Below, one piece after another: positions 1 through 64,000 of a stretch of 64,000 bases of DNA; positions within the stretch are counted from its first letter, which is position 1; every line of letters begins with the position of its first letter. Source of the DNA: Streptomyces antibioticus (GTDB lineage: Bacteria > Actinomycetota > Actinomycetes > Streptomycetales > Streptomycetaceae). The position numbers and the translations under genes were made by a program. Under the pieces are notes generated by a model. It ran no database searches and had not been told where the DNA came from. It saw only the letters and a list, made by a program, of their open reading frames with translations. The DNA is taken from contig NZ_KQ948429.1 in assembly GCF_001514065.1 (NCBI RefSeq), forward strand, positions 248,001 to 312,000, written 5' to 3'.

Positions 1-1002
1 CGGCCGCCCCTCGGTCGTCGCGAGGTTCTCCGTCGTGTCGTCCGGCGAGCCCATCGTGATCATCGGCACCTCGGTCATGCCGTACCCGTGCGTGAGCTGG
101 ACGCCCATCTCGCGCACGACCGCGTGATAGACCTCCGGCGGCTTCGGCGCCCCGCCGCCCGCGAGGAGGCGGAGGGTGGGGATGACCGGGGTGCCGGGCT
201 GCTTGCGCTGCTCGGCCAGGAACATCGAGTAGAAAGCCGTGGACCCGCCCGCCACCGTGACCCCGTGCTTGCGGTATCCCTCCAGCGCGTCCGGCAGCGC
301 GAACTGCTCGAACATCACCGCCGGGAAGCCGTACAGCAGCAGCATCACCGTGTAGTCGGGGCCCGCTATATGGGCGTACGGGAAGGCCATCGAGCCCACG
401 TCGGCGGCGGTCAGACGCAGCGCGTGGGCGAGGCAGGAGCCGCCCGCTATCAGTGAACGGTCCGTGTGGAGGACGCCCTTGGGGTCGGAGGTCGTGCCCG
501 AGGTCCAGTAGATCCAGCGCACCGAGGTGCCCTCGGCGGGGGGCGCGGGGAGCACGCCCGGATCGCCGTCGGGGAGGTCGTCGTACGCCGTGAAGACGCC
601 CTTGGCGCCCAGCCGCCGGGCCATCGCCGGGTAGTCGAAGCCCCGCCACACTCCCGGTACGGCGAAGTACTCGGCCTGGGACTCGCGGAGCGCGAAGCCG
701 ACCTCGCGGTCGCGGTAGAAGGGGATGACCGGGGACTGGACGGCGCCGAGGCGGGCCAGGGCGAAGGAGAGCAGGGCCGTCTCGATGCGGGTGGGCAGCT
801 GCCAGGCGACGACCGTGCCGGGGCGGACGCCCATGCCGTACAGACCGGCCGCCACCCGCTCGGCACGCGCGCGGAGTTCGCCGAAGGTCAGGGTGCGGTC
901 GTCCTGGAGGAGAACCGGGCGGTCGGGGGTGAGGTCGGCGCGGCGGGCGACCAGGTCCCAGAGGGTGCGGGTGGAACTCAGGGAGTGCGGGCTCTCGTTC
1001 AC
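1..1002 (-). CDS. Acyl-CoA synthetase (class I adenylate-forming, FadD-like), 3' end off the left edge
   Basis: About 334 N-terminal residues are visible from a GTG start at 1002; the C-terminal part lies outside the window. The AMP-binding P-loop reads WTSGTTSDPKGV around residue 160, and the later HGYGMTEVPMI block is the adenylate-forming A5 motif. The family activates a carboxylic acid with ATP and joins it to CoA. The gene is divergent from the amidohydrolase at 1102, and the gap holds two palindromic operators, so it belongs to the catabolic regulon. Family membership is secure; the acid substrate is unknown. Confidence 0.88.
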   Translation of the reverse strand, partial: MNESPHSLSSTRTLWDLVARRADLTPDRPVLLQDDRTLTFGELRARAERVAAGLYGMGVRPGTVVAWQLPTRIETALLSFALARLGAVQSPVIPFYRDREVGFALRESQAEYFAVPGVWRGFDYPAMARRLGAKGVFTAYDDLPDGDPGVLPAPPAEGTSVRWIYWTSGTTSDPKGVLHTDRSLIAGGSCLAHALRLTAADVGSMAFPYAHIAGPDYTVMLLLYGFPAVMFEQFALPDALEGYRKHGVTVAGGSTAFYSMFLAEQRKQPGTPVIPTLRLLAGGGAPKPPEVYHAVVREMGVQLTHGYGMTEVPMITMGSPDDTTENLATTEGRP

Positions 1003-1019
1003 TGGTGCCCCCTGCTTGG

Positions 1020-1061
1020 CTGACGACTCGTCAGGTGACATGCTATCTGACGATCCATCAG
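1020..1061. promoter_or_regulatory. Paired 15-bp palindromic operators in a divergent promoter
   Basis: Two copies of the window-wide palindrome lie at 1020-1034 (CTGACGACTCGTCAG) and 1047-1061 (CTGACGATCCATCAG), 27 bp apart start to start. The second is flanked by CTAT/ATAG, so a TATCTG -10-like hexamer reads outward on both strands. This suits control of both the synthetase (minus) and the amidohydrolase (plus) by one TetR-type repressor dimer pair. The palindromes are seen directly; the regulator is inferred. Confidence 0.8.
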
Positions 1062-1101
1062 ATAGTGCCTGTCAGGTGAACACCGTCCGGCGGAGGGGAT
1101 C

Positions 1102-2310
1102 ATGCCGACCGAACTGCCCCGCATCATCAGCGTCGACGACCATGTGATCGAGCCCGCGCACCTCTTCGAGACCTGGCTGCCCGCCAAGTACCGCGACCGG
1201 GGGCCGCAGCCGCTCACCGCCGGGATCGGTGAACTCGCCTACGTGGGCGGCAAGTACCAGATCACGATGGACCCGGACGGCCCGCCCACCGACTGGTGGA
1301 TCTACGAGGACCTGAAGTTCCCCTACAAACGCAACATCGCCGCCGTCGGCTTCGACCGGGACGAGATGACCCTGGAGGGGATCACCCGGGAGGAGATGCG
1401 GCGCGGCTGCTGGGACCCGAAGGCGCGCCTCGCCGACATGGACCTCAACCATGTCGAGGCCAGCCTCTGCTTCCCCTCCTTCCCCCGCTTCTGCGGGCAG
1501 ACCTTCGCCGAGGCGCACGACAAGGAGGTCGCGCTGGCCTGTGTGCGCGCCTACAACGACTGGATGGTGGAGGAGTGGTGCGGCGGCAGCGGCGGGCGGC
1601 TCATCCCGCTGTGCCTGATCCCCTTGTGGGACATCGAGCTGGCGGTCGCGGAGATCCGGCGCAACGCCGCGCGGGGCGTGCGGGCCGTGACCTTCTCCGA
1701 GATCCCCACCTATCTCGGGCTGCCCTCCATCCACTCCGGCTACTGGGACCCGTTCTTCGCGGTCTGCCAGGAGACCGGCACGGTCGTCAACATGCACATC
1801 GGCAGCAGCTCCCAGATGCCGGCCGCCTCCCCCGACGCACCCCCCGCCGTCCAGGCCGCCCTCAGCTTCAACAACGCCATGGCCTCGATGATGGACTTCC
1901 TGTTCAGCGGCGTCCTGGTGAAGTTCCCGACGCTCAAACTGGCCTACAGCGAGGGCCAGATGGGCTGGATCCCGTACGCCCTGGAGCGCGCCGACGACGT
2001 CTGGGAGGAGCACCGCGCGTGGGGCGGGGTGCGCGGCACGATCCCCGAGCCGCCGTCGACGTACTACTACCGGCAGATCTACTGCTGCTTCTTCCGCGAC
2101 AAGCACGGGGTCGCCTCGCTGGACGTGGTGGGGCGGGACAACGCCACCTTCGAGACGGACTATCCACACGTCGACTCGACCTTCCCGCACACCAAGGAGG
2201 TCGCCCTCGACCATGTGAAGGGCCTCGACGACGAGACCGTCTACAAGCTGATGCGCGGCAACGCCATCCGCATGCTCGACCTGGACTTCGACAAAGACCT
2301 CGACATCTGA
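1102..2310 (+). CDS. Amidohydrolase_2-family metal-dependent hydrolase
   Basis: 402 aa. It opens with the ISVDDHVIEP block and has NMHIGSSS in the middle, EGQMGWIPYALERAD further on, and a terminal FETDYPHVDSTFP block. These are the metal-binding positions of the ACMSD-like amidohydrolase_2 family. Actinobacterial members cluster with acyl-CoA and ring-degradation genes, but individual reactions are mostly undefined. The stop overlaps the next acyl-CoA dehydrogenase start (TGATG), so the two are translationally coupled. A close paralogue lies at 39520-40761. The start is the first ATG after an AGGGG-rich stretch. Confidence 0.88.
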   Translation: MPTELPRIISVDDHVIEPAHLFETWLPAKYRDRGPQPLTAGIGELAYVGGKYQITMDPDGPPTDWWIYEDLKFPYKRNIAAVGFDRDEMTLEGITREEMRRGCWDPKARLADMDLNHVEASLCFPSFPRFCGQTFAEAHDKEVALACVRAYNDWMVEEWCGGSGGRLIPLCLIPLWDIELAVAEIRRNAARGVRAVTFSEIPTYLGLPSIHSGYWDPFFAVCQETGTVVNMHIGSSSQMPAASPDAPPAVQAALSFNNAMASMMDFLFSGVLVKFPTLKLAYSEGQMGWIPYALERADDVWEEHRAWGGVRGTIPEPPSTYYYRQIYCCFFRDKHGVASLDVVGRDNATFETDYPHVDSTFPHTKEVALDHVKGLDDETVYKLMRGNAIRMLDLDFDKDLDI

Positions 2311-3443
2311 TGGACCTGTCGCACACCGCCGAAGAGGAGGAGTTCCGGGCGGAGTTGCGGGGGTGGCTGGGCACCGTACTGCCCACACTGCCGCCCACGC
2401 CGTCCCCCGACGACTGGCCGGGGCGCCGCGCGTACGACATGGGCTGGCAGCGGAAGCTGTACGACGCCGGGTACGCGGACGTGCACTGGGACGCCTCACC
2501 GACCCTGCGGCTGATCTTCCTGGAGGAGACCGAGAAGGCCGGCGCGCCCTATGTGGGCGCCGGCTTCGTCGGGCTGCTGCACGCCGGGCCGACCATAGCC
2601 GCCGAGGGCACGGAGGAGCAGCGGGCGCGCTGGCTGCCGCCGATCCTGCGCGGGGACGAGGTGTGGTGCCAGGGGTTCAGTGAGCCCGACGCCGGTTCCG
2701 ACCTCGCGGCGCTGCGCACGCGCGCGTGGCGCGACGGCGACGACTACGTGGTCAGCGGCTCCAAGATCTGGACCTCGCACGCCGAAGTCGCCGACTGGTG
2801 CGAGCTGTTGGTGCGGACGGACGCGACGGCGCCGAAGCATCGCGGGATCACCTGGCTCGCGATGCCCATGGACGCGCCGGGCATCACCGTACGGCCGTTG
2901 CGGACCCTCGCCGGGTCCGCCGAGTTCGCCGAGGTGTTCCTCGACGAGGTGCGGGTGCCGGTCGGCAACCGGGTCGGGGACGAGAACGACGGCTGGCGCG
3001 TGACCATGGTGACGCTGTCCTTCGAACGCGGCACGGCCTTCGTGGGCGAGGTCGTCGCCTGCCGCCGTGTGCTGCGCGAACTCGCCGCGGAGGCACGGAA
3101 GAACGGGCGCTGGGATGATCCGGCGCTCAGGCGGCGCCTGGGGGGCCTCAACGCCGAGTTCCGGGCGTTGTGGCGGCTCACGCAGTGGAATGTGAGCGAG
3201 GCGGAGGCGCGGGGCGGGGGGCCGGGGGTCGGGGGGTCGGTCTTCAAGTTGCGGTACTCGCAGGCGCGGCAGGAGTTGTACGACGCGGCGGCGGAGGTGC
3301 TGGGGGAGGGGGCGTTGGATCTGGGGGCGCCCTGGGTGGTGGAGCGGTTGTCGTCGTTGTCGTACACCATCGCCGCCGGGACCTCGCAGATTCAGCGGAA
3401 CATCGTGGCTGAGCGGATGCTCGGGTTGCCGAAGGGGAGGTGA
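2310..3443 (+). CDS. Acyl-CoA dehydrogenase (large subunit type)
   Basis: 377 aa; the ATG at 2310 overlaps the preceding TGA. It carries the acyl-CoA dehydrogenase signature CQGFSEPDAGSDLA with the KIWTSHAE block after it, and the C-terminal AAGTSQIQRNIVAERMLGLP typical of FAD-dependent members. It oxidises the alpha-beta bond of an acyl-CoA. A second, shorter ACAD begins 4 nt after its stop; this resembles the paired FadE subunits that form heterotetramers in mycobacterial steroid degradation. The heteromer is inference from gene order and size. Confidence 0.92.
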   Translation: MDLSHTAEEEEFRAELRGWLGTVLPTLPPTPSPDDWPGRRAYDMGWQRKLYDAGYADVHWDASPTLRLIFLEETEKAGAPYVGAGFVGLLHAGPTIAAEGTEEQRARWLPPILRGDEVWCQGFSEPDAGSDLAALRTRAWRDGDDYVVSGSKIWTSHAEVADWCELLVRTDATAPKHRGITWLAMPMDAPGITVRPLRTLAGSAEFAEVFLDEVRVPVGNRVGDENDGWRVTMVTLSFERGTAFVGEVVACRRVLRELAAEARKNGRWDDPALRRRLGGLNAEFRALWRLTQWNVSEAEARGGGPGVGGSVFKLRYSQARQELYDAAAEVLGEGALDLGAPWVVERLSSLSYTIAAGTSQIQRNIVAERMLGLPKGR

Positions 3444-3447
3444 GGGG

Positions 3448-4338
3448 GTGCGGTTTCAACTGACGGAGGAGCAAAGGGCTTTGCGCGATGCGGTGCGAGC
3501 CACGGTTCGTCGTCGGGCGGCTGCGGGTGCGTGGGGGCTGGTCGCGCAGTTCCCCGCGCCCCTTGGCGGCGATGCCCAGCCCGGCATTGATCGGGGGCTG
3601 TGGGGGGCCCTTGGACAGCTTGGGTTCTTTTCTCTGCGGTTGGCTGAAGCGGAGGGAGGGGCCGGATTGGGGCTTCCCGAAGCTGTGTTGGCGTTTGAAG
3701 AGGCTGGGCGGGCGTTGGTGGCCGGGCCGCTCGTCGCCACGCATCTTGCCGCCGGGGTCGTGCCCGGGGCGGATCGCGGTGAGGTGGTGGTGGCTGCCGC
3801 GAGCGGGCGGATCGTGGAGTGGATGGACGAGGCCGATGTCGTGATGGCGGGGGCCGAGGGGGCAGTGCCCTTGCGGTCCGTGGACCCGTTGACGCCGCTG
3901 CACCGGGTGCCCGCACCGGCGCCCACCGATCCCGTCGCCGTCCTGCTCACCGCCGCCGAGCAGCTCGGGACCGCCACGCGCGCGTGCCAGCTGGCGGTGC
4001 AACACGCCCGGACCCGTGAGCAGTTCGGGCAGCCGATCGGGGCGTTCCAGGCCGTCAAGCATCTGTGCGCGGAGCAGCTGGTGCGGGTCGAGGTGGCCCG
4101 GGCGGCGGTGTACGCGGCGGCCGTGACAGCGGACCCGGCCGACATCGCGGCGGCCCGCCTGCTCGCCGACGAGGCCGCCGTGCGCGGCGCCCGCGACTGC
4201 CTCCAGGTGCACGGCGGCATGGGCTTCACCTGGGAGTCCGAGGTGCATCTGCTGCTGAAGCGGGCGTGGGTGCGGGCGCAGCGTGGCGGCGGTCGTACGG
4301 AGAGTGAGGAGCTGCTCGCGGCCGAGCTGACGGCCTGA
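3448..4338 (+). CDS. Short acyl-CoA dehydrogenase with an in-frame repeat insertion
   Basis: 296 aa from GTG 3448. It starts FQLTEEQRALRDAVRA like many FadE proteins and ends with VHGGMGFTWESEVHLLLKRA, so both ends are family-typical. It is shorter than a normal ACAD (about 380 aa), as in the small partner of paired FadE enzymes. Residues about 23-47 (AAAGAWGLVAQFPAPLGGD region) do not look like ACAD sequence: they are the translation of an interspersed repeat also found at 7593 and 43677. The reading frame stays open through it. Whether the protein still folds or pairs with the upstream ACAD is unknown. Confidence 0.82.
   Translation: MRFQLTEEQRALRDAVRATVRRRAAAGAWGLVAQFPAPLGGDAQPGIDRGLWGALGQLGFFSLRLAEAEGGAGLGLPEAVLAFEEAGRALVAGPLVATHLAAGVVPGADRGEVVVAAASGRIVEWMDEADVVMAGAEGAVPLRSVDPLTPLHRVPAPAPTDPVAVLLTAAEQLGTATRACQLAVQHARTREQFGQPIGAFQAVKHLCAEQLVRVEVARAAVYAAAVTADPADIAAARLLADEAAVRGARDCLQVHGGMGFTWESEVHLLLKRAWVRAQRGGGRTESEELLAAELTA
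3517..3588 (+). repeat. Interspersed Streptomyces repeat, copy 1 (inside a coding sequence)
   Basis: The core at 3522-3563 is identical over 42 nt to the copy at 43677-43718, and similarity to the copy at 7593 continues to about 3588. The hallmark is CTGGTCGCGCAGTTCCCCGC. Such elements are common between Streptomyces genes; here the copy lies within an acyl-CoA dehydrogenase gene and adds about 25 codons in frame. Confidence 0.85.
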
Positions 4339-4831
4339 CAGGGCCTGGTCTGCGGAGCCGTCGAGGCCCGGCCCGGAAATGTCGCGGACTGTGGCATACC
4401 GGAATCACGGAGCGTTGATATCGGGTTGTGTCCTATGCGTGACCCGTCACGGCCTGGAGTCGGTGTCCCGCTCCGGTACCTTCTGTGGGATGCGAGTGGT
4501 TCCGAGCACTAGCCGTGCCGGTGTTGCCTCCGAGGCGGCTCCGGACGAGGCGGTGCGCGCCGCTTCTCGCCGGGTGGGAGGGCCCTCGGCCCCCGCCTGT
4601 TCGACTCCCCGCAGCGAGCGTCGCACAGTATGCCGCACGCGTACTCCTTCGCGCTGGAATATGCCCGAAGCGCTTGTTGGGGTGACTGTACGTCAACCAT
4701 GCTGTCTCGTAAGGGACTCACGTTCCGTGACCCCCGCTTTGGCCGTTGTTCTGGCCATGCAAAAAATGGCTACGATCGTGGCCCTCGTGAGGCGCGAGGC
4801 TATTCGTCTGCCGGTTCGGATGGTGTGAGCG
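4339..4831. other. Intergenic stretch without a supported gene
   Basis: About 490 nt of lower GC than its surroundings. Small ORFs run on both strands, but none has convincing codon bias, a ribosome site or a recognisable product. A possible promoter for the ATP-binding gene is TTGTTC at 4746-4751 and TACGAT at 4771-4776; the 19-bp spacing makes it weak. The region probably holds the regulatory leader of the next gene. Confidence 0.5.
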
Positions 4832-5320
4832 GTGCAGGTGCTTCAAGTGCAGCTGGAGATCCGGCCCGACCCCGCTGAGGTGGGACGAGCCCGCAGGTGG
4901 GCTCGGTCGCGGCTCGCCGGGTCCGGCATAGGGGCCGACGAGGCGCTTGCCGAGACCCTGATCCTGCTCGTGTCCGAACTGGTCACCAACGCCGTGGTGC
5001 ACACCGGCTGTCCGGCCGTGCTCCGGCTGTCGCTGCCCGGTGCCACGACCGGGGAGGCCACCGTCCGTCTGGAGGTGGCCGACACCAGCAGCTGTGCTCC
5101 GGTGCCGCGTTGCGTCGACGGGGACGCCACGGGTGGCCGGGGGCTCGCCCTGGTCGACGGCCTCGCCGACCGCTGGGGCTGGAGCCCCGAGGGTGCCGGC
5201 AAGCGCATCTGGTGCGAACTCGACCGGTCCGCGCAGGACGACCGCGCGTCCGCGCCCGCCTTCACGGGCGGGACTTCGGCGTTCGAGGGCTACGAAGGCT
5301 TCGCGTACGAGGCGGTGTGA
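4832..5320 (+). CDS. HATPase_c-type ATP-binding regulatory protein (RsbW/anti-sigma-like)
   Basis: 162 aa from GTG 4832. It has the GHKL N box (SELVTNAVVHT, residues about 48-58), an ADTSS G1-like segment and GGRGLALVDGLADRWG as the G2 region. It is a stand-alone ATPase domain of the RsbW/SpoIIAB kind, which is abundant in Streptomyces and usually regulates sigma factors or acts as an anti-sigma kinase. No anti-sigma-antagonist partner lies beside it, so its target is unknown. It is not linked to the palindrome regulon. Confidence 0.82.
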   Translation: MQVLQVQLEIRPDPAEVGRARRWARSRLAGSGIGADEALAETLILLVSELVTNAVVHTGCPAVLRLSLPGATTGEATVRLEVADTSSCAPVPRCVDGDATGGRGLALVDGLADRWGWSPEGAGKRIWCELDRSAQDDRASAPAFTGGTSAFEGYEGFAYEAV

Positions 5321-5606
5321 GGGGCCGCGTGGTCGGTGCACGGCAGCAGAGCGCTGCGGTCGTCTCCTCCGGGTGAGGGGTGGTGCGCCGTGACGTGCTT
5401 CCGTGCGCGCCCGTGACAAATGCGGACTTAAGTAATGAAACCCCTGGCCGGTGTTGACGCCGCGTGTTCACCTGCTCACGCTTGTGGTCAGCGATTCGCC
5501 GCGAGGGGACGACGAGGGTTTCGGTGACGGGAGCCCTTGCCGAGTGTGGGTCGTTGATTCGGCGTCGGTTCCCTCGGGGCCCGGGAACCGGGGCGGGTAC
5601 GCCGGA
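5321..5606. other. Intergenic stretch between convergent genes
   Basis: Nothing gene-like was found on either strand. It ends in the bidirectional terminator at 5607-5641. Overlapping ORFs on the plus strand are antisense shadows of the cyclase gene. Confidence 0.5.
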
Positions 5607-5641
5607 GCCGGACGGCGGCGCATGCGATGCCGCCGTCCGGC
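5607..5641. terminator. Bidirectional hairpin terminator
   Basis: A perfect 13-bp stem (GCCGGACGGCGGC at 5607-5619, its complement at 5629-5641) with a 9-nt loop. It sits 4 nt beyond the stop of the minus-strand cyclase gene and downstream of the plus-strand ATPase gene, so it can end both transcripts. Confidence 0.85.
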
Positions 5642-5645
5642 CACC

Positions 5646-6572
5646 TCACAGGACGGCGACCGGTGCCACGGGAGTTCCCGTCGCGCCGGTGAACGGCTCC
5701 GGCATCGCCGACAGCAGGAACGCGTAGCGGCCCGCTTCTCCACAGGCTGTGGACAACTCTTCGAGATTCCAGTTCTGGCCCTGGAGCATTCCCATCTCCA
5801 CCAGGTCCAGGGCGTGCACGGGCAGCCACAGGTCCTCGACCTCGGGCGGAAACACCTCGAACGTCAGGGTGTCGTTCGCGACCGCCGCGACGTCGCGCGC
5901 GTGGAACCACTCCGGCGTACGGACCGACAGGCCGGGCGACGGATAGCCGTACGCGTGCTTGTCGCCCGTGAGCAGTACCTGTATCTGCCCCGTCCGTACG
6001 AGCACGATGTCGCCGGCCCGCACGCGCGTGCCCGCGAGTTCCTCGGCCGCCTCCAGGTCCTCCGGGGTGACCGCGTGGCCACCGTCGAGCCGGGCGACGC
6101 CACGCGCGCGTGCCACGTCCAGGAGCACCCCGCGCGAGACGATGTGCCGCGCCTTGTCGATGCCGCTGAACTGCGCGCCGCCGTGCGCGGTGACGGTGTC
6201 GGCCGGGCGGCCGTTGTAGAGCCTCCCCGAGTGCGAGACGTGCGGGAGCGCGTCCCAGTGGGTGGCCGCCTGGAGGCCCATCGTCACGGCGTCGTCGCTG
6301 CACGCCACCGTGCCCGGGCCGAAGATCTCCTGGTTGATCTGCACCATGGCGTGCAGCGGGTTCACCCGGCCCGGGATCATGCCGGTCTGCACGCCGTCCT
6401 GTTGGAGCGGCAGGGCGAGGGGAACGCGGCGACCTGTCCTGACCTCGGCGGCGGCCTGCCGCACCACCTCGTCGGTGATCAGGTTGAGGGTGCCGATCTC
6501 GTCGTCGGCGCCCCAACGCCCCCAGTTGTTCACGCGCTTGGCGATCTCGTGGAACTCGGCCGGCAATGTCAT
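5646..6572 (-). CDS. Cyclase-family protein (kynurenine formamidase-like hydrolase)
   Basis: 308 aa. The block QAATHWDALPH (around residue 105) matches the HxGTHxDxPxH-type metal motif of the cyclase family (PF04199), and TLNLITDE near the N-terminus is typical of its bacterial members. These metalloenzymes hydrolyse amides, lactones or enols; the substrate cannot be told. The gene is divergent from an SDR gene, with an operator and promoter signals in the 85-nt gap. It ends at a strong terminator. Confidence 0.85.
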   Translation of the reverse strand: MTLPAEFHEIAKRVNNWGRWGADDEIGTLNLITDEVVRQAAAEVRTGRRVPLALPLQQDGVQTGMIPGRVNPLHAMVQINQEIFGPGTVACSDDAVTMGLQAATHWDALPHVSHSGRLYNGRPADTVTAHGGAQFSGIDKARHIVSRGVLLDVARARGVARLDGGHAVTPEDLEAAEELAGTRVRAGDIVLVRTGQIQVLLTGDKHAYGYPSPGLSVRTPEWFHARDVAAVANDTLTFEVFPPEVEDLWLPVHALDLVEMGMLQGQNWNLEELSTACGEAGRYAFLLSAMPEPFTGATGTPVAPVAVL

Positions 6573-6614
6573 CGGCGCTCCCCAGGGGCTTGTCTCCGGG
6601 TATCTGACGGGTCA

Positions 6615-6635
6615 TAAAATCTAACGGTCCGTCAG
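6615..6635. promoter_or_regulatory. Operator fused to a -10 element, cyclase/SDR divergent promoter
   Basis: The palindrome CTAACGGTCCGTCAG lies at 6621-6635, directly after the plus-strand -10-like TAAAAT at 6615-6620. A further half site, CTGACG, lies at 6604-6609. The position suits joint control of the cyclase gene (minus) and the SDR/ACAD/ADH operon (plus). Confidence 0.7.
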
Positions 6636-6657
6636 AAACCGCGGGAAGGGGCCGGTC

Positions 6658-7572
6658 GTGGGGAACTTCTTGGCAGGCAAGGTCGTCGCCGTGACGGGGG
6701 CGGGGCGCGGGATCGGACGGGCGGTGGCGATCGCGGCCGCGGCCGAGGGGGCGCGGGTCGTCGTCAACGACTACGGGGTGTCCGTGGACGGGTCCTCACC
6801 GACGAGCGAGGTCGCCGAAGCGGTCGTCAAGGAGATCGTCGCGACGGGGGGTGAGGCCGTCGCGGTGGCCGACGACGTGTCCACGATGGCGGGCGGGCAG
6901 CGGATCGTCGACGTGGCCCTGTCGTCGTACGGGCGCCTCGACGGCGTCGTGTGCGTCGCCGGGATCCTGCGCGAGCGGATGCTGTTCAACATGACCGAGG
7001 AGGAGTGGGACTCGGTCGTCGCCACGCATCTGAAGGGGACGTTCACCCTGTTCCGCGCGGCATCGGCGGTGATGCGGAAGCAGCGGGGCGGGACGCTGAT
7101 CGGGTTCACCAGCGGGAACCACCAGGGGTCCGTGTCGCAGGCGAACTACAGCGCGGCGAAGGGCGGGATCATCTCGCTGGTCCGGAGTGCCGCGTTGGGG
7201 TTGCACAAGTACGGGGTGACGGCGAACGCGGTGGCGCCCGTCGCCCGTACCCGGATGTCCGCCGGGGTTCCCATGGAACTGGCGGAGATCGGGGAGCCGG
7301 AGGACGTGGCCGCGCTGGTGGTGTACCTGCTGTCGGACCGGGCTCGGGAGGGCGGGGTCACCGGGCAGGTGTACACGATCGCGGGGGCGAAGCTGGCGGT
7401 TTGGGCTCAGCCGCGGGAGCTGCGCGCGGCGTATGCGGTGGGTGGGTGGACGCCGGAGGCGATTGCGGAGTTCTTGCCGGGGGCGGTGGGGGTGGATGCG
7501 ATGCCGATGCTGGCCCAGGTGGCGGCGATGGAGGAGGCGGCGCGGGGTGGGGCTCGGCCTAACGCCCAATAG
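6658..7572 (+). CDS. Short-chain dehydrogenase (17beta-HSD4/MFE-like)
   Basis: 304 aa from GTG 6658. The cofactor motif is VTGAGRGIGRAV near residue 13, NDYGV follows the second strand, and the active-site block is NYSAAKGGI (YxxxK). The NDYG signature and the C-terminal extension beyond 250 aa recall the dehydrogenase domain of peroxisomal multifunctional enzyme type 2, which acts on 3-hydroxyacyl-CoA or hydroxysteroids. It starts the plus-strand unit that continues with ACAD and zinc alcohol dehydrogenase genes. The exact substrate is unknown. Confidence 0.88.
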   Translation: MGNFLAGKVVAVTGAGRGIGRAVAIAAAAEGARVVVNDYGVSVDGSSPTSEVAEAVVKEIVATGGEAVAVADDVSTMAGGQRIVDVALSSYGRLDGVVCVAGILRERMLFNMTEEEWDSVVATHLKGTFTLFRAASAVMRKQRGGTLIGFTSGNHQGSVSQANYSAAKGGIISLVRSAALGLHKYGVTANAVAPVARTRMSAGVPMELAEIGEPEDVAALVVYLLSDRAREGGVTGQVYTIAGAKLAVWAQPRELRAAYAVGGWTPEAIAEFLPGAVGVDAMPMLAQVAAMEEAARGGARPNAQ

Positions 7573-7592
7573 CTCGGTGGGAGTTGTGGTGT

Positions 7593-7665
7593 GGCGGCTG
7601 CGGGTTCGTTGTGGCTGGTCGCGCAGTTCCCCGCGCCCCTTAGGGGCATCTCCATCCCCGGCGTT
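7593..7665 (+). repeat. Interspersed Streptomyces repeat, copy 2 (intergenic)
   Basis: It lies in the 107-nt gap between the SDR and ACAD genes and shares the CTGGTCGCGCAGTTCCCCGC core with copies 1 and 3. This copy ends in a small palindrome, GCCCCTTAGGGGC, that can form a 5-bp stem. It does not obviously disrupt the operon, and the next gene follows its own GAAAGGAGAGG ribosome site. Confidence 0.85.
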
Positions 7666-7679
7666 GAAAGGAGAGGTTC

Positions 7680-8828
7680 GTGGACTTTGGGTTCAGTGCC
7701 GCGGATGAGGAATTTCGCGGGGAGGCTCGGGCGTGGCTTGCTGCGCAAAGCCCGGACACGGGCGATCGGCGCGGCTGGGAACGGACTCTCGGCGCCGCCG
7801 GATGGATCGGGATCGGGTGGGGAGAGGCGGGGTACGGGAATCGGACTCTCGGGCTTACTCAGCAGGTCGTCTGGGCCGAGGAGTATGCCCGTTCCAGTGC
7901 CCCTCCTCGGTCCGGGCACATCGGGGAGAACCTGCTGGCGCCCACCCTCATCGCCCATGGCAGTCCGGAGCAGAAGGCCCGCTTCCTGCCGCCCATCGCC
8001 GCCGGGGACGAGCTCTGGTGTCAGGGGTACAGCGAACCCGGGGCCGGGTCGGATCTGGCCGGGGTGCGGACCGGTGCCGTGCGGGACGGGGACGGGTACC
8101 GGGTCAGCGGGCAGAAGATCTGGACCTCGCTCGCGCAGGACGCCGACTGGTGTTTCGTGCTGGCCCGGACCGAAGCCGGGTCCCGGCGGCATCACGGGTT
8201 GTCCCTCCTCCTCGTGCCCATGGACCAGCCGGGGCGGATCGAGGTGCGGCCCATCCGGCAGCTGACCGGGACCAGCGACTTCAACGAGGTCTTCTTCGAC
8301 GGGGCACGCGCGCGTGCGGAACATGTCGTCGGGGGTGAGGGCAACGGCTGGCAGGTGGCCATGAGTCTGCTCGGGTTCGAGCGGGGGGTGTCCACGCTGG
8401 CCCAGCAGATCGGGTTCGGCCAGGAGCTGGGGCGGGTGGTGCGGGCCGCCGTCGACTCGGGGGCGGTGGACGATCCCGTCGTACGGGAACGGCTCGTCCG
8501 GCAGTGGGCCGAGCTGCGGGTGATGCGGTGGAACGCGCTGCGCACGCTCGGGCGGGCCGGGGACGCGGGGGCGCCCAGCGTGGCCAAGCTGCTGTGGGGC
8601 GGCTGGCATCAGCGGCTGGGGGAGCTGGCCGTGGCGGTCCGGGGGGCGTCGGGGAGTGTCGGGCCGCGGGAGTGGGAGGCCTCCTCGCCGTACGAACTCG
8701 ACCCGTTCCAGCATCTGTTCCTGTTCTCCCGGGCCGACACGGTCTACGGCGGCTCGGACCAGATCCAGCGCACGATCATCGCCGAGCGGGTGCTCGGGCT
8801 GCCCAGGGAACCCAAGGGGGTTGTGTGA
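7680..8828 (+). CDS. Acyl-CoA dehydrogenase
   Basis: 382 aa from GTG 7680, preceded by AAAGGAGAGG. It carries CQGYSEPGAGSDLAGVRTG and QKIWTSLAQDAD, the FAD/substrate signatures, and ends GGSDQIQRTIIAERVLGLP. It is full length for the family. The stop shares one base with the next ATG (TGATG), so it is coupled with the zinc dehydrogenase. It probably acts in the beta-oxidation-like steps of the local pathway. Confidence 0.92.
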   Translation: MDFGFSAADEEFRGEARAWLAAQSPDTGDRRGWERTLGAAGWIGIGWGEAGYGNRTLGLTQQVVWAEEYARSSAPPRSGHIGENLLAPTLIAHGSPEQKARFLPPIAAGDELWCQGYSEPGAGSDLAGVRTGAVRDGDGYRVSGQKIWTSLAQDADWCFVLARTEAGSRRHHGLSLLLVPMDQPGRIEVRPIRQLTGTSDFNEVFFDGARARAEHVVGGEGNGWQVAMSLLGFERGVSTLAQQIGFGQELGRVVRAAVDSGAVDDPVVRERLVRQWAELRVMRWNALRTLGRAGDAGAPSVAKLLWGGWHQRLGELAVAVRGASGSVGPREWEASSPYELDPFQHLFLFSRADTVYGGSDQIQRTIIAERVLGLPREPKGVV

Positions 8829-9877
8829 TGCGCGGCGTCCTGTTCGACGGCAAGCGGGTCGAGGTCGTGGACGACCTGGAGGTGCGGGAACCGGGGCCCG
8901 GGGAGGTGGTCGTCGCCATCGCGGCCGCCGGGTTGTGTCACAGCGATCTGTCGGTCGTAGACGGGACCATTCCGTTTCCGGTGCCGGTGGTGCTGGGGCA
9001 TGAGGGGGCCGGCCTGGTGGAGGCCGTGGGGGCGGGTGTCAGTCATGTCTCGGCCGGGGATCATGTCGCGCTGTCCACCCTCGCCAACTGCGGGACCTGC
9101 GCGGAGTGCGACCGGGGGCGGCCCACCATGTGCCGGAAGGCCATCGGGCGGCCGGGGCAGCCGTTCGCGCGGGGTGGGCGGCCGGTGTTCCAGTTCGCCT
9201 CCAACTCGGCGTTCGCGGAAAGGACCGTGGTGAAGGCCGTGCAGGTGGTGCGGATTCCGCAGGACATTCCGCTGTCCTCGGCCGCGCTCATCGGGTGCGG
9301 GGTGCTGACCGGGGTGGGGGCCGTGCTCAACCGGGCCAAGGTGGAGTACGGGGACAGCGTGGTCGTGATCGGTACCGGCGGCATCGGGCTCAACGTCCTC
9401 CAAGGGGCGCGGATCGCGGCGGCGTCGCGGATCGTCGCAGTGGACGCCAATCCGGCGAAGGAGGCGGTGGCCCGGCAGTTCGGGGCGACCGACTTCCTGA
9501 CGTCGACCGAGGGCGTGCGGGAGCTGCTGCCGACGGGGGCCGACCATGTCTTCGAGTGCGTCGGGCGCGTGGAACTCGTCCGGCAGGCCGTCGATCTGCT
9601 GGACCGGCACGGTCAGGCGGTCCTGCTCGGGACGCCGCCGGCCGGGGCGGAGGCGTCCTTCGTCGTGGCGTCCATGTTCCTGGACAAGTCGATCCTGGGC
9701 TGCCGTTACGGCTCTTCGCGGCCGCAGCGGGACATCCCGCTGTACGCCGGGCTGTACCGGGAGGGGCGGCTGCTGCTCGACGAGCTGGTGACGCAGACGT
9801 ATCCCGTGGAGGAGTTCGAGCGGGCCGTGGCGGACGCGGAGGCGGGCAAGGTGGCGCGGGGGGTGCTGACCTTCTGA
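8828..9877 (+). CDS. Zinc-dependent alcohol dehydrogenase (MDR superfamily)
   Basis: 349 aa. Catalytic zinc ligands are visible in AAGLCHSD and GHEGAG. The structural zinc site is the Cys cluster NCGTCAECDRGRPTMC around residues 87-102, and the Rossmann motif is IGTGGIGLN. The order GHE, Cys cluster, GGIG is that of class-III-like NAD-dependent alcohol dehydrogenases. It would oxidise an alcohol intermediate to an aldehyde or ketone. It is the last gene of the 6658-9877 unit. Confidence 0.92.
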   Translation: MRGVLFDGKRVEVVDDLEVREPGPGEVVVAIAAAGLCHSDLSVVDGTIPFPVPVVLGHEGAGLVEAVGAGVSHVSAGDHVALSTLANCGTCAECDRGRPTMCRKAIGRPGQPFARGGRPVFQFASNSAFAERTVVKAVQVVRIPQDIPLSSAALIGCGVLTGVGAVLNRAKVEYGDSVVVIGTGGIGLNVLQGARIAAASRIVAVDANPAKEAVARQFGATDFLTSTEGVRELLPTGADHVFECVGRVELVRQAVDLLDRHGQAVLLGTPPAGAEASFVVASMFLDKSILGCRYGSSRPQRDIPLYAGLYREGRLLLDELVTQTYPVEEFERAVADAEAGKVARGVLTF

Positions 9878-9883
9878 GGGGCG

Positions 9884-9900
9884 GCGCGGGCGGTCCGCGC
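9884..9900. terminator. Short GC hairpin between convergent genes
   Basis: Arms GCGCGG (9884-9889) and CCGCGC (9895-9900) with a 5-nt loop, placed 7 nt after the alcohol dehydrogenase stop and before the converging regulator gene. No T-tract is present, as is usual in Streptomyces. Confidence 0.5.
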
Positions 9901-9916
9901 AGGTGGGCGGCCGGCG

Positions 9917-10960
9917 TCAAGCATCGCCGGGGACACCGGCGGCGGTCTCGGTGCCCGCGCGGAAGGTGCGTCGGTAGCTGGTCGGGGTGACGCCCAGTGC
10001 CGTCTGGAGGTGCTGGCGCATCGACTGCGCCGTGCCGAAGCCGGCGTCCCGGGCCACCTGGTCCACGGACAGGCCGGAGGACTCCAGCAGGTGCCGGGCG
10101 CGCTCCACCCGTTGCTGGGTGAGCCACTGGCCGGGGCTGATGCCGACCTCCTCGCGGAAGCGGCGCGTGAAGGTCCGTACGGACATCGACTCCTGGTCGG
10201 CCATGTCCCGCAGCTGGATCGGCTCGTGCAGCCGGGCGAGGGCCCAGGCACGGGCGGTGGTCGTGGTGGCCAGCTGGGGTTCCGGTACCGGCCGTTGGAT
10301 GTACTGCGCCTGACCGCCCTCGCGGTGCGGCGGTACGACCGTACGGCGGGCCACGGCGTTGGCGACCGCGGTGCCGTGGTCGCGGCGCAGGATGTGCAGG
10401 CAGAGGTCGACCCCGGCGGCGACGCCCGCGGAGGTCAGGACGTCGCCGTCGTCGACGTACAGGACGTCCGCGTCGACCCTGATCCGCGGGAAGAGGCGCT
10501 GGAGGCGCTCGGCATCGGCCCAGTGCGTGGCGGCCGGGCGGCCGTCGAGGTAGCCGGCGGCGGCGAGGACGTAGACGCCCGTGCAGATGGAGGCGAGCCG
10601 GGTGCCGGGGCGGATGTGGGCGAGGGCGGCGGCCAGTTCGGGGGTGAGGACGCCCTCGTCGTAGACCGGGCCGAACTCGTAGGAGGCGGGGACGATCACG
10701 GTGTCGGCGGTGGCCAGGATCTCCGGGCCGTTGGGCACCAGGACGTCGAAGTCCGAGTCCGTGCCGACCGGGCCCGGTGGCCGGACCGAGCAGGTGACGA
10801 CTTCGTACAGCGGCCGCCCCTCGGCGTCCCGGGGGCGCCCGAAGATGCGGTGCGGGATGCCCAGCTCGAAGGGGAGCAGGCCGTCCATGGCGAGGACGAC
10901 GATGCGGTGCGGACGGAACCCCGGCTCAGTGCTCGGCTCGCTGCTCGGCTCACTGCTCAT
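9917..10960 (-). CDS. GlxA-type AraC regulator with DJ-1/PfpI domain
   Basis: 347 aa. The N-terminal two thirds is a DJ-1/PfpI amidotransferase-like domain (VVLAMDGLLPFELGIPHRIF start; ASICTGVYVLAAAGYLDG contains the nucleophile-elbow Cys). The C-terminal third is an AraC helix-turn-helix pair (RDMADQESMSVRTFTRRFREE and DQVARDAGFGTAQSMRQHL). Such proteins sense an unknown ligand and activate nearby genes. It is divergent from an MFS transporter 70 nt away, which is the likely target. No catabolic palindrome is present here. Confidence 0.92.
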   Translation of the reverse strand: MSSEPSSEPSTEPGFRPHRIVVLAMDGLLPFELGIPHRIFGRPRDAEGRPLYEVVTCSVRPPGPVGTDSDFDVLVPNGPEILATADTVIVPASYEFGPVYDEGVLTPELAAALAHIRPGTRLASICTGVYVLAAAGYLDGRPAATHWADAERLQRLFPRIRVDADVLYVDDGDVLTSAGVAAGVDLCLHILRRDHGTAVANAVARRTVVPPHREGGQAQYIQRPVPEPQLATTTTARAWALARLHEPIQLRDMADQESMSVRTFTRRFREEVGISPGQWLTQQRVERARHLLESSGLSVDQVARDAGFGTAQSMRQHLQTALGVTPTSYRRTFRAGTETAAGVPGDA

Positions 10961-11030
10961 GGCCCGATCCTAACGAATGCTGTCCTTCGGGCCACTCGAT
11001 GTGACGGGTTCCGGCCGCGATGCTCAAGGC

Positions 11031-12350
11031 GTGACTCAGACGACAGAGGCCGCCGCAGCCGCCGTACCGGAGACCCCGAGCCCCAGGAAGCCGCGCGTCC
11101 ACCGGGCGTGGTTCGTCGCCGCCGTCACCTTCGTGACGATCATCGGCGCGGCCGCCTTCCGGTCGCTGCCCGGGCTCCTCATCGACCCGCTGCACCAGGA
11201 CTTCGGCTGGTCGCGCGGCACGATCAGCGCGGCGGTCTCGATCAACCTCGCCCTGTACGGGCTCACCGCCCCCTTCGCCGCCGCGCTGATGGACCGCTTC
11301 GGCATCCGCCGGGTCGTCGCCGTCGCGCTGACCGTGATCGCGGTCGGGTCCGGGCTGACCGTGTGGATGACGGCGGCCTGGCAGCTGATGCTGTACTGGG
11401 GTCTGCTGGTCGGTCTGGGGTCCGGGTCGATGGCGCTGGCCTTCGCGGCGACCGTCACCAACCGCTGGTTCACCGAGCGGCGCGGCCTGGTCACCGGCAT
11501 CCTGACCGCGGCCTCCGCCTCCGGCCAGCTGATCTTCCTGCCGGTGCTGTCCTGGATGGTGGAGAAGCACGACTGGCGCCCGGCGGCCGTCACCGTCGCC
11601 CTCGCCGCCCTCGCGGTCGTCCCCTTCGTCTGGCTGTTGCTGCGCGACCACCCGGCCGACGTGGGCCTGAAGCCCTACGGCGCCAAGGAGTTCGTGCCCA
11701 AGCCGGAGCCCGTGCCGGGCGCCGCGCGGCGGGCCGTGAGCGTCCTGTTCAAGGCGGCCCGCACCGGCCCCTTCTGGCTGCTCGCCGGGACCTTCGCGAT
11801 CTGCGGCGCCTCCACCAACGGCCTGATCCAGACCCACTTCGTGCCCGCCGCCCACGACGCGCACATGCCGGTCCAGGCGGCGGCCTCGCTGCTCGCGGTC
11901 ATCGGCGTCTTCGACGTCGTCGGCACGATCGCCTCCGGCTGGTTCACCGACCGTTTCGACTCCCGACGGCTGCTCGCGACGTACTACGCGCTGCGCGGTG
12001 TCTCGCTGCTCTTCCTGCCGATGCTGCTGGCGCCGAGCGTCCACCCGCCGATGCTGTTCTTCATCGTCTTCTACGGCCTCGACTGGGTCGCCACGGTGCC
12101 GCCCACGGTGGCGCTGTGCCGGGAGCAGTACGGCGAGGACAGCGCGATCGTCTTCGGCTGGGTGCTGGCCTCGCACCAGGTCGGGGCGGCGCTGGTGGCC
12201 TTCCTCGGCGGGGTGGCGCGGGACGTCTTCGGGTCGTACGACATGGTCTGGTACTTCTCCGGGGCGCTGTGCGCGGCGGCGGCGCTGATGGCGCTGGTGA
12301 TCCGGCGGAAGCAGACGCCGGTGGCGTCGATGACCCCCGCGGTGGCCTGA
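11031..12350 (+). CDS. MFS transporter
   Basis: 439 aa from GTG 11031 (VTQTTEAA); an in-frame ATG at 10977 would add a poorly conserved 18-residue leader and sits too close to the regulator start. It has about twelve hydrophobic segments and the MFS motif A region DRFGIRRVVA between segments 2 and 3. It resembles oxalate/monocarboxylate-type carriers. Divergent pairing with the GlxA-like regulator suggests a substrate-inducible importer or exporter. Confidence 0.88.
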   Translation: MTQTTEAAAAAVPETPSPRKPRVHRAWFVAAVTFVTIIGAAAFRSLPGLLIDPLHQDFGWSRGTISAAVSINLALYGLTAPFAAALMDRFGIRRVVAVALTVIAVGSGLTVWMTAAWQLMLYWGLLVGLGSGSMALAFAATVTNRWFTERRGLVTGILTAASASGQLIFLPVLSWMVEKHDWRPAAVTVALAALAVVPFVWLLLRDHPADVGLKPYGAKEFVPKPEPVPGAARRAVSVLFKAARTGPFWLLAGTFAICGASTNGLIQTHFVPAAHDAHMPVQAAASLLAVIGVFDVVGTIASGWFTDRFDSRRLLATYYALRGVSLLFLPMLLAPSVHPPMLFFIVFYGLDWVATVPPTVALCREQYGEDSAIVFGWVLASHQVGAALVAFLGGVARDVFGSYDMVWYFSGALCAAAALMALVIRRKQTPVASMTPAVA

Positions 12351-12358
12351 GGCCCTGC

Positions 12359-12955
12359 CTAGAGGAAGCGGCCCCGGTGGAACAGCAGGGGCGCCGCGTC
12401 CTCGTCGCCCGTGCCGAGCGCGTCCACCCGGCCGACCACGATCAGATGGTCGCCGCCGGTGTGCACCGCGTGGATCGTGCAGTCGATCCACGCGAGCGTC
12501 TCCGCGAGGCGCGGGGAGCCGGAGCAGGGTGCCGCGTCGTACGCCACGCCCGCGAACTTGTCCGCGCCGCTGACCGCGAAGCCGCGGCACAGGGCGCCCT
12601 GGTGGGCGGCGAGGACGTTGACGCAGAAGACGCCGGCGCGGGCGATGCGCGGCCAGGTCGCCGACGTACGGCCGACCATGAACGTGACCAGGGGCGGGTC
12701 GAGGGAGAGGGAGGAGAAGGACTGGCAGGCGAAGCCGGCGGGGCCGGACTCGCCGTCGGCGGCGGGTGCGGTGACCACGGCCACGCCCGTCGCGAAGCTT
12801 CCCAGCACCCGCCGGAAGTCGCCCTGCCCGACCGGCGCCCGCTCGTCCTCGCCGACACAGCGCAGGTCGGGGCGGGGCAACGGCTCTACCGGCCTCGCCG
12901 ATCCGACCGACCTGAGATAGCGGACGGCGGCCTCGGCCATGCCTGCTTGTCCCAT
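12359..12955 (-). CDS. Flavin reductase family protein (HsaB-like)
   Basis: About 198 aa. The motif order GSFATGVAVVTA, PLVTFMVGRTSATWP, GVFCVNVLAA and DCTIHAVHTGGDHLIVVGRV is that of the FMN-binding flavin reductases that feed reduced flavin to two-component monooxygenases such as the steroid enzyme HsaAB. GTG 12958, ATG 12955 and ATG 12943 are all possible starts behind GGAGGGG; ATG 12955 gives the best spacing. The oxygenase partner is not adjacent; the LLM proteins at 40.7 or 42.5 kb are possible users. An operator lies just upstream. Confidence 0.87.
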   Translation of the reverse strand: MGQAGMAEAAVRYLRSVGSARPVEPLPRPDLRCVGEDERAPVGQGDFRRVLGSFATGVAVVTAPAADGESGPAGFACQSFSSLSLDPPLVTFMVGRTSATWPRIARAGVFCVNVLAAHQGALCRGFAVSGADKFAGVAYDAAPCSGSPRLAETLAWIDCTIHAVHTGGDHLIVVGRVDALGTGDEDAAPLLFHRGRFL

Positions 12956-12971
12956 CACCCCTCCATTGAAG

Positions 12972-12986
12972 CTGACGGAGTGTCAG
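12972..12986. promoter_or_regulatory. Palindromic operator of the flavin reductase gene
   Basis: CTGACGGAGTGTCAG, one base off the consensus, 17 nt upstream of the reductase start. On the minus strand it reads CATCTGACACTCCGTCAG, so a -10-like CATCTG again overlaps the first half site. Confidence 0.75.
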
Positions 12987-13036
12987 ATGGGAAGGGGTGG
13001 TGCGAGGCGGCGGCAGGGCCTTCGTACCCTTCCGGC

Positions 13037-13975
13037 ATGGGGTGGGGAGAGACACGACGGCAGCTCGCGGACGCCTGGAAGTGGTCCGAGCTGCACACCG
13101 CGGCGGCGACGGCCGCGCTTCAGGTGCCGGTGCTCTGGGTGCTCGCGTGGCTGACGACGATCAACGACGACGACTACGGCAGCGGCGTCAACGTGCTCGC
13201 CGGGGCCTTCTTCCTGCTGGTGCTCGTCCTGCTGCCTTTCCTGACCACCCTGTACGCGGCCCTGTTCACGATGCCGACGCTCGTCCTCGCGCGCGTGGCC
13301 GCGCGTCGGCTGGGCGGGCCGGAGTGGCTGTGGCAGCTCGGGGCCGTGATCCTGGTGAGCGTCTGCTGGGTGCTCGTCATGGCCGGGTGGTCCGCGTCCG
13401 TACCGGCACTGCTCGGCGCCACGGGGATGCTGACCGCGTTCGCGCTCCTCCCGCTCCTGGCCGTCGGCCACGTCCGCCGCCGTGCCCGGATCAAGGGGCG
13501 CGCCTGGGGGTTCTTCGGGGTCTGGCTCCGCTCGGCGGCCGCCACCTTCGGGCTGTGCGTGCTGATCGTCGGCGGTGCGCTCGCGGCCTCCTTCGCCGGG
13601 CTGCTCAAGGACTACGAGCCCCCGACGCTCTCCACCGCACAGCTCACCGGCGCCTGGCGCGGCGACGGCGGCGCGGTCCTGGACCTGCGCGCGGGCGGCC
13701 GGGTCGAGTTCACCGACCTGCCGCTCCGGGACCCCGACGGCTGGGAGTCCGTGCGCTGCACCGGCACCGGTACCTGGAGCGTCGACCGGGACGGCCGCGA
13801 CGACGCCCATGCCGGGGAGGGGCCACAGGAACGGGACGGGGTCGTCGTACGGCTGGACGGCGGCTGCGGGGAGCAGACGTACTGGACGATCGGCGGCACC
13901 GAGCACGACCCGGAGCTGTTCGTGCTGTTCGGTGACCCGGACGTGGGTGACCTGCGGATTCTCAAGAAGAAGTGA
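13037..13975 (+). CDS. Hypothetical membrane protein with lipocalin-like C-terminal domain
   Basis: 312 aa from ATG 13037. Four hydrophobic helices are visible (about residues 26-45, 60-82, 105-145 and 165-185), followed by a soluble domain after SFAGLLKDYEPPTLSTAQLTG. The segment LTGAWRGDGGAVLDLRAGGRVEFTDLP resembles the opening strands of a small beta-barrel found in many Streptomyces membrane proteins. No function is recognised. It points away from the flavin reductase and is probably not part of the catabolic set. Confidence 0.75.
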   Translation: MGWGETRRQLADAWKWSELHTAAATAALQVPVLWVLAWLTTINDDDYGSGVNVLAGAFFLLVLVLLPFLTTLYAALFTMPTLVLARVAARRLGGPEWLWQLGAVILVSVCWVLVMAGWSASVPALLGATGMLTAFALLPLLAVGHVRRRARIKGRAWGFFGVWLRSAAATFGLCVLIVGGALAASFAGLLKDYEPPTLSTAQLTGAWRGDGGAVLDLRAGGRVEFTDLPLRDPDGWESVRCTGTGTWSVDRDGRDDAHAGEGPQERDGVVVRLDGGCGEQTYWTIGGTEHDPELFVLFGDPDVGDLRILKKK

Positions 13976-13981
13976 CGCCGG

Positions 13982-14770
13982 TCAGCGTCCCTCGAACTCC
14001 GCGCCGCGCCGCTCCACGAAACTCGCCACCCCCTCCTTCGCGTCCGCCGTCGTCATGTTGATCTCCTGGGCGGCGGCCTCCGCGGCGAACGCGGTGGCGC
14101 GGTCGGTGTCGAGGGAGGCGTTGACGAGCTGTTTGGTGAGGGCGAGGGCGCGGGTCGGGCCGGCGGCGAGGCGGGCCGCCCACTCCGCGGCGGTCTTCGC
14201 CAACTCACCCTCCGGGACCACCCGGTTGACCAGTCCCAGGCGCTCGGCGTCGGCGGCGGTGAGCGCGTCGCCGAAGAACATCAGCTCCTTCGCGCGCTGC
14301 GGGCCGATCAGGCGGGGGAGGAGATACGCGCCGCCGCCGTCGGGGACGAGTCCGCGTCGGACGAACACCTCGATGAACCTGGCCGGTTCCGCGGCCAGTA
14401 CGAGGTCGCAGGCGAGCGCGAGATGCGCGCCGATGCCGGCCGCGGTGCCGTTGACGGCGGCGATCACCGGCTTCTCGCAGTCGAGGACCGCGGCGATCAG
14501 GCGTTGGGCGCCCAGCCGGAGGATGCGCGCCACGTCCCCGGCGACGCGCTCACCGGACCCCGCCCCGCCCCGCAGGTCCGCGCCCGCGCAGAAGCCGCGG
14601 CCGGTCCCGGTGAGGACCACGGCCCGCACCCCGGGATCGGCCGAGGCGTCCGCCAGCAGCCGGATCAGCAGGTCCCGCCCCTCGGGAGTGAGGGCGTTGA
14701 GGGCCTCGGGCCGGTTGAGGGTGAGGGACGCGACCTGGTCCGTGACGGTGTGCAGCACCTCGGCGCTCAC
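13982..14770 (-). CDS. Enoyl-CoA hydratase/isomerase
   Basis: 262 aa from GTG 14770, overlapping the upstream ligase stop by 4 nt. The oxyanion-hole segments are GRGFCAGADL (around residue 65) and NGTAAGIGAHLALACDLVLA (around 103). The position normally held by the second catalytic Glu reads GLVPDGGGAY with Asp, as in PaaG-type isomerases, so isomerase or ring-opening activity is as likely as plain hydration. It is co-transcribed with the NDP-forming ligase and under the paired operator at 17025. Confidence 0.9.
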   Translation of the reverse strand: MSAEVLHTVTDQVASLTLNRPEALNALTPEGRDLLIRLLADASADPGVRAVVLTGTGRGFCAGADLRGGAGSGERVAGDVARILRLGAQRLIAAVLDCEKPVIAAVNGTAAGIGAHLALACDLVLAAEPARFIEVFVRRGLVPDGGGAYLLPRLIGPQRAKELMFFGDALTAADAERLGLVNRVVPEGELAKTAAEWAARLAAGPTRALALTKQLVNASLDTDRATAFAAEAAAQEINMTTADAKEGVASFVERRGAEFEGR

Positions 14771-16992
14771 CGGCACACCACCAGCGCGTCCAGCGCCACC
14801 GCGCCCTGCCCCCGGGGCAGGACCATCAGCGGGTTGATGTCCAGCTCGGCCAGTTCGTCCCCGAGTTCCAGGGCCATGCGCTGCACCCGCAGGACGACCT
14901 CGACGAGCGCGTCGACATCGGCCGGCGGCCGCCCCCGCACCCCGTCCAGCAGGGGCCGCCCGCGCAGGTCGTCCAGCATGTCCCGGGCCTGCTCCTCGGT
15001 GAAGGGCGGCACGCGTACGGCCGCGTCGCGCAGCACCTCCACCAGCACACCGCCCAGCCCGACCGTCACCGTGGGCCCGAAGAGCTCGTCGTGGGTGACG
15101 CCGACGACCATCTCGACGCCCCGCTCGACCATCTGGCAGACCAGCACACCGTCCAGGGAGACGTCCTCGTAGCGGGCGATGTCGGTCAGCTCCCGGTAGG
15201 CGTCGCGGACCTGGCTCGCGGAGGTGAGCCCGATCTTCACCAGGCCCAGCTCGGTCTTGTGGGCGATCTGCGCGCCGGAGGCCTTCATCACCACCGGGTA
15301 GCCCACCAGCCCCGCCGCGCGCACGGCCGCCGCCGCGCTGGTCACCAGCTGCTCGCGCGGCACGCGGATGCCGTACGCCCGCAGCAGCTGCTTCGCCGCG
15401 TGCTCGCTCAGCTGCTGACCCGGGCGCATCAGGGCCTGCGCCTTGCGGAAGGAGGGCGAAGTGGTGCGCGGGGCCTCGTCCAGGGGGGAGCGGTAGCTCG
15501 CCGTGAAGCGGTGGTGGTCGAGGTAGGCGCGGACCGCGGTGATGCAGTTGCCGACCGTGCGGAAGGTGGCCACCCGGGAGGAGCCCAACAGGACCTCGCG
15601 GTAAGCCGGTTCGGTGCCGACCGGCGATCCCCACACCACGCAGACCAGCTTGTCCGTCTCCTCGGCCGCGTCCACCAGGTCCTGGACCAGCCTGTCGCTG
15701 AGGGGTGGGAAGGGGCCGGTGACCGGGCAGATCAGCACCCCGACCGACGGGTCGTCGAGGATCGCGTCGATGATCTTCCGGCCGCGCCAGTCGCCGACCG
15801 GATGCCCGCCGTTGTCGACCGGGTTGGCGACGCTCAGGTATTCCGGTATCCACTGGTGCAGTTCGGCCTGCTTGGCATCGGAGAGCGTCGGCAGCCGCAG
15901 TCCCGCCTCCGTCGCCAGGTCGGCGAAGTGCGCGCCCGTGCCGCCCGAGATGGAGTAGACGACGACCCCGTCGGCGCGCGGCGGGCGGGCTCGGGCCAAC
16001 AGGGCCGCGGTGTCCTGGAGTTCGTCGAGACCGTCGACGCGGATCACCCCGAACTGCCGCATCGCCGCGTCCACCACCGCGTCCGCGCCGGTCAGCTTGC
16101 CGGTGTGGGAGGCGGCCGTGCGGGCGCCGGTCTCGGTGCGGCCCACCTTGACCGCGACCACCGGCACCTTGCGGCGGGCGGCCCGGTCGGCGGCCAGCAG
16201 GAAGGAGCGGCCGTCCTTGAGGCCCTCGACGTAACAGGCGATGGCACCGACGTCAGGCTGCTCGGCGAAGTAGGAGAGGAAGTCGGCGGTCTCCAGGTCG
16301 GCCTCGTTGCCGGTCGGCGCCCAGTGGGAGAGGCGGATGCCGAGCTCCTGGAGGGCGAAGACGGGGCGGCCTTGGTGGCCGGACTGGGTGATGAGGGCGA
16401 TCGCCGGCCCGTCGAGGTCCTCGCGGAACCGCTCGAAGGCGTTGAGGTTGGTGTTCGGTCCGAGCAGCCGCATTCCGGATCGCCGTACGGCGGCGGCCAG
16501 CCGGTCCTGCGCGGCGGCGCCCGCCTCGCCGGTCTCCGCGAAACCGGAGGCGAAGACGACCGCGAACCTGGCCTTGGCCTCGGCCAGTTCCTCGATCACC
16601 GGCAGCGGGTCGGCGACCAGCAGGACGGCGAGATCGACCTGCTCGGGCAGCTCGGCGACGGAGGCCACGCAGGGGACGCCGAACACGGACGGACGGCTGG
16701 GATGCACCGGGTGCAGCCGGGCCCCGACCCGCTCGGCCCAGCCGATCAGCTGCCGGGTGACACCGGTGTTGGGCCGGCCCTCGGCGTCCGAGGCGCCGAT
16801 CACGGCGACGGACTCCGGCCGGAAGAAGCGGTCCAGATCGGGGACGTCGCCGTAGAGCGGGCGGCCGCTGACGTCGAGGTCGTCGACGTCGGCGGGCCGG
16901 CCGTGGACGGCGGGGCCGGGTTGCTCGCCGCAGGCGACGACCCGGGCCCGGCGGGAGTCGGTGGTGAGGGTGCCGTGGGTTGATCCAAGCAT
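14767..16992 (-). CDS. Acyl-CoA synthetase, NDP-forming (ACS/PaaK-independent type)
   Basis: 741 aa. Domain order: CoA-binding Rossmann domain (RPESVAVIGASDAEGRPNTG, residues about 58-160), succinyl-CoA-ligase-like domain (LLGPNTNLNAF; ISGGTGAHFADLA), then a C-terminal ATP-grasp domain (GYPVVMKASGAQIAHKTE, about 555-575). The succinyl-CoA-ligase-like middle domain and ATP-grasp separate it from FadD enzymes. It forms acyl-CoA from acid, CoA and ATP, or runs in reverse. An AGGAG lies about 12 nt before the start. Two operators sit upstream. Confidence 0.9.
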   Translation of the reverse strand: MLGSTHGTLTTDSRRARVVACGEQPGPAVHGRPADVDDLDVSGRPLYGDVPDLDRFFRPESVAVIGASDAEGRPNTGVTRQLIGWAERVGARLHPVHPSRPSVFGVPCVASVAELPEQVDLAVLLVADPLPVIEELAEAKARFAVVFASGFAETGEAGAAAQDRLAAAVRRSGMRLLGPNTNLNAFERFREDLDGPAIALITQSGHQGRPVFALQELGIRLSHWAPTGNEADLETADFLSYFAEQPDVGAIACYVEGLKDGRSFLLAADRAARRKVPVVAVKVGRTETGARTAASHTGKLTGADAVVDAAMRQFGVIRVDGLDELQDTAALLARARPPRADGVVVYSISGGTGAHFADLATEAGLRLPTLSDAKQAELHQWIPEYLSVANPVDNGGHPVGDWRGRKIIDAILDDPSVGVLICPVTGPFPPLSDRLVQDLVDAAEETDKLVCVVWGSPVGTEPAYREVLLGSSRVATFRTVGNCITAVRAYLDHHRFTASYRSPLDEAPRTTSPSFRKAQALMRPGQQLSEHAAKQLLRAYGIRVPREQLVTSAAAAVRAAGLVGYPVVMKASGAQIAHKTELGLVKIGLTSASQVRDAYRELTDIARYEDVSLDGVLVCQMVERGVEMVVGVTHDELFGPTVTVGLGGVLVEVLRDAAVRVPPFTEEQARDMLDDLRGRPLLDGVRGRPPADVDALVEVVLRVQRMALELGDELAELDINPLMVLPRGQGAVALDALVVCR

Positions 16993-17024
16993 CGGTCCGC
17001 CCGCTCCTGTGTGACAGCGATTAA

Positions 17025-17064
17025 CTGACGCAGTGTCAGATTAAAGGAACTGACGCTGTGTCAG
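17025..17064. promoter_or_regulatory. Paired palindromic operators of the ligase/hydratase operon
   Basis: CTGACGCAGTGTCAG at 17025-17039 and CTGACGCTGTGTCAG at 17050-17064, 25 bp apart. Read on the minus strand, the -10-like TAATCT at the 17040 boundary runs into the first operator, and CTGACA of the second can serve as a -35. The same TAATCTGAC arrangement occurs at 34145. Confidence 0.82.
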
Positions 17065-17101
17065 GAATGGCCGTGCACGCAGCAAAGTGGGGGCGGGCCG
17101 G

Positions 17102-18583
17102 TCACAGCACCGCCAGCACCTCCTTCGCGACCCGCTCGCCCGAGCGCACCGCTCCGTCCATGTACCCGATCCAGTACGTGGACGTCTCCGTCCCGGCCCA
17201 GTGGATGCCGCCGACCGGCCGGCGCAGGGCGGGGCCGTACTGGGTCAGCACTCCGGGCGCGGCGATGGAGACGGGGCCGCCGCGGGTGTAGGTCTCGTTG
17301 TTCCAGCGTTGCAGGACGAAGGCGGAAGGGGAGGCGGCTTTCTCGCCGAAGTACGTCGCGTAGTCCTTCAGCACGGCGGCCCTGACCTCCGCCTCGCTCG
17401 CCGCGTCGAACTTGCGGGCCTCGTCGGCCTCGATGAAGCCCATGAGGGCGCCGTAGGAGGCGTCGGGAGGGGAGTTGTCGAAGGTGGAGCTGACCACGCC
17501 GGTGTCGCTGACGACCTGGCCGTTGAGGCCGTCGGCGCGCCAGAAGGGGGTGTCGTAGATGGCGATCGCCTTGCCGACGGAGGCCATCGGCAGGCGCTGG
17601 GTGAGCTGGTCGCGGGCGGCGGGCAGGACCGGGTCGTAGGTGATGCGGGCGGCGATCGGCGGGGGGACGGCGACGACGACCCGGCGGGCGGTGACGGTGG
17701 TGCCGTCGGCCGTCACGACGTACTGGGAGCCGGACTTGGTGATCGTGCGCACCGGGGCGTTAAGGACGACGCGGTCGCCGAGGGTGGCGGCGAGCTTGAT
17801 CGGGACCTGCTGGGAGCCGCCGACGAAGCGCAGTTCCTGGGCGCCGCCCGCCGTCTCGGTGAGGCGTTCCAGGGTGCCGGGGTTCGAGGCGTTGCCCGCG
17901 GCGGCGATGTAGAAGAGCACGAACAGGAACGAGAGTTCACGGGGCTCGGCCGAGAAGACCGACGTGCAGGCCACGTCGAAGAGGAACTTGGCCGAGGGGA
18001 TCACGGCGTTGGCGCGCAGCCAGGTCTCGAAGGTCTGCCGGTCCCATTCGTCGGCCTTGGCGGCGGTCCAGGGGGCGTCGACCGGGATCTGTTTGGCCAG
18101 GTCGTCGAGGGTGGCCTGGACGATCGCGGCGTTGGCGAGGCCGGCCGCGTCGATCGGCGGGACCGAGCCGAGGAGGCCGTCGGTGGCGTACGGGGTTTTC
18201 CTGCCGTCCTTGTAGAGGAGGTTCTTGCCGGTGTTGTAGGTGGCGAAGGTGGCGACGCCCAGGGAGTCGGCGAGGGCCTTCATGCGGTCCTGGGTGGGGC
18301 CGATGAACTCGCCGCCGCCCTCGGTGAATCCGCCGTTCGCCAGCGAGAGGTTCAGCACCCGTCCGCCGACGCGGTCGCGGGCCTCCAGGACGACCACCGA
18401 CTTGCCGGCCGCCACCAGGTCGCGGGCCGCGGTGAGGCCGGCGAGCCCGGCGCCGACGACACAGACGTCGGCGGTCCGGGTCGCGGCGGCGGCCGTCCCG
18501 GCGGTGGCGGCGGTGAGGCCGACGGCACCGGCGCCGGCGGCACCGAGCAGGGAACGGCGGGAGAGCTGTCTTTCGGTTGCCAC
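17102..18583 (-). CDS. Flavin amine oxidase, Tat-exported
   Basis: 493 aa from GTG 18583 with a GGAGGA site 5 nt upstream. The N-terminus has a twin-arginine signal (SRRSLLGAAGAGAVGLTAA). Next comes the FAD dinucleotide motif VVGAGLAGLTAARDL and the ARDRVGGRV block. The C-terminal GGIHWAGTETSTYWIGYMDGAVRSG is the monoamine-oxidase FAD signature. It would oxidise amines outside the membrane. No catabolic palindrome precedes it; two different 11-bp palindromes do. The in-frame upstream ATG at 18721 would bury the Tat signal and is rejected. Confidence 0.92.
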   Translation of the reverse strand: MATERQLSRRSLLGAAGAGAVGLTAATAGTAAAATRTADVCVVGAGLAGLTAARDLVAAGKSVVVLEARDRVGGRVLNLSLANGGFTEGGGEFIGPTQDRMKALADSLGVATFATYNTGKNLLYKDGRKTPYATDGLLGSVPPIDAAGLANAAIVQATLDDLAKQIPVDAPWTAAKADEWDRQTFETWLRANAVIPSAKFLFDVACTSVFSAEPRELSFLFVLFYIAAAGNASNPGTLERLTETAGGAQELRFVGGSQQVPIKLAATLGDRVVLNAPVRTITKSGSQYVVTADGTTVTARRVVVAVPPPIAARITYDPVLPAARDQLTQRLPMASVGKAIAIYDTPFWRADGLNGQVVSDTGVVSSTFDNSPPDASYGALMGFIEADEARKFDAASEAEVRAAVLKDYATYFGEKAASPSAFVLQRWNNETYTRGGPVSIAAPGVLTQYGPALRRPVGGIHWAGTETSTYWIGYMDGAVRSGERVAKEVLAVL

Positions 18584-18625
18584 GTGCGTCCTCCGAGGAG
18601 AGGGGTGGGGTGGAGCCGGAAAGAT

Positions 18626-18655
18626 GAGCCATGCTCGAAAAGATGAGCAGCGCTC
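18626..18655. promoter_or_regulatory. Two tandem GAGCnnnGCTC palindromes upstream of the amine oxidase
   Basis: GAGCCATGCTC (18626-18636) and GAGCAGCGCTC (18645-18655), each preceded by AAAGAT and 19 bp apart. The 19-bp phasing puts both on nearly the same helix face, as in tandem repressor sites. They lie 43-72 nt before the amine oxidase start. No regulator gene is adjacent. Confidence 0.5.
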
Positions 18656-18760
18656 GCATTCTGGCCCCGCGCGGTGGCGTAAAACAGTTCTCCTTGCTGA
18701 CCCGTGAGTCACATAGGACACATGGGCAACAGCCGTCGTAATGCAGGTTGTTGAGTGTTT

Positions 18761-19972
18761 CTACGTACGCACGGCGTCCAGGCGGGCCGCCGAGCCCGTC
18801 CGGGCGATCGCCTTCGCGATCTTCTCCGCGTCGATCGCCAGTTCGCGGAACATGCCGCTGATCGGGTTGGTGTAGCCGGTGAAGTAGAGGCCGGGGGCGT
18901 TCGAGGGGGTGCGGGCGCCGTGCACCAGCGGTCTGCCGCGGGCGTCGAGGACCTCGAGGTGGCCGACCAGGCCCTCCAGGGCGCGGACGTAGCCGGTCGC
19001 CGCGATCACCGCGTCCGGGGCGATGCGGTCGCCGTCGGCGAGGGCGACCTTGCCGTCCTCGAAGCCGTCGACGGCGGCGACGATCTCCACCTTGCCCGCC
19101 TTGACGGCGTCGATGAGGCCGACGTCCTGGACCGGGATGGAGCCCTCGTTGACGCGGCTGTAGAGGCCGGTGTCGGGGCGGGGCAGACCGTGGGCGGAGA
19201 GGTCGGGCACGCTCAGCTTGCCCATCGGGCCGGCGAGCCGGTCGACGAGCCCGACCGGCAGGCGCCGTACGAGCACACCGGTGTACTGGGCGGCCCAGCC
19301 GGCCGTCGAGCGGCGGACGATGTGCGGGGTGGTGCGCACGGAGAGGCGTACCCGGGAGGCGCCGCCCTCCACCAGGTCGACGGCGATCTCGGCGCCGGTG
19401 TTGCCGACACCGACGACGAGGACGTCACGGCCGGCCCAGGGTTCGGGGTTGCGGTACTCCGAGGCGTGCACCAGGTCGCCGGTGTAGCCGTCCCGGCCGG
19501 GCCAGTCGGGCAGGTGCGGGGTGTGGTTGTAGCCGGTGGCGACGACGACCGCGGCGCCGGTCAGTTCACGGCCGCCGGTGGCGTGCAGCAGCCAGCCGGT
19601 GCCGTCGGCCGAGCGCTCGACGCGGGAGACCTCGACGCCGGTGACGATCTCCAGCTCGTGGAACTCGGCGTACTTCTCCAGATAGCGCACCACGTTGTCG
19701 CGGGACACCCAGCGCCCGAACTTGCGCGGCATCGCCAGGCCCGGCAGGCCGGACAGGCGGCGGGTGGTGTGCAGGTGGAGGCGGTCGTAGTGGCGCCGCC
19801 AGGAGGCGCCGACGCGGTCGGACTTCTCCAGGACGACGGCGCGCACGCCCTGGGCCCGCAGCGCGTACGCGGCGGCGAGTCCGCCCGGGCCGCCGCCGAT
19901 GACGTAGACGGGGCGGGCGGCGGTGTTCTGCTCCGCGCCGGGGGGCGTGGAGGACGCTGTGGAGTCGGCCAT
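18761..19972 (-). CDS. Flavin-containing monooxygenase (FMO/YUCCA-like)
   Basis: 403 aa from ATG 19972. FAD motif VIGGGPGGLAAAYALRAQG, then the class-B block GASWRRHYDRLHLHT around residues 60-75. An NADPH motif, VVGVGNTGAEIA, lies mid-protein, and ATGYN and ATGYV mark the two FMO linker blocks. It oxygenates a soft nucleophile or inserts oxygen next to a ketone using NADPH and O2. It is divergent from the DoxX gene, whose promoter carries an operator, so it may also be regulon-controlled. Confidence 0.9.
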   Translation of the reverse strand: MADSTASSTPPGAEQNTAARPVYVIGGGPGGLAAAYALRAQGVRAVVLEKSDRVGASWRRHYDRLHLHTTRRLSGLPGLAMPRKFGRWVSRDNVVRYLEKYAEFHELEIVTGVEVSRVERSADGTGWLLHATGGRELTGAAVVVATGYNHTPHLPDWPGRDGYTGDLVHASEYRNPEPWAGRDVLVVGVGNTGAEIAVDLVEGGASRVRLSVRTTPHIVRRSTAGWAAQYTGVLVRRLPVGLVDRLAGPMGKLSVPDLSAHGLPRPDTGLYSRVNEGSIPVQDVGLIDAVKAGKVEIVAAVDGFEDGKVALADGDRIAPDAVIAATGYVRALEGLVGHLEVLDARGRPLVHGARTPSNAPGLYFTGYTNPISGMFRELAIDAEKIAKAIARTGSAARLDAVRT

Positions 19973-20151
19973 GTGCGCGAGCGTAATCACGCACCGGGTT
20001 GATGGGTCTCGGTCAAGACCGGAATTGGTTGCGGATTGATCACGCCTGTAGGAGGACTGGGTGGGGCTCGTGGCGTAGGGCGCCTGGTTGTGCGGGTCCC
20101 ATGGCGCCCGCAGCCGTTTCCCACGGAAACCGAAGGCTTCCGGCGGCCCTG

Positions 20152-20169
20152 TATCTGACGTACCGTCAG
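20152..20169 (+). promoter_or_regulatory. Operator with -10 overlap, DoxX promoter
   Basis: TATCTG at 20153-20158 merges with the palindrome CTGACGTACCGTCAG at 20155-20169. The DoxX ATG follows only 5 nt later without a ribosome site, so the transcript would have a very short leader or none. Confidence 0.7.
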
Positions 20170-20174
20170 ATCTC

Positions 20175-20621
20175 ATGGACACGATCTGGCTCACCGGTGC
20201 GGAATGGCTGGCCGTCCTGCGCATAGGTCTCGGGCTGTGGTGGCTGGAGAGCTGGCGGCACAAGGACAAGAAGACGTGGTTCGAGGGCGGCGGGATCACC
20301 TGGGCCGCGGACATCGCCGCCAAGCACCGGTGGACCCCGGTCCGCAGCGGCTTCGAGGTGGTCGTGCGGCCGCGCCCGAAGACGATGGCGTACGTCGTCG
20401 CCTACGCGGAACTGGCACTCGGCCTCGGTCTGATCCTCGGCCTGCTGACCCCCGTCGCGCTGGTCGGCGGACTGCTGCTCAACGCCCTCTACTTCACGCT
20501 CATGATCCACGACTGGGCCGAGCAGGGGCAGAACTCGATGATGGCGCTGATCTCGGTGGTCGGCCTGTTCGGGATGTCCTGGCAGACGTGGTCGCTGGAC
20601 CACGCGCTCGGGTGGTTCTGA
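20175..20621 (+). CDS. DoxX-family membrane protein
   Basis: 148 aa with four likely membrane helices (LAVLRIGLGLWWLES; YVVAYAELALGLGLILGLL; LVGGLLLNALYFTLMI; MMALISVVGLFGMSW). The pattern fits the DoxX/TQO-small-subunit-like family, often linked to quinone or redox chemistry. Its stop overlaps the next ATG (TGATG), so it is coupled with a DUF35 protein. Its role in the pathway is unknown; membrane anchoring of a redox partner is a guess. Confidence 0.82.
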   Translation: MDTIWLTGAEWLAVLRIGLGLWWLESWRHKDKKTWFEGGGITWAADIAAKHRWTPVRSGFEVVVRPRPKTMAYVVAYAELALGLGLILGLLTPVALVGGLLLNALYFTLMIHDWAEQGQNSMMALISVVGLFGMSWQTWSLDHALGWF

Positions 20622-21016
20622 TGAGCGCGGCCCGCCACGACCTCCCCGAGGCGGACGACTTCACGCGCGCGTACTGGGACGCGGCGGCGACCGGCACGCT
20701 CCTCATCCGCCACTGCCGGTCCTGCGACCGCCCGCACCACTACCCCCGCGAGTTCTGCCCGCACTGCTGGAGCGAGGACGTCCAGTGGCGGCGGGCCAGC
20801 GGCCGGGCCGAGCTCTACACCTGGTCCGTCGTCCACCGCAACGACCTGCCGCCGTTCGGCGAGCGCGTCCCGTACGTGGCCGCGGTCGTCCAGCTTGCGG
20901 AGGGCCCGCGGATGATGACGGAAGTCGTGGACGCCCCGCCGGAGACGCTGCGCGCGGGCATGGCACTCCGGGTCGGCTTCCGCGACGGGATCCCCGTGTT
21001 CCGGCCCCGAGAATGA
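20621..21016 (+). CDS. DUF35 OB-fold/zinc-ribbon protein (acyl-CoA-binding partner)
   Basis: 131 aa. The rubredoxin-like zinc ribbon is CRSCDRPHHYPREFCPHC (residues about 35-52), followed by an OB-fold (RAELYTWSVVHRNDLPPFG). DUF35 proteins partner SCP-x/Ltp2-like thiolase-fold enzymes, as ChsH2 does with Ltp2 in cholesterol side-chain cleavage. A thiolase-fold gene without its own neighbouring DUF35 lies at 24596, so this is its plausible partner. A second DUF35 is at 32514. Confidence 0.88.
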   Translation: MSAARHDLPEADDFTRAYWDAAATGTLLIRHCRSCDRPHHYPREFCPHCWSEDVQWRRASGRAELYTWSVVHRNDLPPFGERVPYVAAVVQLAEGPRMMTEVVDAPPETLRAGMALRVGFRDGIPVFRPRE

Positions 21017-21053
21017 TCGACGGGACCCGGTCTCGGCGGTATTCAATGGCCCG

Positions 21054-21662
21054 ATGGCCCATACAAGCGAACGGACCCCGAGCCACCACACCGCCCCCGA
21101 ACTGCTCGGACACGGACTCCGGTTGAGTCCCTGGGACCCGGACTCCGCCGCCGATGCCGCGATCTGGCTGCGCGCCCGCGCCGACCCCGAGTTCCAGCGC
21201 TGGAACACCCCGCTGGTGCCGGTCACCGACCTCGACGGCGCCCACGCCTCGCTGCGCGCGGTCGCGGAGCGCATGGCGGACGGCGAGAGCACGTCCTTCC
21301 GCGTCGACGACGCGGCGAGCGGTACGACCCTCGGGCACATCGGCGTCAACGCGATCGACCCGGTCATGAGCGTCGCCCGCGTCGGCTACTGGGTACTGCC
21401 CGAGGCCCGCGGCCACCGGGTCGCCACCCGCGCCCTCGCGCTCGCCGCCCGCTGGGCCTTCACCGACCTCGGCCTGCACCGCCTCGAACTGGCCCATGCC
21501 CTCGGTCACGAGGCGTCCTGCCGGGTGGCCGAGCGATCCGGGTTCCGCTACGAGGGGACCCTGCGGGGCGCGATGTTCGCGTCGGGCACACTGACCGCCT
21601 TCCGGGACGCACACCTGCACGCCCGCCTGGCGACCGACCCGGAACCGACGGAGACACGATGA
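21054..21662 (+). CDS. GNAT acetyltransferase (RimJ/RimL type)
   Basis: 202 aa. The acetyl-CoA motif region reads GYWVLPEARGHRVATRALALAARWAF, and HRLELAHALGHEASCRVAERSGFRYEG is the typical C-terminal half. Such enzymes acetylate N-terminal amines of proteins or small amines. It overlaps the next acetyltransferase by 4 nt and is not tied to the catabolic set by any operator. Confidence 0.88.
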   Translation: MAHTSERTPSHHTAPELLGHGLRLSPWDPDSAADAAIWLRARADPEFQRWNTPLVPVTDLDGAHASLRAVAERMADGESTSFRVDDAASGTTLGHIGVNAIDPVMSVARVGYWVLPEARGHRVATRALALAARWAFTDLGLHRLELAHALGHEASCRVAERSGFRYEGTLRGAMFASGTLTAFRDAHLHARLATDPEPTETR

Positions 21663-22570
21663 CCTGGCACCTCACCGAGGACCTCGACGACTTCCTCGCC
21701 CGCGCCGGCACCTTCCTGCGCTCCCGCCCGGTGCTGCACACCGTCCAGCTGACGGTGACCGAGCGGCTGCGGACGTACGGGAGCAGGGCGTACGGCGACG
21801 AGACCCCGGTGTTCGGCGTGCTGGAGCGGGACGGTGCCGTGCGGGCGGCCTGGTTCCGCACCCCGCCGCACTGGCTGACGCTCACCCCGCTCGCGGCCGA
21901 GGACGCCGCCGCCCTCGCCGCGCACCTGGCCGGCCTCGGCCACCCGCTGCCCGGCGTCTCCGCCGACCGCGGCACCGCCGTGGCCTTCGCCGAGGCCTGG
22001 CGGCGGCACACCGGCGCCGAGGTCACCCCCTGGCAGCACCAACGCCTCTACCGGCTGGCCGAGCCGACGGCACCCGACCCGATGCCGCCGGGCCGGGCCC
22101 GGATCGCGGGCAAGGCGGACCGGGAGCTGCTGGTGCGCTGGTTCGACGGCTTCCTCGACGACGTCGGCAAGACCGCCGCCGGCGACTCCGAGGCCTGGGC
22201 CGACGCCCGCGTCGAACACGGCGGAGCCCTGCTCTGGGAGACCCCGGACGGCATCCCCGTCTCCCTGGCCGCGGAGCACCCGATGATCGCCGGGCAGGTC
22301 CGGGTCGGCCCCGTCTACACCCCGCCGGAGCAGCGCGGACGCGGCTACGCGGCGGCCGTCACCGACGCCGCCGGCCGGGCCGCGCGGGAGGCCGGCGCCG
22401 AGGAGGTGCTGCTCTTCGCGGACCTGGCCAACCCGACGAGCAACGGCGTGTACCAGCGGGTCGGCTACCGCGGGGTGGCCGACTTCACCGTGTACGACTT
22501 CACCGGCCCGCAGCCGCCGTCTCAGGGCCAGAGCAGCTCCCGCGCCCAGCCGTCCTCGGTACGGCGGTAG
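21659..22570 (+). CDS. GNAT acetyltransferase with N-terminal extension
   Basis: 303 aa. The C-terminal GNAT domain contains RVGPVYTPPEQRGRGYAAAV (acetyl-CoA loop) and NPTSNGVYQRVGY. The first about 150 residues form a second, degenerate GNAT-like half. The 3' end overlaps the converging oxidase gene by 49 nt. Substrate unknown. Confidence 0.86.
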   Translation: MTWHLTEDLDDFLARAGTFLRSRPVLHTVQLTVTERLRTYGSRAYGDETPVFGVLERDGAVRAAWFRTPPHWLTLTPLAAEDAAALAAHLAGLGHPLPGVSADRGTAVAFAEAWRRHTGAEVTPWQHQRLYRLAEPTAPDPMPPGRARIAGKADRELLVRWFDGFLDDVGKTAAGDSEAWADARVEHGGALLWETPDGIPVSLAAEHPMIAGQVRVGPVYTPPEQRGRGYAAAVTDAAGRAAREAGAEEVLLFADLANPTSNGVYQRVGYRGVADFTVYDFTGPQPPSQGQSSSRAQPSSVRR

Positions 22571-23190
22571 CGGAGCCGTACGTGCTGGCGCCGGGCGTCC
22601 CCCTGGAAGAACTCCACCTCCTCGGGGACGAGCCGGTACAGCGTCCAGGACGCCACCGGCGCGTCCGGCTCCCGCTGCGCCCGCTCCCAGGCCGCCGCCG
22701 ATGCCCGCGCCAGCTCCTCGACCGAGCCCAGCACCTCGCTCTGCCTGCCGGTCAGCGCGGCGGCGAGCGCACCGGTCGAGCGGGCGTGCAGGTCGGCCTG
22801 CCCCTCCGCGGAGGGCGCAGCGGTGACCGGCCCGCGCACCCGCACCTGCCGGCCCAGCACCGGCCAGTAGAAACCGAGGGCGGCGTACGGCCGTGCCGCC
22901 AGGTGTCCGCCCTTGCGGCTGTGGGAGTGGCTCGCGAAGGCCCAGCCGTCCGCGTCGGCGCCGTGCAGCATCACGGTCCGGACGTCGGGGCGGCCCTCGG
23001 TGTCCGACGTCGCGAGGGACATGGTGTGCGGCTCGGTCTGCCCGGCCGCCACCACCTCGGCGAACCAGGTGGCGAACAGGGCCAGGGGCGCCGGGGGCGC
23101 GGTCGCCGGGTCGAAGGCGGGCAGCGTGGTGACCTCCGGGTCCCACACCCGCAGCGACCTCAGTGACTCGTGAAGATCCGGGGTTTCCAT
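22522..23190 (-). CDS. Pyridoxamine 5'-phosphate oxidase family protein (PdxH-like)
   Basis: 222 aa from ATG 23190. The FMN-binding segments EPHTMSLATSDTEGRPDVRTV, SRKGGHLAARPYAALGFYWPVLGRQVRVRG and the C-terminal VEFFQGDARRQHVRLRYRR follow PdxH closely in order and length. It may be a second pyridoxal-phosphate synthase or a related FMN oxidase. The convergent tail-to-tail overlap of 49 nt with the acetyltransferase is unusual. Confidence 0.85.
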   Translation of the reverse strand: METPDLHESLRSLRVWDPEVTTLPAFDPATAPPAPLALFATWFAEVVAAGQTEPHTMSLATSDTEGRPDVRTVMLHGADADGWAFASHSHSRKGGHLAARPYAALGFYWPVLGRQVRVRGPVTAAPSAEGQADLHARSTGALAAALTGRQSEVLGSVEELARASAAAWERAQREPDAPVASWTLYRLVPEEVEFFQGDARRQHVRLRYRRTEDGWARELLWP

Positions 23191-23265
23191 GCCTCGATTC
23201 TCGCGTGCGGGGCGATGCGGCAGTGTTTCCTGGGGGCTGCAACCACAGGGGCAGGGGAGACGACG

Positions 23266-24591
23266 GTGACACGCATGTCCGGTACGGCGCTCGCCGCCGC
23301 GTCCGTCCTCCTCGCGTCCCTCACCGCCTGCACCGGAACCGGGGAGACCGCCTCCCCCTCCCTCACCGCACCCTCGGTCTTCTACCTCCGCCCACCGGGC
23401 GACCGGACGGGCCCGCACGACAAGATGCCCTACTCCCTGGTGGCCGAGGACACCGGCGGCCCCGGTACGCGCACCCTCACCGCGGACGTGCCGAAGGAGG
23501 CGCGCGGCACGGTGGTGATCCGCAAGTACGGCGACTGCGAGGGCAGTACGACGCACGTCACCTGCGCGGTCGACGGCGACTACAGCAACTGGGCCGACGC
23601 GCCGCGCGCCAAGGTGGTGGCGGCCGAGGGGGCGAAGGCCGGCGACTCGGCCGTGGTGACGTACACCTACACGACGAAGGGCGGGAAGAAGCTCACCGCG
23701 CGGACCCGCTTCGTCGTCGGTGAGCCGGTCGTCGAGGCGGTGGCGCCGGAGTCGGTGGACGGCGTCCGCCCCGGCTCCCGCCTCACCGAGCCGCTCGTGG
23801 TCCGCAACACGGGCGAGGTGCCGGCGCTCGGCCTGGGCCTGGAACTGAGCGTCAGCGGCATGGAGTTCGCCACCCGGTACGCCAACTGCCGCTACCCCGA
23901 ACCCCAGAAGGGGGCCGTCGCCGTCTGCGAGTTCCCGGATCTGACCCTCGACCCCGGAGAGACCGTCACCCTCCGCCCCGCCGTGCGCGTCCGGGCGCCG
24001 CGGACGCAGATGTACACCTCCTACGGCAGGGACGTCTGGGCCCTGGACATGGGGCCGGGGCATTACGCGACGGTCCACAAGGGCGGCGACCACGGTGACG
24101 GTCCGGCGCTCGAACCGGCGCCGACGGGCCGGCACACCGGCGACGCCTTCGTGGCGGGCGGCGGTGCCACCAATGTCGTCCTCGACACCTACGCCGACTA
24201 CGAGGTCTCCGCCGTCCGTCTGAAGGGCGCGCCCGGGGACAGGCGGACCTTCACGCTCAAGGTCCGCAACAACGGCCCCGCGAACGCCGGCGCCCCGGTC
24301 CGGCTCGTCTTCGAACCGCCGCCCGGCACCTCGATGGTGGAACAGCCCATGACGGAGTACGACGACGGCGTCCACGAGCCGTACTGCGAGAACAACGGCT
24401 TCACCTACACCTGTGACGTGAAGGCCCTGGAGCCGGGGGAGAGCCAGACCCTGGAGTTCACGATGGCCCTCGGTGAGCCCGGCGAGGGCACCCTGAGCCT
24501 GGAGAACAAGAAGCCGTTCAGCTCCTGGGACGTGGGCCGCCGTGATCCGGACGCGGGCAACGACACGGCCGTCATCAGGGTGTCGCGATGA
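23266..24591 (+). CDS. Secreted lipoprotein with Ig-like repeat domains
   Basis: 441 aa from GTG 23266, 7 nt after GGGGAG. It has a lipoprotein signal with lipobox LTAC (cleavage before Cys about 22). The mature part has two or more CARDB/DUF11-like beta domains: PLVVRNTGEVPALGLGLELSVSG in one and TLKVRNNGPANAGAPVRLVFEPPPG in another. It is probably a surface-anchored structural or binding protein. The in-frame upstream ATG at 23170 is rejected because it would destroy the signal peptide. Confidence 0.82.
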   Translation: MTRMSGTALAAASVLLASLTACTGTGETASPSLTAPSVFYLRPPGDRTGPHDKMPYSLVAEDTGGPGTRTLTADVPKEARGTVVIRKYGDCEGSTTHVTCAVDGDYSNWADAPRAKVVAAEGAKAGDSAVVTYTYTTKGGKKLTARTRFVVGEPVVEAVAPESVDGVRPGSRLTEPLVVRNTGEVPALGLGLELSVSGMEFATRYANCRYPEPQKGAVAVCEFPDLTLDPGETVTLRPAVRVRAPRTQMYTSYGRDVWALDMGPGHYATVHKGGDHGDGPALEPAPTGRHTGDAFVAGGGATNVVLDTYADYEVSAVRLKGAPGDRRTFTLKVRNNGPANAGAPVRLVFEPPPGTSMVEQPMTEYDDGVHEPYCENNGFTYTCDVKALEPGESQTLEFTMALGEPGEGTLSLENKKPFSSWDVGRRDPDAGNDTAVIRVSR

Positions 24592-24595
24592 CGGT

Positions 24596-25762
24596 TCATC
24601 CCCGCCCCAGGACCACCGTCCCCGAGGAACAGAACCAGCCCCCGGTGCCGGACGCCACCGCCAGTTCCGGCAAGGTTCCGTCCCTCCGGAGCACTTGCCT
24701 CTCACCCGCCTCGCCCCGCAGCTGCCGTACCGCCTCCACCAGCAGGAACAGGCCGCGCATGCCGGGGTGTTGGGCGGACAGTCCGCCGCCGTCCGTGTTG
24801 ACCGGGAGCTCGCGGGACTGCACGTACGCCCCGCCCTCGCCCTTCTTGCAGAAGCCGAGGTCCTCCAGGGTCACGAGGGTCATGTAGGTGAAAGCGTCGT
24901 AGATCTCCGCCAGTTCGATGTCGGCCGGTCGTACCCCCGCCCGTTCGAAGGCCAGGCGTCCGCTCACCGCCGCCGGGGAGACCGTGAAGTCCGGCCACTC
25001 GGACATCGTGGCGTGGGAGACGTGTTCGCCGGTGCCGAGGATCCAGGCCGGGGCGGCGCGGCTGTCCCGGACGTACTCCTCCGCCGCCAGCAGGACCGCC
25101 GCCCCGCCGTCGGAGCGGATGCAGCAGTGCAGCTTGGTGAAGGGGTCCGCGATCATCGGGGCGGACAGGACGTCGTCCACCGTGATCGGGGCGCGGTACA
25201 GCGCCTCCGGGTTGCGGGCCGCGTTCTCCCGCGCCTGCACCGCCACCTCCGCCAACTGCTCCAGCGTCGTGCCGTGTTCGAGCATGTGGCGGCGGGCCGC
25301 CATCGCGTACTTGGCGATCAGCGTGTGGCCGTAGGGGACCTCGAACTGGAGCGGGCCCCGGGCGCCGTACGAGAGGTTGCCCGTGCGGCGGCCCGCCTTG
25401 ATGTCCGCCCGTGCCGTCGAGCCGTACACGAGGAGGACGGCGTCGGCGTGGCCCGCCGCTATCGCGTCCGCCGCGTGCGCCGCCATGACCTCCCAGGTCG
25501 AGCCGCCGACCGACGTGGAGTCGACCCAGGTGGGACGCAGGCCCAGGTACTCGGCCACCTCCACCGGAGCCAGCACCCCCGTGCCCGCCGACGCGAACCC
25601 GTCCACCACGGACCGGTCCAGGCCCGAGTCCGCCAGCGCGCGCCGGGCCGCCTGGGCGTGCAGCGTGTACGGCGTCGCGCCGTCCACCCGGCCGCAGTCG
25701 GCGAGGGCGACACCGACCACGGCGACCTTCCGGCCGCCGGACCTCATCAATGAGGCAGCCAT
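24596..25762 (-). CDS. SCP-x/Ltp2-like thiolase-fold protein
   Basis: 388 aa; GGGAGAGG lies 6 nt before ATG 25762. Thiolase-fold blocks are present: DGFASAGTG, HTLIAKYAMAARRHM, IYDAFTYMTLVTLEDLGFC and PVNTDGGGLSAQHPGMRG. Where true thiolases carry the nucleophile Cys motif, this protein reads DSTSVGGSTWEV, so it is probably not a classical thiolase. Ltp2-type members act as retro-aldolases on branched or steroid side-chain CoA thioesters together with a DUF35 protein. It is divergent from an acyl-CoA dehydrogenase with an operator between. Retro-aldolase activity is inference. Confidence 0.85.
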   Translation of the reverse strand: MAASLMRSGGRKVAVVGVALADCGRVDGATPYTLHAQAARRALADSGLDRSVVDGFASAGTGVLAPVEVAEYLGLRPTWVDSTSVGGSTWEVMAAHAADAIAAGHADAVLLVYGSTARADIKAGRRTGNLSYGARGPLQFEVPYGHTLIAKYAMAARRHMLEHGTTLEQLAEVAVQARENAARNPEALYRAPITVDDVLSAPMIADPFTKLHCCIRSDGGAAVLLAAEEYVRDSRAAPAWILGTGEHVSHATMSEWPDFTVSPAAVSGRLAFERAGVRPADIELAEIYDAFTYMTLVTLEDLGFCKKGEGGAYVQSRELPVNTDGGGLSAQHPGMRGLFLLVEAVRQLRGEAGERQVLRRDGTLPELAVASGTGGWFCSSGTVVLGRG

Positions 25763-25805
25763 GAATGACCTCTCCCTCGCTCTGTGCTTATCGACCCACC
25801 CCTCC

Positions 25806-25824
25806 TAATATGACGGACCGTCAG
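25806..25824 (+). promoter_or_regulatory. Operator fused to TAATAT -10, ACAD/thiolase divergent promoter
   Basis: TAATAT at 25806-25811 runs straight into the palindrome ATGACGGACCGTCAG at 25810-25824. This is one of the clearest fusions of a -10 and an operator in the window. It would control the acyl-CoA dehydrogenase (plus) and, by position, the thiolase-like gene (minus). Confidence 0.82.
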
Positions 25825-25845
25825 ATCCGGAGGGAAGGGGTCGCC

Positions 25846-27021
25846 ATGGACGCCGGCTTCACCGCCGAGCAGGACGAGATCCGCCGCACCCTGCGCGAAC
25901 TGCTCCACAAGAGGTGCGGTCCGGAGGAGCTGCGGGCCGCCGTCGACACCCCCGCAGGACACGACCCGGCCCTGTGGACCGCCCTCGCCGAACAGCTCGG
26001 CCTGCCCGGACTGGCCCTCCCGGAGGCGTACGGCGGTGTCGGCTGCTCCGCCACCGAACTCGCCCTCGCGGCGGAGGAGACGGGACGGGTGCTGGCGCCC
26101 TCCCCGCTGCTCGCCACCGCCGTCCTCGTCGCCCCGCTGGTCCTGGCCCTCGGCACCGACGCCCAGCGCGCCGGCCTGCTGCCCCGGATCGCGTCCGGCG
26201 CCCTCACCGCCGCCCTCGCGGCCCCCGCCGCAGGCCTCGCCCTCACCGGCGACAACCGCGGGGACTGGGCCGGCGGCGGCCGTGCCGGGGGCGTGCAGGC
26301 GCGGCGGGCGGCGGCGGGGTGGACGCTGTACGGGGAGGTCGGGCCGGTGCCGGACGGGCACAGCGCGCGGCTCCTGCTGGTCGCCGCGCACACCGGCGGG
26401 TTCGCCCGCTCCCGGACGCTGCTCTTCCTCGTCGCCGGGGACGCCGACGGGGTCGTCCGCAGCCGGCACACCGCTCTCGACGCGACCCGGCCGCTGGGCC
26501 ACCTCCAGCTGAGGCATGCGGAGGCCGAGTTGCTGGGCGGCGACGGGGGTACTGATGTCCCGGACGCCCTCGCCCGCACCGGCGACAGCGCCGCCGCGAC
26601 CCTCGCCTGCGAGGCGGTCGGGGCCGCCGACCGGGTGCTGGAGCGGACCGTCGAGTACGTCAAGCAGCGCGAGCAGTTCGGGCGGGCGATCGGGTCCTTC
26701 CAGGCGGTCAAGCACCGGCTGGCCGACGTGTACGTCCAGGTGCAGGCGGCACGGTCGGCCGCGTACTACGCGGCCTGGGCCACCGCGCAGGGCGAACGTG
26801 TCGGAGGGCTCGCCCTCGCGCAGGGACTGGAGGCGCTCAGAAGCTCCGCCGGGGAGGCGATCCAGCTGCACGGCGGCATCGGGTTCACCTGGGAGCACGA
26901 CGTCCAGCTGTACTTCAAGCGGGCCGCCGGCGACGAGCTGCTGTTCGGGCCGGTGCACCGGCTGCGGGCCCACGCGGCCGATGCGGCGTCCCTGTTCACC
27001 GCGACGGAGGTGCCGGTGTGA
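25846..27021 (+). CDS. Acyl-CoA dehydrogenase (short-C type)
   Basis: 391 aa from ATG 25846 behind AGGGAAGGGG; the in-frame ATG at 25765 lies upstream of the promoter and is rejected. It starts FTAEQDEIRRTLRELL and shows LPEAYGGVGCSATELALAAEETGRVLAPSPL. The REQFGRAIGSFQAVKHRLAD helix and LHGGIGFTWEHDVQLYFKRA are at the C-terminus. The mid-domain PDAGSD-type signature is degenerate, as in non-catalytic or partner FadE subunits. The stop overlaps the next gene's GTG. Confidence 0.88.
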   Translation: MDAGFTAEQDEIRRTLRELLHKRCGPEELRAAVDTPAGHDPALWTALAEQLGLPGLALPEAYGGVGCSATELALAAEETGRVLAPSPLLATAVLVAPLVLALGTDAQRAGLLPRIASGALTAALAAPAAGLALTGDNRGDWAGGGRAGGVQARRAAAGWTLYGEVGPVPDGHSARLLLVAAHTGGFARSRTLLFLVAGDADGVVRSRHTALDATRPLGHLQLRHAEAELLGGDGGTDVPDALARTGDSAAATLACEAVGAADRVLERTVEYVKQREQFGRAIGSFQAVKHRLADVYVQVQAARSAAYYAAWATAQGERVGGLALAQGLEALRSSAGEAIQLHGGIGFTWEHDVQLYFKRAAGDELLFGPVHRLRAHAADAASLFTATEVPV

Positions 27022-27488
27022 TCGGTGAGAAGACGGTGCAGCGCATTTCGTCCACGCGGGGCTTCGCCAAGGTCGCCCCGCATGTCATCCCGGCCCTCGA
27101 CCGGGCCGTGCACCGGCTGACCCGGGGGAAGGTCATCCTCAGCGCCCAGATGCTGCCGGGTGTCATCCTCACCTCGACGGGCGCCCGCAGCGGACAGGCC
27201 CGCCGCTCACCGCTCGCCTGCATGCCGGAGTCGGACGGCACCTGGATCCTGATCGGCTCCAACTTCGGCCGCCCCGGGCATCCCGCCTGGACCGCCAACC
27301 TCCTCGCCCACCCCGACGCCGAGATCAGCTGGAAGGGCACCGACATCCCCGTCACCGCCCATCTGCTGACCGGGGAGGAGCGGGCGGCCGTATGGAAGCG
27401 GCTGCTGGTCTTCTGGCCGCCGTACGCGACGTACCAGGCACGGGTGGAGCGGGAGATCCGGGTCTTCCGGCTGCTGCGGCGGGAATAG
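27018..27488 (+). CDS. Deazaflavin (F420)-dependent nitroreductase/DDN-family protein
   Basis: 156 aa from GTG 27018, overlapping the ACAD stop. ILTSTGARSGQARRSPLACMPESDG and NFGRPGHPAWTANLLAHPDAEISW are hallmark segments of the DUF385/DDN family, which binds F420 and reduces enones or quinones in actinobacteria. The link to an ACAD suggests reduction or oxidation of a ring intermediate using F420H2. Confidence 0.88.
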   Translation: MIGEKTVQRISSTRGFAKVAPHVIPALDRAVHRLTRGKVILSAQMLPGVILTSTGARSGQARRSPLACMPESDGTWILIGSNFGRPGHPAWTANLLAHPDAEISWKGTDIPVTAHLLTGEERAAVWKRLLVFWPPYATYQARVEREIRVFRLLRRE

Positions 27489-27493
27489 CGCGA

Positions 27494-27527
27494 CAGGCGG
27501 CCGCCCACCTGGGTGGACAGCCGCCTG
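27494..27527. terminator. Terminator hairpin between DDN-like and TetR genes
   Basis: Arms CAGGCGGC (27494-27501) and GCCGCCTG (27520-27527), an 8-bp perfect stem with an internal CCACCTGGGTGG stem in the loop. It lies 6 nt after the DDN-like stop and downstream of the converging tetR gene. Confidence 0.75.
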
Positions 27528-27563
27528 CCAGACAGGACTTGGGGTCCGGTAAAGGAACGTCGG

Positions 27564-28211
27564 TTATTTGGTCGGCTTCTTGCCCGTCACGCCCAGGTAG
27601 ACCAACAGCGCCAGGTTCGGCTTCAGTTCGGCCTGCTTGACGCCCCAGGTCTGAAAGCCCTTCTGGTGCGAGGCGACCGCCGCGAGCATCGCGACCAGCG
27701 AACCGGCGACCGCCGCCGGGTTCACGTCCTTGTCGACCTTGCCCTTGGACTGCAACTCGGCCACCGAATCGGCCAGGGAGTTGTTCACCGAGTTCAGGAT
27801 CTTCATGCGGAGCTTGTAGAACCGCTTGTCGCCCTCGGCGGCACCGAGATCGACGACCCTGAGGATGGCGTCGTTCTTGCGCCAGAACTCCAGGAACCCG
27901 TCGACGAGTTCCTGCGCGGTCGTCCAGCCGGCCTTGCCGACCCACGACCGGCCCTCCAGCAGAGCGGTCAACTGCCCGCCCTCGGTGGCCATTTGCTCGG
28001 CGATCTCCAGGACGGCACCTTCGACGTCCGGGAAGTACTGGTAGAAGGTGGCGGGCGAAGTACCCGCCTTCCGGGCGACATCGATGACTTTGACGTCCCG
28101 GTAAGGGGAGGAGCTGAGCATCTCGCTGAGGCAGTCGAGCAGCTTCTGCCGGGTCGCCTGCCCACGCCGGCCGGCCACGCGGCCGTCGACGGTACGCACT
28201 TGTCCTGTCAT
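27564..28211 (-). CDS. TetR-family regulator, candidate repressor of the catabolic palindrome regulon
   Basis: 215 aa. The N-terminal DNA-binding domain covers residues about 20-70, with the helix-turn-helix VIDVARKAGTSPATFYQYFPD. The rest is a helical ligand domain. It is the only TetR gene in the window, and TetR dimers bind 15-bp palindromes like the 13 found here. Its own promoter carries a degenerate copy across the start codon. No ribosome site precedes ATG 28211, and the -10-like TAAGCT lies about 7 nt upstream, so the mRNA is probably leaderless. The likely ligand is an acyl-CoA. It neighbours kbpA/afsK. Confidence 0.88.
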   Translation of the reverse strand: MTGQVRTVDGRVAGRRGQATRQKLLDCLSEMLSSSPYRDVKVIDVARKAGTSPATFYQYFPDVEGAVLEIAEQMATEGGQLTALLEGRSWVGKAGWTTAQELVDGFLEFWRKNDAILRVVDLGAAEGDKRFYKLRMKILNSVNNSLADSVAELQSKGKVDKDVNPAAVAGSLVAMLAAVASHQKGFQTWGVKQAELKPNLALLVYLGVTGKKPTK

Positions 28212-28223
28212 GCCGTCAGCTTA
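28205..28223 (-). promoter_or_regulatory. tetR promoter with degenerate autoregulatory operator
   Basis: On the minus strand the sequence TAAGCTGACGGCATGACAG carries a -10-like TAAGCT merged with a perfect left half site, CTGACG, and a degenerate right half. It overlaps the ATG at 28211. The layout matches the regulon promoters at 17040 and 34145, which supports autoregulation. Confidence 0.5.
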
Positions 28224-28334
28224 CCGAGGGGTGATCGGAGCGCGATTCGGCCGACTGCAAATGGGGTGCACGGGCTTCCCGAGGTGGGTGTGCCTGGTCC
28301 TGCGGGGTGCGTGCGACGCCGTTAGTTTGGCGGT

Positions 28335-29063
28335 ATGGCCGAAAACAGGGCATACGGCGAGGGCGTCCCCTGCTGGGTGGACGCGCAGCTTCCCGACGTC
28401 GAGGCGGGCAAGCGGTTCTACGGTGAGCTCTTCGGGTGGAGCTTCGAGGAGCAGCGGTACGGCGGGGCCGTCTGGGCCCTCCGGGACGGCGAGCCGGTCG
28501 CCGCGCTCACCCGCAAGACGGACGGGCGGATGCCCACCGTGTGGACGGTGTACTTCGCCACCCCCGACATCGAGGGCCTGGCCGACCGGGTCTGGGCGGC
28601 CGGCGGCCAGGTCGTCACCGCCCCCATGCCGGTCGGCGACCTGGGCGCCTCCGCCCTGGTCACCGACCCGGACGGCGCCGTCTTCGGCCTGTGGGAGCCG
28701 GACACCCACCCGGGCTTCGGCGCCCGGCACGAGGCCGGCACCTTCGCGTGGGCCGAGCTGTACGCCCGGGACACGGAGGCCGCCAACACCTTCTACGGCG
28801 GGCTCTTCCACGACGCCCTGTTCGGTCCTGACGCCGTCCCCGACTTCGGCCGCGCCCCCGTCTCCGACGTCTTCCCGGCCGAGATGCCGCCGCACTTCCT
28901 CGTCCATTTCGGGGTCGAGGACTGCGAGGCCGCGCTCGGGGCGGTGCAGCGGCTCGGGGGGCGGGTGCAGGCGCCACCCTTCGAGACGTCCTACGGAAAG
29001 GCCGCCGTCGTCACCGACAATCAGGGGGCGTCGTTCGCCGTACTGGAGCGGCCACAGCCGTGA
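28335..29063 (+). CDS. kbpA: VOC (glyoxalase-fold) protein, probable KbpA, inhibitor of AfsK
   Basis: 242 aa with two tandem vicinal-oxygen-chelate domains (residues about 5-120 and 125-240). Repeated segments are YGELFGWSFEE and YGGLFHDALFG, and VTDPDGAVFGLWEPD and VTDNQGASFAVLERP. In Streptomyces coelicolor the AfsK-binding protein KbpA, of about 250 aa, is encoded next to afsK and inhibits AfsK autophosphorylation. Position and size fit; the symbol rests on that gene order and not on an alignment. It has its own start 123 nt from the divergent tetR gene. Confidence 0.65.
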   Translation: MAENRAYGEGVPCWVDAQLPDVEAGKRFYGELFGWSFEEQRYGGAVWALRDGEPVAALTRKTDGRMPTVWTVYFATPDIEGLADRVWAAGGQVVTAPMPVGDLGASALVTDPDGAVFGLWEPDTHPGFGARHEAGTFAWAELYARDTEAANTFYGGLFHDALFGPDAVPDFGRAPVSDVFPAEMPPHFLVHFGVEDCEAALGAVQRLGGRVQAPPFETSYGKAAVVTDNQGASFAVLERPQP

Positions 29064-29232
29064 TTCCGGGTGTTTTGGTGTGAGACATCCCGTTTTGCGG
29101 CCGGGTTCGCAACCTGCGCCTCGGCCAGGAAGAATCGGGGTGCGTGCCGCCATGGCGGTGCGGTGGTGAGACGCTGCACGGGGTCGCGTACATAAGGATG
29201 TGACGTGGCCCGTACGGGGAGGTGGCAGGCAA

Positions 29233-31584
29233 GTGGTGGATCAGCTGACGCAGCACGATCCGCGGCGGATCGGGCCGTTCGAGGTGCTGGGACGGCTGGG
29301 CGCCGGCGGCATGGGGCTGGTCTATCTCGCGCGCTCGGCGTCCGGCCGGCGCGTGGCGATCAAGACGGTCCGGACGGAGCTCGCCGAGGACCAGCTGTTC
29401 CGCGTCCGCTTCACGCGCGAGGTCGAGGCGGCCCGGGCCGTCTCCGGCTTCTACACGGCGGCCGTGGTCGACGCCGACCCGCGCGCCGCCGTGCCGTGGC
29501 TGGCCACCGCGTACGTTCCCGCGCCCTCCCTCGAGGAGATAGTGAACGAGTGCGGGCCGATGCCGGCCCAGGCGGTGCGCTGGCTCGCGGCGGGCGTCGC
29601 GGAGGCGCTCCAGTCGATCCACGGCGCCGGCCTGGTCCACCGTGACCTCAAGCCCTCCAACGTCCTCGTCGTCGAGGACGGCCCCCGGGTGATCGACTTC
29701 GGCATCGCCTCCGGCGTGTCGAACACGCGTTTGACGATGACCAACGTCGCCGTCGGCACCCCCGCCTACATGTCACCCGAGCAGGCCAAGGACTCCCGCT
29801 CCGTCACCGGCGCGAGCGACGTCTTCTCGCTCGGCTCCATGCTGGTCTTCGCCGCCACCGGCCACCCGCCCTTCCACGGCGCCAACCCGGTCGAGACGGT
29901 CTTCATGCTGCTGCGCGAGGGCCCGGACCTCGAAGGCCTCCCGGACGAGCTGCGCCCGCTCATCGAGTCCTGCATGCAGATGGAGGCCACCGGCCGCCCC
30001 AACCCGGCCGACCTCCAGGCCCAGCTGGCCCCCCATCTCTTCGGCTCCGGCTCCGACGACAGCGGCACCGCGTCGGCCTGGCTGCCCGAGCGGGCGGTGA
30101 GCCTGATCGAGGCCCGCCGCAACGGCCGCCCGGCCGTGAAGCCGGGCCAGGGCGGACGCAGCGGCGGGGGCCGGCCGGCCCCCGTGCCCCCGCCGCCCTC
30201 GCACGACCCGGTCGTCCCGGCCCGCGTCCCCGTCGGCGCCCCCGACACCGGCCCGGTGCGCCTCGCGGGCGTCCAGGTGCCCATCGGCCCGGGCCCGCGC
30301 GTCGCCGACGCCCGCGCCGCCGCCGTGAAGGCGCCGCCGCCCGAGGCGGGCCTGGTCGCCAGCTGGTCCAAGCCGCGCCCCGGCGTCAACGGCACGGACG
30401 GGGCCGTAGGCCCTGCCGTACCCGCCCCGCCGCCCCTGGCCCCCGAGACGGCCTCCGGCTGGCGCCCCTGGCGTTTCCGCATGTCCAACGACGTGTGGGG
30501 CACCCCCTCCGTCGCCGGCGACCTCGTCTACGTCACCTCCTTCGAGGTGCACGCCCTCGACGTGGCGACCGGCCGGCGCAGCTTCAAGACGCGGGACGTC
30601 GCCTGGTCGATGGCGGTCGCGGACGGCCGTATCCACGCCTCCGACGGCCCCACCCTGTTCGCGCTGGAGGCCCGCGAGGGCGGTGACCTGTGGCGGTTCC
30701 AGACCGACGCCTGGGTGTACGCGCTCAAGGCCGACCGGGGCACGGTCGTCACCGGCACCCGGGGCGGCGGCGTACAGGCCTGGGAGGCCGCCAACGGCCA
30801 GAAACTCTGGGAGATCACCGGCGCCCAGACCGACTTCGAGTCCCCCGAGGCGGGCCCCGCCCTCCACGAGGGCACCGTGTACGTCTGGCAGGACGCCCGG
30901 CTGCGTGCCCTGGACGCCCGCACCGGCGACGAGCGCTGGTCGTACCCGATCGGCGACGCGGCCTCCTGCGGCGGGGTGCCGGTCCGGGTCACACAGGCGC
31001 CGGACGGCTATGTGTACGTCTCCGCCGGCACCAGGGTCCTCGCGCTGGACGTGGCGAGCGGCCGGGTGAAGTGGCACTTCGAGGCGCCGGCGGTGTTCCT
31101 GTGCCCGCCCACCTTCGTGCCGGGCCCCGCGGTCACCGGCGGCGGGGTCTATCTGGCCGACTACCTCGGCACGGTGTACGCCCTCGACGCCGCCGACGGC
31201 CGCGACCGCTGGCGCATCGCCACCGAGGCGCGGTCCTCCATCGAGCCGGTGCTGGTGGCCGCCGGTCACGTCCACGTGGGCAGCGGCAAGGGCCTGTACA
31301 CGCTGGACGCGGTGACCGGTACGCCCAAGTGGCGCTTCCAGGCGGGCGGCGACATCGTGGGCGCCCCCGCGGTCGCCGAGGGCCGGATCCACTTCGGCTC
31401 CACCGACCACCTGCTCTACACCCTGAAGGCCGACGACGGCCGGCTGCGCTGGAAGCTGGCGACCGGCGGCGAGATCACCGGTGCCCCGGTGGTCAAGGAC
31501 GGCGTCGTGTACGCGTGCAGCAAGGACCGCTGTGTGTACGCGCTGGACGCCGAGAAGGGCACGGGAACGGCCAGGACCGCGTAG
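29233..31584 (+). CDS. afsK: Serine/threonine protein kinase AfsK with PQQ-type beta-propeller
   Basis: 783 aa from GTG 29233 (GGGGAGG 10 nt upstream). Kinase domain about 16-275: GAGGMG loop at 23-28, VAIK lysine, HRDLKPSN at 136-143, DFG at 155-157, so it should be active. A Pro/Ala linker (about 290-410) joins a C-terminal domain of repeated PQQ-like blades (GGDLWRFQTD, GDERWSYPIG, GTPKWRFQAG and others). No membrane helix is evident. The layout and N-terminus VVDQLTQHDPRRIGPFEVLG match AfsK. AfsK phosphorylates AfsR, which drives afsS and antibiotic production in S. coelicolor; afsR and afsS lie 4-8 kb downstream. Confidence 0.93.
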   Translation: MVDQLTQHDPRRIGPFEVLGRLGAGGMGLVYLARSASGRRVAIKTVRTELAEDQLFRVRFTREVEAARAVSGFYTAAVVDADPRAAVPWLATAYVPAPSLEEIVNECGPMPAQAVRWLAAGVAEALQSIHGAGLVHRDLKPSNVLVVEDGPRVIDFGIASGVSNTRLTMTNVAVGTPAYMSPEQAKDSRSVTGASDVFSLGSMLVFAATGHPPFHGANPVETVFMLLREGPDLEGLPDELRPLIESCMQMEATGRPNPADLQAQLAPHLFGSGSDDSGTASAWLPERAVSLIEARRNGRPAVKPGQGGRSGGGRPAPVPPPPSHDPVVPARVPVGAPDTGPVRLAGVQVPIGPGPRVADARAAAVKAPPPEAGLVASWSKPRPGVNGTDGAVGPAVPAPPPLAPETASGWRPWRFRMSNDVWGTPSVAGDLVYVTSFEVHALDVATGRRSFKTRDVAWSMAVADGRIHASDGPTLFALEAREGGDLWRFQTDAWVYALKADRGTVVTGTRGGGVQAWEAANGQKLWEITGAQTDFESPEAGPALHEGTVYVWQDARLRALDARTGDERWSYPIGDAASCGGVPVRVTQAPDGYVYVSAGTRVLALDVASGRVKWHFEAPAVFLCPPTFVPGPAVTGGGVYLADYLGTVYALDAADGRDRWRIATEARSSIEPVLVAAGHVHVGSGKGLYTLDAVTGTPKWRFQAGGDIVGAPAVAEGRIHFGSTDHLLYTLKADDGRLRWKLATGGEITGAPVVKDGVVYACSKDRCVYALDAEKGTGTARTA

Positions 31585-31712
31585 TCGGCTCCGGGACGGC
31601 CGTCGTACCGAGCGCTTGGAAGGGGTTCCGGACGGCGGCCGTCGACTCGGCGAGAGCGGTGGGGCAAGCGTCCTCCGCGCTCTCACCCCCGACGCTACGC
31701 CCGGCGCGGGAG

Positions 31713-31733
31713 GGCCGCCATGCGACGGCGGCC
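31713..31733. terminator. Possible terminator between convergent afsK and hydratase genes
   Basis: GGCCGCC (31713-31719) and GGCGGCC (31727-31733) form a 7-bp stem with a 7-nt loop, 14 nt beyond the minus-strand hydratase stop. The rest of the 160-nt gap has GC-rich imperfect repeats and no gene. Confidence 0.45.
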
Positions 31734-31746
31734 GTCCCCGGCCTGG

Positions 31747-32517
31747 TCAGCGCGTCCTGAATCCCGGTCGGCGGGCCGAGAACAGCTCCGTCTGCCGCTC
31801 GTCCGGCAGGTTGCCCAGTGCGATCAGGTGCGGCGCCTGCGCGAACCCGGCCGCGAGGGCCGCCTCCCGTGCCGCCCACAGGGCCCGCACGGTGCCCTGG
31901 ACCCCGGCGGCCGGCTGCGCGGCGATGACGGCGGCGCGTGCCACGGCGGCCTCCAACTCCTCGCCCGGCTCGGTGAGTTCGGAGACCAGCCCGATCTCGT
32001 ACGCCCGTCGCGCGGACATCCGCTCCGCCGTCCCCATCAGCATCATCCGGGCGACCTCCCCGTACGGCATCCGCTGCGCCATGAGCACCGACTCGTAGGC
32101 GCTGACCATGCCGTAGGTGGTGTGCGGGTCGAAGAAGGTGGCGTCCGGACCGGCCACGACGAACTCGCTCTCGCCGAGGAGATAGAAGGCACCCCCGCAG
32201 GCCATGCCCCGCACCGCGGCGACGACGGGCTTCCAGAGGTCGTTGGACTTGGGTCCGACGCGCAGGAGCGGATCATCGGCCATGTAGGGGGAGTTCGGCT
32301 GCGGCACCTCGGCGTCCCGGTCAATCCCGGTGCAGAAGGCACGCTCGCCGCTGCCGGTGAGGACGACGGCCCGCACCGAGTCGTCGAACCGCAACGCCCG
32401 CCACGCGTCGATGAGTTGGTCTCTCATCTCCAGGTCGATGGCGTTGAGGCGGTGCGGCCGGTCGAGGGTGACGACGGCGACGCCGGTGTCCTTGTCGGCG
32501 CTGACCCGAAGACTCAT
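31747..32517 (-). CDS. Enoyl-CoA hydratase/isomerase
   Basis: 256 aa from ATG 32517, overlapping the upstream DUF35 stop (ATGA). Oxyanion-hole segments are ERAFCTGIDRD and GMACGGAFYLLGESEFVVA. The active-site region, HTTYGMVSAYESVLMAQRMPYGE, departs from crotonase, as in many actinobacterial EchA proteins of unknown substrate. It is the last gene of the thiolase-DUF35-hydratase operon between afsK and afsS. Confidence 0.9.
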   Translation of the reverse strand: MSLRVSADKDTGVAVVTLDRPHRLNAIDLEMRDQLIDAWRALRFDDSVRAVVLTGSGERAFCTGIDRDAEVPQPNSPYMADDPLLRVGPKSNDLWKPVVAAVRGMACGGAFYLLGESEFVVAGPDATFFDPHTTYGMVSAYESVLMAQRMPYGEVARMMLMGTAERMSARRAYEIGLVSELTEPGEELEAAVARAAVIAAQPAAGVQGTVRALWAAREAALAAGFAQAPHLIALGNLPDERQTELFSARRPGFRTR

Positions 32518-32933
32518 GACCGCTCCGGCACCCACTGCGGCAGCCCGCTCGCCGGGTCGGCCACGAACCGCACCCGGGCGCCGATGCGGATGCGTTCCGC
32601 GGGCAGCGAGTCGATCGGCGCCCCGGGCCCGGTGACGAGGTTCCCGACCAGCCGGATGTGCGGCGCCTCGACGAGTTCGACGACGATCACGTTGTACGGC
32701 GCCCGCTCGGCGTAGTCCGGCAGCAGCGGCGGATGGGGGACGACGTACGACCAGACGCGGCCGTGCCCCGAGACGGGCCGCCACTCGATGCCGAAGGACC
32801 GGCAGTGGGGGCAGCAGGGCCGGGGCGGGAAGCGGAGTTCGCCGCAGTCGGCGCAGGCCTGGACACGGAGTTCGCCCTGGGCGGCGTACCGCCAGAAGGG
32901 GGCGCCCTCGGGGTCGATGACGGGGGAGAGCAC
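32514..32933 (-). CDS. DUF35 OB-fold/zinc-ribbon protein, partner of the Ltp2-like protein
   Basis: 139 aa. The zinc ribbon CADCGELRFPPRPCCPHC covers residues about 27-44, followed by an OB-fold containing GHGRVWSYVVPHPPLLPDY. The thiolase-fold gene ends 2 nt before it begins, the arrangement of the ltp2-chsH2-type aldolase complex. In that system the DUF35 chain closes the substrate site of the aldolase. Confidence 0.9.
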   Translation of the reverse strand: MLSPVIDPEGAPFWRYAAQGELRVQACADCGELRFPPRPCCPHCRSFGIEWRPVSGHGRVWSYVVPHPPLLPDYAERAPYNVIVVELVEAPHIRLVGNLVTGPGAPIDSLPAERIRIGARVRFVADPASGLPQWVPERS

Positions 32934-32935
32934 GG

Positions 32936-34090
32936 TCAGCTCCTGTTCGTCAGCAGCAGTGCCGAGGTGGGGACGCCCTCACCGGCGGTGACCAGGCAGG
33001 TGGCGGCACCGGGCACCTGGGCGGTGCTGCTGCCTCTGAGCTGCTTCACCCCTTCGTTGATGAGGTTGAAACCGTGGACGTAGGCCTCGCTGAGCCCGCC
33101 GCCCCCGGTGTTGATCGGCAGCCGCCCCCCGCTCTCCAGCGCCCCCTGCTCGGTGAAGGCGCCGCCCTCCCCGCGCCCGCAGAACCCGTATCCCTCCAGG
33201 GAGAGCGGGATGAGGGCGGTGAAGGCGTCGTAGATCTGGGCGACGTCGACGTCCTCGGGGGTGAAGTCGGCGTGTTTCCACAGGTGGCGGGCGGTCGCCC
33301 AGGACGGTCCGGTGAGGGGGTCGTCGTTCCAGTAGTTGACCATGCCGTGGTGCTGGGCGGGCAGTCCCTGGGCGGCGGAGTGGACGTACACGGGCGGCCG
33401 GCGGCAGTCCCGTGCCCGCTCCCTGCTGACCACGACACAGGCCAACGCCCCGTCCGTCTCCAGGCAGTTGTCGAAGAGGCAGAGGGGCTCGCTGATCCAG
33501 CGCGAGGTCATGTACATCTCGCGGGTGAGCGGGCGGTCGTACATGACGGCGGCCGGGTTCTGGTTGGCGCGGTTCCGGCAGGCGAGGGCGACGTTGAACA
33601 GGTGGTCCCGGGTCGCGCCGTACTCGTGCATGTACCGGCGCGTCAGCATGGCGATCTCGTCGACGGGCCGGAGCAGCCCGTAGGGCCGGGTCCACTGGGC
33701 GGGCGTGGGGAGTTGGGCGACGGTGTTGCGCCACGGCCGGGGTCCGCTGCCCCGCTTCCGCGACCGCCAGGCGACGCCGACGGTGGCCTGTCCGGCGGCG
33801 ATGGCGGTGGCGAGGTGGGCGACGGTGGCGCACGACCCGCCACCCCCGTACCCGACCCGGCTGAAGAAGGTGAGATCCCCGAACCCCACCGCCTTGGCGA
33901 GTTCCACCTCGTCCGTCTCCTCCATGGTGAAGGAGGCGAGGGCGTCGACCTCGCCGGGGTCGATCCCGGCGTCGTCGAGAGCGGCGACGACGGCACGGCA
34001 GGCGAGGGTGCGTTCGTCCTCCGCGAGCTGCTTGGCGAAGGCGGTCTGTCCTATCCCGACGATCGCGGTGGCGTCCTTGATCCCGGCCAT
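32936..34090 (-). CDS. SCP-x/Ltp2-like thiolase-fold protein (putative retro-aldolase)
   Basis: 384 aa from ATG 34090 with GGAGGT 8 nt upstream. Blocks: IVGIGQTAFAKQL, GYGGGGSCATVAHLATAIAAG, QIYDAFTALIPLSLEGYGFCGRGEGG and PINTGGGGLSEAYVHG. The only Cys in the second block is offset from the usual nucleophile position, and Tyr residues are rich near the active site, as in Ltp2. Directly followed by its DUF35 partner. It probably cleaves a tertiary-alcohol acyl-CoA by retro-aldol reaction; this is inferred from Ltp2/ChsH2. Confidence 0.87.
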   Translation of the reverse strand: MAGIKDATAIVGIGQTAFAKQLAEDERTLACRAVVAALDDAGIDPGEVDALASFTMEETDEVELAKAVGFGDLTFFSRVGYGGGGSCATVAHLATAIAAGQATVGVAWRSRKRGSGPRPWRNTVAQLPTPAQWTRPYGLLRPVDEIAMLTRRYMHEYGATRDHLFNVALACRNRANQNPAAVMYDRPLTREMYMTSRWISEPLCLFDNCLETDGALACVVVSRERARDCRRPPVYVHSAAQGLPAQHHGMVNYWNDDPLTGPSWATARHLWKHADFTPEDVDVAQIYDAFTALIPLSLEGYGFCGRGEGGAFTEQGALESGGRLPINTGGGGLSEAYVHGFNLINEGVKQLRGSSTAQVPGAATCLVTAGEGVPTSALLLTNRS

Positions 34091-34121
34091 GCGCACCCAC
34101 CTCCACACTGCTGAAGGGCTG

Positions 34122-34163
34122 CTGACAGGCCGTCAGGGTACAGCTAATCTGACGGGTAGTCAG
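34122..34163. promoter_or_regulatory. Paired operators around a promoter, Ltp2-like/FadD3-like divergent region
   Basis: Operators at 34122-34136 (CTGACAGGCCGTCAG) and 34149-34163 (CTGACGGGTAGTCAG), 27 bp apart. CTGACA at 34122-34127 as -35 and TAATCT at 34145-34150 as -10 have exactly 17 bp between them, so one operator covers the -35 and the other the -10/start region of the plus-strand gene. Confidence 0.85.
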
Positions 34164-34185
34164 CTCCGGGGTTGGGAGGCGTGCT

Positions 34186-35751
34186 GTGCGCGGTGATCTG
34201 GAGTGGGGCAGCGTTCCGGGACTCGTCCGGTCCGCGGTCGAGCGGTACCCGGACGTCGAGGCGGTGGTGGAGGGCCGTACGCGGGTGACGTACGCCGAGT
34301 TGGGCGCGCGGGTGGAGCGCGCGGCGGCGGCCTGCCTCGCGAACGGCGTCGAACCCGGTGACCGGGTGGCGATCTGGGCCCCGAACACCCTCGACTGGAT
34401 CGTGGCCGCGCTCGGCGCGGTGTCCGCGGGGGCCGTCCTCGTCCCCCTCAACACCCGCTTCAAGGGCGCCGAGGCGGCGGACGTGCTGCGCCGCAGCGGG
34501 GCGCGGCTGCTGTTCGTGACGGGGACGTTCCTGGGGACGTCGTACGTGGCGTCGCTGCGGCGCGCGGTGGGGGAGGGCCTGCCGGCGCTGGAACAGGTGG
34601 TGGTGCTCGCGGACGACGCCCCGGCGGACTACCGCACCTGGAAGGACTTCCTGGCGAGCGGGGAGGGAGTGGGGACGGCGGAGGTACGGCAGCGCGCGGC
34701 GGCGGTGGACGGCTCCACCCCCTCGGACATCGTCTTCACATCGGGGACGACGGGCCGCCCGAAGGGCGCGGTGATCACGCACGCGCAGACCCTGCGGGCG
34801 TACGAGATCTGGAGCGACCTGGCGGGCCTGCGGCAGGGCGACCGCTACCTCATCGTGAACCCCTTCTTCCACACCTTCGGCTACAAGGCGGGCGTGATCG
34901 CCTGCCTCATGCGGGGCGCGACGATGATCCCGCAGCCGGTGTTCAACGTGGACACGGTGCTGGCGAACGTGGCGTCGGAGGCGGTGTCGGTCCTCCCCGG
35001 CCCGCCGACGCTCCTCCAGTCCCTCCTGGACCACCCGGCGCGGACGTCGTACGACCTCTCGGCGCTGCGCCTGGTGGTGACGGGTGCGGCGGTGGTCCCG
35101 CTGACCCTGGTCGAGCGCCTGCGGGGCGAGCTGGGCGTGGACACGGTCCTGACGGCGTACGGACTCTCGGAGGCGAGCGGCATCGTCACGATGTGCCGCC
35201 GCGGGGACGTCCCGTCGGTCATCGCCTCGACGTCCGGCCGGGCGGTCCCGGGCACGGAGGTCCGCGTCGAGGCGCCGCCGGGCGAGCCCGGTGAGGTCCT
35301 GGTGCGCGGCTTCAACGTCATGCGGGGCTACTTCGAGGACGCGGCGGCGACGGCGGAGGTGCTGTCCCCGGACGGCTGGCTGCGCACGGGCGACGTGGGC
35401 GTCCTGGACGCCGGCGGGAACCTGCGGATCACCGACCGGCTGAAGGACATGTTCATCGTCGGCGGCTTCAACGCGTACCCGGCGGAGATAGAGCAACTCC
35501 TCGGCCTGCACCCGGAGGTGACCGACGTGGCGGTGATCGGCGTACCGGACGCACGGCTGGGCGAGGTCGGCAAGGCCTACGTGGTGCGACGCGAGGGCGC
35601 GGTCCTGACGTCCGACGACCTGATCGCGTGGGCGCGCCGGGAGATGGCGAACTACAAGGTGCCGAGGTCGGTGGAGTTCGTGCGGGAGCTGCCGCGGAAC
35701 GCGAGCGGCAAGGTGGTGAAGGGGGAGCTGCGGCGGGCCGCGGCGGGTTGA
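34186..35751 (+). CDS. FadD3-like acyl-CoA synthetase
   Basis: 521 aa from GTG 34186 with GGGAGG 6 nt upstream. Adenylate-forming motifs: FTSGTTGRPKGAV (about 182-195), TAYGLSEASG, GWLRTGDVG, VGGFNAYPAEIE and the terminal NASGKVVK lysine. The FNAYPAEIE segment and length match the FadD3 group, which in mycobacteria activates the steroid C/D-ring fragment HIP. That would suit the Ltp2-like, ACAD and hydratase neighbours, but substrate assignment is inference. Confidence 0.88.
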   Translation: MRGDLEWGSVPGLVRSAVERYPDVEAVVEGRTRVTYAELGARVERAAAACLANGVEPGDRVAIWAPNTLDWIVAALGAVSAGAVLVPLNTRFKGAEAADVLRRSGARLLFVTGTFLGTSYVASLRRAVGEGLPALEQVVVLADDAPADYRTWKDFLASGEGVGTAEVRQRAAAVDGSTPSDIVFTSGTTGRPKGAVITHAQTLRAYEIWSDLAGLRQGDRYLIVNPFFHTFGYKAGVIACLMRGATMIPQPVFNVDTVLANVASEAVSVLPGPPTLLQSLLDHPARTSYDLSALRLVVTGAAVVPLTLVERLRGELGVDTVLTAYGLSEASGIVTMCRRGDVPSVIASTSGRAVPGTEVRVEAPPGEPGEVLVRGFNVMRGYFEDAAATAEVLSPDGWLRTGDVGVLDAGGNLRITDRLKDMFIVGGFNAYPAEIEQLLGLHPEVTDVAVIGVPDARLGEVGKAYVVRREGAVLTSDDLIAWARREMANYKVPRSVEFVRELPRNASGKVVKGELRRAAAG

Positions 35752-35868
35752 TGGGGCCGCCCCTGGACAGGCCTCGGTCGCGGCGGGCTGACGGGGCCGC
35801 CTCTGGACAGGCCTCGGTCGCGGCCGGCCGGCGGGCCGTCCCCGGACATGCTTCGGCCGCGGCGGCCC
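35749..35868 (+). repeat. Three tandem 40-bp repeats at the 3' end of the fadD3-like gene
   Basis: Units begin at 35749, 35789 and 35829. The first two differ at only a few positions (shared CTGGACAGGCCTCGGTCGCG); the third is diverged. The first unit includes the stop codon, and the array leads into the terminator stem at 35854. Confidence 0.75.
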
Positions 35869-35889
35869 CCCTCCGCGCCGCCGCGGCCG
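35854..35889. terminator. Strong bidirectional terminator between fadD3-like gene and afsS
   Basis: A perfect 12-bp stem, CGGCCGCGGCGG against CCGCCGCGGCCG, with a 12-nt loop. It follows the fadD3-like gene and lies 30 nt beyond the stop of minus-strand afsS. Confidence 0.85.
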
Positions 35890-35918
35890 ATCCCCGTGCG
35901 GGAAAAGGTTCTTGTGCG

Positions 35919-36116
35919 TCAGGCCGGGTTGTCCGTGGCGTGGACGTTGTCCGTGCCGGCCTCGCCCGTGGCCTCGCTCAGCTTGAGCGGGTCGCTGGTC
36001 GCGTGCACGTTCTTGATGGTGACGGGCTCGGTGGTGGCGTGGACGTTGTCCGTCGTCGCGTCGCCGGTCGGCTCGCCCGTGGCGTGCACGTTGTCCGTGG
36101 TGTTCTCGTCGCTCAT
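35919..36116 (-). CDS. afsS: AfsS-like small regulatory protein with NVHAT repeats
   Basis: 65 aa from ATG 36116; GGGGAG lies 8 nt upstream. Four repeats of the form (T/I)xNVHAT(G/T/S/D)xP cover most of the chain (TDNVHATGEP, TDNVHATTEP, IKNVHATSDP, TDNVHATDNP). AfsS of S. coelicolor is a 63-aa protein with TPxDSHAT-type repeats, called sigma-like, that stimulates antibiotic production and is transcribed under AfsR. The place just downstream of afsR on the same strand agrees. Here DSHAT is replaced by DNVHAT. Its biochemical action is not known. Confidence 0.88.
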   Translation of the reverse strand: MSDENTTDNVHATGEPTGDATTDNVHATTEPVTIKNVHATSDPLKLSEATGEAGTDNVHATDNPA

Positions 36117-36157
36117 GTCGCTGGCTCCCCTGACAGTGTGGTGCGATGGATGGGCTG

Positions 36158-36197
36158 GATCCGCCCGGCAACTCCCCCGAGGGTTGCCGGGCGGATC
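36158..36197 (-). other. Hairpin in the presumed afsS leader
   Basis: A perfect 15-bp stem (GATCCGCCCGGCAAC at 36158-36172, complement at 36183-36197) with a 10-nt loop lies between the afsS promoter region and its ribosome site. It could end afsR transcripts or attenuate or stabilise the afsS mRNA. No T-tract follows. Confidence 0.6.
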
Positions 36198-36287
36198 AGC
36201 TGGGCCGGTTCACCCTAGAGGCCCGGCCCTTCGTCGCTCCGTCTGCCCCCCGACGCGACGGCTCGACACAGCAGAGAGTGCCGGTCG

Positions 36288-36309
36288 GCGATAAACGAAT
36301 GATGAACGC
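36288..36309 (-). promoter_or_regulatory. AfsR/PhoP-type binding site of the afsS promoter
   Basis: On the minus strand the sequence reads GCGTTCATCATTCGTTTATC, two 11-nt GTTCA/GTTTA-type direct repeats. In S. coelicolor AfsR and PhoP share such a site over the -35 of the afsS promoter. The -10 is not clear; CACTCT about 15 nt downstream is a candidate. The leader to afsS would be about 150 nt. Confidence 0.7.
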
Positions 36310-36355
36310 GCGTTCTCGCCGGTCAGGGCGGTGAGTGCGGGCAGCGCCGGTCGGC

Positions 36356-39313
36356 TCAGGCGACCGCGCTCGGGTGCAGCAGGGTGCGGACCTCGGCCGC
36401 CTCCGCGGACCCCAGCGCGTCGAAGATCTCCAGGGCTTCCCGCCAGCACACCTGGGCCCGGCCGAGCTGCCCGATCCCGGCGAGGGCCCGTCCGAGCACC
36501 GTCAGGACGTTGCCGTGCCGCCACTCGCCGCCGATGCCGCGCAGCAGGCCGAGCGCCGTCTCGGCGTGGGCCGCCGCCTGGGCGGGGCGCCGGGCCGCGA
36601 GGTCGAGCTCGGCGAGCCGGAACAGGGTCATGCCCTCCCAGAGGCGCTGGCGGCTGTCGCGGAACACCCGCAGGGCCTGCTGGAGGCACTCGGTCGCCTC
36701 GGCGAGCCTGCCGCTCTGGGTGAGGGCCAGGCCCAGGGCGTACCGGCCGTTGGCGCCCTTGAAGGCGTGGTCCATGTCGTCGTACATCGCCGTGCCCTGC
36801 TGCGCGAGCTCGACCGCGCTCTCCGTCCGGCCGGTGGCCAGATGGATGCGGGAGAGGTTGCACAGGGCGCTCGCCTCGCCGGGGCGGTCGCCGAGGGCCC
36901 GGAAGCTCTCGATGGCATGGGTGAAGTACGCCATGCCGTCGTCGTTCCGGTTCTGGTAGAGCGCGATGACGCCGCCGATGTTCGCGGCCCAGCAGCCGGT
37001 GAGCGGGTCCTCGGCCTCGCGGGCCAGCTCGGCGGCGCGCTCGGCCTCCCGGGAGGCCAGGTCGAACCTGCTGTCCGAGTGCTGGTGGACGAAGGCGAGC
37101 GCCACCGAGGCGCGGGCCTCGGTCCGGGTGTCGCCGCAGTCCTGGGCGACCTCCCGCAGCAGGGCCGCGACCGCCTCGTACTCCTTGGAGTTGGTGCCGG
37201 ACTCGGCCAGGTCGACGGCGGCCCACAGGACGTCGACGGCCCGCCGCAGCGAACCGGCCTGCGCGGACTGCCGTATGCAGGCGAGCAGCGGCACCGCCTC
37301 CGCGTACAGCCAGTCCTGCGCCGCGTGCCGGTCCGAGAACACCAGCCCGGGATACGCCGCCTGCTCCAGGTGGGCCACCAGCCGGTCCCCCGGCCGCTCG
37401 ATCAGGTACACCCCGCCGACCGTGGCCAGATAGAAGTCCAGCAGCCGGGAGAGTGCCGCCCCCCGCTCCTCCGGCGGCCACTCGTCGCGTTCCGCGCACG
37501 CACGCGCGTAGAGGCGTACCAGGTCGTGGAAGCGGTAGCGGCCGGGGGCCGCCGATTCCAGGAGGGACGTGTCCACCAGGGATTCGAGGACGTCCTCGGT
37601 GTCCTCGATGTCCAGGTCCAGCATCGCCGCTGCCGCCGCGAGGGAGAGGTCCGGGCCGTCGGCCAGGCCCAGGAGGCGGAACGCGCGGGCCTGGGCCGGT
37701 TCCAGCTGGCCGTAGCCGAGTTCGAAGGTGGCCTTGACCGCCAGGTCGCCGGCCTGGAGTTCGTCCAGGCGGCGGCGTTCGTCCGCGAGCTTCGTGGCCA
37801 GGACCGAGACCGTCCAGGTGCGGCGGGCGGCCAGCCGGGACGCCGCGATACGGATCGCCAGGGGGAGGAAGCCGCAGGCCGCCACCACGTCCAGGGCCGC
37901 CTCCCGCTCCGAGGCCACGCGTTCCTCGCCCACGATCCTCGTGAACAGCTGAAGCGCCTCGTCGGGGGACATCACGTCCAGGTCCACCAGGTGCGCCCCG
38001 GCCAGGTCGACCATCCGGACCCGGGACGTCACCAGCGCCGCGCAGCCCTCCGTGCCGGGCAGCAGGGGGCGGACCTGCGCCGCGTCCCGCGCGTTGTCCA
38101 GCAGGACCAGCACCCGTCGGCCGTCCAGCACCGACCGGTACAGCGCCGCCCGCTCCTCCAGCGAGTCCGGGATCGCCGAGTCCGCGGTGCCGAGCGCCCG
38201 CAGGAACGCGCCCAGGACCGTCTCCGGTTCCGCCGCCCGCTGCCCCGCGCCCTGGAGGTCGACGTACAACTGGCCGTCGGGGAAGGCCGAGCGGGCCTGA
38301 TGGGCGACATGGACGGCGAGGGTCGTCTTGCCGACGCCGCCGATGCCCGCCAGCGCCGACACCGCCATCACCCGGCCCTCGGAGGAGGCCAGCACGTCAC
38401 CGAGCTCGGCGACGAAGGACGCACGGCCCGTGAAGTCCGGGACCGTCGCCGGGAGTTGGGCGGGACGGACCGGGGTCGCGGCGGGCTCCGAACGCGGGGA
38501 CGACGGTTCCGCGAGGCCGGGGTCCGCCTGGAGGATGCGCTGCTGGAGGTCCTTCAGGCCCGGCCGCGGGTCGACGCCCAGCTCGTCCGCGAGCAGGCGC
38601 CGCGTGTCCGCGTACACGGCGAGGGCCTCCGCCTGCCGGCCGGAGCGGTACAGCGCCAGCATCAGCAGCTCGCGCAGACGTTCGCGGAGCGGGTGCGCGG
38701 CCGTCAGGGCGGTGAGTTCCGAGACCGCCTCCGCGTGGCAGCCCTGCTCCAGGTCCATGTCGAGGCGGGATTCGAGGAGTTGGAGACGCCACTCCTCCAG
38801 GCGGACCCGCTGCGACGACGCGTACGGGCCCGGCACCCCGGCCAGCACCTCGCCGTCCCACAGCGCCAGGGCGCGGGTGAGCACCTCGCGGGCGTGGCAC
38901 AGGTCCCCGGCGCCGCGTGCCTTCTCCGCCTCCGTCGCCCACTCCTGCGCCACGGTCACGTCCAGCGCGCCCTCGCCGAGGGAGCGGATCGCGTAGCCGC
39001 CCGCGTCGCTGACCAGCACGCCGGGGTCGAGGACCTTGCGGAGCCGCGAGGCGTACGTCCGGACGGCCGCGAGCGCCTGCGACGGCGGCTCCTCGCCCCA
39101 CAGGGCGTCGATCAGTTCGGCCGCGGTGGCGGTGCGGCCCTCCCGCAGGAGCAGGGCCGCGAGCAGGGCCCGCTGCTGGGGCGAGCCCATGGCCAGGGGC
39201 TCCTCGCCGCGCCAGGCGCGCACCGGTCCGAGCACGCTGAAGCGCAGCGGCGGCCCTGGCTCCGCCGAGGAGCCGGGACGCCGCTGCTCAGGCACCCGCG
39301 GTAGACCGTCCAT
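36356..39313 (-). CDS. afsR: AfsR pleiotropic regulator (SARP-NB-ARC-TPR)
   Basis: 985 aa, close to the 993 of S. coelicolor AfsR. Order: OmpR-type winged helix (about 27-110, RFSVLGPVRAWRGEEPLAMG), BTAD domain (about 115-265, VTVAQEWATEAEKARGAGDL), NB-ARC ATPase with P-loop GIGGVGKTT near residue 325 and LVLLDNARDAAQVRPLLPG, then tetratricopeptide repeats to the end. AfsR is phosphorylated by AfsK and binds the afsS promoter. GAGGGGG precedes ATG 39313 by 5 nt. The afsS gene follows on the same strand. Confidence 0.95.
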   Translation of the reverse strand: MDGLPRVPEQRRPGSSAEPGPPLRFSVLGPVRAWRGEEPLAMGSPQQRALLAALLLREGRTATAAELIDALWGEEPPSQALAAVRTYASRLRKVLDPGVLVSDAGGYAIRSLGEGALDVTVAQEWATEAEKARGAGDLCHAREVLTRALALWDGEVLAGVPGPYASSQRVRLEEWRLQLLESRLDMDLEQGCHAEAVSELTALTAAHPLRERLRELLMLALYRSGRQAEALAVYADTRRLLADELGVDPRPGLKDLQQRILQADPGLAEPSSPRSEPAATPVRPAQLPATVPDFTGRASFVAELGDVLASSEGRVMAVSALAGIGGVGKTTLAVHVAHQARSAFPDGQLYVDLQGAGQRAAEPETVLGAFLRALGTADSAIPDSLEERAALYRSVLDGRRVLVLLDNARDAAQVRPLLPGTEGCAALVTSRVRMVDLAGAHLVDLDVMSPDEALQLFTRIVGEERVASEREAALDVVAACGFLPLAIRIAASRLAARRTWTVSVLATKLADERRRLDELQAGDLAVKATFELGYGQLEPAQARAFRLLGLADGPDLSLAAAAAMLDLDIEDTEDVLESLVDTSLLESAAPGRYRFHDLVRLYARACAERDEWPPEERGAALSRLLDFYLATVGGVYLIERPGDRLVAHLEQAAYPGLVFSDRHAAQDWLYAEAVPLLACIRQSAQAGSLRRAVDVLWAAVDLAESGTNSKEYEAVAALLREVAQDCGDTRTEARASVALAFVHQHSDSRFDLASREAERAAELAREAEDPLTGCWAANIGGVIALYQNRNDDGMAYFTHAIESFRALGDRPGEASALCNLSRIHLATGRTESAVELAQQGTAMYDDMDHAFKGANGRYALGLALTQSGRLAEATECLQQALRVFRDSRQRLWEGMTLFRLAELDLAARRPAQAAAHAETALGLLRGIGGEWRHGNVLTVLGRALAGIGQLGRAQVCWREALEIFDALGSAEAAEVRTLLHPSAVA

Positions 39314-39483
39314 CGCGTCCCCCTCAACCCAGTGAGCAACCCCGCCAGTTTGCCTTGTTCATGGCAGATGCGTCAGCTGTGGAGAGTCTGATCACGGCAG
39401 GCGCGCGGTAAATCACAAGCCCCTCACGTGCTCTCCGCACAATTCCGCGCACGAACCACCATGACCAGGCGCTGTCACCGTAG

Positions 39484-39512
39484 CTGACGGGTCGTCAGAT
39501 CAGCGCTACCGT
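39484..39512 (+). promoter_or_regulatory. Operator and promoter of the second amidohydrolase operon
   Basis: Palindrome CTGACGGGTCGTCAG at 39484-39498. TGACGG inside it can act as -35 for TACCGT at 39507-39512 (16-bp spacing), which would start transcription at or next to ATG 39520. No ribosome site is seen, so the first gene may be leaderless. Confidence 0.68.
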
Positions 39513-39519
39513 GGCCCCC

Positions 39520-40761
39520 ATGGAGACCGCCACCGGAACCACCTTCCCGTTGATCATCTCCGTCGACGACCACACCGTTGAGCCCGCCGACGTCTGGCAG
39601 AACCGGCTTCCGAAGAAGTACCTGGACGCCGGTCCCCGCGTGGTCCGTGCCCCGCTGAAGGAAATGACCTTCCTGGGCGGCCGGTTCAAGCCCGTCATGG
39701 GCACCCCCGGGCAGACCGACGGCCCGATCGGCGACTGGTGGGTCTACGAGGACCTGCACCGCCCGCTGACCCGCCTCGACACCGCCGTCGGCTACAGCAG
39801 GGACGAGATCAAGCTGGAGATCATCACCTACGAACAGATGCGGCAGGGGTCGTACGACGTCCCGTCCCGCCTCGCCGACATGGACGTCAACCACGTCCAG
39901 TCCGCCCTGTGCTTCCCCACCTTCCCGCGCTTCTGTGGCCAGACCTTCACCGAGGCCGCGGACCACGAGCTGGGGCTGCTGTGCATCCAGGCGTACAACG
40001 ACTGGATGGTGGAGGAGTGGTGCGGCCCCGCGGCCCACGGCCGGCTCATCCCCCTCACCCTCATCCCGCTCTGGGACGCCGAGCTGGCCGCGACCGAGGT
40101 CCGCCGCATGGCCGCGAAGGGCGTCCGCGCCGTCGCCTTCTCCGAGATACCCCCGCACCTCGGCCTGCCCTCCGTCCACACCGACGCCTGGGACCCCTTC
40201 CTCGCCGCGTGCGACGAGACCGGCACCGTCATCGCCATGCACATCGGCTCCTCCAGCCGGATGCCCTCCACCTCCGCCGACGCCCCGCCCGCCGTCGGCT
40301 CCACCATCACCTTCGCCAACTGCTGCTTCTCGATGGTCGACTGGCTGATGAGCGGCAAGTTCGAACGCTTCCCGAACCTCAAGGTCATGTATGCCGAGGG
40401 CCAGATCGGCTGGATCCCGTACATCCTCGAACGCGCCGACGTCGTCTGGGAGGAGAACCGCGGCTGGGGCGGCGTCGCCGACAAGGTTCACCGGCCGCCG
40501 TCCGAGCTCTTCGCCGAACACGTCTACGGCTGCTTCTTCGACGACGCCTTCGGCCTGAAGAACCTCGACGCGATCGGCCTCGCCAACGTCCTCTACGAGA
40601 CCGACTACCCCCACTCCGACTCCACCTGGCCGAAGTCCAGGGAGGTCGGCGAGGCCCAGATGGGCCACCTGGACCCGGACGCGATCGAACGGATCGTCCG
40701 CGGCAACGCCATCGACCTGCTCGGGCTCACCCCCGACGGACTGTGGGACGGCCCCCGGTGA
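39520..40761 (+). CDS. Amidohydrolase_2-family metal-dependent hydrolase (paralogue)
   Basis: 413 aa from ATG 39520; GTG 39511 is an alternative. It shares long blocks with the protein at 1102: ISVDDH, YNDWMVEEWCG, AMHIGSSSRMPS, EGQIGWIPYILERAD and YETDYPHSDSTWP. Metal-binding His/Asp positions are kept. It heads an operon with an F420-type LLM enzyme and an SDR; its stop overlaps the next GTG. The two paralogues, 38 kb apart and both palindrome-controlled, probably act on related intermediates. Confidence 0.88.
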   Translation: METATGTTFPLIISVDDHTVEPADVWQNRLPKKYLDAGPRVVRAPLKEMTFLGGRFKPVMGTPGQTDGPIGDWWVYEDLHRPLTRLDTAVGYSRDEIKLEIITYEQMRQGSYDVPSRLADMDVNHVQSALCFPTFPRFCGQTFTEAADHELGLLCIQAYNDWMVEEWCGPAAHGRLIPLTLIPLWDAELAATEVRRMAAKGVRAVAFSEIPPHLGLPSVHTDAWDPFLAACDETGTVIAMHIGSSSRMPSTSADAPPAVGSTITFANCCFSMVDWLMSGKFERFPNLKVMYAEGQIGWIPYILERADVVWEENRGWGGVADKVHRPPSELFAEHVYGCFFDDAFGLKNLDAIGLANVLYETDYPHSDSTWPKSREVGEAQMGHLDPDAIERIVRGNAIDLLGLTPDGLWDGPR

Positions 40762-41675
40762 TCGAGTACGGCATCCAGCTCCCCGTCCAGTCCCAGAGCA
40801 CCCTCTACACCGAGCCCTGGGAGGCCGCGGCCGGCCCGGCGGATCTCGTCGCCGTGGCCCGGGCAGCCGAGAGCGCCGGGTTCGCCTACGTCGCGAGCTG
40901 CGACCACGTCGCCATCCCGCGCCGGCTCGCCTCCGCGATGAGCACGGTCTGGTACGACCCGGTCGCCACCCTCGCCCACCTCGCCGCCGCGACCGAGCGC
41001 ATCCGGCTGCTGAGCCATGTCGCCGTCGTGGGGCTGCGGCATCCGCTGCTCAGCGCCAAGCAGTACGCCACCGTCGATCACCTCAGCGGCGGGCGGCTGA
41101 TCCTCGGGGTCGGGGCCGGACACGTGGCGGAGGAGTTCGAGGTGCTGGGGCTGGACTTCCGGCAGCGGGGGGCGCTGCTCGACGAGTGCGTGGACGCGCT
41201 GCGGGCCGCGCTGGGGCCCGAGGAGTTTCCCGAGCACCACGGGAAGTTCTACGACTTCCAGGGGCTGGGACAGCGGCCGCGGCCCGCCCAGGCGCGCGTT
41301 CCCCTGTGGGTCGGCGGGTCCTCGCCCGCCGCCGTCCGGCGGGCCGCGCTCAAGGGGGACGGCTGGCTGCCGCAGGGGGATCCGCGGGACCGGCTGCCCG
41401 CGCAGATCGCCGAGCTCGTGCGGATACGCGAGGAGGCCGGCATCGAGACGCCGCTGACCGTCGGTGCCATCGTCGAGCCGCTCTACATCGGGAGTCCCGG
41501 ATGGGACGTCGGGCGCCGCACCCTCACCGGCGCCCCGGAAACGCTCGCCGAGTCCCTGCGGGCCTACCGCGCGATGGGCGTGCACCAGATCCAGGTGCGG
41601 TTCCGCAGCCGCAGCCGTACCGAACTCACCGACCAGATGGCGGCCTTCGGCAGCGAAGTGGCGCCCCACCTCTGA
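40758..41675 (+). CDS. LLM-class F420-dependent oxidoreductase
   Basis: 305 aa from GTG 40758, overlapping the amidohydrolase stop. The luciferase-like barrel shows VASCDHVAIPRR, AAATERIRLLSHVAVVGLRHPLLSAKQYATVDHLSGGRLILGVGAG and PLWVGGSSPAAVRRAA, which are typical of F420-dependent members of mycobacteria and streptomycetes. It would transfer hydride between F420 and an alcohol, enone or acyl intermediate. Confidence 0.9.
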   Translation: MIEYGIQLPVQSQSTLYTEPWEAAAGPADLVAVARAAESAGFAYVASCDHVAIPRRLASAMSTVWYDPVATLAHLAAATERIRLLSHVAVVGLRHPLLSAKQYATVDHLSGGRLILGVGAGHVAEEFEVLGLDFRQRGALLDECVDALRAALGPEEFPEHHGKFYDFQGLGQRPRPAQARVPLWVGGSSPAAVRRAALKGDGWLPQGDPRDRLPAQIAELVRIREEAGIETPLTVGAIVEPLYIGSPGWDVGRRTLTGAPETLAESLRAYRAMGVHQIQVRFRSRSRTELTDQMAAFGSEVAPHL

Positions 41676-41686
41676 GGAGATGCCGG

Positions 41687-42457
41687 ATGGGCAAGCTGGA
41701 CGGACGCGTCGTCATCGTCACCGGCGCGGCACGCGGACAAGGAGAGCAGGAGGCGCGGCTGTTCAGAGAGGAGGGCGCGGAGGTCGTCCTCGCCGATGTC
41801 CTCGACGAACCGGGGGAGGCGCTCGCGCGGGACATCGGGGCGCGGTACGTCCATCTCGACGTCGGCGACGAGGAGCAGTGGCGGGACGCCGTGAGCGTCG
41901 TCAAGAACGCCTTCGGCCGCGTCGACGGCCTCGTCAACAACGCCGGCATCCTGCGCTTCAACTCCCTCGTCGACACCCCCCTCGACGAGTTCATGCAGGT
42001 CGTGAGGGTCAACCAGGTCGGATGCTTCCTCGGCATCAAGACCGTCGCACCGGTGATGGAGGACGGCGGCACCATCGTCAACACCGCCTCCTACACGGGC
42101 GTGACCGGCATGGCCGCCGTCGGCAGCTACGCCGCCAGCAAGCACGCCGTCCTCGGCCTCACCCGGGTCGCCGCCCTGGAACTCGCCGGCCGGGGCATCC
42201 GCGTCAACGCCCTGTGCCCCGGCGCCGTCGACACCGCCATGTCCAACCCGGCCCAACTGGACCCCGGGGCCGACGTGGAGGGCATGAGCCGGGCCCTCGA
42301 CCAGCTGTACCGCAAGCTCGTGCCGCTCGGGCGGATCGGCCGGCCGGAGGAGGTGGCGCGGCTCGCGCTGTTCCTGACGTGCGAGGACTCGTCGTACATC
42401 ACCGGCCAGCCGTTCGTGATCGACGGAGGGTGGCTGGCCGGGGTCAGTGTCTTCTGA
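41687..42457 (+). CDS. Short-chain dehydrogenase (hydroxysteroid-dehydrogenase-like)
   Basis: 256 aa from ATG 41687 behind GAGGAG. Motifs: VTGAARGQGEQEA, NNAGIL, SYAASKHAV (YxxxK present) and the C-terminal SSYITGQPFVIDGGW. The GARGQG start and overall pattern resemble bacterial 3alpha/20beta-hydroxysteroid dehydrogenases. Its stop codon lies within an operator of the next gene. Confidence 0.92.
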   Translation: MGKLDGRVVIVTGAARGQGEQEARLFREEGAEVVLADVLDEPGEALARDIGARYVHLDVGDEEQWRDAVSVVKNAFGRVDGLVNNAGILRFNSLVDTPLDEFMQVVRVNQVGCFLGIKTVAPVMEDGGTIVNTASYTGVTGMAAVGSYAASKHAVLGLTRVAALELAGRGIRVNALCPGAVDTAMSNPAQLDPGADVEGMSRALDQLYRKLVPLGRIGRPEEVARLALFLTCEDSSYITGQPFVIDGGWLAGVSVF

Positions 42458-42495
42458 CTGGCCGTCAGGTATTGACCTTTCTGACGGTACGTCAG
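42454..42495 (+). promoter_or_regulatory. Paired operators upstream of the second LLM gene
   Basis: CTGACTGGCCGTCAG (42454-42468) and CTGACGGTACGTCAG (42481-42495), 27 bp apart. TTGACC at 42472-42477 lies between them as a possible -35. The first operator overlaps the SDR stop codon. These are the rightmost copies of the palindrome in the window. Confidence 0.82.
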
Positions 42496-42543
42496 AAAGT
42501 CGTAGCACTCAGCAGACCCACCTTCTTGGGATGGTGAACCGCC

Positions 42544-43662
42544 GTGGAATTCGGGCTCTTTGTACAGGGATACGTGGGCAAACGCGCCGAGACCGACCCG
42601 CTCGCCGAGCACAAGGCGCTGATGGAGGAGACCGAGTACGTCATCCAGGCGGACCAGTCCGGCTTCAAGTACGCCTGGGCCTCCGAGCACCACTTCCTGG
42701 AGGAGTACTCGCACCTCTCCGCCAACGACGTCTTCCTCGGATACCTGGCGCACGCGACGGAACGGATCCACCTCGGCTCCGGGATCTTCAACCCCCTCGC
42801 CCAGGTCAACCACCCCGTGAAGGTCGCCGAGAAGGTCGCCATGCTCGACCATCTCTCCGAGGGACGCTTCGAGTTCGGGTCCGGGCGCGGGGCCGGGTCG
42901 CACGAGATCCTCGGGTTCATACCGGGCGTCACCGACATGAACTACACCAAGGAGATCTGGGAAGAGACCATCGCCGAGTTCCCCAAGATGTGGCTCCAGG
43001 ACGAGTACGTCGGCTTCCAGGGCAAGCACTGGCAGCTGCCGCCGCGCAAGATCCTGCCGAAGCCGTACGGGAAGTCGCACCCGGCGATGTGGTACGCGGC
43101 CGGGTCGCCGCCGTCGTACGCCATGGCCGCGAAGAAGGGGCTCGGGGTGCTGGGGTTCAGCATCCAGAAGGTGTCCGACATGGAGTGGGTCCTGGAGCAG
43201 TACAAGAACTCCGTCGTGAACGCCGAGCCGGTCGGGGACTTCGTCAACGACAACGTGATGGTGACGACGACGGCGATCTGTGCGCCGACCCATGCCGAGG
43301 CGATCGAGATCGCGGTGAACGGCGGTCTGCACTATCTGCCCTCGCTGGTATTCCGGTACCACGACACGTTTCCCCGGCCCGAGGGGTTCCCGGTGTGGCC
43401 GGAGACGCTGCCGCAGTACACGCCGGAGTTCGTGGAGCTGCTCATCGAGGAGGAGCTGCTGATCTGCGGGGATCCGGACGAGGTGCTCACGCAGTGCAAG
43501 CGGTGGGAGCAGGCGGGGGCGGATCAGTTGAGCTTCGGGTTGCCGGTGGGGGTGCCGAAGGAGGAGACGTTGCAGACGATTCGGTTGATCGGGGAGCACG
43601 TGATTCCGAAGATCGATACGGATCCTGTGCATCGGACGTCCCGGTTCCGGGCGGCTGTCTGA
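42544..43662 (+). CDS. LLM-class flavin-dependent monooxygenase
   Basis: 372 aa from GTG 42544. Features include EFGLFVQGYVGKR, WASEHHFLEEYSHLSANDVFLGYLAHATERIHLGSGIFN and HPVKVAEKVAMLDHLSEGRFEFGSGRGAGSHE. This is the bacterial luciferase/alkane-monooxygenase-like type, longer than the F420 group, and needs reduced flavin. The regulon's flavin reductase at 12.4 kb is the obvious supplier. Probable hydroxylase or Baeyer-Villiger enzyme; the substrate is unknown. Confidence 0.9.
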   Translation: MEFGLFVQGYVGKRAETDPLAEHKALMEETEYVIQADQSGFKYAWASEHHFLEEYSHLSANDVFLGYLAHATERIHLGSGIFNPLAQVNHPVKVAEKVAMLDHLSEGRFEFGSGRGAGSHEILGFIPGVTDMNYTKEIWEETIAEFPKMWLQDEYVGFQGKHWQLPPRKILPKPYGKSHPAMWYAAGSPPSYAMAAKKGLGVLGFSIQKVSDMEWVLEQYKNSVVNAEPVGDFVNDNVMVTTTAICAPTHAEAIEIAVNGGLHYLPSLVFRYHDTFPRPEGFPVWPETLPQYTPEFVELLIEEELLICGDPDEVLTQCKRWEQAGADQLSFGLPVGVPKEETLQTIRLIGEHVIPKIDTDPVHRTSRFRAAV

Positions 43663-43676
43663 GCGCCGTTGCGGGG

Positions 43677-43718
43677 TGCGGGTGCGTGGGGGCTGGTCGC
43701 GCAGTTCCCCGCGCCCCT
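43677..43718 (+). repeat. Interspersed Streptomyces repeat, copy 3 (intergenic)
   Basis: This 42-nt core is identical to that of copy 1 (3522-3563). It lies in the 95-nt gap between the LLM and amidohydrolase genes; the next gene has its own perfect AGGAGGT site. Confidence 0.88.
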
Positions 43719-43757
43719 GGGTGGATCACCGGACCGTACGCCTAGGAGGTAACCGGC

Positions 43758-45482
43758 ATGTTCGATCACGTCATCAAGGGCGCCACCGTCGTGGACGGCA
43801 CCGGGGCGCCCGGCTACATTGCCGATGTCGGCATCCGCGACGGGCGTATCGCCGCGATCAGAGAAGGGATCAATGCCGAAGCCGCCACCACCGAGGACGC
43901 CACCGGCCTTGTCCTCGCCCCCGGGTTCGTCGACCCCCATACCCACTACGACGCCCAGCTGTTCTGGGACCCGTACGCCACCCCGTCCCTCAACCATGGC
44001 GTCACCACCGTCGCGGCCGGGAACTGCGGGTTCACGCTGGCGCCCTTGCGGGCGGAGGACGCCGACTACACCCGGCGCATGATGTCCAAGGTCGAGGGGA
44101 TGTCCCTGGTCGCGCTGGAGGAGGGGGCGCCCTGGAGCTGGGAGTCGTTCGGGGAGTACCTCGACGCCCTTGAAGGGCGGATCGCGGTCAACGCCGGGTT
44201 CATGGTGGGGCATTGTGCGCTGCGGCGGTATGTGATGGGGGCGGACGCCGTGGGCGGGCAGCCCAGTGACGAACAACTCGACGCCATGTTGCGGCACTTC
44301 CACGAGGCCATGGACGCCGGGGCCTGGGGGCTGTCCACCACCCAGTCGACCACCCACTCCGACGGGGACGGGAAGCCGGTGGCTTCGCGGCATGCCCTTC
44401 CCGCCGAACTCGTCGCGCTCGCCAAGGCGGTGGGGGAGCACGAAGGGACGCAGATCGAGGCCATCGTGGCCGGGTGTCTCGATCAGTTCAGTGACGCCGA
44501 GATCGAGCTGTTCGTGGAGATGAGCGCGGCGGCGGGGCGGCCGCTGAACTGGAACGTGCTCACCATCGACGCCACCGTCCCCGAACGCGTCCCGCGTCAG
44601 CTGTTCGCGAGCGAGCAGGCGCGGAAGGCGGGCGGGCGGATCGTCGCCCTCACCATGCCGATCCTCACGCCGATGAACATGTCCCTGGGGACGTTCTGCG
44701 CGCTCAACCTCATCCCGGGCTGGGGACCGATCCTCGGCCTTCCCGTGCCCGAGCGGATCGAGAAGCTCCGCGACCCGGAGGTACGGGCCGGGATGCTGGA
44801 GCGCGCCCAGTCCAAGGAGGCCGGCGTGTTCCGGCGGCTGGCGAACTTCGGGCGGTACGTCATCGGCGACACCTACAGCGAGGCGAACCGCGGGCTCAGC
44901 GGGCGGGTCGTGCGGGACATCGCCGAGGAGCGGGGGCAGGACCCGTTCCGGTGCCTGGTAGAGATCTGCGCGGCCGACGACCTCCGTACGGTCCTGTGGC
45001 CCATGCCCAGCGACAACGACCCCGCCTCCTGGGCGCTGCGCGCCGAGACCTGGCAGCACGAGGACGTGCTGCTCGGCGGCTCGGACGCGGGGGCGCATCT
45101 GGACCGGATGTGCGGGGCGCCGTACACCACCCGGTTCCTCGGGGACTGTCTGCGCGGGCGGAAGCTCGCCACGCTGGAGCAGGCGGTGAAGATGCTGACC
45201 GACGACCCGGCGCGGCTCTTCGGGCTGCGTGAGCGGGGGCAGGTACGGGAGGGCTGGCATGCCGACCTCGTGCTCTTCGACCCGGAGCGGATCGGGGCGG
45301 GCACGGCCACCCTGGTGCACGACCTGCCGGGTGACAGTCCGCGGCTGGACTCCAAGGCGCTCGGAGTACGGGCCGTGTGGGTCAACGGGGTCGAGGCGAT
45401 CCGCGACGACGCGGTGAGCGGGGCGGTGCCCGGGAAGGTGCTGCGCTCGGGGCGGGACACCCGGACGGTGAGCACCCGGTGA
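43758..45482 (+). CDS. D-aminoacylase-like amidohydrolase
   Basis: 574 aa; AGGAGGT lies 7 nt before ATG 43758. It carries the composite amidohydrolase opening FDHVIKGATVVDGTGAPGY, the HxH site in GFVDPHTHYDAQ, the GNCGFTLAP block of N-acyl-D-amino-acid deacylases, and the C-terminal GGSDAGAHLDRMCGAPYTTRF Asp region. These enzymes remove acyl groups from amides or open cyclic imides/lactams. Here the substrate could be a ring intermediate. The stop overlaps the next GTG. Confidence 0.9.
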   Translation: MFDHVIKGATVVDGTGAPGYIADVGIRDGRIAAIREGINAEAATTEDATGLVLAPGFVDPHTHYDAQLFWDPYATPSLNHGVTTVAAGNCGFTLAPLRAEDADYTRRMMSKVEGMSLVALEEGAPWSWESFGEYLDALEGRIAVNAGFMVGHCALRRYVMGADAVGGQPSDEQLDAMLRHFHEAMDAGAWGLSTTQSTTHSDGDGKPVASRHALPAELVALAKAVGEHEGTQIEAIVAGCLDQFSDAEIELFVEMSAAAGRPLNWNVLTIDATVPERVPRQLFASEQARKAGGRIVALTMPILTPMNMSLGTFCALNLIPGWGPILGLPVPERIEKLRDPEVRAGMLERAQSKEAGVFRRLANFGRYVIGDTYSEANRGLSGRVVRDIAEERGQDPFRCLVEICAADDLRTVLWPMPSDNDPASWALRAETWQHEDVLLGGSDAGAHLDRMCGAPYTTRFLGDCLRGRKLATLEQAVKMLTDDPARLFGLRERGQVREGWHADLVLFDPERIGAGTATLVHDLPGDSPRLDSKALGVRAVWVNGVEAIRDDAVSGAVPGKVLRSGRDTRTVSTR

Positions 45483-46924
45483 GGGAGCGGCTGTTCATCG
45501 GGGGAGAGTGGACCCAGCCGGACGGCGGGCACTACGCCGTGGTCGATCCGGCCACCGAGGAGACCGTCGGGTGGGCGCCGGAGGCCTCGCGGGATCAGGT
45601 GCACGCGGCCTGCGCCGCGGCCCGCGAGGCCTTCGGGTCATGGTCGCGTACGGCACCCGAGGAGCGGGCGGCGATCCTGGCCCGGGCGGCCGACGTCATC
45701 GCCGGCCGCTTCGTGCCGTACGCCGAACTCGCCCAGGCGGAGACCGGGGCGACGACCGGCACCGCGCGGGCGATGCAGGTCGGGGTCGGGGTCGCCCGGT
45801 TCCGGCGGTACGCGCGCGTGGAGAGCGCCGAGTGGGCGATCCCGCCGCAGATCAACGAGGCCGGGCCGATGGGGAAGGCCGGGGTGATGGGGGCGCTGGC
45901 CGTCCGCCAGCCCGTCGGGGTGGTCACCTGCATCACCTCGTACAACAACCCGTGGGCCAACCCGGCCGGCAAGGTCGCCCCCGCCCTCGCGATGGGCAAC
46001 ACGGTGGTGGTGAAGCCTGCTCCGCAGGACCCCCTGTCGGTCTACCGGATGGCGGAGGCGCTGGAGGCGGCCGGGCTGCCGCGGGGCGTGCTCAGCGTGG
46101 TCTCCGGGCGCTCGGTCGACGTCGGTGAGGCCGCCGTCGACTCCCCGGACGTCGACATGGTCTCCTTCACCGGCTCCACGGCGGTCGGGCAGCGCATCGC
46201 CGAGGTGTGCGGGCGCGGCATGAAACGGCAGCTGATGGAGCTGGGAGGGAAGGGCGCGGCCGTCGTCTTCGATGACGCCGACATCGGCTCGGCGGTGGCC
46301 GGGATCGGCACCACCTTCTCCTTCTACAGCGGGCAGATCTGCACCGCGCCGACGCGTGTGCTGGCCCAACGGGGCGTGTACGAGAAGCTGGTGGACGGGC
46401 TCGCCGGCTATGCCGGGCGGCTGAAGGTCGGGGACCCGCGGGAGGCGGACACGGTGGTGGGGCCGGTGATCTCCGCGGCGCACCGGGAGCGTGTCGAGTC
46501 GTACGTGGAGTTGGGCCGCAAGGAAGGCGCCACGATCGTCGCCGGCGGCGAACGGCCTTCGTACGAACGCGGCTTCTACGTCGCCCCGACCCTCCTCGCG
46601 GACTGCACCAACGCGATGCGGGTCGCCCGCGAGGAGATCTTCGGGCCGGTCGTGGCCGTCGTCCCCTTCGACGACGAGGAGGAGGGCATCGCCCTCGCCA
46701 ACGACTCCGACTACGGCCTCATCGACTACGTCTGGTCCGGCGACGTCGCCCGCGCCTTCCGGGTGGCCCGGCGGCTGCGGGCGGGCGGGGTCGGCGTGAA
46801 CACGGTCGGGCGGAACATGGAGGCCCCGTTCGGCGGGTTCAAGAAGAGCGGGGTGGGCCGGGACGTCGGGTCGTACGCACTGCACGCCTACAGCGAGGTG
46901 CAGGCGATCGTCTGGCCCGGGTGA
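45479..46924 (+). CDS. Aldehyde dehydrogenase
   Basis: 481 aa from GTG 45479, overlapping the preceding stop. NAD-binding and catalytic features: TSYNNPWANPAGKVAPALAMGN, SFTGSTAVGQRIAE, catalytic Glu in MELGGKGAAVV, catalytic Cys in SGQICTAPTRVL. It is full length. It would oxidise an aldehyde released by the pathway to the acid. It is the last plus-strand gene before the convergent BBE gene. Confidence 0.93.
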   Translation: MRERLFIGGEWTQPDGGHYAVVDPATEETVGWAPEASRDQVHAACAAAREAFGSWSRTAPEERAAILARAADVIAGRFVPYAELAQAETGATTGTARAMQVGVGVARFRRYARVESAEWAIPPQINEAGPMGKAGVMGALAVRQPVGVVTCITSYNNPWANPAGKVAPALAMGNTVVVKPAPQDPLSVYRMAEALEAAGLPRGVLSVVSGRSVDVGEAAVDSPDVDMVSFTGSTAVGQRIAEVCGRGMKRQLMELGGKGAAVVFDDADIGSAVAGIGTTFSFYSGQICTAPTRVLAQRGVYEKLVDGLAGYAGRLKVGDPREADTVVGPVISAAHRERVESYVELGRKEGATIVAGGERPSYERGFYVAPTLLADCTNAMRVAREEIFGPVVAVVPFDDEEEGIALANDSDYGLIDYVWSGDVARAFRVARRLRAGGVGVNTVGRNMEAPFGGFKKSGVGRDVGSYALHAYSEVQAIVWPG

Positions 46925-46931
46925 GCGGTCC

Positions 46932-46948
46932 CGGCTCTACGGGAGCCG
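46932..46948. terminator. Small hairpin between convergent genes
   Basis: CGGCTC (46932-46937) pairs with GAGCCG (46943-46948) around a 5-nt loop. It is just after the aldehyde dehydrogenase stop and overlaps the last codons of the BBE gene. Confidence 0.4.
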
Positions 46949-48547
46949 TATCGACTGGGCGTGACGGAAGAAGTCCGTGGGGTCCCAGCGGGCCTTGACC
47001 TGCTGGAGACGGGCGTAGTTCGCCCGCCAGTACAGGGTGTGCCAGGGCACGCCCGAGGTGTTCCAGACGGGGTCCGAGAGGTCGGGGTCGGGGTCGTTGA
47101 TGTAGCAGCCGCCGGTCAGGTCGTTCGGGACGGGGACGCCGCCCGTGTCCTGGAACGAATCCCGATACAGGTCCCGGAGCCAGGCGAGGTGCTTGTCGTC
47201 CTCGCGCTTGTCGATCCAGAAGTTCTCGTACAGGGCGATCAGGGCCGCGTCCCGGTGCGGGACGGCGGTGGCGCCGGGGGCGGTGTCGTTCGTGCGGCCG
47301 CCGCCGCCGTTGAGGGAGATCACGGCGTTCGGGTTCGTGTAGTCCGTGCGGGTCAAGTGACGGTACATGACGGCCAGTTGGGCGTCGGTGAAACTCCCCT
47401 TCAGCCACGCCGTCTTCACCGCGCTGCGCAGCGTGTGGTCGTACAGCAGGACCGGGCTGCTGGTGCCGAGCAGCTTCGTCGAGGCCAGCCACGGGACGCG
47501 GCGGGACGGGAAGGAGGCGGCGAGGCCGGTGCCGGCGGTGAGGGCCGCGGTGTAGTCGGCGAGCAGCCGGTCGGCGTCCGGATCCGTGCCGTCGACCTGG
47601 GTGAACAGGGCCACGCCGCCCGTCGCCCCCTGGCGCATCAGCAGATAGCCGGAGAGGGAGATGAACGGGGAGGAGGTGGCGCCGTTGTCCACGTGCCAGG
47701 CGCAGAAGTTGCGGACCAGGCGGGCCATCGACGGGGCGTCAAGGCGGCTCCACGGGATCTCCGCCAGGCTGACCAGCACCTCGCGCGGCGGCGCGGGCAG
47801 CTGGAGGCCCGGTGCGGTTCCGGTCGCGGTGGGGGAGCGGAACCAGTAGCGGGTGATGACGCCGAAGCTCCCGCCGCCCCCACCCGAGGTGGCCCACCAC
47901 AGGTCGCGGTGCGGGTCCGAGGGCGCGCGCGAGGCGACGACCGTACGCACCCGCCCCGTGGCGTCGACCACCACCATCTCCACGGCCTCGATGTGATCCG
48001 CCACCAGCCCGAACCGCCGCGTCAGCGGCCCGAACCCGCCGCCGCTCGCATGACCGCCGATCCCCACGGTCAGGCATGCGCCGCCCGGGATCGTCACCCC
48101 CCACCCCTTGTACAACGCCTCGTAGATCTGCCCCAGTTGGGCTCCGGCGCCGATGGCGAAGGCGTTGCGGGCGGGGTCGTGGGCGATCCCGTTCAGCGCG
48201 GACGTGTCGATGATGACGTCGGTGTCGGGGTGGTGGACGAAGTCGGCGTAGCAGTGGCCGCCGCTGCGCACGGACACGCGCTTCCCGGTGCGGACGGCCT
48301 CCGTCACCGCCTGCACCACCTGTTCCGTGGAGGCGACGAGGCGGATGGCTTCGGGCGTGGCCGCCCACCGCTTGTTCACGCCGGTGGCGAGCTCCGCGTA
48401 CCGCGCGTCACCGGGGACGACGGACACGGAGGGTGCTGCGGTGGCCGCGCTCGCGTCCGTCGGGGTGAGGACGCCCTCGGTGACGGCCAGGGCGGACACC
48501 CCGGTCATCAGGGCCCGTCTGCTGATCTCGCTGCTGGGTCTGGGCAT
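46937..48547 (-). CDS. BBE-type FAD oxidoreductase, Tat-exported, probably bicovalent FAD
   Basis: 536 aa. A twin-arginine signal (SRRALMTGVSALAVTEG) precedes an FAD_binding_4 domain. RSGGHCY supplies the His for covalent FAD, and PGGACLTVGIGGHASGGGFG supplies the Cys typical of bicovalent BBE/GOOX enzymes. The C-terminus NYARLQQVKARWDPTDFF is the BBE domain. It oxidises an alcohol, sugar or ring with O2. It lies downstream of the AfsA operon but behind a strong terminator, so it is probably transcribed alone; AGGAG lies about 12 nt before the ATG. Confidence 0.9.
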   Translation of the reverse strand: MPRPSSEISRRALMTGVSALAVTEGVLTPTDASAATAAPSVSVVPGDARYAELATGVNKRWAATPEAIRLVASTEQVVQAVTEAVRTGKRVSVRSGGHCYADFVHHPDTDVIIDTSALNGIAHDPARNAFAIGAGAQLGQIYEALYKGWGVTIPGGACLTVGIGGHASGGGFGPLTRRFGLVADHIEAVEMVVVDATGRVRTVVASRAPSDPHRDLWWATSGGGGGSFGVITRYWFRSPTATGTAPGLQLPAPPREVLVSLAEIPWSRLDAPSMARLVRNFCAWHVDNGATSSPFISLSGYLLMRQGATGGVALFTQVDGTDPDADRLLADYTAALTAGTGLAASFPSRRVPWLASTKLLGTSSPVLLYDHTLRSAVKTAWLKGSFTDAQLAVMYRHLTRTDYTNPNAVISLNGGGGRTNDTAPGATAVPHRDAALIALYENFWIDKREDDKHLAWLRDLYRDSFQDTGGVPVPNDLTGGCYINDPDPDLSDPVWNTSGVPWHTLYWRANYARLQQVKARWDPTDFFRHAQSIRLP

Positions 48548-48583
48548 GGCTGGGTCGGTCTCCTCGCAGGGTGGGAAGGCAGG

Positions 48584-48627
48584 CCGGGGCCCGGGCGGTC
48601 GGGGGACGTTGACCGCCCGGGCCCCGG
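48584..48627 (-). terminator. Strong terminator ending the AfsA operon
   Basis: A perfect 17-bp stem (48584-48600 with 48611-48627) and a 10-nt loop, 3 nt after the stop of the epimerase-type gene. It separates the PTE-to-epimerase operon from the BBE gene. Confidence 0.9.
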
Positions 48628-48630
48628 GGC

Positions 48631-49668
48631 TCAGTGGACGGCGTCGTGGTGGGTGCGGTACCAGTCGGCCTGGTCTCGTAGCGTGCGTTCCAACGGGCGG
48701 AACTCCACGCCGAGTTCGCGTTCGGCGCGGGCGGAGGTCACCCGGCGGCGGTCTCCTTCCAGCAGGGCCCGCACGCCCTCCCGGGTCGCGGTCGGCGTGG
48801 CGCCCCGCAGCCGGCCGCCGGTCTCCAGCAGGGCGGCCATGAGCAGCGCCAGCCGGGCCGGCACCTCGCGCGGGGGCGTGACCCCGAGGGCCCGCGCCGC
48901 GATCCGGCAGACCTCGGGGAGCGGGACCCAGTCGCCGGCCACGATGTAGCGGCGGGCGTGCTCGCCCTTGGCGGCGGCCCGGAGGCAGGCGTCCGCCACG
49001 TCACGGGCGTCCACCACGTGGTTGCCCGCCCGGGGGACACCGCCGAGCCGCCCCTCGGCCACCGAGGCGAACAGCCGCCCGGCGGAGGTCGGCCCGGCGT
49101 CGCCCGGCCCCCACATCCAGCCGGGGAGCACGATCGGCACCCGCACCCCGCGCTCGGCGCCGAAGGCACGGACCGCCTCCTCCGAGCGCAGCTTGCTCGC
49201 GTAGTAGCCGTTGGCGCGGGTGCCGCGCCCCTCCGGGGTGTCCTCGTCCGAGGGGCGGCCGTCGGGGCGGGTGCCGAGCGTGCCGATGGAGCTGGTGTGC
49301 ACCACGACCGGCACCCCGGCCGCGGTCGCCGCGTCGAGCAGTCCGGTGACGGCGTCGACGTTCGTGGCCGTCAGCAGCGCCGGGTCGTGCCCTCCCGGGG
49401 CGTAGTACTCACGGAAGTACGCGGCCGTGTGGATCACCGCCGTGTGCCCCGGGAGGGACGGGGCGAGGGCGCCCGGATCGCGTACGTCCCCCTGGAGGAC
49501 GGTGAGTTGATCGTGCCCGGGGAGCAGGGCGCGGGCCCGCCCCGGGTCCCGGACCACGGCCGTCACCGCGCTGCCGCCGTCGAGCAGCTGCCGTACGACA
49601 TGGCCCCCGAGCAGACCGGTGGCACCGGTGACGAGCACCCGCTGCAACGGCGGGCCGGTCACGTCCAT
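48631..49668 (-). CDS. NAD-dependent epimerase/dehydratase-type reductase (extended SDR)
   Basis: 345 aa; its start overlaps the AfsA-like stop by 10 nt. It has VLVTGATGLLGGHVVRQLL, the TSSIGTLG Ser strand and YYASKLRSE (YxxxK), so catalytic residues are present. It resembles dihydroflavonol reductase-like NADP enzymes. Coupled to the AfsA homologue, it could reduce the butenolide or keto group of the product, but this is inference. It is the last gene of the operon. Confidence 0.88.
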   Translation of the reverse strand: MDVTGPPLQRVLVTGATGLLGGHVVRQLLDGGSAVTAVVRDPGRARALLPGHDQLTVLQGDVRDPGALAPSLPGHTAVIHTAAYFREYYAPGGHDPALLTATNVDAVTGLLDAATAAGVPVVVHTSSIGTLGTRPDGRPSDEDTPEGRGTRANGYYASKLRSEEAVRAFGAERGVRVPIVLPGWMWGPGDAGPTSAGRLFASVAEGRLGGVPRAGNHVVDARDVADACLRAAAKGEHARRYIVAGDWVPLPEVCRIAARALGVTPPREVPARLALLMAALLETGGRLRGATPTATREGVRALLEGDRRRVTSARAERELGVEFRPLERTLRDQADWYRTHHDAVH

Positions 49669-50690
49669 TGCACCACTTCCAGCCGGATCGTCGTCGTCAC
49701 CGCCCCTTCCTGCCGGACCTCGATCACCACGGGCACGGCGAGCGTGCGCAGGTCGTCCTGGCGGCGGAACCCCTGCACGGTGGCCCGCAGTTCGGTCACC
49801 TGGTCCAGCTCCGCGTAGTCGGTGAACTCGGTCTCGATGGCGGAGATGGTCAGCGTCTGCGGGGACAGGCCGTGCAGCTGGGCCACGGCGGCGATCGCGA
49901 GCTGGCGGGCCGCCTCCATCTGGAGATGGCCGGGGACGTGGTCAAGCGGGTGGTCGAACATGTGCGGGTGGCTGGCGTCGAGGACCAGCTGAGCCGACAC
50001 CCGGGCCTCGCTCGCCACCACCGGAGCGGTGATCACGACGTTGCGGGCCTCGCTGCGGCCCACGGCGGACGGCGCCGCCGGGGTGAAGCGCGGCAGGGCC
50101 AGGTCCGTCGCCGCCGTACGGCGTTTCGCCCGCAGGGTGCGGTAGGCGCGCTGGGACACGATCAGCAGGGCCCCGTTGCCGGACATCGCCACATGACCGT
50201 CCAGGGCGACATTGCCGCTGAAGGTGAACCCCTGGACGCGGCCGGCCTTGTTGCGCCGGGGGTGGACGGTCATCGTGACGAGGACGTGCGCGGGCGTCGC
50301 CCCGATCCGCAGCTGGGTCAGGCCCACCGTACGGAGGTTGAGGCTGCGGAAGATGAACGCGGAGCCCAGTTCGACGTCCAGGTGCTCGTGGGCCACCAGG
50401 ACGCCTGCCTGCCGGACCACCTCGATGAGCAGCGTGTAGTCGTACATCGGCGCGTTCTCGCCGATGAGATGGCCGCGGGGCAGCTGGGCGGCGACGAGGA
50501 AGGTCTCCTCGCCGACCGCCGCGGAGTCGGTGACGAACACCTCGGCGACGGAGGTGCGGTGCACCAGCGTGCGGGAGACGGTCGCGTCGTAGCGCAGCCG
50601 GGCGGCGGCCTCGGCGGCGGGGTCCGACGGGGAGCCGGGTTGCTTGTCCTCTGTCTCGAGATCGGTTGGCTGGGTCTCGGGCATGGTCAT
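49659..50690 (-). CDS. AfsA/ScbA-family gamma-butyrolactone synthase homologue
   Basis: 343 aa from ATG 50690. Two hotdog-like halves: RTLVHRTSVAEVFVTD with LLIEVVRQAG (Glu90, Arg93) in the first, and MFDHPLDHVPGHLQMEAARQ (about 244-263; Glu259, Arg262) in the second. Both repeats keep the Glu-x-x-Arg pair and the DHVPG block that defines the AfsA family. AfsA joins a beta-ketoacyl chain to dihydroxyacetone phosphate, giving a butenolide phosphate. A HAD phosphatase and reductases are in the same operon. It may make a signal or a product scaffold; no receptor gene is near. Confidence 0.93.
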   Translation of the reverse strand: MTMPETQPTDLETEDKQPGSPSDPAAEAAARLRYDATVSRTLVHRTSVAEVFVTDSAAVGEETFLVAAQLPRGHLIGENAPMYDYTLLIEVVRQAGVLVAHEHLDVELGSAFIFRSLNLRTVGLTQLRIGATPAHVLVTMTVHPRRNKAGRVQGFTFSGNVALDGHVAMSGNGALLIVSQRAYRTLRAKRRTAATDLALPRFTPAAPSAVGRSEARNVVITAPVVASEARVSAQLVLDASHPHMFDHPLDHVPGHLQMEAARQLAIAAVAQLHGLSPQTLTISAIETEFTDYAELDQVTELRATVQGFRRQDDLRTLAVPVVIEVRQEGAVTTTIRLEVVQWT

Positions 50691-50738
50691 GATCGGCTGG
50701 AGGTCCTTTCCGACCTGGAGTGGGTGTCGGTCCACGGT

Positions 50739-52376
50739 TCAGGCCGCCTCGGCGGCGCCGGCCCGCTGCGAGGGCAGCCGGTCGAGCAGTTCGAGGACGC
50801 CCGGGATGCCGGCCCGGGCCCCGACCGTTCCGTCGGGGCGTACATAGGCGAGCCAGGGCGTGCCGTCCTCCTTGCCGAACCCGGGGCCGGACACGCGTGC
50901 GGTGTCGCAGCGGGCATCGGCGGCGCCGCCGGCGCGCCCGGCCCCGGAGCTGTCGCCCGCAGGCCTGACCCAGAGCACGTCCGTGATGTCGTCCACACCG
51001 CGCCCCCGCAGCGCGGCCACGGCCCGGACGGCCATGTCACCGGCGGCCTGGTCCCCGTACGCGAGAACCGTGTGCCGTCCGGCCGTCAGGTACTGGTGGA
51101 GCGAGTCGGCCTTCGTGCCGTTCAGCGGGATCAGCGCGGTGTCCGGGACGCGGCGCCCCAGCTTCACGCCGCGGGGCACGGCCGCGGCGCCCGGCAGGTC
51201 GGCGACGGCGGGGCTCGCCGAGTGGTCGAGGTCGAGCTGGGCGAGCTGCGGCAGCATCTGCTTCTCCAGCAGGCCCCGCCGGGAGAAGGACTGCATGGTG
51301 GCGTCCCGCATGGCCCGGGCCATGGGGTTGCGCAGCAGCCACATCCGGGTCTGCTGGTCGGCGTTGCGCACCGCCTGCACGGAGGCCGGGCGGCGCTCCG
51401 GCTCATAGCTGTCGAGCAGCTCGACAGCGGCGCCGCGCAGCACGGAGGCGAGCTTCCAGCCGAGGTCGTAGCCGTCCTGGACCCCGGTGTTGAGGCCCTG
51501 GCCGCCCGCGGGGCTGTGCGCGTGGGCGGCGTCCCCGGCGATGAAGACCGGGCCCGCGCGGAACGCGGGGGCGACCTTGGCGTGCACCTGGAACCGGTTG
51601 GACCACCAGGTCTCGCGCAGCCGCAGCCCGCCGGGACCGCGCTCGTCCAGCAGGGCTTGCAGCTGCTCGTCGGACGGCGGCCGGGTGTTCCCGTCGGCCG
51701 CGATGTCGAAGAAGACCCGGTGCCCGCCGTCCGGCAGCGGGACGAGGACCAGCACGCCCTCCGGCGTGATGTGGTACTGCGCCTCGTCCTCGGGCGCGGG
51801 CCCCTCCAGCCTGCCGTCGCCCAGCAGGAACACCCGGTCGTAGGTGTGCCCCTCGAAGGGGATGGCGACGGCGTCCCGGACCCGGCTGTGGGTGCCGTCC
51901 GCGCCGATCACATAGCGGTACGTCCCGCGCTCCACCCGGCCCTGCACGGTCCGCAGCGCCACCGTGACCTTGTCGCCGGCGACGGTGAGCCCCACGGCCT
52001 CCGTCTCCCACTCGACCTCGCCGCCCAGCGCGTGCAGCCGCTCGTACAGGGCGGCCTCGGTGACGGGCTGCGGGGCGCACAGCGGGTTGCGGAAGGCGGT
52101 GCCGTCGAGGCCGCCGAACCGCATGCCGCCGACCTGCTTCTTCCGTGACCAGTAGGTGGCGCCGGCCAGCGGCAGTGCCGCCTCGACGATGGGCCCGGCG
52201 GCGCCGACGCGGCTCAGGCACTCCAGCGCGCCGCTCCACAGCACCAGCGCCTTGGGCGCCCCGCCGGGTCCGTCGCGCCGGTCGACGATCCGGCACGGCA
52301 CGCCGAGCCCCAGCAGGGTGCAGGCGGCGGTCAGACCGGTGGGGCCCGCGCCGACGATCAGGATGTCCTCGGTCAT
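50739..52376 (-). CDS. FAD-dependent aromatic-ring-type monooxygenase (group A)
   Basis: 545 aa from ATG 52376, overlapping the HAD stop by 4 nt. GxGxxG in IVGAGPTGLTAACTLLG, the DG motif VIGADGTHSRVRDAV, and the GD motif FIAGDAAHAHSPAGGQGLNTGVQD. A C-terminal thioredoxin-like domain of about 150 residues is typical of phenol/polyketide hydroxylases. It uses NAD(P)H and O2 to hydroxylate or epoxidise the scaffold. Lies between the HAD and AfsA genes. Confidence 0.92.
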   Translation of the reverse strand: MTEDILIVGAGPTGLTAACTLLGLGVPCRIVDRRDGPGGAPKALVLWSGALECLSRVGAAGPIVEAALPLAGATYWSRKKQVGGMRFGGLDGTAFRNPLCAPQPVTEAALYERLHALGGEVEWETEAVGLTVAGDKVTVALRTVQGRVERGTYRYVIGADGTHSRVRDAVAIPFEGHTYDRVFLLGDGRLEGPAPEDEAQYHITPEGVLVLVPLPDGGHRVFFDIAADGNTRPPSDEQLQALLDERGPGGLRLRETWWSNRFQVHAKVAPAFRAGPVFIAGDAAHAHSPAGGQGLNTGVQDGYDLGWKLASVLRGAAVELLDSYEPERRPASVQAVRNADQQTRMWLLRNPMARAMRDATMQSFSRRGLLEKQMLPQLAQLDLDHSASPAVADLPGAAAVPRGVKLGRRVPDTALIPLNGTKADSLHQYLTAGRHTVLAYGDQAAGDMAVRAVAALRGRGVDDITDVLWVRPAGDSSGAGRAGGAADARCDTARVSGPGFGKEDGTPWLAYVRPDGTVGARAGIPGVLELLDRLPSQRAGAAEAA

Positions 52377-53035
52377 GGTGAAGTCCCTTCGGAGTCCGGT
52401 GCGTTGCCTTCCAGGTGGGTGAGCACCTCGCGTACGGCGGTGTCCGTGTCGGTGAACAGCACGGAAGGGATGCCGAGTTCGCGGGCGGCGGCGCAGTTCT
52501 CCTCGGTGTCGTCGACGAACAGGCACTGGTGCGGTGCGACGTCGAGCCGCTCCAGCAGAATCCGGTAGATCTTGGGGTCCGGCTTGCGCACGCCCTCCTT
52601 GTGCGAGTCGACGACGACCTCGAAGAGCTCGTCGACGGGGAGCTGGGCGCGCCAGCGCGGCTCCCACTCGCGGACGTTGTTGGTGAGCAGGGCGAGCCGT
52701 CGGCCGCTCGCGCGCAGTTCGCGCAGGAAGTCGACGAAGGGCTGGTTGGGGCGGCGGCCGCGGAACCACAGCTCCCCGAACTCGTGGTCGTCCAGGATCT
52801 TCTCGGACCCGGGCGGCAGTTCGGCGAGGATGCGCTCGGCCATCTGGCGTTCGCTGATCGCGCCGATCTCCAGGGCGGCCATGGGGGTCTCGCCGTGCTT
52901 CTCGGTGGCGGCGAGGAACGCCTCGGCGAGGGCGGTGGTGTCGAGACCGGCCAGGGCGGCGAACTCGCAGAAGGTCTCGGCCAGCGGGTTGGTGAGCACG
53001 CCGCCGTAGTCGACGACGACCACGTCGGTGCTCAT
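52373..53035 (-). CDS. HAD-family hydrolase (probable phosphatase)
   Basis: 220 aa from ATG 53035. Motif I is VVDYGGVLTNP (nucleophile Asp; the +2 residue is Gly and not Asp), motif II LLTNN, motif III Lys in VRKPDPKIY, motif IV FVDDTEEN. The DYGGVLT form is common in HAD-IA proteins near the epoxide-hydrolase N-domain type, and loss of the second Asp can shift activity away from simple phosphatase. By analogy to MmfP in furan signal pathways it could remove phosphate from an AfsA product. ATGA overlaps on both sides. Confidence 0.88.
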   Translation of the reverse strand: MSTDVVVVDYGGVLTNPLAETFCEFAALAGLDTTALAEAFLAATEKHGETPMAALEIGAISERQMAERILAELPPGSEKILDDHEFGELWFRGRRPNQPFVDFLRELRASGRRLALLTNNVREWEPRWRAQLPVDELFEVVVDSHKEGVRKPDPKIYRILLERLDVAPHQCLFVDDTEENCAAARELGIPSVLFTDTDTAVREVLTHLEGNAPDSEGTSP

Positions 53036-53391
53036 GACGCCTCCGGCTGCGCCGGGCTCGCCGGGCCGCTCTCCCACTGGAGCCCGACCATGATCAGTTC
53101 GGTGTCGCCGATGTTGTGCATCTGGTGGCACAGGGGTTCGTCCGCCGGGTTGAACAGGACGACGCCGTCCGGGAGTTCACCTTCGCGCAGGACTTCGCCC
53201 TCGGGGCCGAGGGAGCGGACCTTGGCGCCGCTGAGCACCACGGTCGCCCAGGGCTTGCGGTGGGTGTGCAGGGGGCGGGTACCGCCCGGCGGGACCTGCT
53301 CGACCCAGGCCTTCACCCAGGGGGTGTCCAGGCACAGGGGTGCGCCGAGCTCTTCCCAGGGGCCTTGCGCGGTGACGGGACTGTGGGTCAC
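53032..53391 (-). CDS. Cupin-domain protein
   Basis: 119 aa. Two cupin motifs: GGTRPLHTHRKPWATVVLSG with two His, and GVVLFNPADEPLCHQMHNIG with His. It could be a small metal-dependent isomerase, cyclase or oxygenase, or only a binding protein. It sits between the phosphotriesterase-like and HAD genes and is translationally coupled to the HAD gene (ATGA overlap). Confidence 0.85.
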   Translation of the reverse strand: MTHSPVTAQGPWEELGAPLCLDTPWVKAWVEQVPPGGTRPLHTHRKPWATVVLSGAKVRSLGPEGEVLREGELPDGVVLFNPADEPLCHQMHNIGDTELIMVGLQWESGPASPAQPEAS

Positions 53392-53416
53392 GACATGCCT
53401 CCTTGCAAGGCCGTTT

Positions 53417-54412
53417 TCAGTAGGGGGCGTTGGCGGCGAAGAAGCGGCGCGGATTGTCGACGAGCATGGTGCGCAGGTCCTCGTCGCTCACCTCGGCCTT
53501 GCGCAGCGCGGGCAGGACGTCGTCGTGGATGTGTGTGTAGTCCCAGGAGGGGGCGACGAGTTCGCGCTGGTCGGTGGTGAGGTAGTCCAGGAAGCAGGGG
53601 CAGTCGTGGGACAGGACGAGCTGCGAGGCGTACCCCAGGCGGACCAGTCGCGCCACGGTCTCCACGCGCTGCTCCAGCGGGGCGATGAACTCCATGCCGA
53701 AGCGGTCCATGCCGAGGAACGAGCCGGCGTCGAGCAGTTCGCGCAGATAGCCGAGGTCGTCGCTGTCGCCGGAGTGCCCGATGACGACCCGGCTGAGGTC
53801 GACGCCCTCCTCGCGGAACACCTTCTGCTGCAACAGGCCGTTGCGGACCAGGGCGTTGCTGTGGGTCTGGATCGGCGCACCGGTCTCGCGGTGGGCCTGG
53901 GCGGTGGCGCGCAGGACACGCTCCACGCCCTCCGGTAACTGCTCGGTCTCGGTGGCGCACTTGAGGACGGCCGCCTTGACGCCGGTGTCGCCGATGCCCT
54001 CGGTGATGTCGCGCACGAACAGCTCGACCATCGGGTCCGGGCCCTCGAAGACCCGGCCGGGGCCGCGGAAGGCGAAGTACATGGGCTCGTCGTTGTAGGT
54101 GTAGACGCCGGTCGCCACGACGATGTTGAGCGCCACGCGCTCGGCCACCTTCTTGATACGGGGCAGGTAGCGGCCCTGGCCGAGGACGGTGAGGTCGACG
54201 ATGGTGTCGACCCCGCGCTCGGCGGCCGCGTTCAGCTTCGCGACGGCGCTGTCGATCTGGTCCTGCTCATTCCAGAGCTGAGGATTGTTCTCCTGTATTT
54301 CGGTACTGAGGACAAAGACGTGTTCATGCATCAATGTGACGCCGAGCCGGTCCAGCGGAATGCCGCCTTTAACGGTCTCGACTATGACGGGTTCTATGGA
54401 ATTTGCTGCCAT
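53417..54412 (-). CDS. Phosphotriesterase-family metallohydrolase (lactonase-like)
   Basis: 331 aa. The complete binuclear metal set is present: HxH at 29-31 (MHEHV), carboxylated Lys candidate K151 (VLKCATE), His184 (QTHSNA), His213 (IGHSGDSDD) and Asp270 (LSHDCPC). GHSGDSDDL is typical of phosphotriesterase-like lactonases, many of which open quorum-sensing lactones. As first gene of the AfsA operon, it could hydrolyse or form a lactone ring of the pathway. GGGGAGG lies 5 nt before the ATG. Confidence 0.93.
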   Translation of the reverse strand: MAANSIEPVIVETVKGGIPLDRLGVTLMHEHVFVLSTEIQENNPQLWNEQDQIDSAVAKLNAAAERGVDTIVDLTVLGQGRYLPRIKKVAERVALNIVVATGVYTYNDEPMYFAFRGPGRVFEGPDPMVELFVRDITEGIGDTGVKAAVLKCATETEQLPEGVERVLRATAQAHRETGAPIQTHSNALVRNGLLQQKVFREEGVDLSRVVIGHSGDSDDLGYLRELLDAGSFLGMDRFGMEFIAPLEQRVETVARLVRLGYASQLVLSHDCPCFLDYLTTDQRELVAPSWDYTHIHDDVLPALRKAEVSDEDLRTMLVDNPRRFFAANAPY

Positions 54413-54451
54413 TATCGCCTCCCCGGGGCGTGGCTTTCACTCCTGGCAGCA

Positions 54452-54481
54452 ACAATCCACACCCGGCGGTCGCGTTGTCAA
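54452..54481 (-). promoter_or_regulatory. Promoter of the phosphotriesterase-AfsA operon
   Basis: TTGACA on the minus strand (54481-54476) and GATTGT (54457-54452), 18 bp apart. It is the only good -35 in the gap before the PTE gene. The shared CTAGTGGTTTC element lies upstream of it. Confidence 0.55.
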
Positions 54482-54514
54482 CGAATACTTGGCCGGATGG
54501 TGGTGCCATTGGCA

Positions 54515-54525
54515 CTAGTGGTTTC
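54515..54525 (+). promoter_or_regulatory. Shared element CTAGTGGTTTC, site A
   Basis: The 11-mer CTAGTGGTTTC, within the palindrome CACTAGTG, lies in the divergent PTE/SDR gap and recurs exactly (on the minus strand) at 56386-56396. It is a candidate site for the nearby MmyB-type XRE regulator. Confidence 0.5.
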
Positions 54526-54623
54526 AGTAATCTTGTCCGGCGGCCGTGGGAGGGGGAGTGTGAGGCTCGGAGAAAACCGATTGTGCGAATGCGTACGAGG
54601 ATTCGGCCGTGAAGGAGCAGGAC

Positions 54624-55490
54624 GTGACCAGCACCGAACGGGTCGCTCTGGTGACCGGCAGCACGAGCGGTCTCGGGGAGGCGACCGCACGACTCCTGGC
54701 GGAGGAGGGCTGGCACGTGGTGGTGCACGGCCGTGATCCGCGCAAGGTGGCCAAGGCCCTCGCCGGGGTGCGCTCGGCGGGCCGGGGCCCGGGGAGCTCC
54801 CTCGTCGCCGATCTGTCGCGGCGCGACGGGGTGCACGCGCTGGCCGACGAGGTGCTGGCCGAGCACGGCCGGCTGGACGCCCTGATCAACAACGCGGGCG
54901 TGGCCACGCCCAACCGCAGCGCCCGCACCCGCCGGGTCACGGCGGACGGGCTGCAACTGGAGTGGCAGGTCAACTTCCTCGCGCCGTTCGCCCTGACCCT
55001 GCGCCTGTCGGGCCTGCTCGCCCGCTCCGCGCCCGCCCTGGTCGTCAACGTCAGCTCCGTCGCCCAGGGGTGGGGGCAACTGCGCTGGGACGATCTCCAG
55101 ATGGCGGGGCGCTGGGACCGTATGGCCGCGTACGCGCAGTCCAAGCTGGCGCTGACCGCGTTCACCAACGAGTACGCGCAGCGGCTGCGGGCCGACGGGG
55201 TGCGGGCCAACAGTCTCCATCCGGGGATGTGCGCCACGAAGATGGTGCGCAGTACGTTCGTGCTGGCCCCGCATCGGACGGGGTACGGCGCCCGGAACAT
55301 CGTCCGCCTGGTCACCGATCCGCGGCTGGAGAACGCGAGCGGCGTCTACTTCCACGAGCGGCGGCGCATCGAACCGAACCCGTTCGCGCAGGACGCGGCC
55401 GCCCGGCGGCGGTTGTGGGAGGTGGCCCTCGACCAGTCGGGCGTCATCGGCCGGCCGGACGAGGTCCCCGCGGGACTGCTGACCGCGTGA
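54624..55490 (+). CDS. Short-chain dehydrogenase (retinol-dehydrogenase-like)
   Basis: 288 aa from GTG 54624, 6 nt after AAGGAG; GTG 54609 would add five residues. Motifs VTGSTSGLGEATA, NNAGVA and MAAYAQSKLALTAF (YxxxK present), with LHPGMCATKMVR after it. It is divergent from the PTE-AfsA operon and probably reduces a ketone in the same pathway, for example the keto group of a butenolide-type intermediate. Confidence 0.88.
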   Translation: MTSTERVALVTGSTSGLGEATARLLAEEGWHVVVHGRDPRKVAKALAGVRSAGRGPGSSLVADLSRRDGVHALADEVLAEHGRLDALINNAGVATPNRSARTRRVTADGLQLEWQVNFLAPFALTLRLSGLLARSAPALVVNVSSVAQGWGQLRWDDLQMAGRWDRMAAYAQSKLALTAFTNEYAQRLRADGVRANSLHPGMCATKMVRSTFVLAPHRTGYGARNIVRLVTDPRLENASGVYFHERRRIEPNPFAQDAAARRRLWEVALDQSGVIGRPDEVPAGLLTA

Positions 55491-55501
55491 AGACCGGAAG
55501 G

Positions 55502-56353
55502 TCAGCCGACGAGCGTGCTCAGCCGTCGTGCCGTCTCCGAGCCCGGGGTGGCGAAGTGGGAGACGATGCTGAGCCCGCGGCCGCCCTCCACCGAGAGTTT
55601 CACGTAGTTGAGCTCCAGCTCTCCCACGACCGGGTGCCGGAAGCGGCGGACGGAGGGGGCGAAGGCCTGGACGTCGTGCGAGGTCCACCACTCGCTGAAC
55701 AGCTCGCTGGACTTCCGCAGGCTGTTGACCACCTCGATGAAGCGCGGACTGCCCAGTTCGTGCGCCGACTCGGTCCGCAGCAGCCCCACCAGCCAGCGCG
55801 CCTCGCGCTCCCAGTCGGGCAGCAGATCGCGGGCCTCGGGGGCGTTGAACATGAGCCACAGCGCGTTGCGTTCGTGGACCGGCAGATGATCGAACCCGCC
55901 CATGAGCGCCGCCTCCGCCCGGTTCCACGCGACCACGTCGAAGCACCGGGTGATCACATAGGCGGGGTTCGGGTCGAGCAGGTCGAGGAAGGTCTGCATC
56001 TCGGGTCCGGCGACCTGCTCGTCGCCGGCGGCCGCGGTGTCCGGGGGCACCTCGCCGGCGAGCCGGAAGAGATGGCTGCGCTCCACGGCGTCCAGCGTGA
56101 GGGCCCGCGCGATCCCGCCGAGGACCTGCCGCGAGACGTTGATGTCCCGCCCCTGCTCCAGCCACGTGTACCAGGTGAGGCTCACGCCCGAGAGCTGGGC
56201 GACCTCCTCCCTGCGCAGCCCCTGAATCCGGCGGCGACTCACCTCGTGTCCGGAATTAATCAGTCCACTCTTTTTCGGATCCGCTTTCCTGCGCCGGGAC
56301 CTCAGGAAGTCCCCGAGTTCCTTCCGGCTCTGTTCGTCCTTCAAATTTCCCAT
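55502..56353 (-). CDS. XRE-family regulator with MmyB-like ligand-binding domain
   Basis: 283 aa. N-terminal helix-turn-helix (about 40-75: LRREEVAQLSGVSLTWYTWLEQGR) and the C-terminal MmyB-type domain (about 110-270: YVITRCFDVVAWNRAEAALMG, RDLLPDWEREARWLVGLLR). MmyB of the methylenomycin cluster is an activator of this family; the C-domain may bind a fatty acid-like ligand. It is the only transcription regulator within the AfsA cluster, so it is the likely pathway-specific activator. The CTAGTGGTTTC element lies 33 nt upstream of its start. Confidence 0.9.
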   Translation of the reverse strand: MGNLKDEQSRKELGDFLRSRRRKADPKKSGLINSGHEVSRRRIQGLRREEVAQLSGVSLTWYTWLEQGRDINVSRQVLGGIARALTLDAVERSHLFRLAGEVPPDTAAAGDEQVAGPEMQTFLDLLDPNPAYVITRCFDVVAWNRAEAALMGGFDHLPVHERNALWLMFNAPEARDLLPDWEREARWLVGLLRTESAHELGSPRFIEVVNSLRKSSELFSEWWTSHDVQAFAPSVRRFRHPVVGELELNYVKLSVEGGRGLSIVSHFATPGSETARRLSTLVG

Positions 56354-56385
56354 TAGAGCCCCCGTGGGATCGGATTCGTGGTGCG

Positions 56386-56396
56386 GAAACCACTAG
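56386..56396 (-). promoter_or_regulatory. Shared element CTAGTGGTTTC, site B
   Basis: An exact minus-strand copy of site A in the divergent XRE/P450 gap, within CACTGCTAGTGGTTTCCGCA. Its location suits autoregulation of the XRE gene and control of the P450 operon. Confidence 0.5.
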
Positions 56397-56451
56397 CAGT
56401 GACTCTACTCTCCCTCATCCCGGAATCGTGCTCAATCATGAAGGGGAGTCA

Positions 56452-57699
56452 GTGAGTACACAGAGAGGACACCTCATGGAAATGGACGCGGACGGGCTGC
56501 TCGCCCAGCTCTTCCTCACGCCCGAGGGCCTGCGCGAACCCTATGCGCTCTATCAGCGGGTCAGGGATCTGACCCCAGTACATCGCACCGCCCTCGGCCA
56601 CTGGGTGGTCACGGGTTACGACGACGTGAACACTTTTCTGCGCAGCCAGCACGCGCTCAAGGACCCCTACCGGGTCTTCGCGCCCTGGGTCGGCAAGGAC
56701 GAGTGGCAGGAGCACGCCGCCCTGCGCCGGCTGCCGAACATCATGCTGTGGGCCAACCCGCCGGACCACACCCGGCTGCGCAAGCTGGCCGGCTTCGCCT
56801 TCACCAACCGGGCCGTGCAGGCCATGCGCCCGCAGATCACCGCCATGGTCGAGAGCCTCGCCGACAAGCTCGAACACGACGGCGTCATCGACTACATGAA
56901 GGACTTCGCCTTCCCCCTCCCGGCGATGGCCACCGGCCGCATGCTCGGCATCCCCGACGCCGACCTGCCCTCGCTCCAGGAACCCATGCGGGCCTTCCAG
57001 GACATCTACGAACTCGGCCTGACCCCCGACGACCTGGCCGCCTGCGACAAGGGCGCGCAGTTCACCGACGACTACTTCAGCGAGCTCGTCGAGGAGCGCC
57101 GCAAGAACCCCGGCGACGACCTGCTGTCCGCCCTGATCGCCGCCAAGGACGGCGCCGACCAGCTCAGCCAGGGCGAACTCATCGGCATGTGCAACCTGTT
57201 GTTCGGCGCCGGCTTCGAGACCACCACCAACCTCCTCGGCAACGGCATGCTCGCCCTGCTGCGCCACCCCGACCAGATGGACCGGCTGCGCGCACACCCC
57301 GAGCTGATCCCGGGCGCGGTCGAGGAGATGCTCCGCTACGACAGCCCGACCCAGCTCGGCAACCGGGTCACCGACTCGCCCGTCGAGATCGCCGGCACCG
57401 TGATCCCCGAGGGCTCCTCCGTGGTCGCCCTGGTCGGCGCCGCCCACCGCGACCCCCGCCGCTTCCCCGACCCCGACCGCTTCGACGTGGGCCGCGGCGA
57501 CGCCCCGGTGCTGTCGTTCAGCTCCGGCATCCACTACTGCCTGGGCGCCTCTCTCGCCCGCATGGAGGCCCAGATCGCGTTCTCCACCCTGCTGCGCCGC
57601 TTCCCCGGGCTGCACTGCCCGGGCGGCGCGGACGCGGTCGTCTTCCGGCCCCGGCTGACCCTGCGCGGCGTGGAGTCCCTGCCGCTCGCGACCGGTTGA
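56452..57699 (+). CDS. Cytochrome P450
   Basis: 415 aa from GTG 56452 (AAGGGGAG close by); ATG 56476 with GAGAGG upstream is an equal alternative (407 aa). I-helix GAGFETTTN (oxygen activation), K-helix EEMLRYD (ExxR), heme loop FSSGIHYCLGASLARME with the axial Cys. It is a bacterial class I P450 needing a ferredoxin; a matching 3Fe-4S ferredoxin is at the end of the same plus-strand run. It probably hydroxylates or epoxidises the cluster product. Confidence 0.94.
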   Translation: MSTQRGHLMEMDADGLLAQLFLTPEGLREPYALYQRVRDLTPVHRTALGHWVVTGYDDVNTFLRSQHALKDPYRVFAPWVGKDEWQEHAALRRLPNIMLWANPPDHTRLRKLAGFAFTNRAVQAMRPQITAMVESLADKLEHDGVIDYMKDFAFPLPAMATGRMLGIPDADLPSLQEPMRAFQDIYELGLTPDDLAACDKGAQFTDDYFSELVEERRKNPGDDLLSALIAAKDGADQLSQGELIGMCNLLFGAGFETTTNLLGNGMLALLRHPDQMDRLRAHPELIPGAVEEMLRYDSPTQLGNRVTDSPVEIAGTVIPEGSSVVALVGAAHRDPRRFPDPDRFDVGRGDAPVLSFSSGIHYCLGASLARMEAQIAFSTLLRRFPGLHCPGGADAVVFRPRLTLRGVESLPLATG

Positions 57700-57716
57700 C
57701 GGCCCGGACGCCTCCG

Positions 57717-58931
57717 ATGGCCTCGTCCGTACGCCCCGACTCACCCCGGCGGCACGCCGCCGCCCCCGTCCCCCGCACCCCGGTCCGGCTGCTCGCCCTC
57801 GCCAGTGGCCTCACCGTCGGCAACCTCTACCTCGCCCTGCCGCTCCTGGACACCATCGCCGCCGACCTCGACCGCTCGCATCTCGCCGCGAGCCTGCTGG
57901 TGGTGGCGACGCAGGCCGCGTACGCCCTCGGCCTGGTCCTCGTCGTCCCGCTCGGCGACCTCCTCGACCGGCGCCGGCTCATCCTCACCCTCCTCACCGC
58001 GGAGACGGCCGCGCTGCTGCTCGCCGCCACCGCACCGGGCATCGGCGTCCTCTACGCGGCGGCCGCCCTGATCGGCCTCGCCTCGGTCGCGGTGATGGTG
58101 ATGGTGCCGTTCGCCGCGTCCCTGGCCCCCGAGGACCAGCGCGGCCGGGTGGTCGCCGCCGTGATGAGCGGGGTCCTCGTCGGCTCGCTCCTGATCCGCT
58201 TCCTGTCCGGCGTCGTCGGCGACCGCACCGGCTGGCGGCCCGTGTACTACGGCGCCGCGACCTGCGCCGGCCTCCTGGTGCTGGTCCTGCGCGGCCGGCT
58301 GCCCCGGGCCGGCGCCGCTCCGCCCCTGGTGACCGGCCTCGGCTACGGGGCGCTGCTGCGCTCCCTGCCCGGCCTGGTCGCCGCCCACCGCACCCTGCGC
58401 CGCCGCACCCTGTACGGCGCCCTGTGCTTCGCCGCGTTCACCGCCTTCTGGACCCCGCTGCCGTTCCTGCTCGCCGGACCCGACTACGGGTACGGCGCCG
58501 GCGCAGTGGGGCTGCTCAGCCTCGTCGGCGTCGGCGGGGTCGTCGCCGCGGGGCTGGCCGGCCGGGCCACCGACCGCGGCCGCGGCACGCCCCTCACCGG
58601 CATTCTGCTCGCCGGGGTGTGCCTGTCCTTTCTCCCGGCCGCCCTCGGGAAAACGTCCCTGGCATTTCTCGTCCTTGCCACATTCACCCTCGACTTCGCG
58701 GTCCAGGGCGCGCACATCGCCAATCAGGGGGCGATCTACCAGGTTCCCCCGGAAATTCGTGGCCGAGTCACGTCGGTCTACATGACCGGATATTTCCTGG
58801 GCGGCGCCGTGGGCGCCTCGGGAGCCGCTCTCACGTATTCCGCTTCCGGGTGGACCGCGGTGTGCGTACTGGGTGTCGCACTGTCCGGTGCGGCCGCCCT
58901 GACCTGGCTCTTTCATCTGGTCAGGCACTGA
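57717..58931 (+). CDS. MFS exporter
   Basis: 404 aa from ATG 57717, 18 nt after the P450 stop, without a good ribosome site. About twelve hydrophobic helices, with LGDLLDRRRLILTLL as motif A and RGRVTSVYMTGYFLGGAVG in the second half. It resembles small-drug/arabinose-efflux-type carriers. Probably exports the cluster product. Confidence 0.88.
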   Translation: MASSVRPDSPRRHAAAPVPRTPVRLLALASGLTVGNLYLALPLLDTIAADLDRSHLAASLLVVATQAAYALGLVLVVPLGDLLDRRRLILTLLTAETAALLLAATAPGIGVLYAAAALIGLASVAVMVMVPFAASLAPEDQRGRVVAAVMSGVLVGSLLIRFLSGVVGDRTGWRPVYYGAATCAGLLVLVLRGRLPRAGAAPPLVTGLGYGALLRSLPGLVAAHRTLRRRTLYGALCFAAFTAFWTPLPFLLAGPDYGYGAGAVGLLSLVGVGGVVAAGLAGRATDRGRGTPLTGILLAGVCLSFLPAALGKTSLAFLVLATFTLDFAVQGAHIANQGAIYQVPPEIRGRVTSVYMTGYFLGGAVGASGAALTYSASGWTAVCVLGVALSGAAALTWLFHLVRH

Positions 58932-58950
58932 CGGGCCAGCTGGTGGCGGT

Positions 58951-58968
58951 ACTGCTATTAGTTTTTCC
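58951..58968 (+). promoter_or_regulatory. Degenerate shared element, site C
   Basis: ACTGCTATTAGTTTTTCC resembles the extended site B (ACTGCTAGTGGTTTCC) at most positions. It lies in the 137-nt gap before the aldo/keto reductase gene, the third intergenic gap of the cluster to carry the element. Confidence 0.35.
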
Positions 58969-59068
58969 ACCATTGTGCCCGCACGTTCTCGCTCATACGC
59001 TGAAAAGCCGGGGCCCATGTGCTGAAAAGCCGGGAATTCGGCTTCTTCCGAGACGACTGGAGTAGCAA

Positions 59069-60055
59069 ATGGATGTGCCGCGTCGCGAACTCGCGAAGGG
59101 CCTCGAAGTGTCCGCGCTCGGGCTCGGCTGCATGGGAATGGCCGAATTCTACGGAGACCGGAACGACCCGGAATCCGTCGCTACGATCCACCGCGCCGTG
59201 GAACTCGGCGTCGACTTCATCGACACCGCCGACATGTACGGCGACGGAGTGTCCGAGCAGATCGTGGGCAAGGCGCTGCGCACCGGCGGACTGCGGGACA
59301 AGGTCGTGCTGGCCACCAAGGGCGGCATGATCCGCACCGCGACCGGCGTGGAGCTCGACGGCTCACCGGCCCACCTCCACAAGGCGATCGACGCGAGCCT
59401 GGCCCGCCTCGGCACGGACCACGTCGACCTCTACTACCTGCACCGCATCGACCCGCGCGTGCCGGTCGAGGAGTCGGTGGGCGCGCTGTCGGAGATCGTG
59501 CGGGCCGGCAAGGCGCGCTTCATCGGCCTCTCGGAGGCCGGCGCCGAGACCGTCCGCCGCGCCCACGCGGTCCACCCCGTCTCCGTCCTCCAGACCGAGT
59601 ACTCACTGGCCAGCCGTGGCGTCGAGGACAAGATCCTGCCCACCTGCCGGGAACTCGGCATCGGCTTCGTCTCCTGGGGCCCGCTCAGCCGGGGGCTGCT
59701 CGGCGGCCAGATACTCACCGACGAGGACCTGGCCACCGACGACCTGCGCCGCTTCCTGCCGCGCTTCGAACCGGACAACCTCGCGGTCAACGGCGCGATC
59801 GTCGCCCGGCTCGGCGAGATCGCCCTGGACAAGGGGTGCAGCACCGCGCAGCTGGCCCTGGCCTGGCTGCTCGCCCAGGGCGTCGTCCCCATCCCCGGCA
59901 GCCAGACCCGCCGCGACTTCGAGGAGAACACCGCGGCCCTGCACGTCGACCTCACCCCGGCCGACCTCGCCCGCATCGAGACGGTCGCTCCGCCCGGCGC
60001 GTTCGCGGGGGAGCGGTTCCCGGCCGGCCTGATGCACCTGGTGGAGGACGAGTGA
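59069..60055 (+). CDS. Aldo/keto reductase
   Basis: 328 aa, GGAG 7 nt before ATG 59069. Tetrad positions are visible: Asp and Tyr in [16 protein letters not shown], Lys in LATKGGM, His in LYYLHRIDP. The NADPH-binding end reads [16 protein letters not shown]. It is an AKR of the YajO/AKR13-like type. It would reduce an aldehyde or ketone of the product. Confidence 0.92.
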
Positions 60056-60095
60056 ACGACCCCACCCCCACCCCCTCACGAACCCGGAGGCACCC

Positions 60096-60989
60096 ATGAG
60101 CCCCACCTCGTCCGCCCCTGTCGCCCTCGTCACCGGCGCGGCCGGTGGTCTCGGCAGCGCGACGATCAAGAAGCTCTCGAACGCCGGCTGGCAGGTGATC
60201 GCCGCCGTACGCACCCCCGAGGCGCTCAGCGCACTGCCCCTCGGTCTCGCCGCGGTCACCCCCGTCGTCCTCGACGTCACCGACCCCGACTCGATCCACG
60301 CGGCCGCGGCCACCGTGGCCCCCGTCCTCGCCGACCACGGCCTCGACGCGCTGGTCAACAACGCCGGCGTCATCGTGCAGGGCCCCGTGGAACTCGTACC
60401 GCCGCACGCGCTGCGCCGCCAGTTCGAGATCAACGTGCTCGGCCAGATCGCCGTCACCCAGGCGTTCCTGCCCGCACTGCGCCGGGCGGGCGGCCGGGTG
60501 GTCAACGTCGGCGCGGTGACCGCGCGGACCGCCGTGCCGTTCTTCGGCCCGGTCGCCGCGTCGAAGGCGGCCCTCGCCTCCCTCAACGACACCCTCCGCC
60601 TGGAGCTGAAGTTCCTCGGCGTGGACGTCGTCCTCGTCGAACCCGGCGCGCTGGAGACGGAGATCTTCCACAAGGCGGACAAGGCCGCCGCCGACGACGG
60701 CTGGGCCGGCGAGACCGAGGCCCGCCAGCGCTATGTGAAGGCCCTCGGCGACGCCCAGGCGGCCGCCGCGAAGCAGAAGGCCACGCCGGTGGAGAAGGCG
60801 GCCGGGACCCTGACGAAGGCGATCACCACCCGCCGCCCGGCCACCCGCTACCTCATCGGCCAGGACGCCCGCGCCCTGTCCTTCCTGCGCATCCTGCCCG
60901 ACCGCTTCCGCGACGGACTGCTGCTGCGCACCCTCGGCCTGAGCCGCGCCAGCTACCCGAAGCCCGCGGAGTCCGCCCACGCCCACTGA
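60096..60989 (+). CDS. SDR-fold protein lacking the catalytic Ser and Tyr
   Basis: 297 aa. The cofactor motif VTGAAGGLGSATIKK and NNAGV are intact. But the strand that normally holds the catalytic Ser reads VNVGAVTART, and the YxxxK site reads GPVAASKAA with Val in place of Tyr while Lys is kept. Related enzymes read GPYAASK here. It probably cannot do the usual proton relay, so it may be a binding or partner protein, or use another chemistry. It follows the AKR gene by 40 nt. Confidence 0.86.
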   Translation: MSPTSSAPVALVTGAAGGLGSATIKKLSNAGWQVIAAVRTPEALSALPLGLAAVTPVVLDVTDPDSIHAAAATVAPVLADHGLDALVNNAGVIVQGPVELVPPHALRRQFEINVLGQIAVTQAFLPALRRAGGRVVNVGAVTARTAVPFFGPVAASKAALASLNDTLRLELKFLGVDVVLVEPGALETEIFHKADKAAADDGWAGETEARQRYVKALGDAQAAAAKQKATPVEKAAGTLTKAITTRRPATRYLIGQDARALSFLRILPDRFRDGLLLRTLGLSRASYPKPAESAHAH

Positions 60990-61068
60990 CCGACCCCGCC
61001 CCATCGGCGTGGGCGAGCGACACCGCTGCCCCCACCGCACCGCGTCACCACCGGAGGGACCCACCACC

Positions 61069-63321
61069 ATGTTCGAGCGTCTGGCCAGGCTGACCACGGC
61101 GCGGCCACGTCTCATCCTGTTCCTGGCGCTGCTCTTCGCCGCGGGCGCCGTCGTCCTCGGCGGCGGGGTGGCCGACCGGCTCCAGGGCGGCGGCACCACC
61201 GACCCCGCCGCCGAGTCCTCGCAGGCCGCCCGTCTCCTCGACCGGGAGTTCGCCGCGGGCCGCCCCAACCTGGCGCTGCTCGTGAAGGCGGACGCCGGCG
61301 TCGACGACCCGGCGGTGACCGCCGAGGCCAAACGGCTGACCGAACGGCTCGCCGCCGAGCACGACGTCCAGGGCGTCACCTCGTACTGGCAGGCCAAGTC
61401 CCCGGCACTGCGCAGCGAGAACGGCCGCTACGGCCTCGTCGTCGCCCGCGTCACCGGCACCGAGACCGAGGCCGACGACACCCTCAAGGCCCTCGCCCCG
61501 CACTACCGCGGCAGCCACGGCCCGGTCGACGTCTCCATCGGCGGCGCCGCCCAGATCCGCGCCGAGGTGCAGGACACCAGCCGCGAGGACCTGGCCCGCG
61601 CCGAGGTCATCGCGCTGCCGCTGACCCTGCTCATCCTGGTCCTGGTCTTCCGCAGCGCCGTCGCCGCCCTGCTGCCCGTGATCATCGGCCTGATCGCCAT
61701 CGTGGGCACCAACGCGAGCCTGCGCGTGATCACCGGCTTCACCGACGTGTCCGTCTTCGCGCTCAACCTGACCACCGCGCTGGGCCTCGGACTCGCCGTG
61801 GACTACGGCCTGTTCATCGTCCGCCGCTACCGCGAGGAACTGCACGGCGGCGCCCCGCCCGCGACCGCCGTACGCACCACGCTCGGCACCGCCGGCCGCA
61901 CGGTCGCCTTCTCCGCGCTCACCGTCGCCGTGGCGCTCTCGGCGATGCTCCTGTTCCCCATGTACTACCTGCGCTCCTTCGCCTACGCCGGCATCTCGGT
62001 GGTCCTCATCGCCGCCGCGGCGGCGCTCGTCGTCCTGCCCGCCCTGCTGCTGGTCCTGGGCAAGCGGATCGACGCGCTCGACCTGACCCGGATCTTCCGC
62101 CGCCGCTCGGCCGAGGCCACCGCACCGGACGCCTCGGGCCGCCGCTGGCGGCGGATCGGCGAGGCCGTGGTGAAACGCCCGGTCGTCTTCGCCGTCACCG
62201 CGGTCGCGTTCCTCGTCGCGCTCGGCGCCCCCTTCCTCGGCGTGACCTTCGGCAACATCGACGACCGCCAACTGCCCAAGGACGCCGAGGCGCACCAGGT
62301 CCACCAGGTGATCCGCGACGGCTTCACGTCCCGCCCGACCGGCGAACTCGACGTGGTCGCGCAGGGGGTGGACGGCAAGAGCCGCGCCACGGACATCGCC
62401 TCGTACGCGACGACGCTGTCCCGCCTCGACGGGGTCGTACGGGTCAACTCCTCGGCCGGCACGTACGCCGAGGGCCGCCTGGTGCAGCAGCCGGGCCCGG
62501 CGAACGCCCGCTACACCACGACCGGCGCCTCCTACCTGGCCGTCGAGCCGTCCCTGGAGGACGTCTCCCCGGAGAGCCAGGACCTGGTCCGCGCGATCCG
62601 TGACGTACCGTCCCCGTTCCCCGTCCTGGTGGGCGGCGGCGCGGCCGAACTCGTCGACACCCAGGACACGTTGGCCGACCGGCTGCCGTACGCGCTGCTC
62701 GCGATGGTCGGCGTCACGATGGTCCTGCTGTTCCTGATGACGGGCAGCGTGGTGGTCCCCCTGAAGGCGGTGGTCCTCAACGTCCTCAGCCTGTCCGCCA
62801 CGTTCGGCGCCCTGGTCTGGGTCTTCCAGGACGGCCATCTCAGCGGCCTGCTCGGCGACTTCACGGTCACCGGGTTCATCCCGGCCACCCTGCCCGTGCT
62901 GATGTTCTGCGTCGCCTTCGGACTCTCCATGGACTACGAGGTGTTCGTGCTGTCCCGCATCAAGGAGGAGTACGACCGCACCGGCGACACCACCCGCGCC
63001 ATCGTCTTCGGCCTCCAGCGCAGCGGCGGCGTCGTCACCGCGGCCGCCGCCGTCCTGTCGGTCGTCCTGGTGGCCATCGGCACCTCGCAGATCACCAACA
63101 TGAAGATGCTCGGCCTGGGCCTTGCGCTGGCCGTCCTGATGGACGCGATCGTGGTCCGCGGTGTCCTGGTGCCGTCCGTGATGCAGCTGCTGGGCCGCGC
63201 CAACTGGTGGGCGCCCGGCCCGCTGCGGCGCCTGCACGGCCGCTTCGGCATCAGCGAGGGCGGCCCGTCCGGGACCGTGGTGCCCGTACCGGCCCCGACC
63301 AAGGCGGGAGAGCGGGTATGA
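61069..63321 (+). CDS. MMPL/RND-family exporter
   Basis: 750 aa from ATG 61069 (GGAGGG upstream); the in-frame upstream ATG at 61009 is rejected. Two symmetric halves, each with one helix, an extracytoplasmic domain and five more helices; LGLGLAVDYGLFIVRRYREEL and FGLSMDYEVFVLSRIKEEYDRTGDT are the family's paired DY-containing helices. Exports lipids or antibiotics using the proton gradient. It is the second exporter of the cluster and is coupled to the ferredoxin gene (ATGA). Confidence 0.93.
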   Translation: MFERLARLTTARPRLILFLALLFAAGAVVLGGGVADRLQGGGTTDPAAESSQAARLLDREFAAGRPNLALLVKADAGVDDPAVTAEAKRLTERLAAEHDVQGVTSYWQAKSPALRSENGRYGLVVARVTGTETEADDTLKALAPHYRGSHGPVDVSIGGAAQIRAEVQDTSREDLARAEVIALPLTLLILVLVFRSAVAALLPVIIGLIAIVGTNASLRVITGFTDVSVFALNLTTALGLGLAVDYGLFIVRRYREELHGGAPPATAVRTTLGTAGRTVAFSALTVAVALSAMLLFPMYYLRSFAYAGISVVLIAAAAALVVLPALLLVLGKRIDALDLTRIFRRRSAEATAPDASGRRWRRIGEAVVKRPVVFAVTAVAFLVALGAPFLGVTFGNIDDRQLPKDAEAHQVHQVIRDGFTSRPTGELDVVAQGVDGKSRATDIASYATTLSRLDGVVRVNSSAGTYAEGRLVQQPGPANARYTTTGASYLAVEPSLEDVSPESQDLVRAIRDVPSPFPVLVGGGAAELVDTQDTLADRLPYALLAMVGVTMVLLFLMTGSVVVPLKAVVLNVLSLSATFGALVWVFQDGHLSGLLGDFTVTGFIPATLPVLMFCVAFGLSMDYEVFVLSRIKEEYDRTGDTTRAIVFGLQRSGGVVTAAAAVLSVVLVAIGTSQITNMKMLGLGLALAVLMDAIVVRGVLVPSVMQLLGRANWWAPGPLRRLHGRFGISEGGPSGTVVPVPAPTKAGERV

Positions 63322-63557
63322 CTACGGAACGGACGGAGCACTGGACCATCGAGATCGACTCCGCGGTCTGCGTCGGCTCGGGCCTGTGCGCGGGCAGTGC
63401 CGCGAGGGCCTTCACCCTCGGCACCGCCGGCCGCGCGACAGCACCGGAATCCCCCGTCCCGGCCGACTCCGACCTGCTCGAAGCCGCCGAGAACTGCCCC
63501 GCGGCGGCCATCACGCTCCGCACGGCGGAGGAGGGCAAGGAGATCTTCGCGCCCTGA
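63318..63557 (+). CDS. 3Fe-4S ferredoxin (P450 partner)
   Basis: 79 aa from ATG 63318, overlapping the MMPL stop. The cluster motif is CVGSGLC then CP in ENCPAAAI, three Cys, which gives a 3Fe-4S centre as in Streptomyces P450 ferredoxins. The partner P450 is 5.6 kb upstream in the same direction. The last 47 nt overlap the antisense TnpB-like reading frame. Confidence 0.92.
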   Translation: MTTERTEHWTIEIDSAVCVGSGLCAGSAARAFTLGTAGRATAPESPVPADSDLLEAAENCPAAAITLRTAEEGKEIFAP

Positions 63558-64000
63558 ACCGTTCCTGGGGGCTGAGCGGGAGTGAGTCCTGTTGCCAGGG
63601 CTCATGCTCAGCCGAACGCCCCGAACGGTGTTGGGCGTTCTGGTCCACCGCTTTCGCTCCGCAGCCGGGCGGCACAGATCGTGTCCGTGGTCCGGGGACG
63701 CGGGGGCGGTTTCCCTCACGCCCCGGGATACCCGGTTCGGCCTGGACGGTCCGATGCCCTGCACGATCACTCCGGTCGTGCAGGGGCGGTGCCGTCCGTC
63801 GCCGGATCGGGTGTCCCAGGGCGCGCCTGCCGATCGCCACGGCCGCAGCATCATGGCGAGTGGTTTTACGAGTCTTGCTGGTGAGGGGCTGCTTCCAGTG
63901 CTGGGCGCCCCATCGACTGGTGTAGGCGGGGTCGACGGCGACGATGGGGATGGCGAGTTCGGTCGCCATGCTGACGAGCCGGGCCCGCAGCTGGGAGGTG
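63511..64000 (-). mobile_element. TnpB-like transposon nuclease, C-terminal part, continuing past the right edge
   Basis: About 163 codons in frame on the minus strand, 5' end outside the window. It contains VDPAYTSRWGAQHWKQPLT and TRKTTRHDAAAVAIGRRALG, the latter placed like the last RuvC Asp segment of IS200/IS605-type TnpB. The tail is Arg/Pro/Ser-rich and runs into the antisense of the ferredoxin gene, so its native stop may have been lost and its true end is uncertain. The element marks the right border of the biosynthetic cluster. Confidence 0.75.

Follow-up and report, generated by a model that had tools for sequence, protein, structure and literature searches.

The described systems closest to the locus analysed here are the SRB and SAB pathways (srrX-srrP-srrG-srrO; sabA-sabP-sabD), which, in the available text of the reports (PMC7564063, PMC7756379), share with it an AfsA homologue, a phosphatase, and an NAD-dependent reductase, and in the case of SRB also a P450. 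Genes for an NAD-dehydrogenase, a phosphatase, a P450, and a thioesterase are placed near srrX (PMC7564063), SAB is stated to require an AfsA homologue, a phosphatase, and a ketoreductase, and an AfsA-like domain is stated to convert dihydroxyacetone phosphate and a beta-ketothioester into a phosphorylated butenolide in vitro (PMC7756379). Our locus contains the SRB/SAB enzyme classes (AfsA, phosphatase, ketoreductase, P450), a likeness at the level of enzyme class. As far as the available text extends, the SRB genes are flanked by the repressor genes srrA and srrB, unlike our cluster, and the FAD monooxygenase (FMO), PTE-like protein, cupin, BBE-type oxidase, and MMPL transporter described below are not named with them (PMC7564063, PMC7756379).

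The methylenomycin furan and AHFCA systems (mmfL-mmfH-mmfP, ahfaLHP) likewise combine an AfsA homologue with a flavin enzyme and a phosphatase and offer a possible furan end point, and the mmy system shares an MmyB-type regulator with our cluster. In the accessible part of the ahfa report, however, two TetR regulators like MmfR/MmyR are described, whereas no ScbR-type gene passed the model cut-off in our window, and AhfaH has 384 aa against 545 aa for our FMO (PMC7037778). A-factor/SCB-type AfsA-ArpA systems share AfsA; the available text on the MmyB family describes a structure with fatty acid, MMF inducers, and an S. griseus homologue encoded near afsA (PMC3406030). Here we describe a conserved 15-gene cluster of Streptomyces antibioticus that, on balance, probably makes an exported, oxidised metabolite from a phosphorylated butenolide under the control of an MmyB-type regulator.

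Materials and methods

The window is the whole 64,000-nucleotide stretch of S. antibioticus DNA that was analysed, on contig C8. Genes were assigned using Pfam and NCBIfam. A two-peptide prefilter led to 257 confirmed AfsA loci, of which the best 80 by similarity to the window AfsA were used for comparison; clade proportions describe this similarity-picked sample. The AfsA tree excluded the truncated L052 as well as L017 and L018, whose genomes are already represented by L045 and L051; the 35 core-clade loci counted include L052 and exclude the window locus, for which the receptor search was run apart. Tree positions of L100, L142, L144, and others are unsure because of long branches.

Results and discussion

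Gene content and limits of the cluster

Positions 46937-63557 of the window hold 15 genes, and every gene named in an earlier note on this DNA was present where that note had put it. The minus strand encodes a BBE-type FAD oxidase (46937-48547; Pfam FAD_binding_4 and BBE), an epimerase-type SDR (extended SDR/NAD-epimerase-type reductase; 48631-49668; HpnA-like, motifs GATGLLG and YYASK), an AfsA-type, presumed phosphorylated butenolide synthase (49659-50735), a class A FMO (50739-52376; FAD_binding_3, 219 bits; motifs GAGPTG, GADG, and GDAAH), a HAD hydrolase, presumed to be a phosphatase (52373-53035; Pfam/NCBIfam), a small cupin (53032-53391; Pfam 22.1 bits, under the cut-off of 27.2), and a predicted PTE-like lactonase (53417-54412; Pfam PTE, 311 bits). 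Divergent from the PTE gene lies a classical SDR (54609-55490, plus strand; adh_short, 122 bits; homologues in L020-L023), followed by an MmyB/MltR-type regulator (55502-56353, minus strand) and, divergent from the latter, a cytochrome P450 (56428-57699, plus strand; motif FSSGIHYCLG; kept in L020-L023). The plus strand continues with an MFS transporter, presumed to be an exporter (57717-58931; 42-89% identical in L021, L022/L148, and L023/L149), an aldo-keto reductase (AKR; 59069-60055; 77-97% identical in L021-L023), a second classical SDR (60096-60989; kept in L148 and L149), an MMPL-type transporter, presumed to be a lipid exporter (61069-63321; 264 bits; homologue in L148), and a small ferredoxin with Cys18, Cys24, and Cys60, likely the P450 partner (63318-63557; 68% identical in L148, with no match in L149). 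The earlier description of an AfsA-centred cluster lacking receptor, PKS, and NRPS genes was borne out: all its genes were found, no receptor adjoins them, and contig C8 carries neither a ketosynthase nor an NRPS condensation domain.

S. albiflavescens carries all 15 genes and S. triticirhizae carries 14 of them in a rearranged order, at 42-89% identity, and this recurrence fixes the cluster limits. An amidohydrolase and an aldehyde dehydrogenase (43758-46924), considered as cluster parts, were rejected, being in L020 and L021 but absent from L022 and L023. A 955-aa SARP/NB-ARC regulator gene (36359-39223), resembling those beside AfsA in L016 and L038-L040, sits 7.7 kb outside the cluster and was left out of it; the L022 sequence past BBE spans approximately 7 kb and stops short of the corresponding position.

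The AfsA enzyme and its clade

The window AfsA matches PF03756 with 128 bits (cut-off 24) over two stretches and the NCBIfam ScbA/BarX model with 204.1 bits; as the cut-off of 200 is only just passed, its substrates may differ. The predicted structure is a double hotdog (pLDDT 86.5) whose best Foldseek matches are fatty-acid-synthase and thioesterase hotdogs, and residues E105/R108/Q109 and E274/R277/Q278 are invariant in 30 aligned sequences. The conserved Glu and Arg of each half have a catalytic role in ScbA. The profile, predicted fold, and conserved residues fit the AfsA/phosphorylated butenolide synthase family. The FMO, HAD enzyme, and MmyB regulator also prompted the reading of a methylenomycin-type cyclopentanone. 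It was not retained, since the available text describes MmyD as AvrD-like and proposes a pentulose as its substrate (PMC12593393), and the window enzyme is AfsA-type by Pfam/NCBIfam.

In the tree the window AfsA falls in a core clade, where, within the best 80 of 257 AfsA, HAD is found in 33/35 loci, FMO in 33/35, and MMPL in 30/35 (the sequence of core locus L031, which has no HAD/FMO, begins at its AfsA); a HAD homologue occurs in none of the 36 canonical AfsA loci of that sample. These operons, from Streptomyces, Nocardiopsis, and Streptomonospora, share AfsA-HAD-FMO-MMPL with the window and have no receptor, and one group adds an epimerase-type SDR homologue (55-61% identical). In place of MmyB, PTE, cupin, BBE, and P450 they have mostly SARP regulators (beside 28 of the 35 loci), and 17 of the 35 carry a secreted-type alpha/beta hydrolase, again among the best 80 of 257. 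In Rhodococcus fascians D188, a locus on pFiD188 (L100, which may correspond to the stk genes) shares AfsA, HAD (44%), FMO (43%), AKR, MMPL, and MFS. Its AfsA, 32% identical to that of the window, sits on a long branch and does not belong to the core clade. The annotation of L100 lists no PTE, cupin, BBE, or MmyB gene, and an adjoining TetR gene has only a weak, 61-residue match to ScbR types.

Recurrence and a parallel cluster

Among the matches listed, no more than 3 genomes out of 392 from Streptomyces contain the window-type cluster. The cupin family, for which up to 11 candidates were scored per genome, occupies at least eight loci in the 392 genomes, and all eight of those found adjoin an AfsA gene; in L144 the cupin is fused to the FMO. 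The search across genomes proposed in the earlier note as a check did meet the gene set again. Narrow term searches of the literature found no publication with this set, and the conserved 15 genes are apparently undescribed. The cluster is not one of a kind: copies exist in other Streptomyces, and elsewhere in its own genome a parallel cluster (L137) carries most of the set (PTE, cupin, SDR, AKR, BBE, FMO, MmyB-type gene, and HAD) with a distant AfsA 30% identical to that of the window. The AKR of the parallel cluster is 65% identical to the window AKR, and the cluster has its own KASIII, ACP, KASII, and two reductases, i.e. dedicated fatty-acid-synthesis genes. In L142, a locus of this type, AfsA is without the second-half Glu and Arg.

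The grouping of the window genes exceeds chance, since two further species carry the same set. AfsA-HAD-FMO-MMPL does occur without PTE, cupin, and BBE in the core-clade loci apart from L020-L023, as would be expected if an AfsA operon neighboured unrelated oxidative genes by chance; we consider this extremely improbable given the sets kept in S. albiflavescens and S. triticirhizae, the return of most of the set round a distant AfsA, and the constant pairing of the cupin loci found with AfsA.

Absence of an ScbR-type receptor

Within the sequence examined, an ScbR-type receptor is found in 0/35 core-clade loci versus 35/36 canonical, A-factor/SCB-type loci (best 80 of 257 AfsA); the canonical exception, L090, has just 1.2 kb of sequence past its AfsA. 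Beside the window genes, the ScbR model and ScbR-type queries revealed no MmfR/MmyR-type TetR regulator, i.e. no ScbR-type gene over the cut-off. Within the window the model touches a single gene, of TetR type, at approximately 27567-28199 (25.8 bits; TetR_C_38 family). Another TetR gene, 2.6 kb beyond the ferredoxin gene and outside the window, scores 31.1 bits. The locus thus has an AfsA-type synthase but no adjoining ArpA/ScbR-type TetR receptor. That absence is real here and, rather than being peculiar to this cluster, is general to the AfsA clade as sampled.

An ordinary gamma-butyrolactone/butenolide hormone system could nevertheless have its ScbR-type receptor elsewhere in the genome, the remaining genes tailoring the signal. 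Four genes exceed the ScbR model cut-off (150 bits), all on other contigs (C12 twice, C7, and C5), and tblastn of the four receptors against the window gave nothing significant (best E 0.049). One of the four, at C7:438521, has no AfsA match on its contig, and the SRB/SAB set is made up of the same kinds of enzyme as the AfsA, phosphatase, and reductase here. However, a receptor is present in 0/5 parallel-cluster loci within the locus sequence examined, so that, with the core-clade and canonical counts above (best 80 of 257), linkage would need to have been lost throughout. A set of fifteen genes that includes two transporters is also more than a hormone requires, and we regard a hormone system of this kind as unlikely.

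Tailoring enzymes

The PTE-like protein, whose closest solved relatives are 4if2 (phosphotriesterase homology protein) and then SsoPox, retains H29, H31, K151, H184, H213, and D270, at positions invariant in seven sequences. These residues, aligned with 4if2 and with a SsoPox-type chain, are metal ligands of the PTE family, and the predicted lactonase has the full metal site. With its metal-ligand positions intact and an amidohydrolase and aldehyde dehydrogenase adjoining, the locus might instead take up foreign butyrolactones and degrade them through the lactonase and oxidases; yet the conserved set holds a synthase and MMPL/MFS transporters, and the two neighbours are absent from L022 and L023, which makes a quorum-quenching or catabolic role very unlikely.

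The HAD motif is DxG (DYGGVL), with Gly for the usual second Asp, and not DxD; the closest solved proteins are an epoxide-hydrolase phosphatase domain and the glucose-1-phosphatase YihX, which has the same DxG motif and is active. The cupin keeps three His (H42, H44, and H89) with no clear Glu ligand in the alignment; its solved relatives are weak (best E 1.7e-7) and its predicted model is poor (pLDDT 66). The BBE oxidase, kept in L020-L023, is closest to the solved chains TamL, CrmK, AknOx, and GilR, has by eye a twin-Arg-like N-terminus (SRRALMTG), and bears motifs RSGGH and GGAC, the usual sites of the two flavin bonds.

MmyB-type regulator and candidate operator

The regulator joins an XRE domain (HTH_31) to an MLTR ligand domain (PF17765, 174.9 bits), which, with its gene divergent from the P450 gene, places it in the MmyB/MltR family; phmmer found no solved structural relative. 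An MmyB-type gene is present in 4/4 window-type loci (L020-L023) and in 4/5 parallel-cluster loci, one of the latter as a fragment at the locus edge, and canonical locus L059 has one too, so these genes are not restricted to such clusters. The MmyB-type gene noted in place of a receptor is indeed there, and S. griseus already provides a case of such a gene close to afsA (available text of PMC3406030).

The 11-mer GAAACCACTAG, a weak candidate operator half-site, lies at 54515-54525 (minus strand) in the PTE/SDR intergenic region and again at 56386-56396 (plus strand) in the regulator/P450 intergenic region, and is hence common to both divergent promoters (2 matches versus 0.15 expected). It is kept in L020 and L021 and absent from L022 and L023 even at one mismatch or fewer, and hints at a putative operator. 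A wider by-eye consensus was rejected (1, 0, and 0 matches versus 1.11, 0.47, and 0.32 expected).

Proposed pathway

The reactions, product, transport direction, and regulator ligand given here are those we infer from the gene set. AfsA would condense a beta-ketoacyl thioester supplied by endogenous fatty acid synthesis with dihydroxyacetone phosphate to a 2-acyl-3-phosphomethyl butenolide, from which the HAD enzyme would remove the phosphate. Keto/enoyl reduction by the epimerase-type SDR, AKR, and SDRs could follow, and then ring or side-chain oxidation by the FMO and cupin and subsequently by the P450/ferredoxin. The PTE-like lactonase may open or rearrange the lactone, with a furan acid as a possible outcome, and the BBE oxidase, probably secreted, would finish an alcohol or hemiacetal before export through MMPL and MFS. 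The regulator, whose family pocket is fatty-acid-sized, would take the place of a TetR receptor in switching the divergent operons, perhaps on sensing the product. The earlier suggestion of a butenolide or furan built from a fatty acyl chain and a C3 phosphate agrees with chemistry reported for AfsA-type enzymes in the available text (PMC7756379); the product, its oxidation state, and its function are inferred.

Alternatively, the product may not be a signal but an end metabolite, such as an antibiotic or a compound resembling a surface lipid, with AfsA recruited as a scaffold-forming enzyme. The two transporters, P450, FMO, BBE oxidase, and lactonase agree with this, as do the fatty-acid-synthesis genes of the parallel cluster and the AfsA- or AvrD-like pathway enzymes reported, in the available text, for gladiostatin and methylenomycin (AvrD-like MmyD) (PMC7756379, PMC12593393). 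However, no gene excludes a signal, and the SARP regulators beside 28/35 core-clade loci (best 80 of 257) fit either; we give an end metabolite a substantial chance, somewhat short of even.

Conclusions

More tentatively, the cluster may represent an AfsA-based circuit of a second kind, in which an MmyB-type PAS-like activator replaces the TetR receptor as sensor of an AfsA-derived product, and in which an MmyB/PTE/cupin/SDR/AKR/BBE module, joined to at least two distant AfsA lineages, yields a new oxidised butenolide-/furan-derived metabolite class; we rate this as possible but doubtful. The cluster offers a way to test a speculation raised for S. griseus in the available text of PMC3406030, namely direct sensing of AfsA products by MmyB-type regulators. 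An AfsA gene is commonly taken to mark a hormone system with a TetR receptor, and the core clade breaks this rule: its AfsA is tied to a phosphatase, FMO, and MMPL, and in part also to the lactonase-cupin-oxidase module, which gives a handle on a new butenolide-derived product family.

Gene content and limits of the cluster

The own genome is a 10.1 Mb draft, assigned to Streptomyces from its relatives, in which the window corresponds to G000:C8:248001-312000 (genome G000, contig C8). Fifteen genes lie at 46937-63557, among them every gene listed in an earlier note on this sequence. From 46937 onward, seven are encoded on the minus strand, namely a berberine-bridge-type FAD oxidase (BBE), an epimerase-type SDR, AfsA, an FAD monooxygenase (FMO), a HAD phosphatase, a cupin, and a phosphotriesterase-like lactonase (PTE). 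These are followed by an SDR (54609-55490, plus strand), an MmyB-type regulator (55502-56353, minus strand), and, on the plus strand to 63557, P450, MFS, AKR, SDR, MMPL, and ferredoxin genes. The cupin scored 22.1 bits, below the Pfam cut-off of 27.2, and its assignment is based on an alignment of its own family. Profile searches detected neither KS nor condensation domains on contig C8, in agreement with the proposed lack of a PKS or NRPS.

An AfsA profile was run over 84,980 species genomes; 257 relatives were confirmed and 80 loci, selected by similarity to the window AfsA, were retained, such that proportions describe that sample. Four of the 80 were window-like: L020 (Streptomyces sp. GKU 895), L021 (S. 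justiciae), L022 (S. albiflavescens, extended by L148), and L023 (= L149; S. triticirhizae). The first two are near copies. Once its sequence was extended, S. albiflavescens contained 15/15 genes (56-89% identity), and S. triticirhizae contained 14/15 (42-78% identity), the ferredoxin having no match. In the latter, BBE is inverted and the regulator-P450-MFS-AKR-SDR-MMPL block has moved to its other side. The cluster is not confined to its own genome but recurs in other Streptomyces. Of 392 Streptomyces genomes, own included, 17 encode an AfsA matching that of the window at E <= 1e-55, and three contain a window-type cluster with the cupin.

Because this gene set is kept in relatives, and the amidohydrolase and aldehyde dehydrogenase adjoining BBE in the window are missing from L022 and L023, cluster limits were placed at BBE and the MMPL/ferredoxin genes. 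The amidohydrolase and aldehyde dehydrogenase genes belong to a convergent plus-strand set (39520-46924; also a luciferase-type monooxygenase and an SDR) which looks catabolic and separate from the AfsA cluster. A 955-aa SARP/NB-ARC/TPR regulator is encoded at 36359-39223; its relatives adjoin AfsA in L016 and L038-L040.

AfsA clades and receptor distribution

In a tree of 90 AfsA proteins, the window AfsA falls within a 35-row core clade (support 100/97), separate from the canonical clade, which has 36 rows. Using the four ScbR-type receptors of the own genome as queries (E <= 1e-10 and >= 120 residues, within available locus sequence), receptors were found in 35/36 canonical loci versus 0/35 core-clade loci, bearing out the reported absence of a butyrolactone receptor. 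None was detected in available sequence of five parallel-cluster loci (described below), two AfsA-HAD-P450 loci, or the pFiD188 locus, where a TetR gene gave a 61-residue match (E 5e-8); 2/11 remaining loci had one. An orphan ScbR-type receptor gene, scoring over the cut-off of the ScbR model, lies at G000:C7:438521-439090 on a contig that gave no AfsA match.

HAD homologues were distributed differently (canonical 0/36, core 33/35, parallel 4/5, AfsA-HAD-P450 2/2, pFiD188 1/1, others 0/11). SRB and AHFA clusters, described with both phosphatase and receptor, are exceptions to the phosphatase-without-receptor pattern (PMC7564063, PMC7037778). FMO was present in 33/35 core and 4/5 parallel loci, and the search also matched in 14/36 canonical loci, mostly on the opposite strand. 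MMPL was found in 30/35 core, 0/36 canonical, and 0/5 parallel loci; in three of the five core loci that gave no match (L020-L022), the sequence ends short of that side, and L148 supplies MMPL for L022. SARP regulators occur in 28/35 core loci, and not in L020-L023.

Several loci differ in their surroundings. In L038 (S. avicenniae), the AfsA belongs to the core clade, and a large SARP and an alpha/beta hydrolase accompany it, but HAD, FMO, and MMPL are absent. L019 and L053 (one Streptomyces, one Glycomyces buryatensis), without a receptor in available sequence, have the order AfsA-HAD-P450, which resembles the srrX-srrP-srrO set. In L024-L036 (L033, which is S. scabiei 87.22, and relatives), the neighbours of AfsA-HAD-FMO-MMPL are a response regulator, a histidine kinase, a ThcOx-type nitroreductase, a SARP, and a thioesterase, with YcaO in 11/13 loci and a 105-122 aa protein, which could be a peptide precursor, in 9/13; an AfsA module thus appears to be joined here to an azole-peptide cluster. 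On pFiD188 of R. fascians D188 (L100, 7383-16962), AfsA-HAD-MFS-FMO-AKR occurs with MMPL and the TetR gene, neighbours being annotated as argininosuccinate synthase, argininosuccinate lyase, and asparagine synthase.

A parallel cluster sharing tailoring genes

The cupin was found at eight loci in six of 392 Streptomyces genomes, own included, and an AfsA gene lies within about 6 kb at all eight; across 394 genomes of the class, the sole genome detected by a profile search was the own genome, which has two copies. The second copy sits in L137 (G000:C1:993000-1012999), which carries BBE, MFS, SDR, PTE, cupin, SDR, AKR, FMO, AfsA, HAD, then KASIII, ACP, KASII, and two SDR-type reductases that we read as FabG- and FabI-like. 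Identities to the window are 46% (BBE), 47% (PTE), 46% (cupin), 41% (the SDR listed after the cupin), 65% (AKR), 40% (FMO), 30% (AfsA), and 34% (HAD). An MmyB-type gene fragment lies at its edge, and no ScbR-type receptor was found in the 20 kb of this locus.

Related clusters L141, L142, L143, and L144 have gene sets that are incomplete in some: FMO is absent from L142, this HAD from L144, and BBE was seen in neither. Four of the five parallel loci carry an MmyB-type gene. In L144, FMO and cupin are fused in frame (8256-10118), with PTE (65% identity to that of the window), AKR, AfsA, and a different HAD as neighbours; a KASIII-like gene, judged by eye, is also present.

The window AfsA, HAD, and FMO are nearer to the core clade than to L137, and the parallel clusters contain counterparts of its PTE, cupin, SDR, AKR, BBE, and regulator. 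By sequence comparison, one tailoring set goes with two distant AfsA lineages, and this recurrence is the strongest evidence that the tailoring genes act together on AfsA products.

Enzyme features and proposed pathway

The AfsA model (pLDDT 86.5) is a predicted double hotdog, with fatty-acid-synthase and thioesterase hotdogs as Foldseek relatives. Glu/Arg/Gln motifs in both halves are invariant across 30 sequences; the parallel-cluster AfsA of L142 is missing the second-half Glu/Arg. HAD has the motif DYGG; its relatives include YihX and the phosphatase domain of epoxide hydrolase. Six metal-ligand positions of PTE are invariant (n=7 sequences), its nearest solved chain being 4if2, then SsoPox; PLL-family enzymes are reported to hydrolyse lactones (PMC3468530). 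BBE has both flavin-bond motifs (nearest TamL, CrmK, AknOx, GilR), FMO has class A motifs and is closest to polyketide hydroxylases and rifampin monooxygenases, and the cupin has three conserved His and weak solved relatives (best E 1.7e-7).

The AfsA-type domain of gladiostatin biosynthesis was reported to convert a beta-ketoacyl thioester and DHAP into a phosphorylated butenolide in vitro, and SAB formation to additionally require a phosphatase and a ketoreductase (PMC7756379). By analogy, the window AfsA would catalyse the same condensation, followed by phosphatase and then ketoreductase steps as in SAB. FMO/cupin, P450/ferredoxin, and BBE may carry out later oxidation, PTE may open or rearrange the lactone, and MMPL and MFS would export the product. 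The end product could be a furan acid like that of the MMF pathway, since conversion would require ring opening, then ring closure.

In the MmyB-family protein MltR, the crystal structure of the PAS-like ligand domain contains a fatty acid, tentatively assigned as myristic acid; MMFs are given as inducers of MmyB, and in S. griseus A-factor induces, within 5 min, an MmyB homologue located one gene away from afsA (PMC3406030). The MmyB-type regulator may sense the AfsA product, which would explain the missing receptor.

A term search across 5.39 million open-access papers found no paper describing this gene set, in line with the earlier note, which knew of none. The cluster probably represents a known kind of biosynthesis, that of AfsA-type butenolides, in a form that lacks a receptor and has a recurrent tailoring module.
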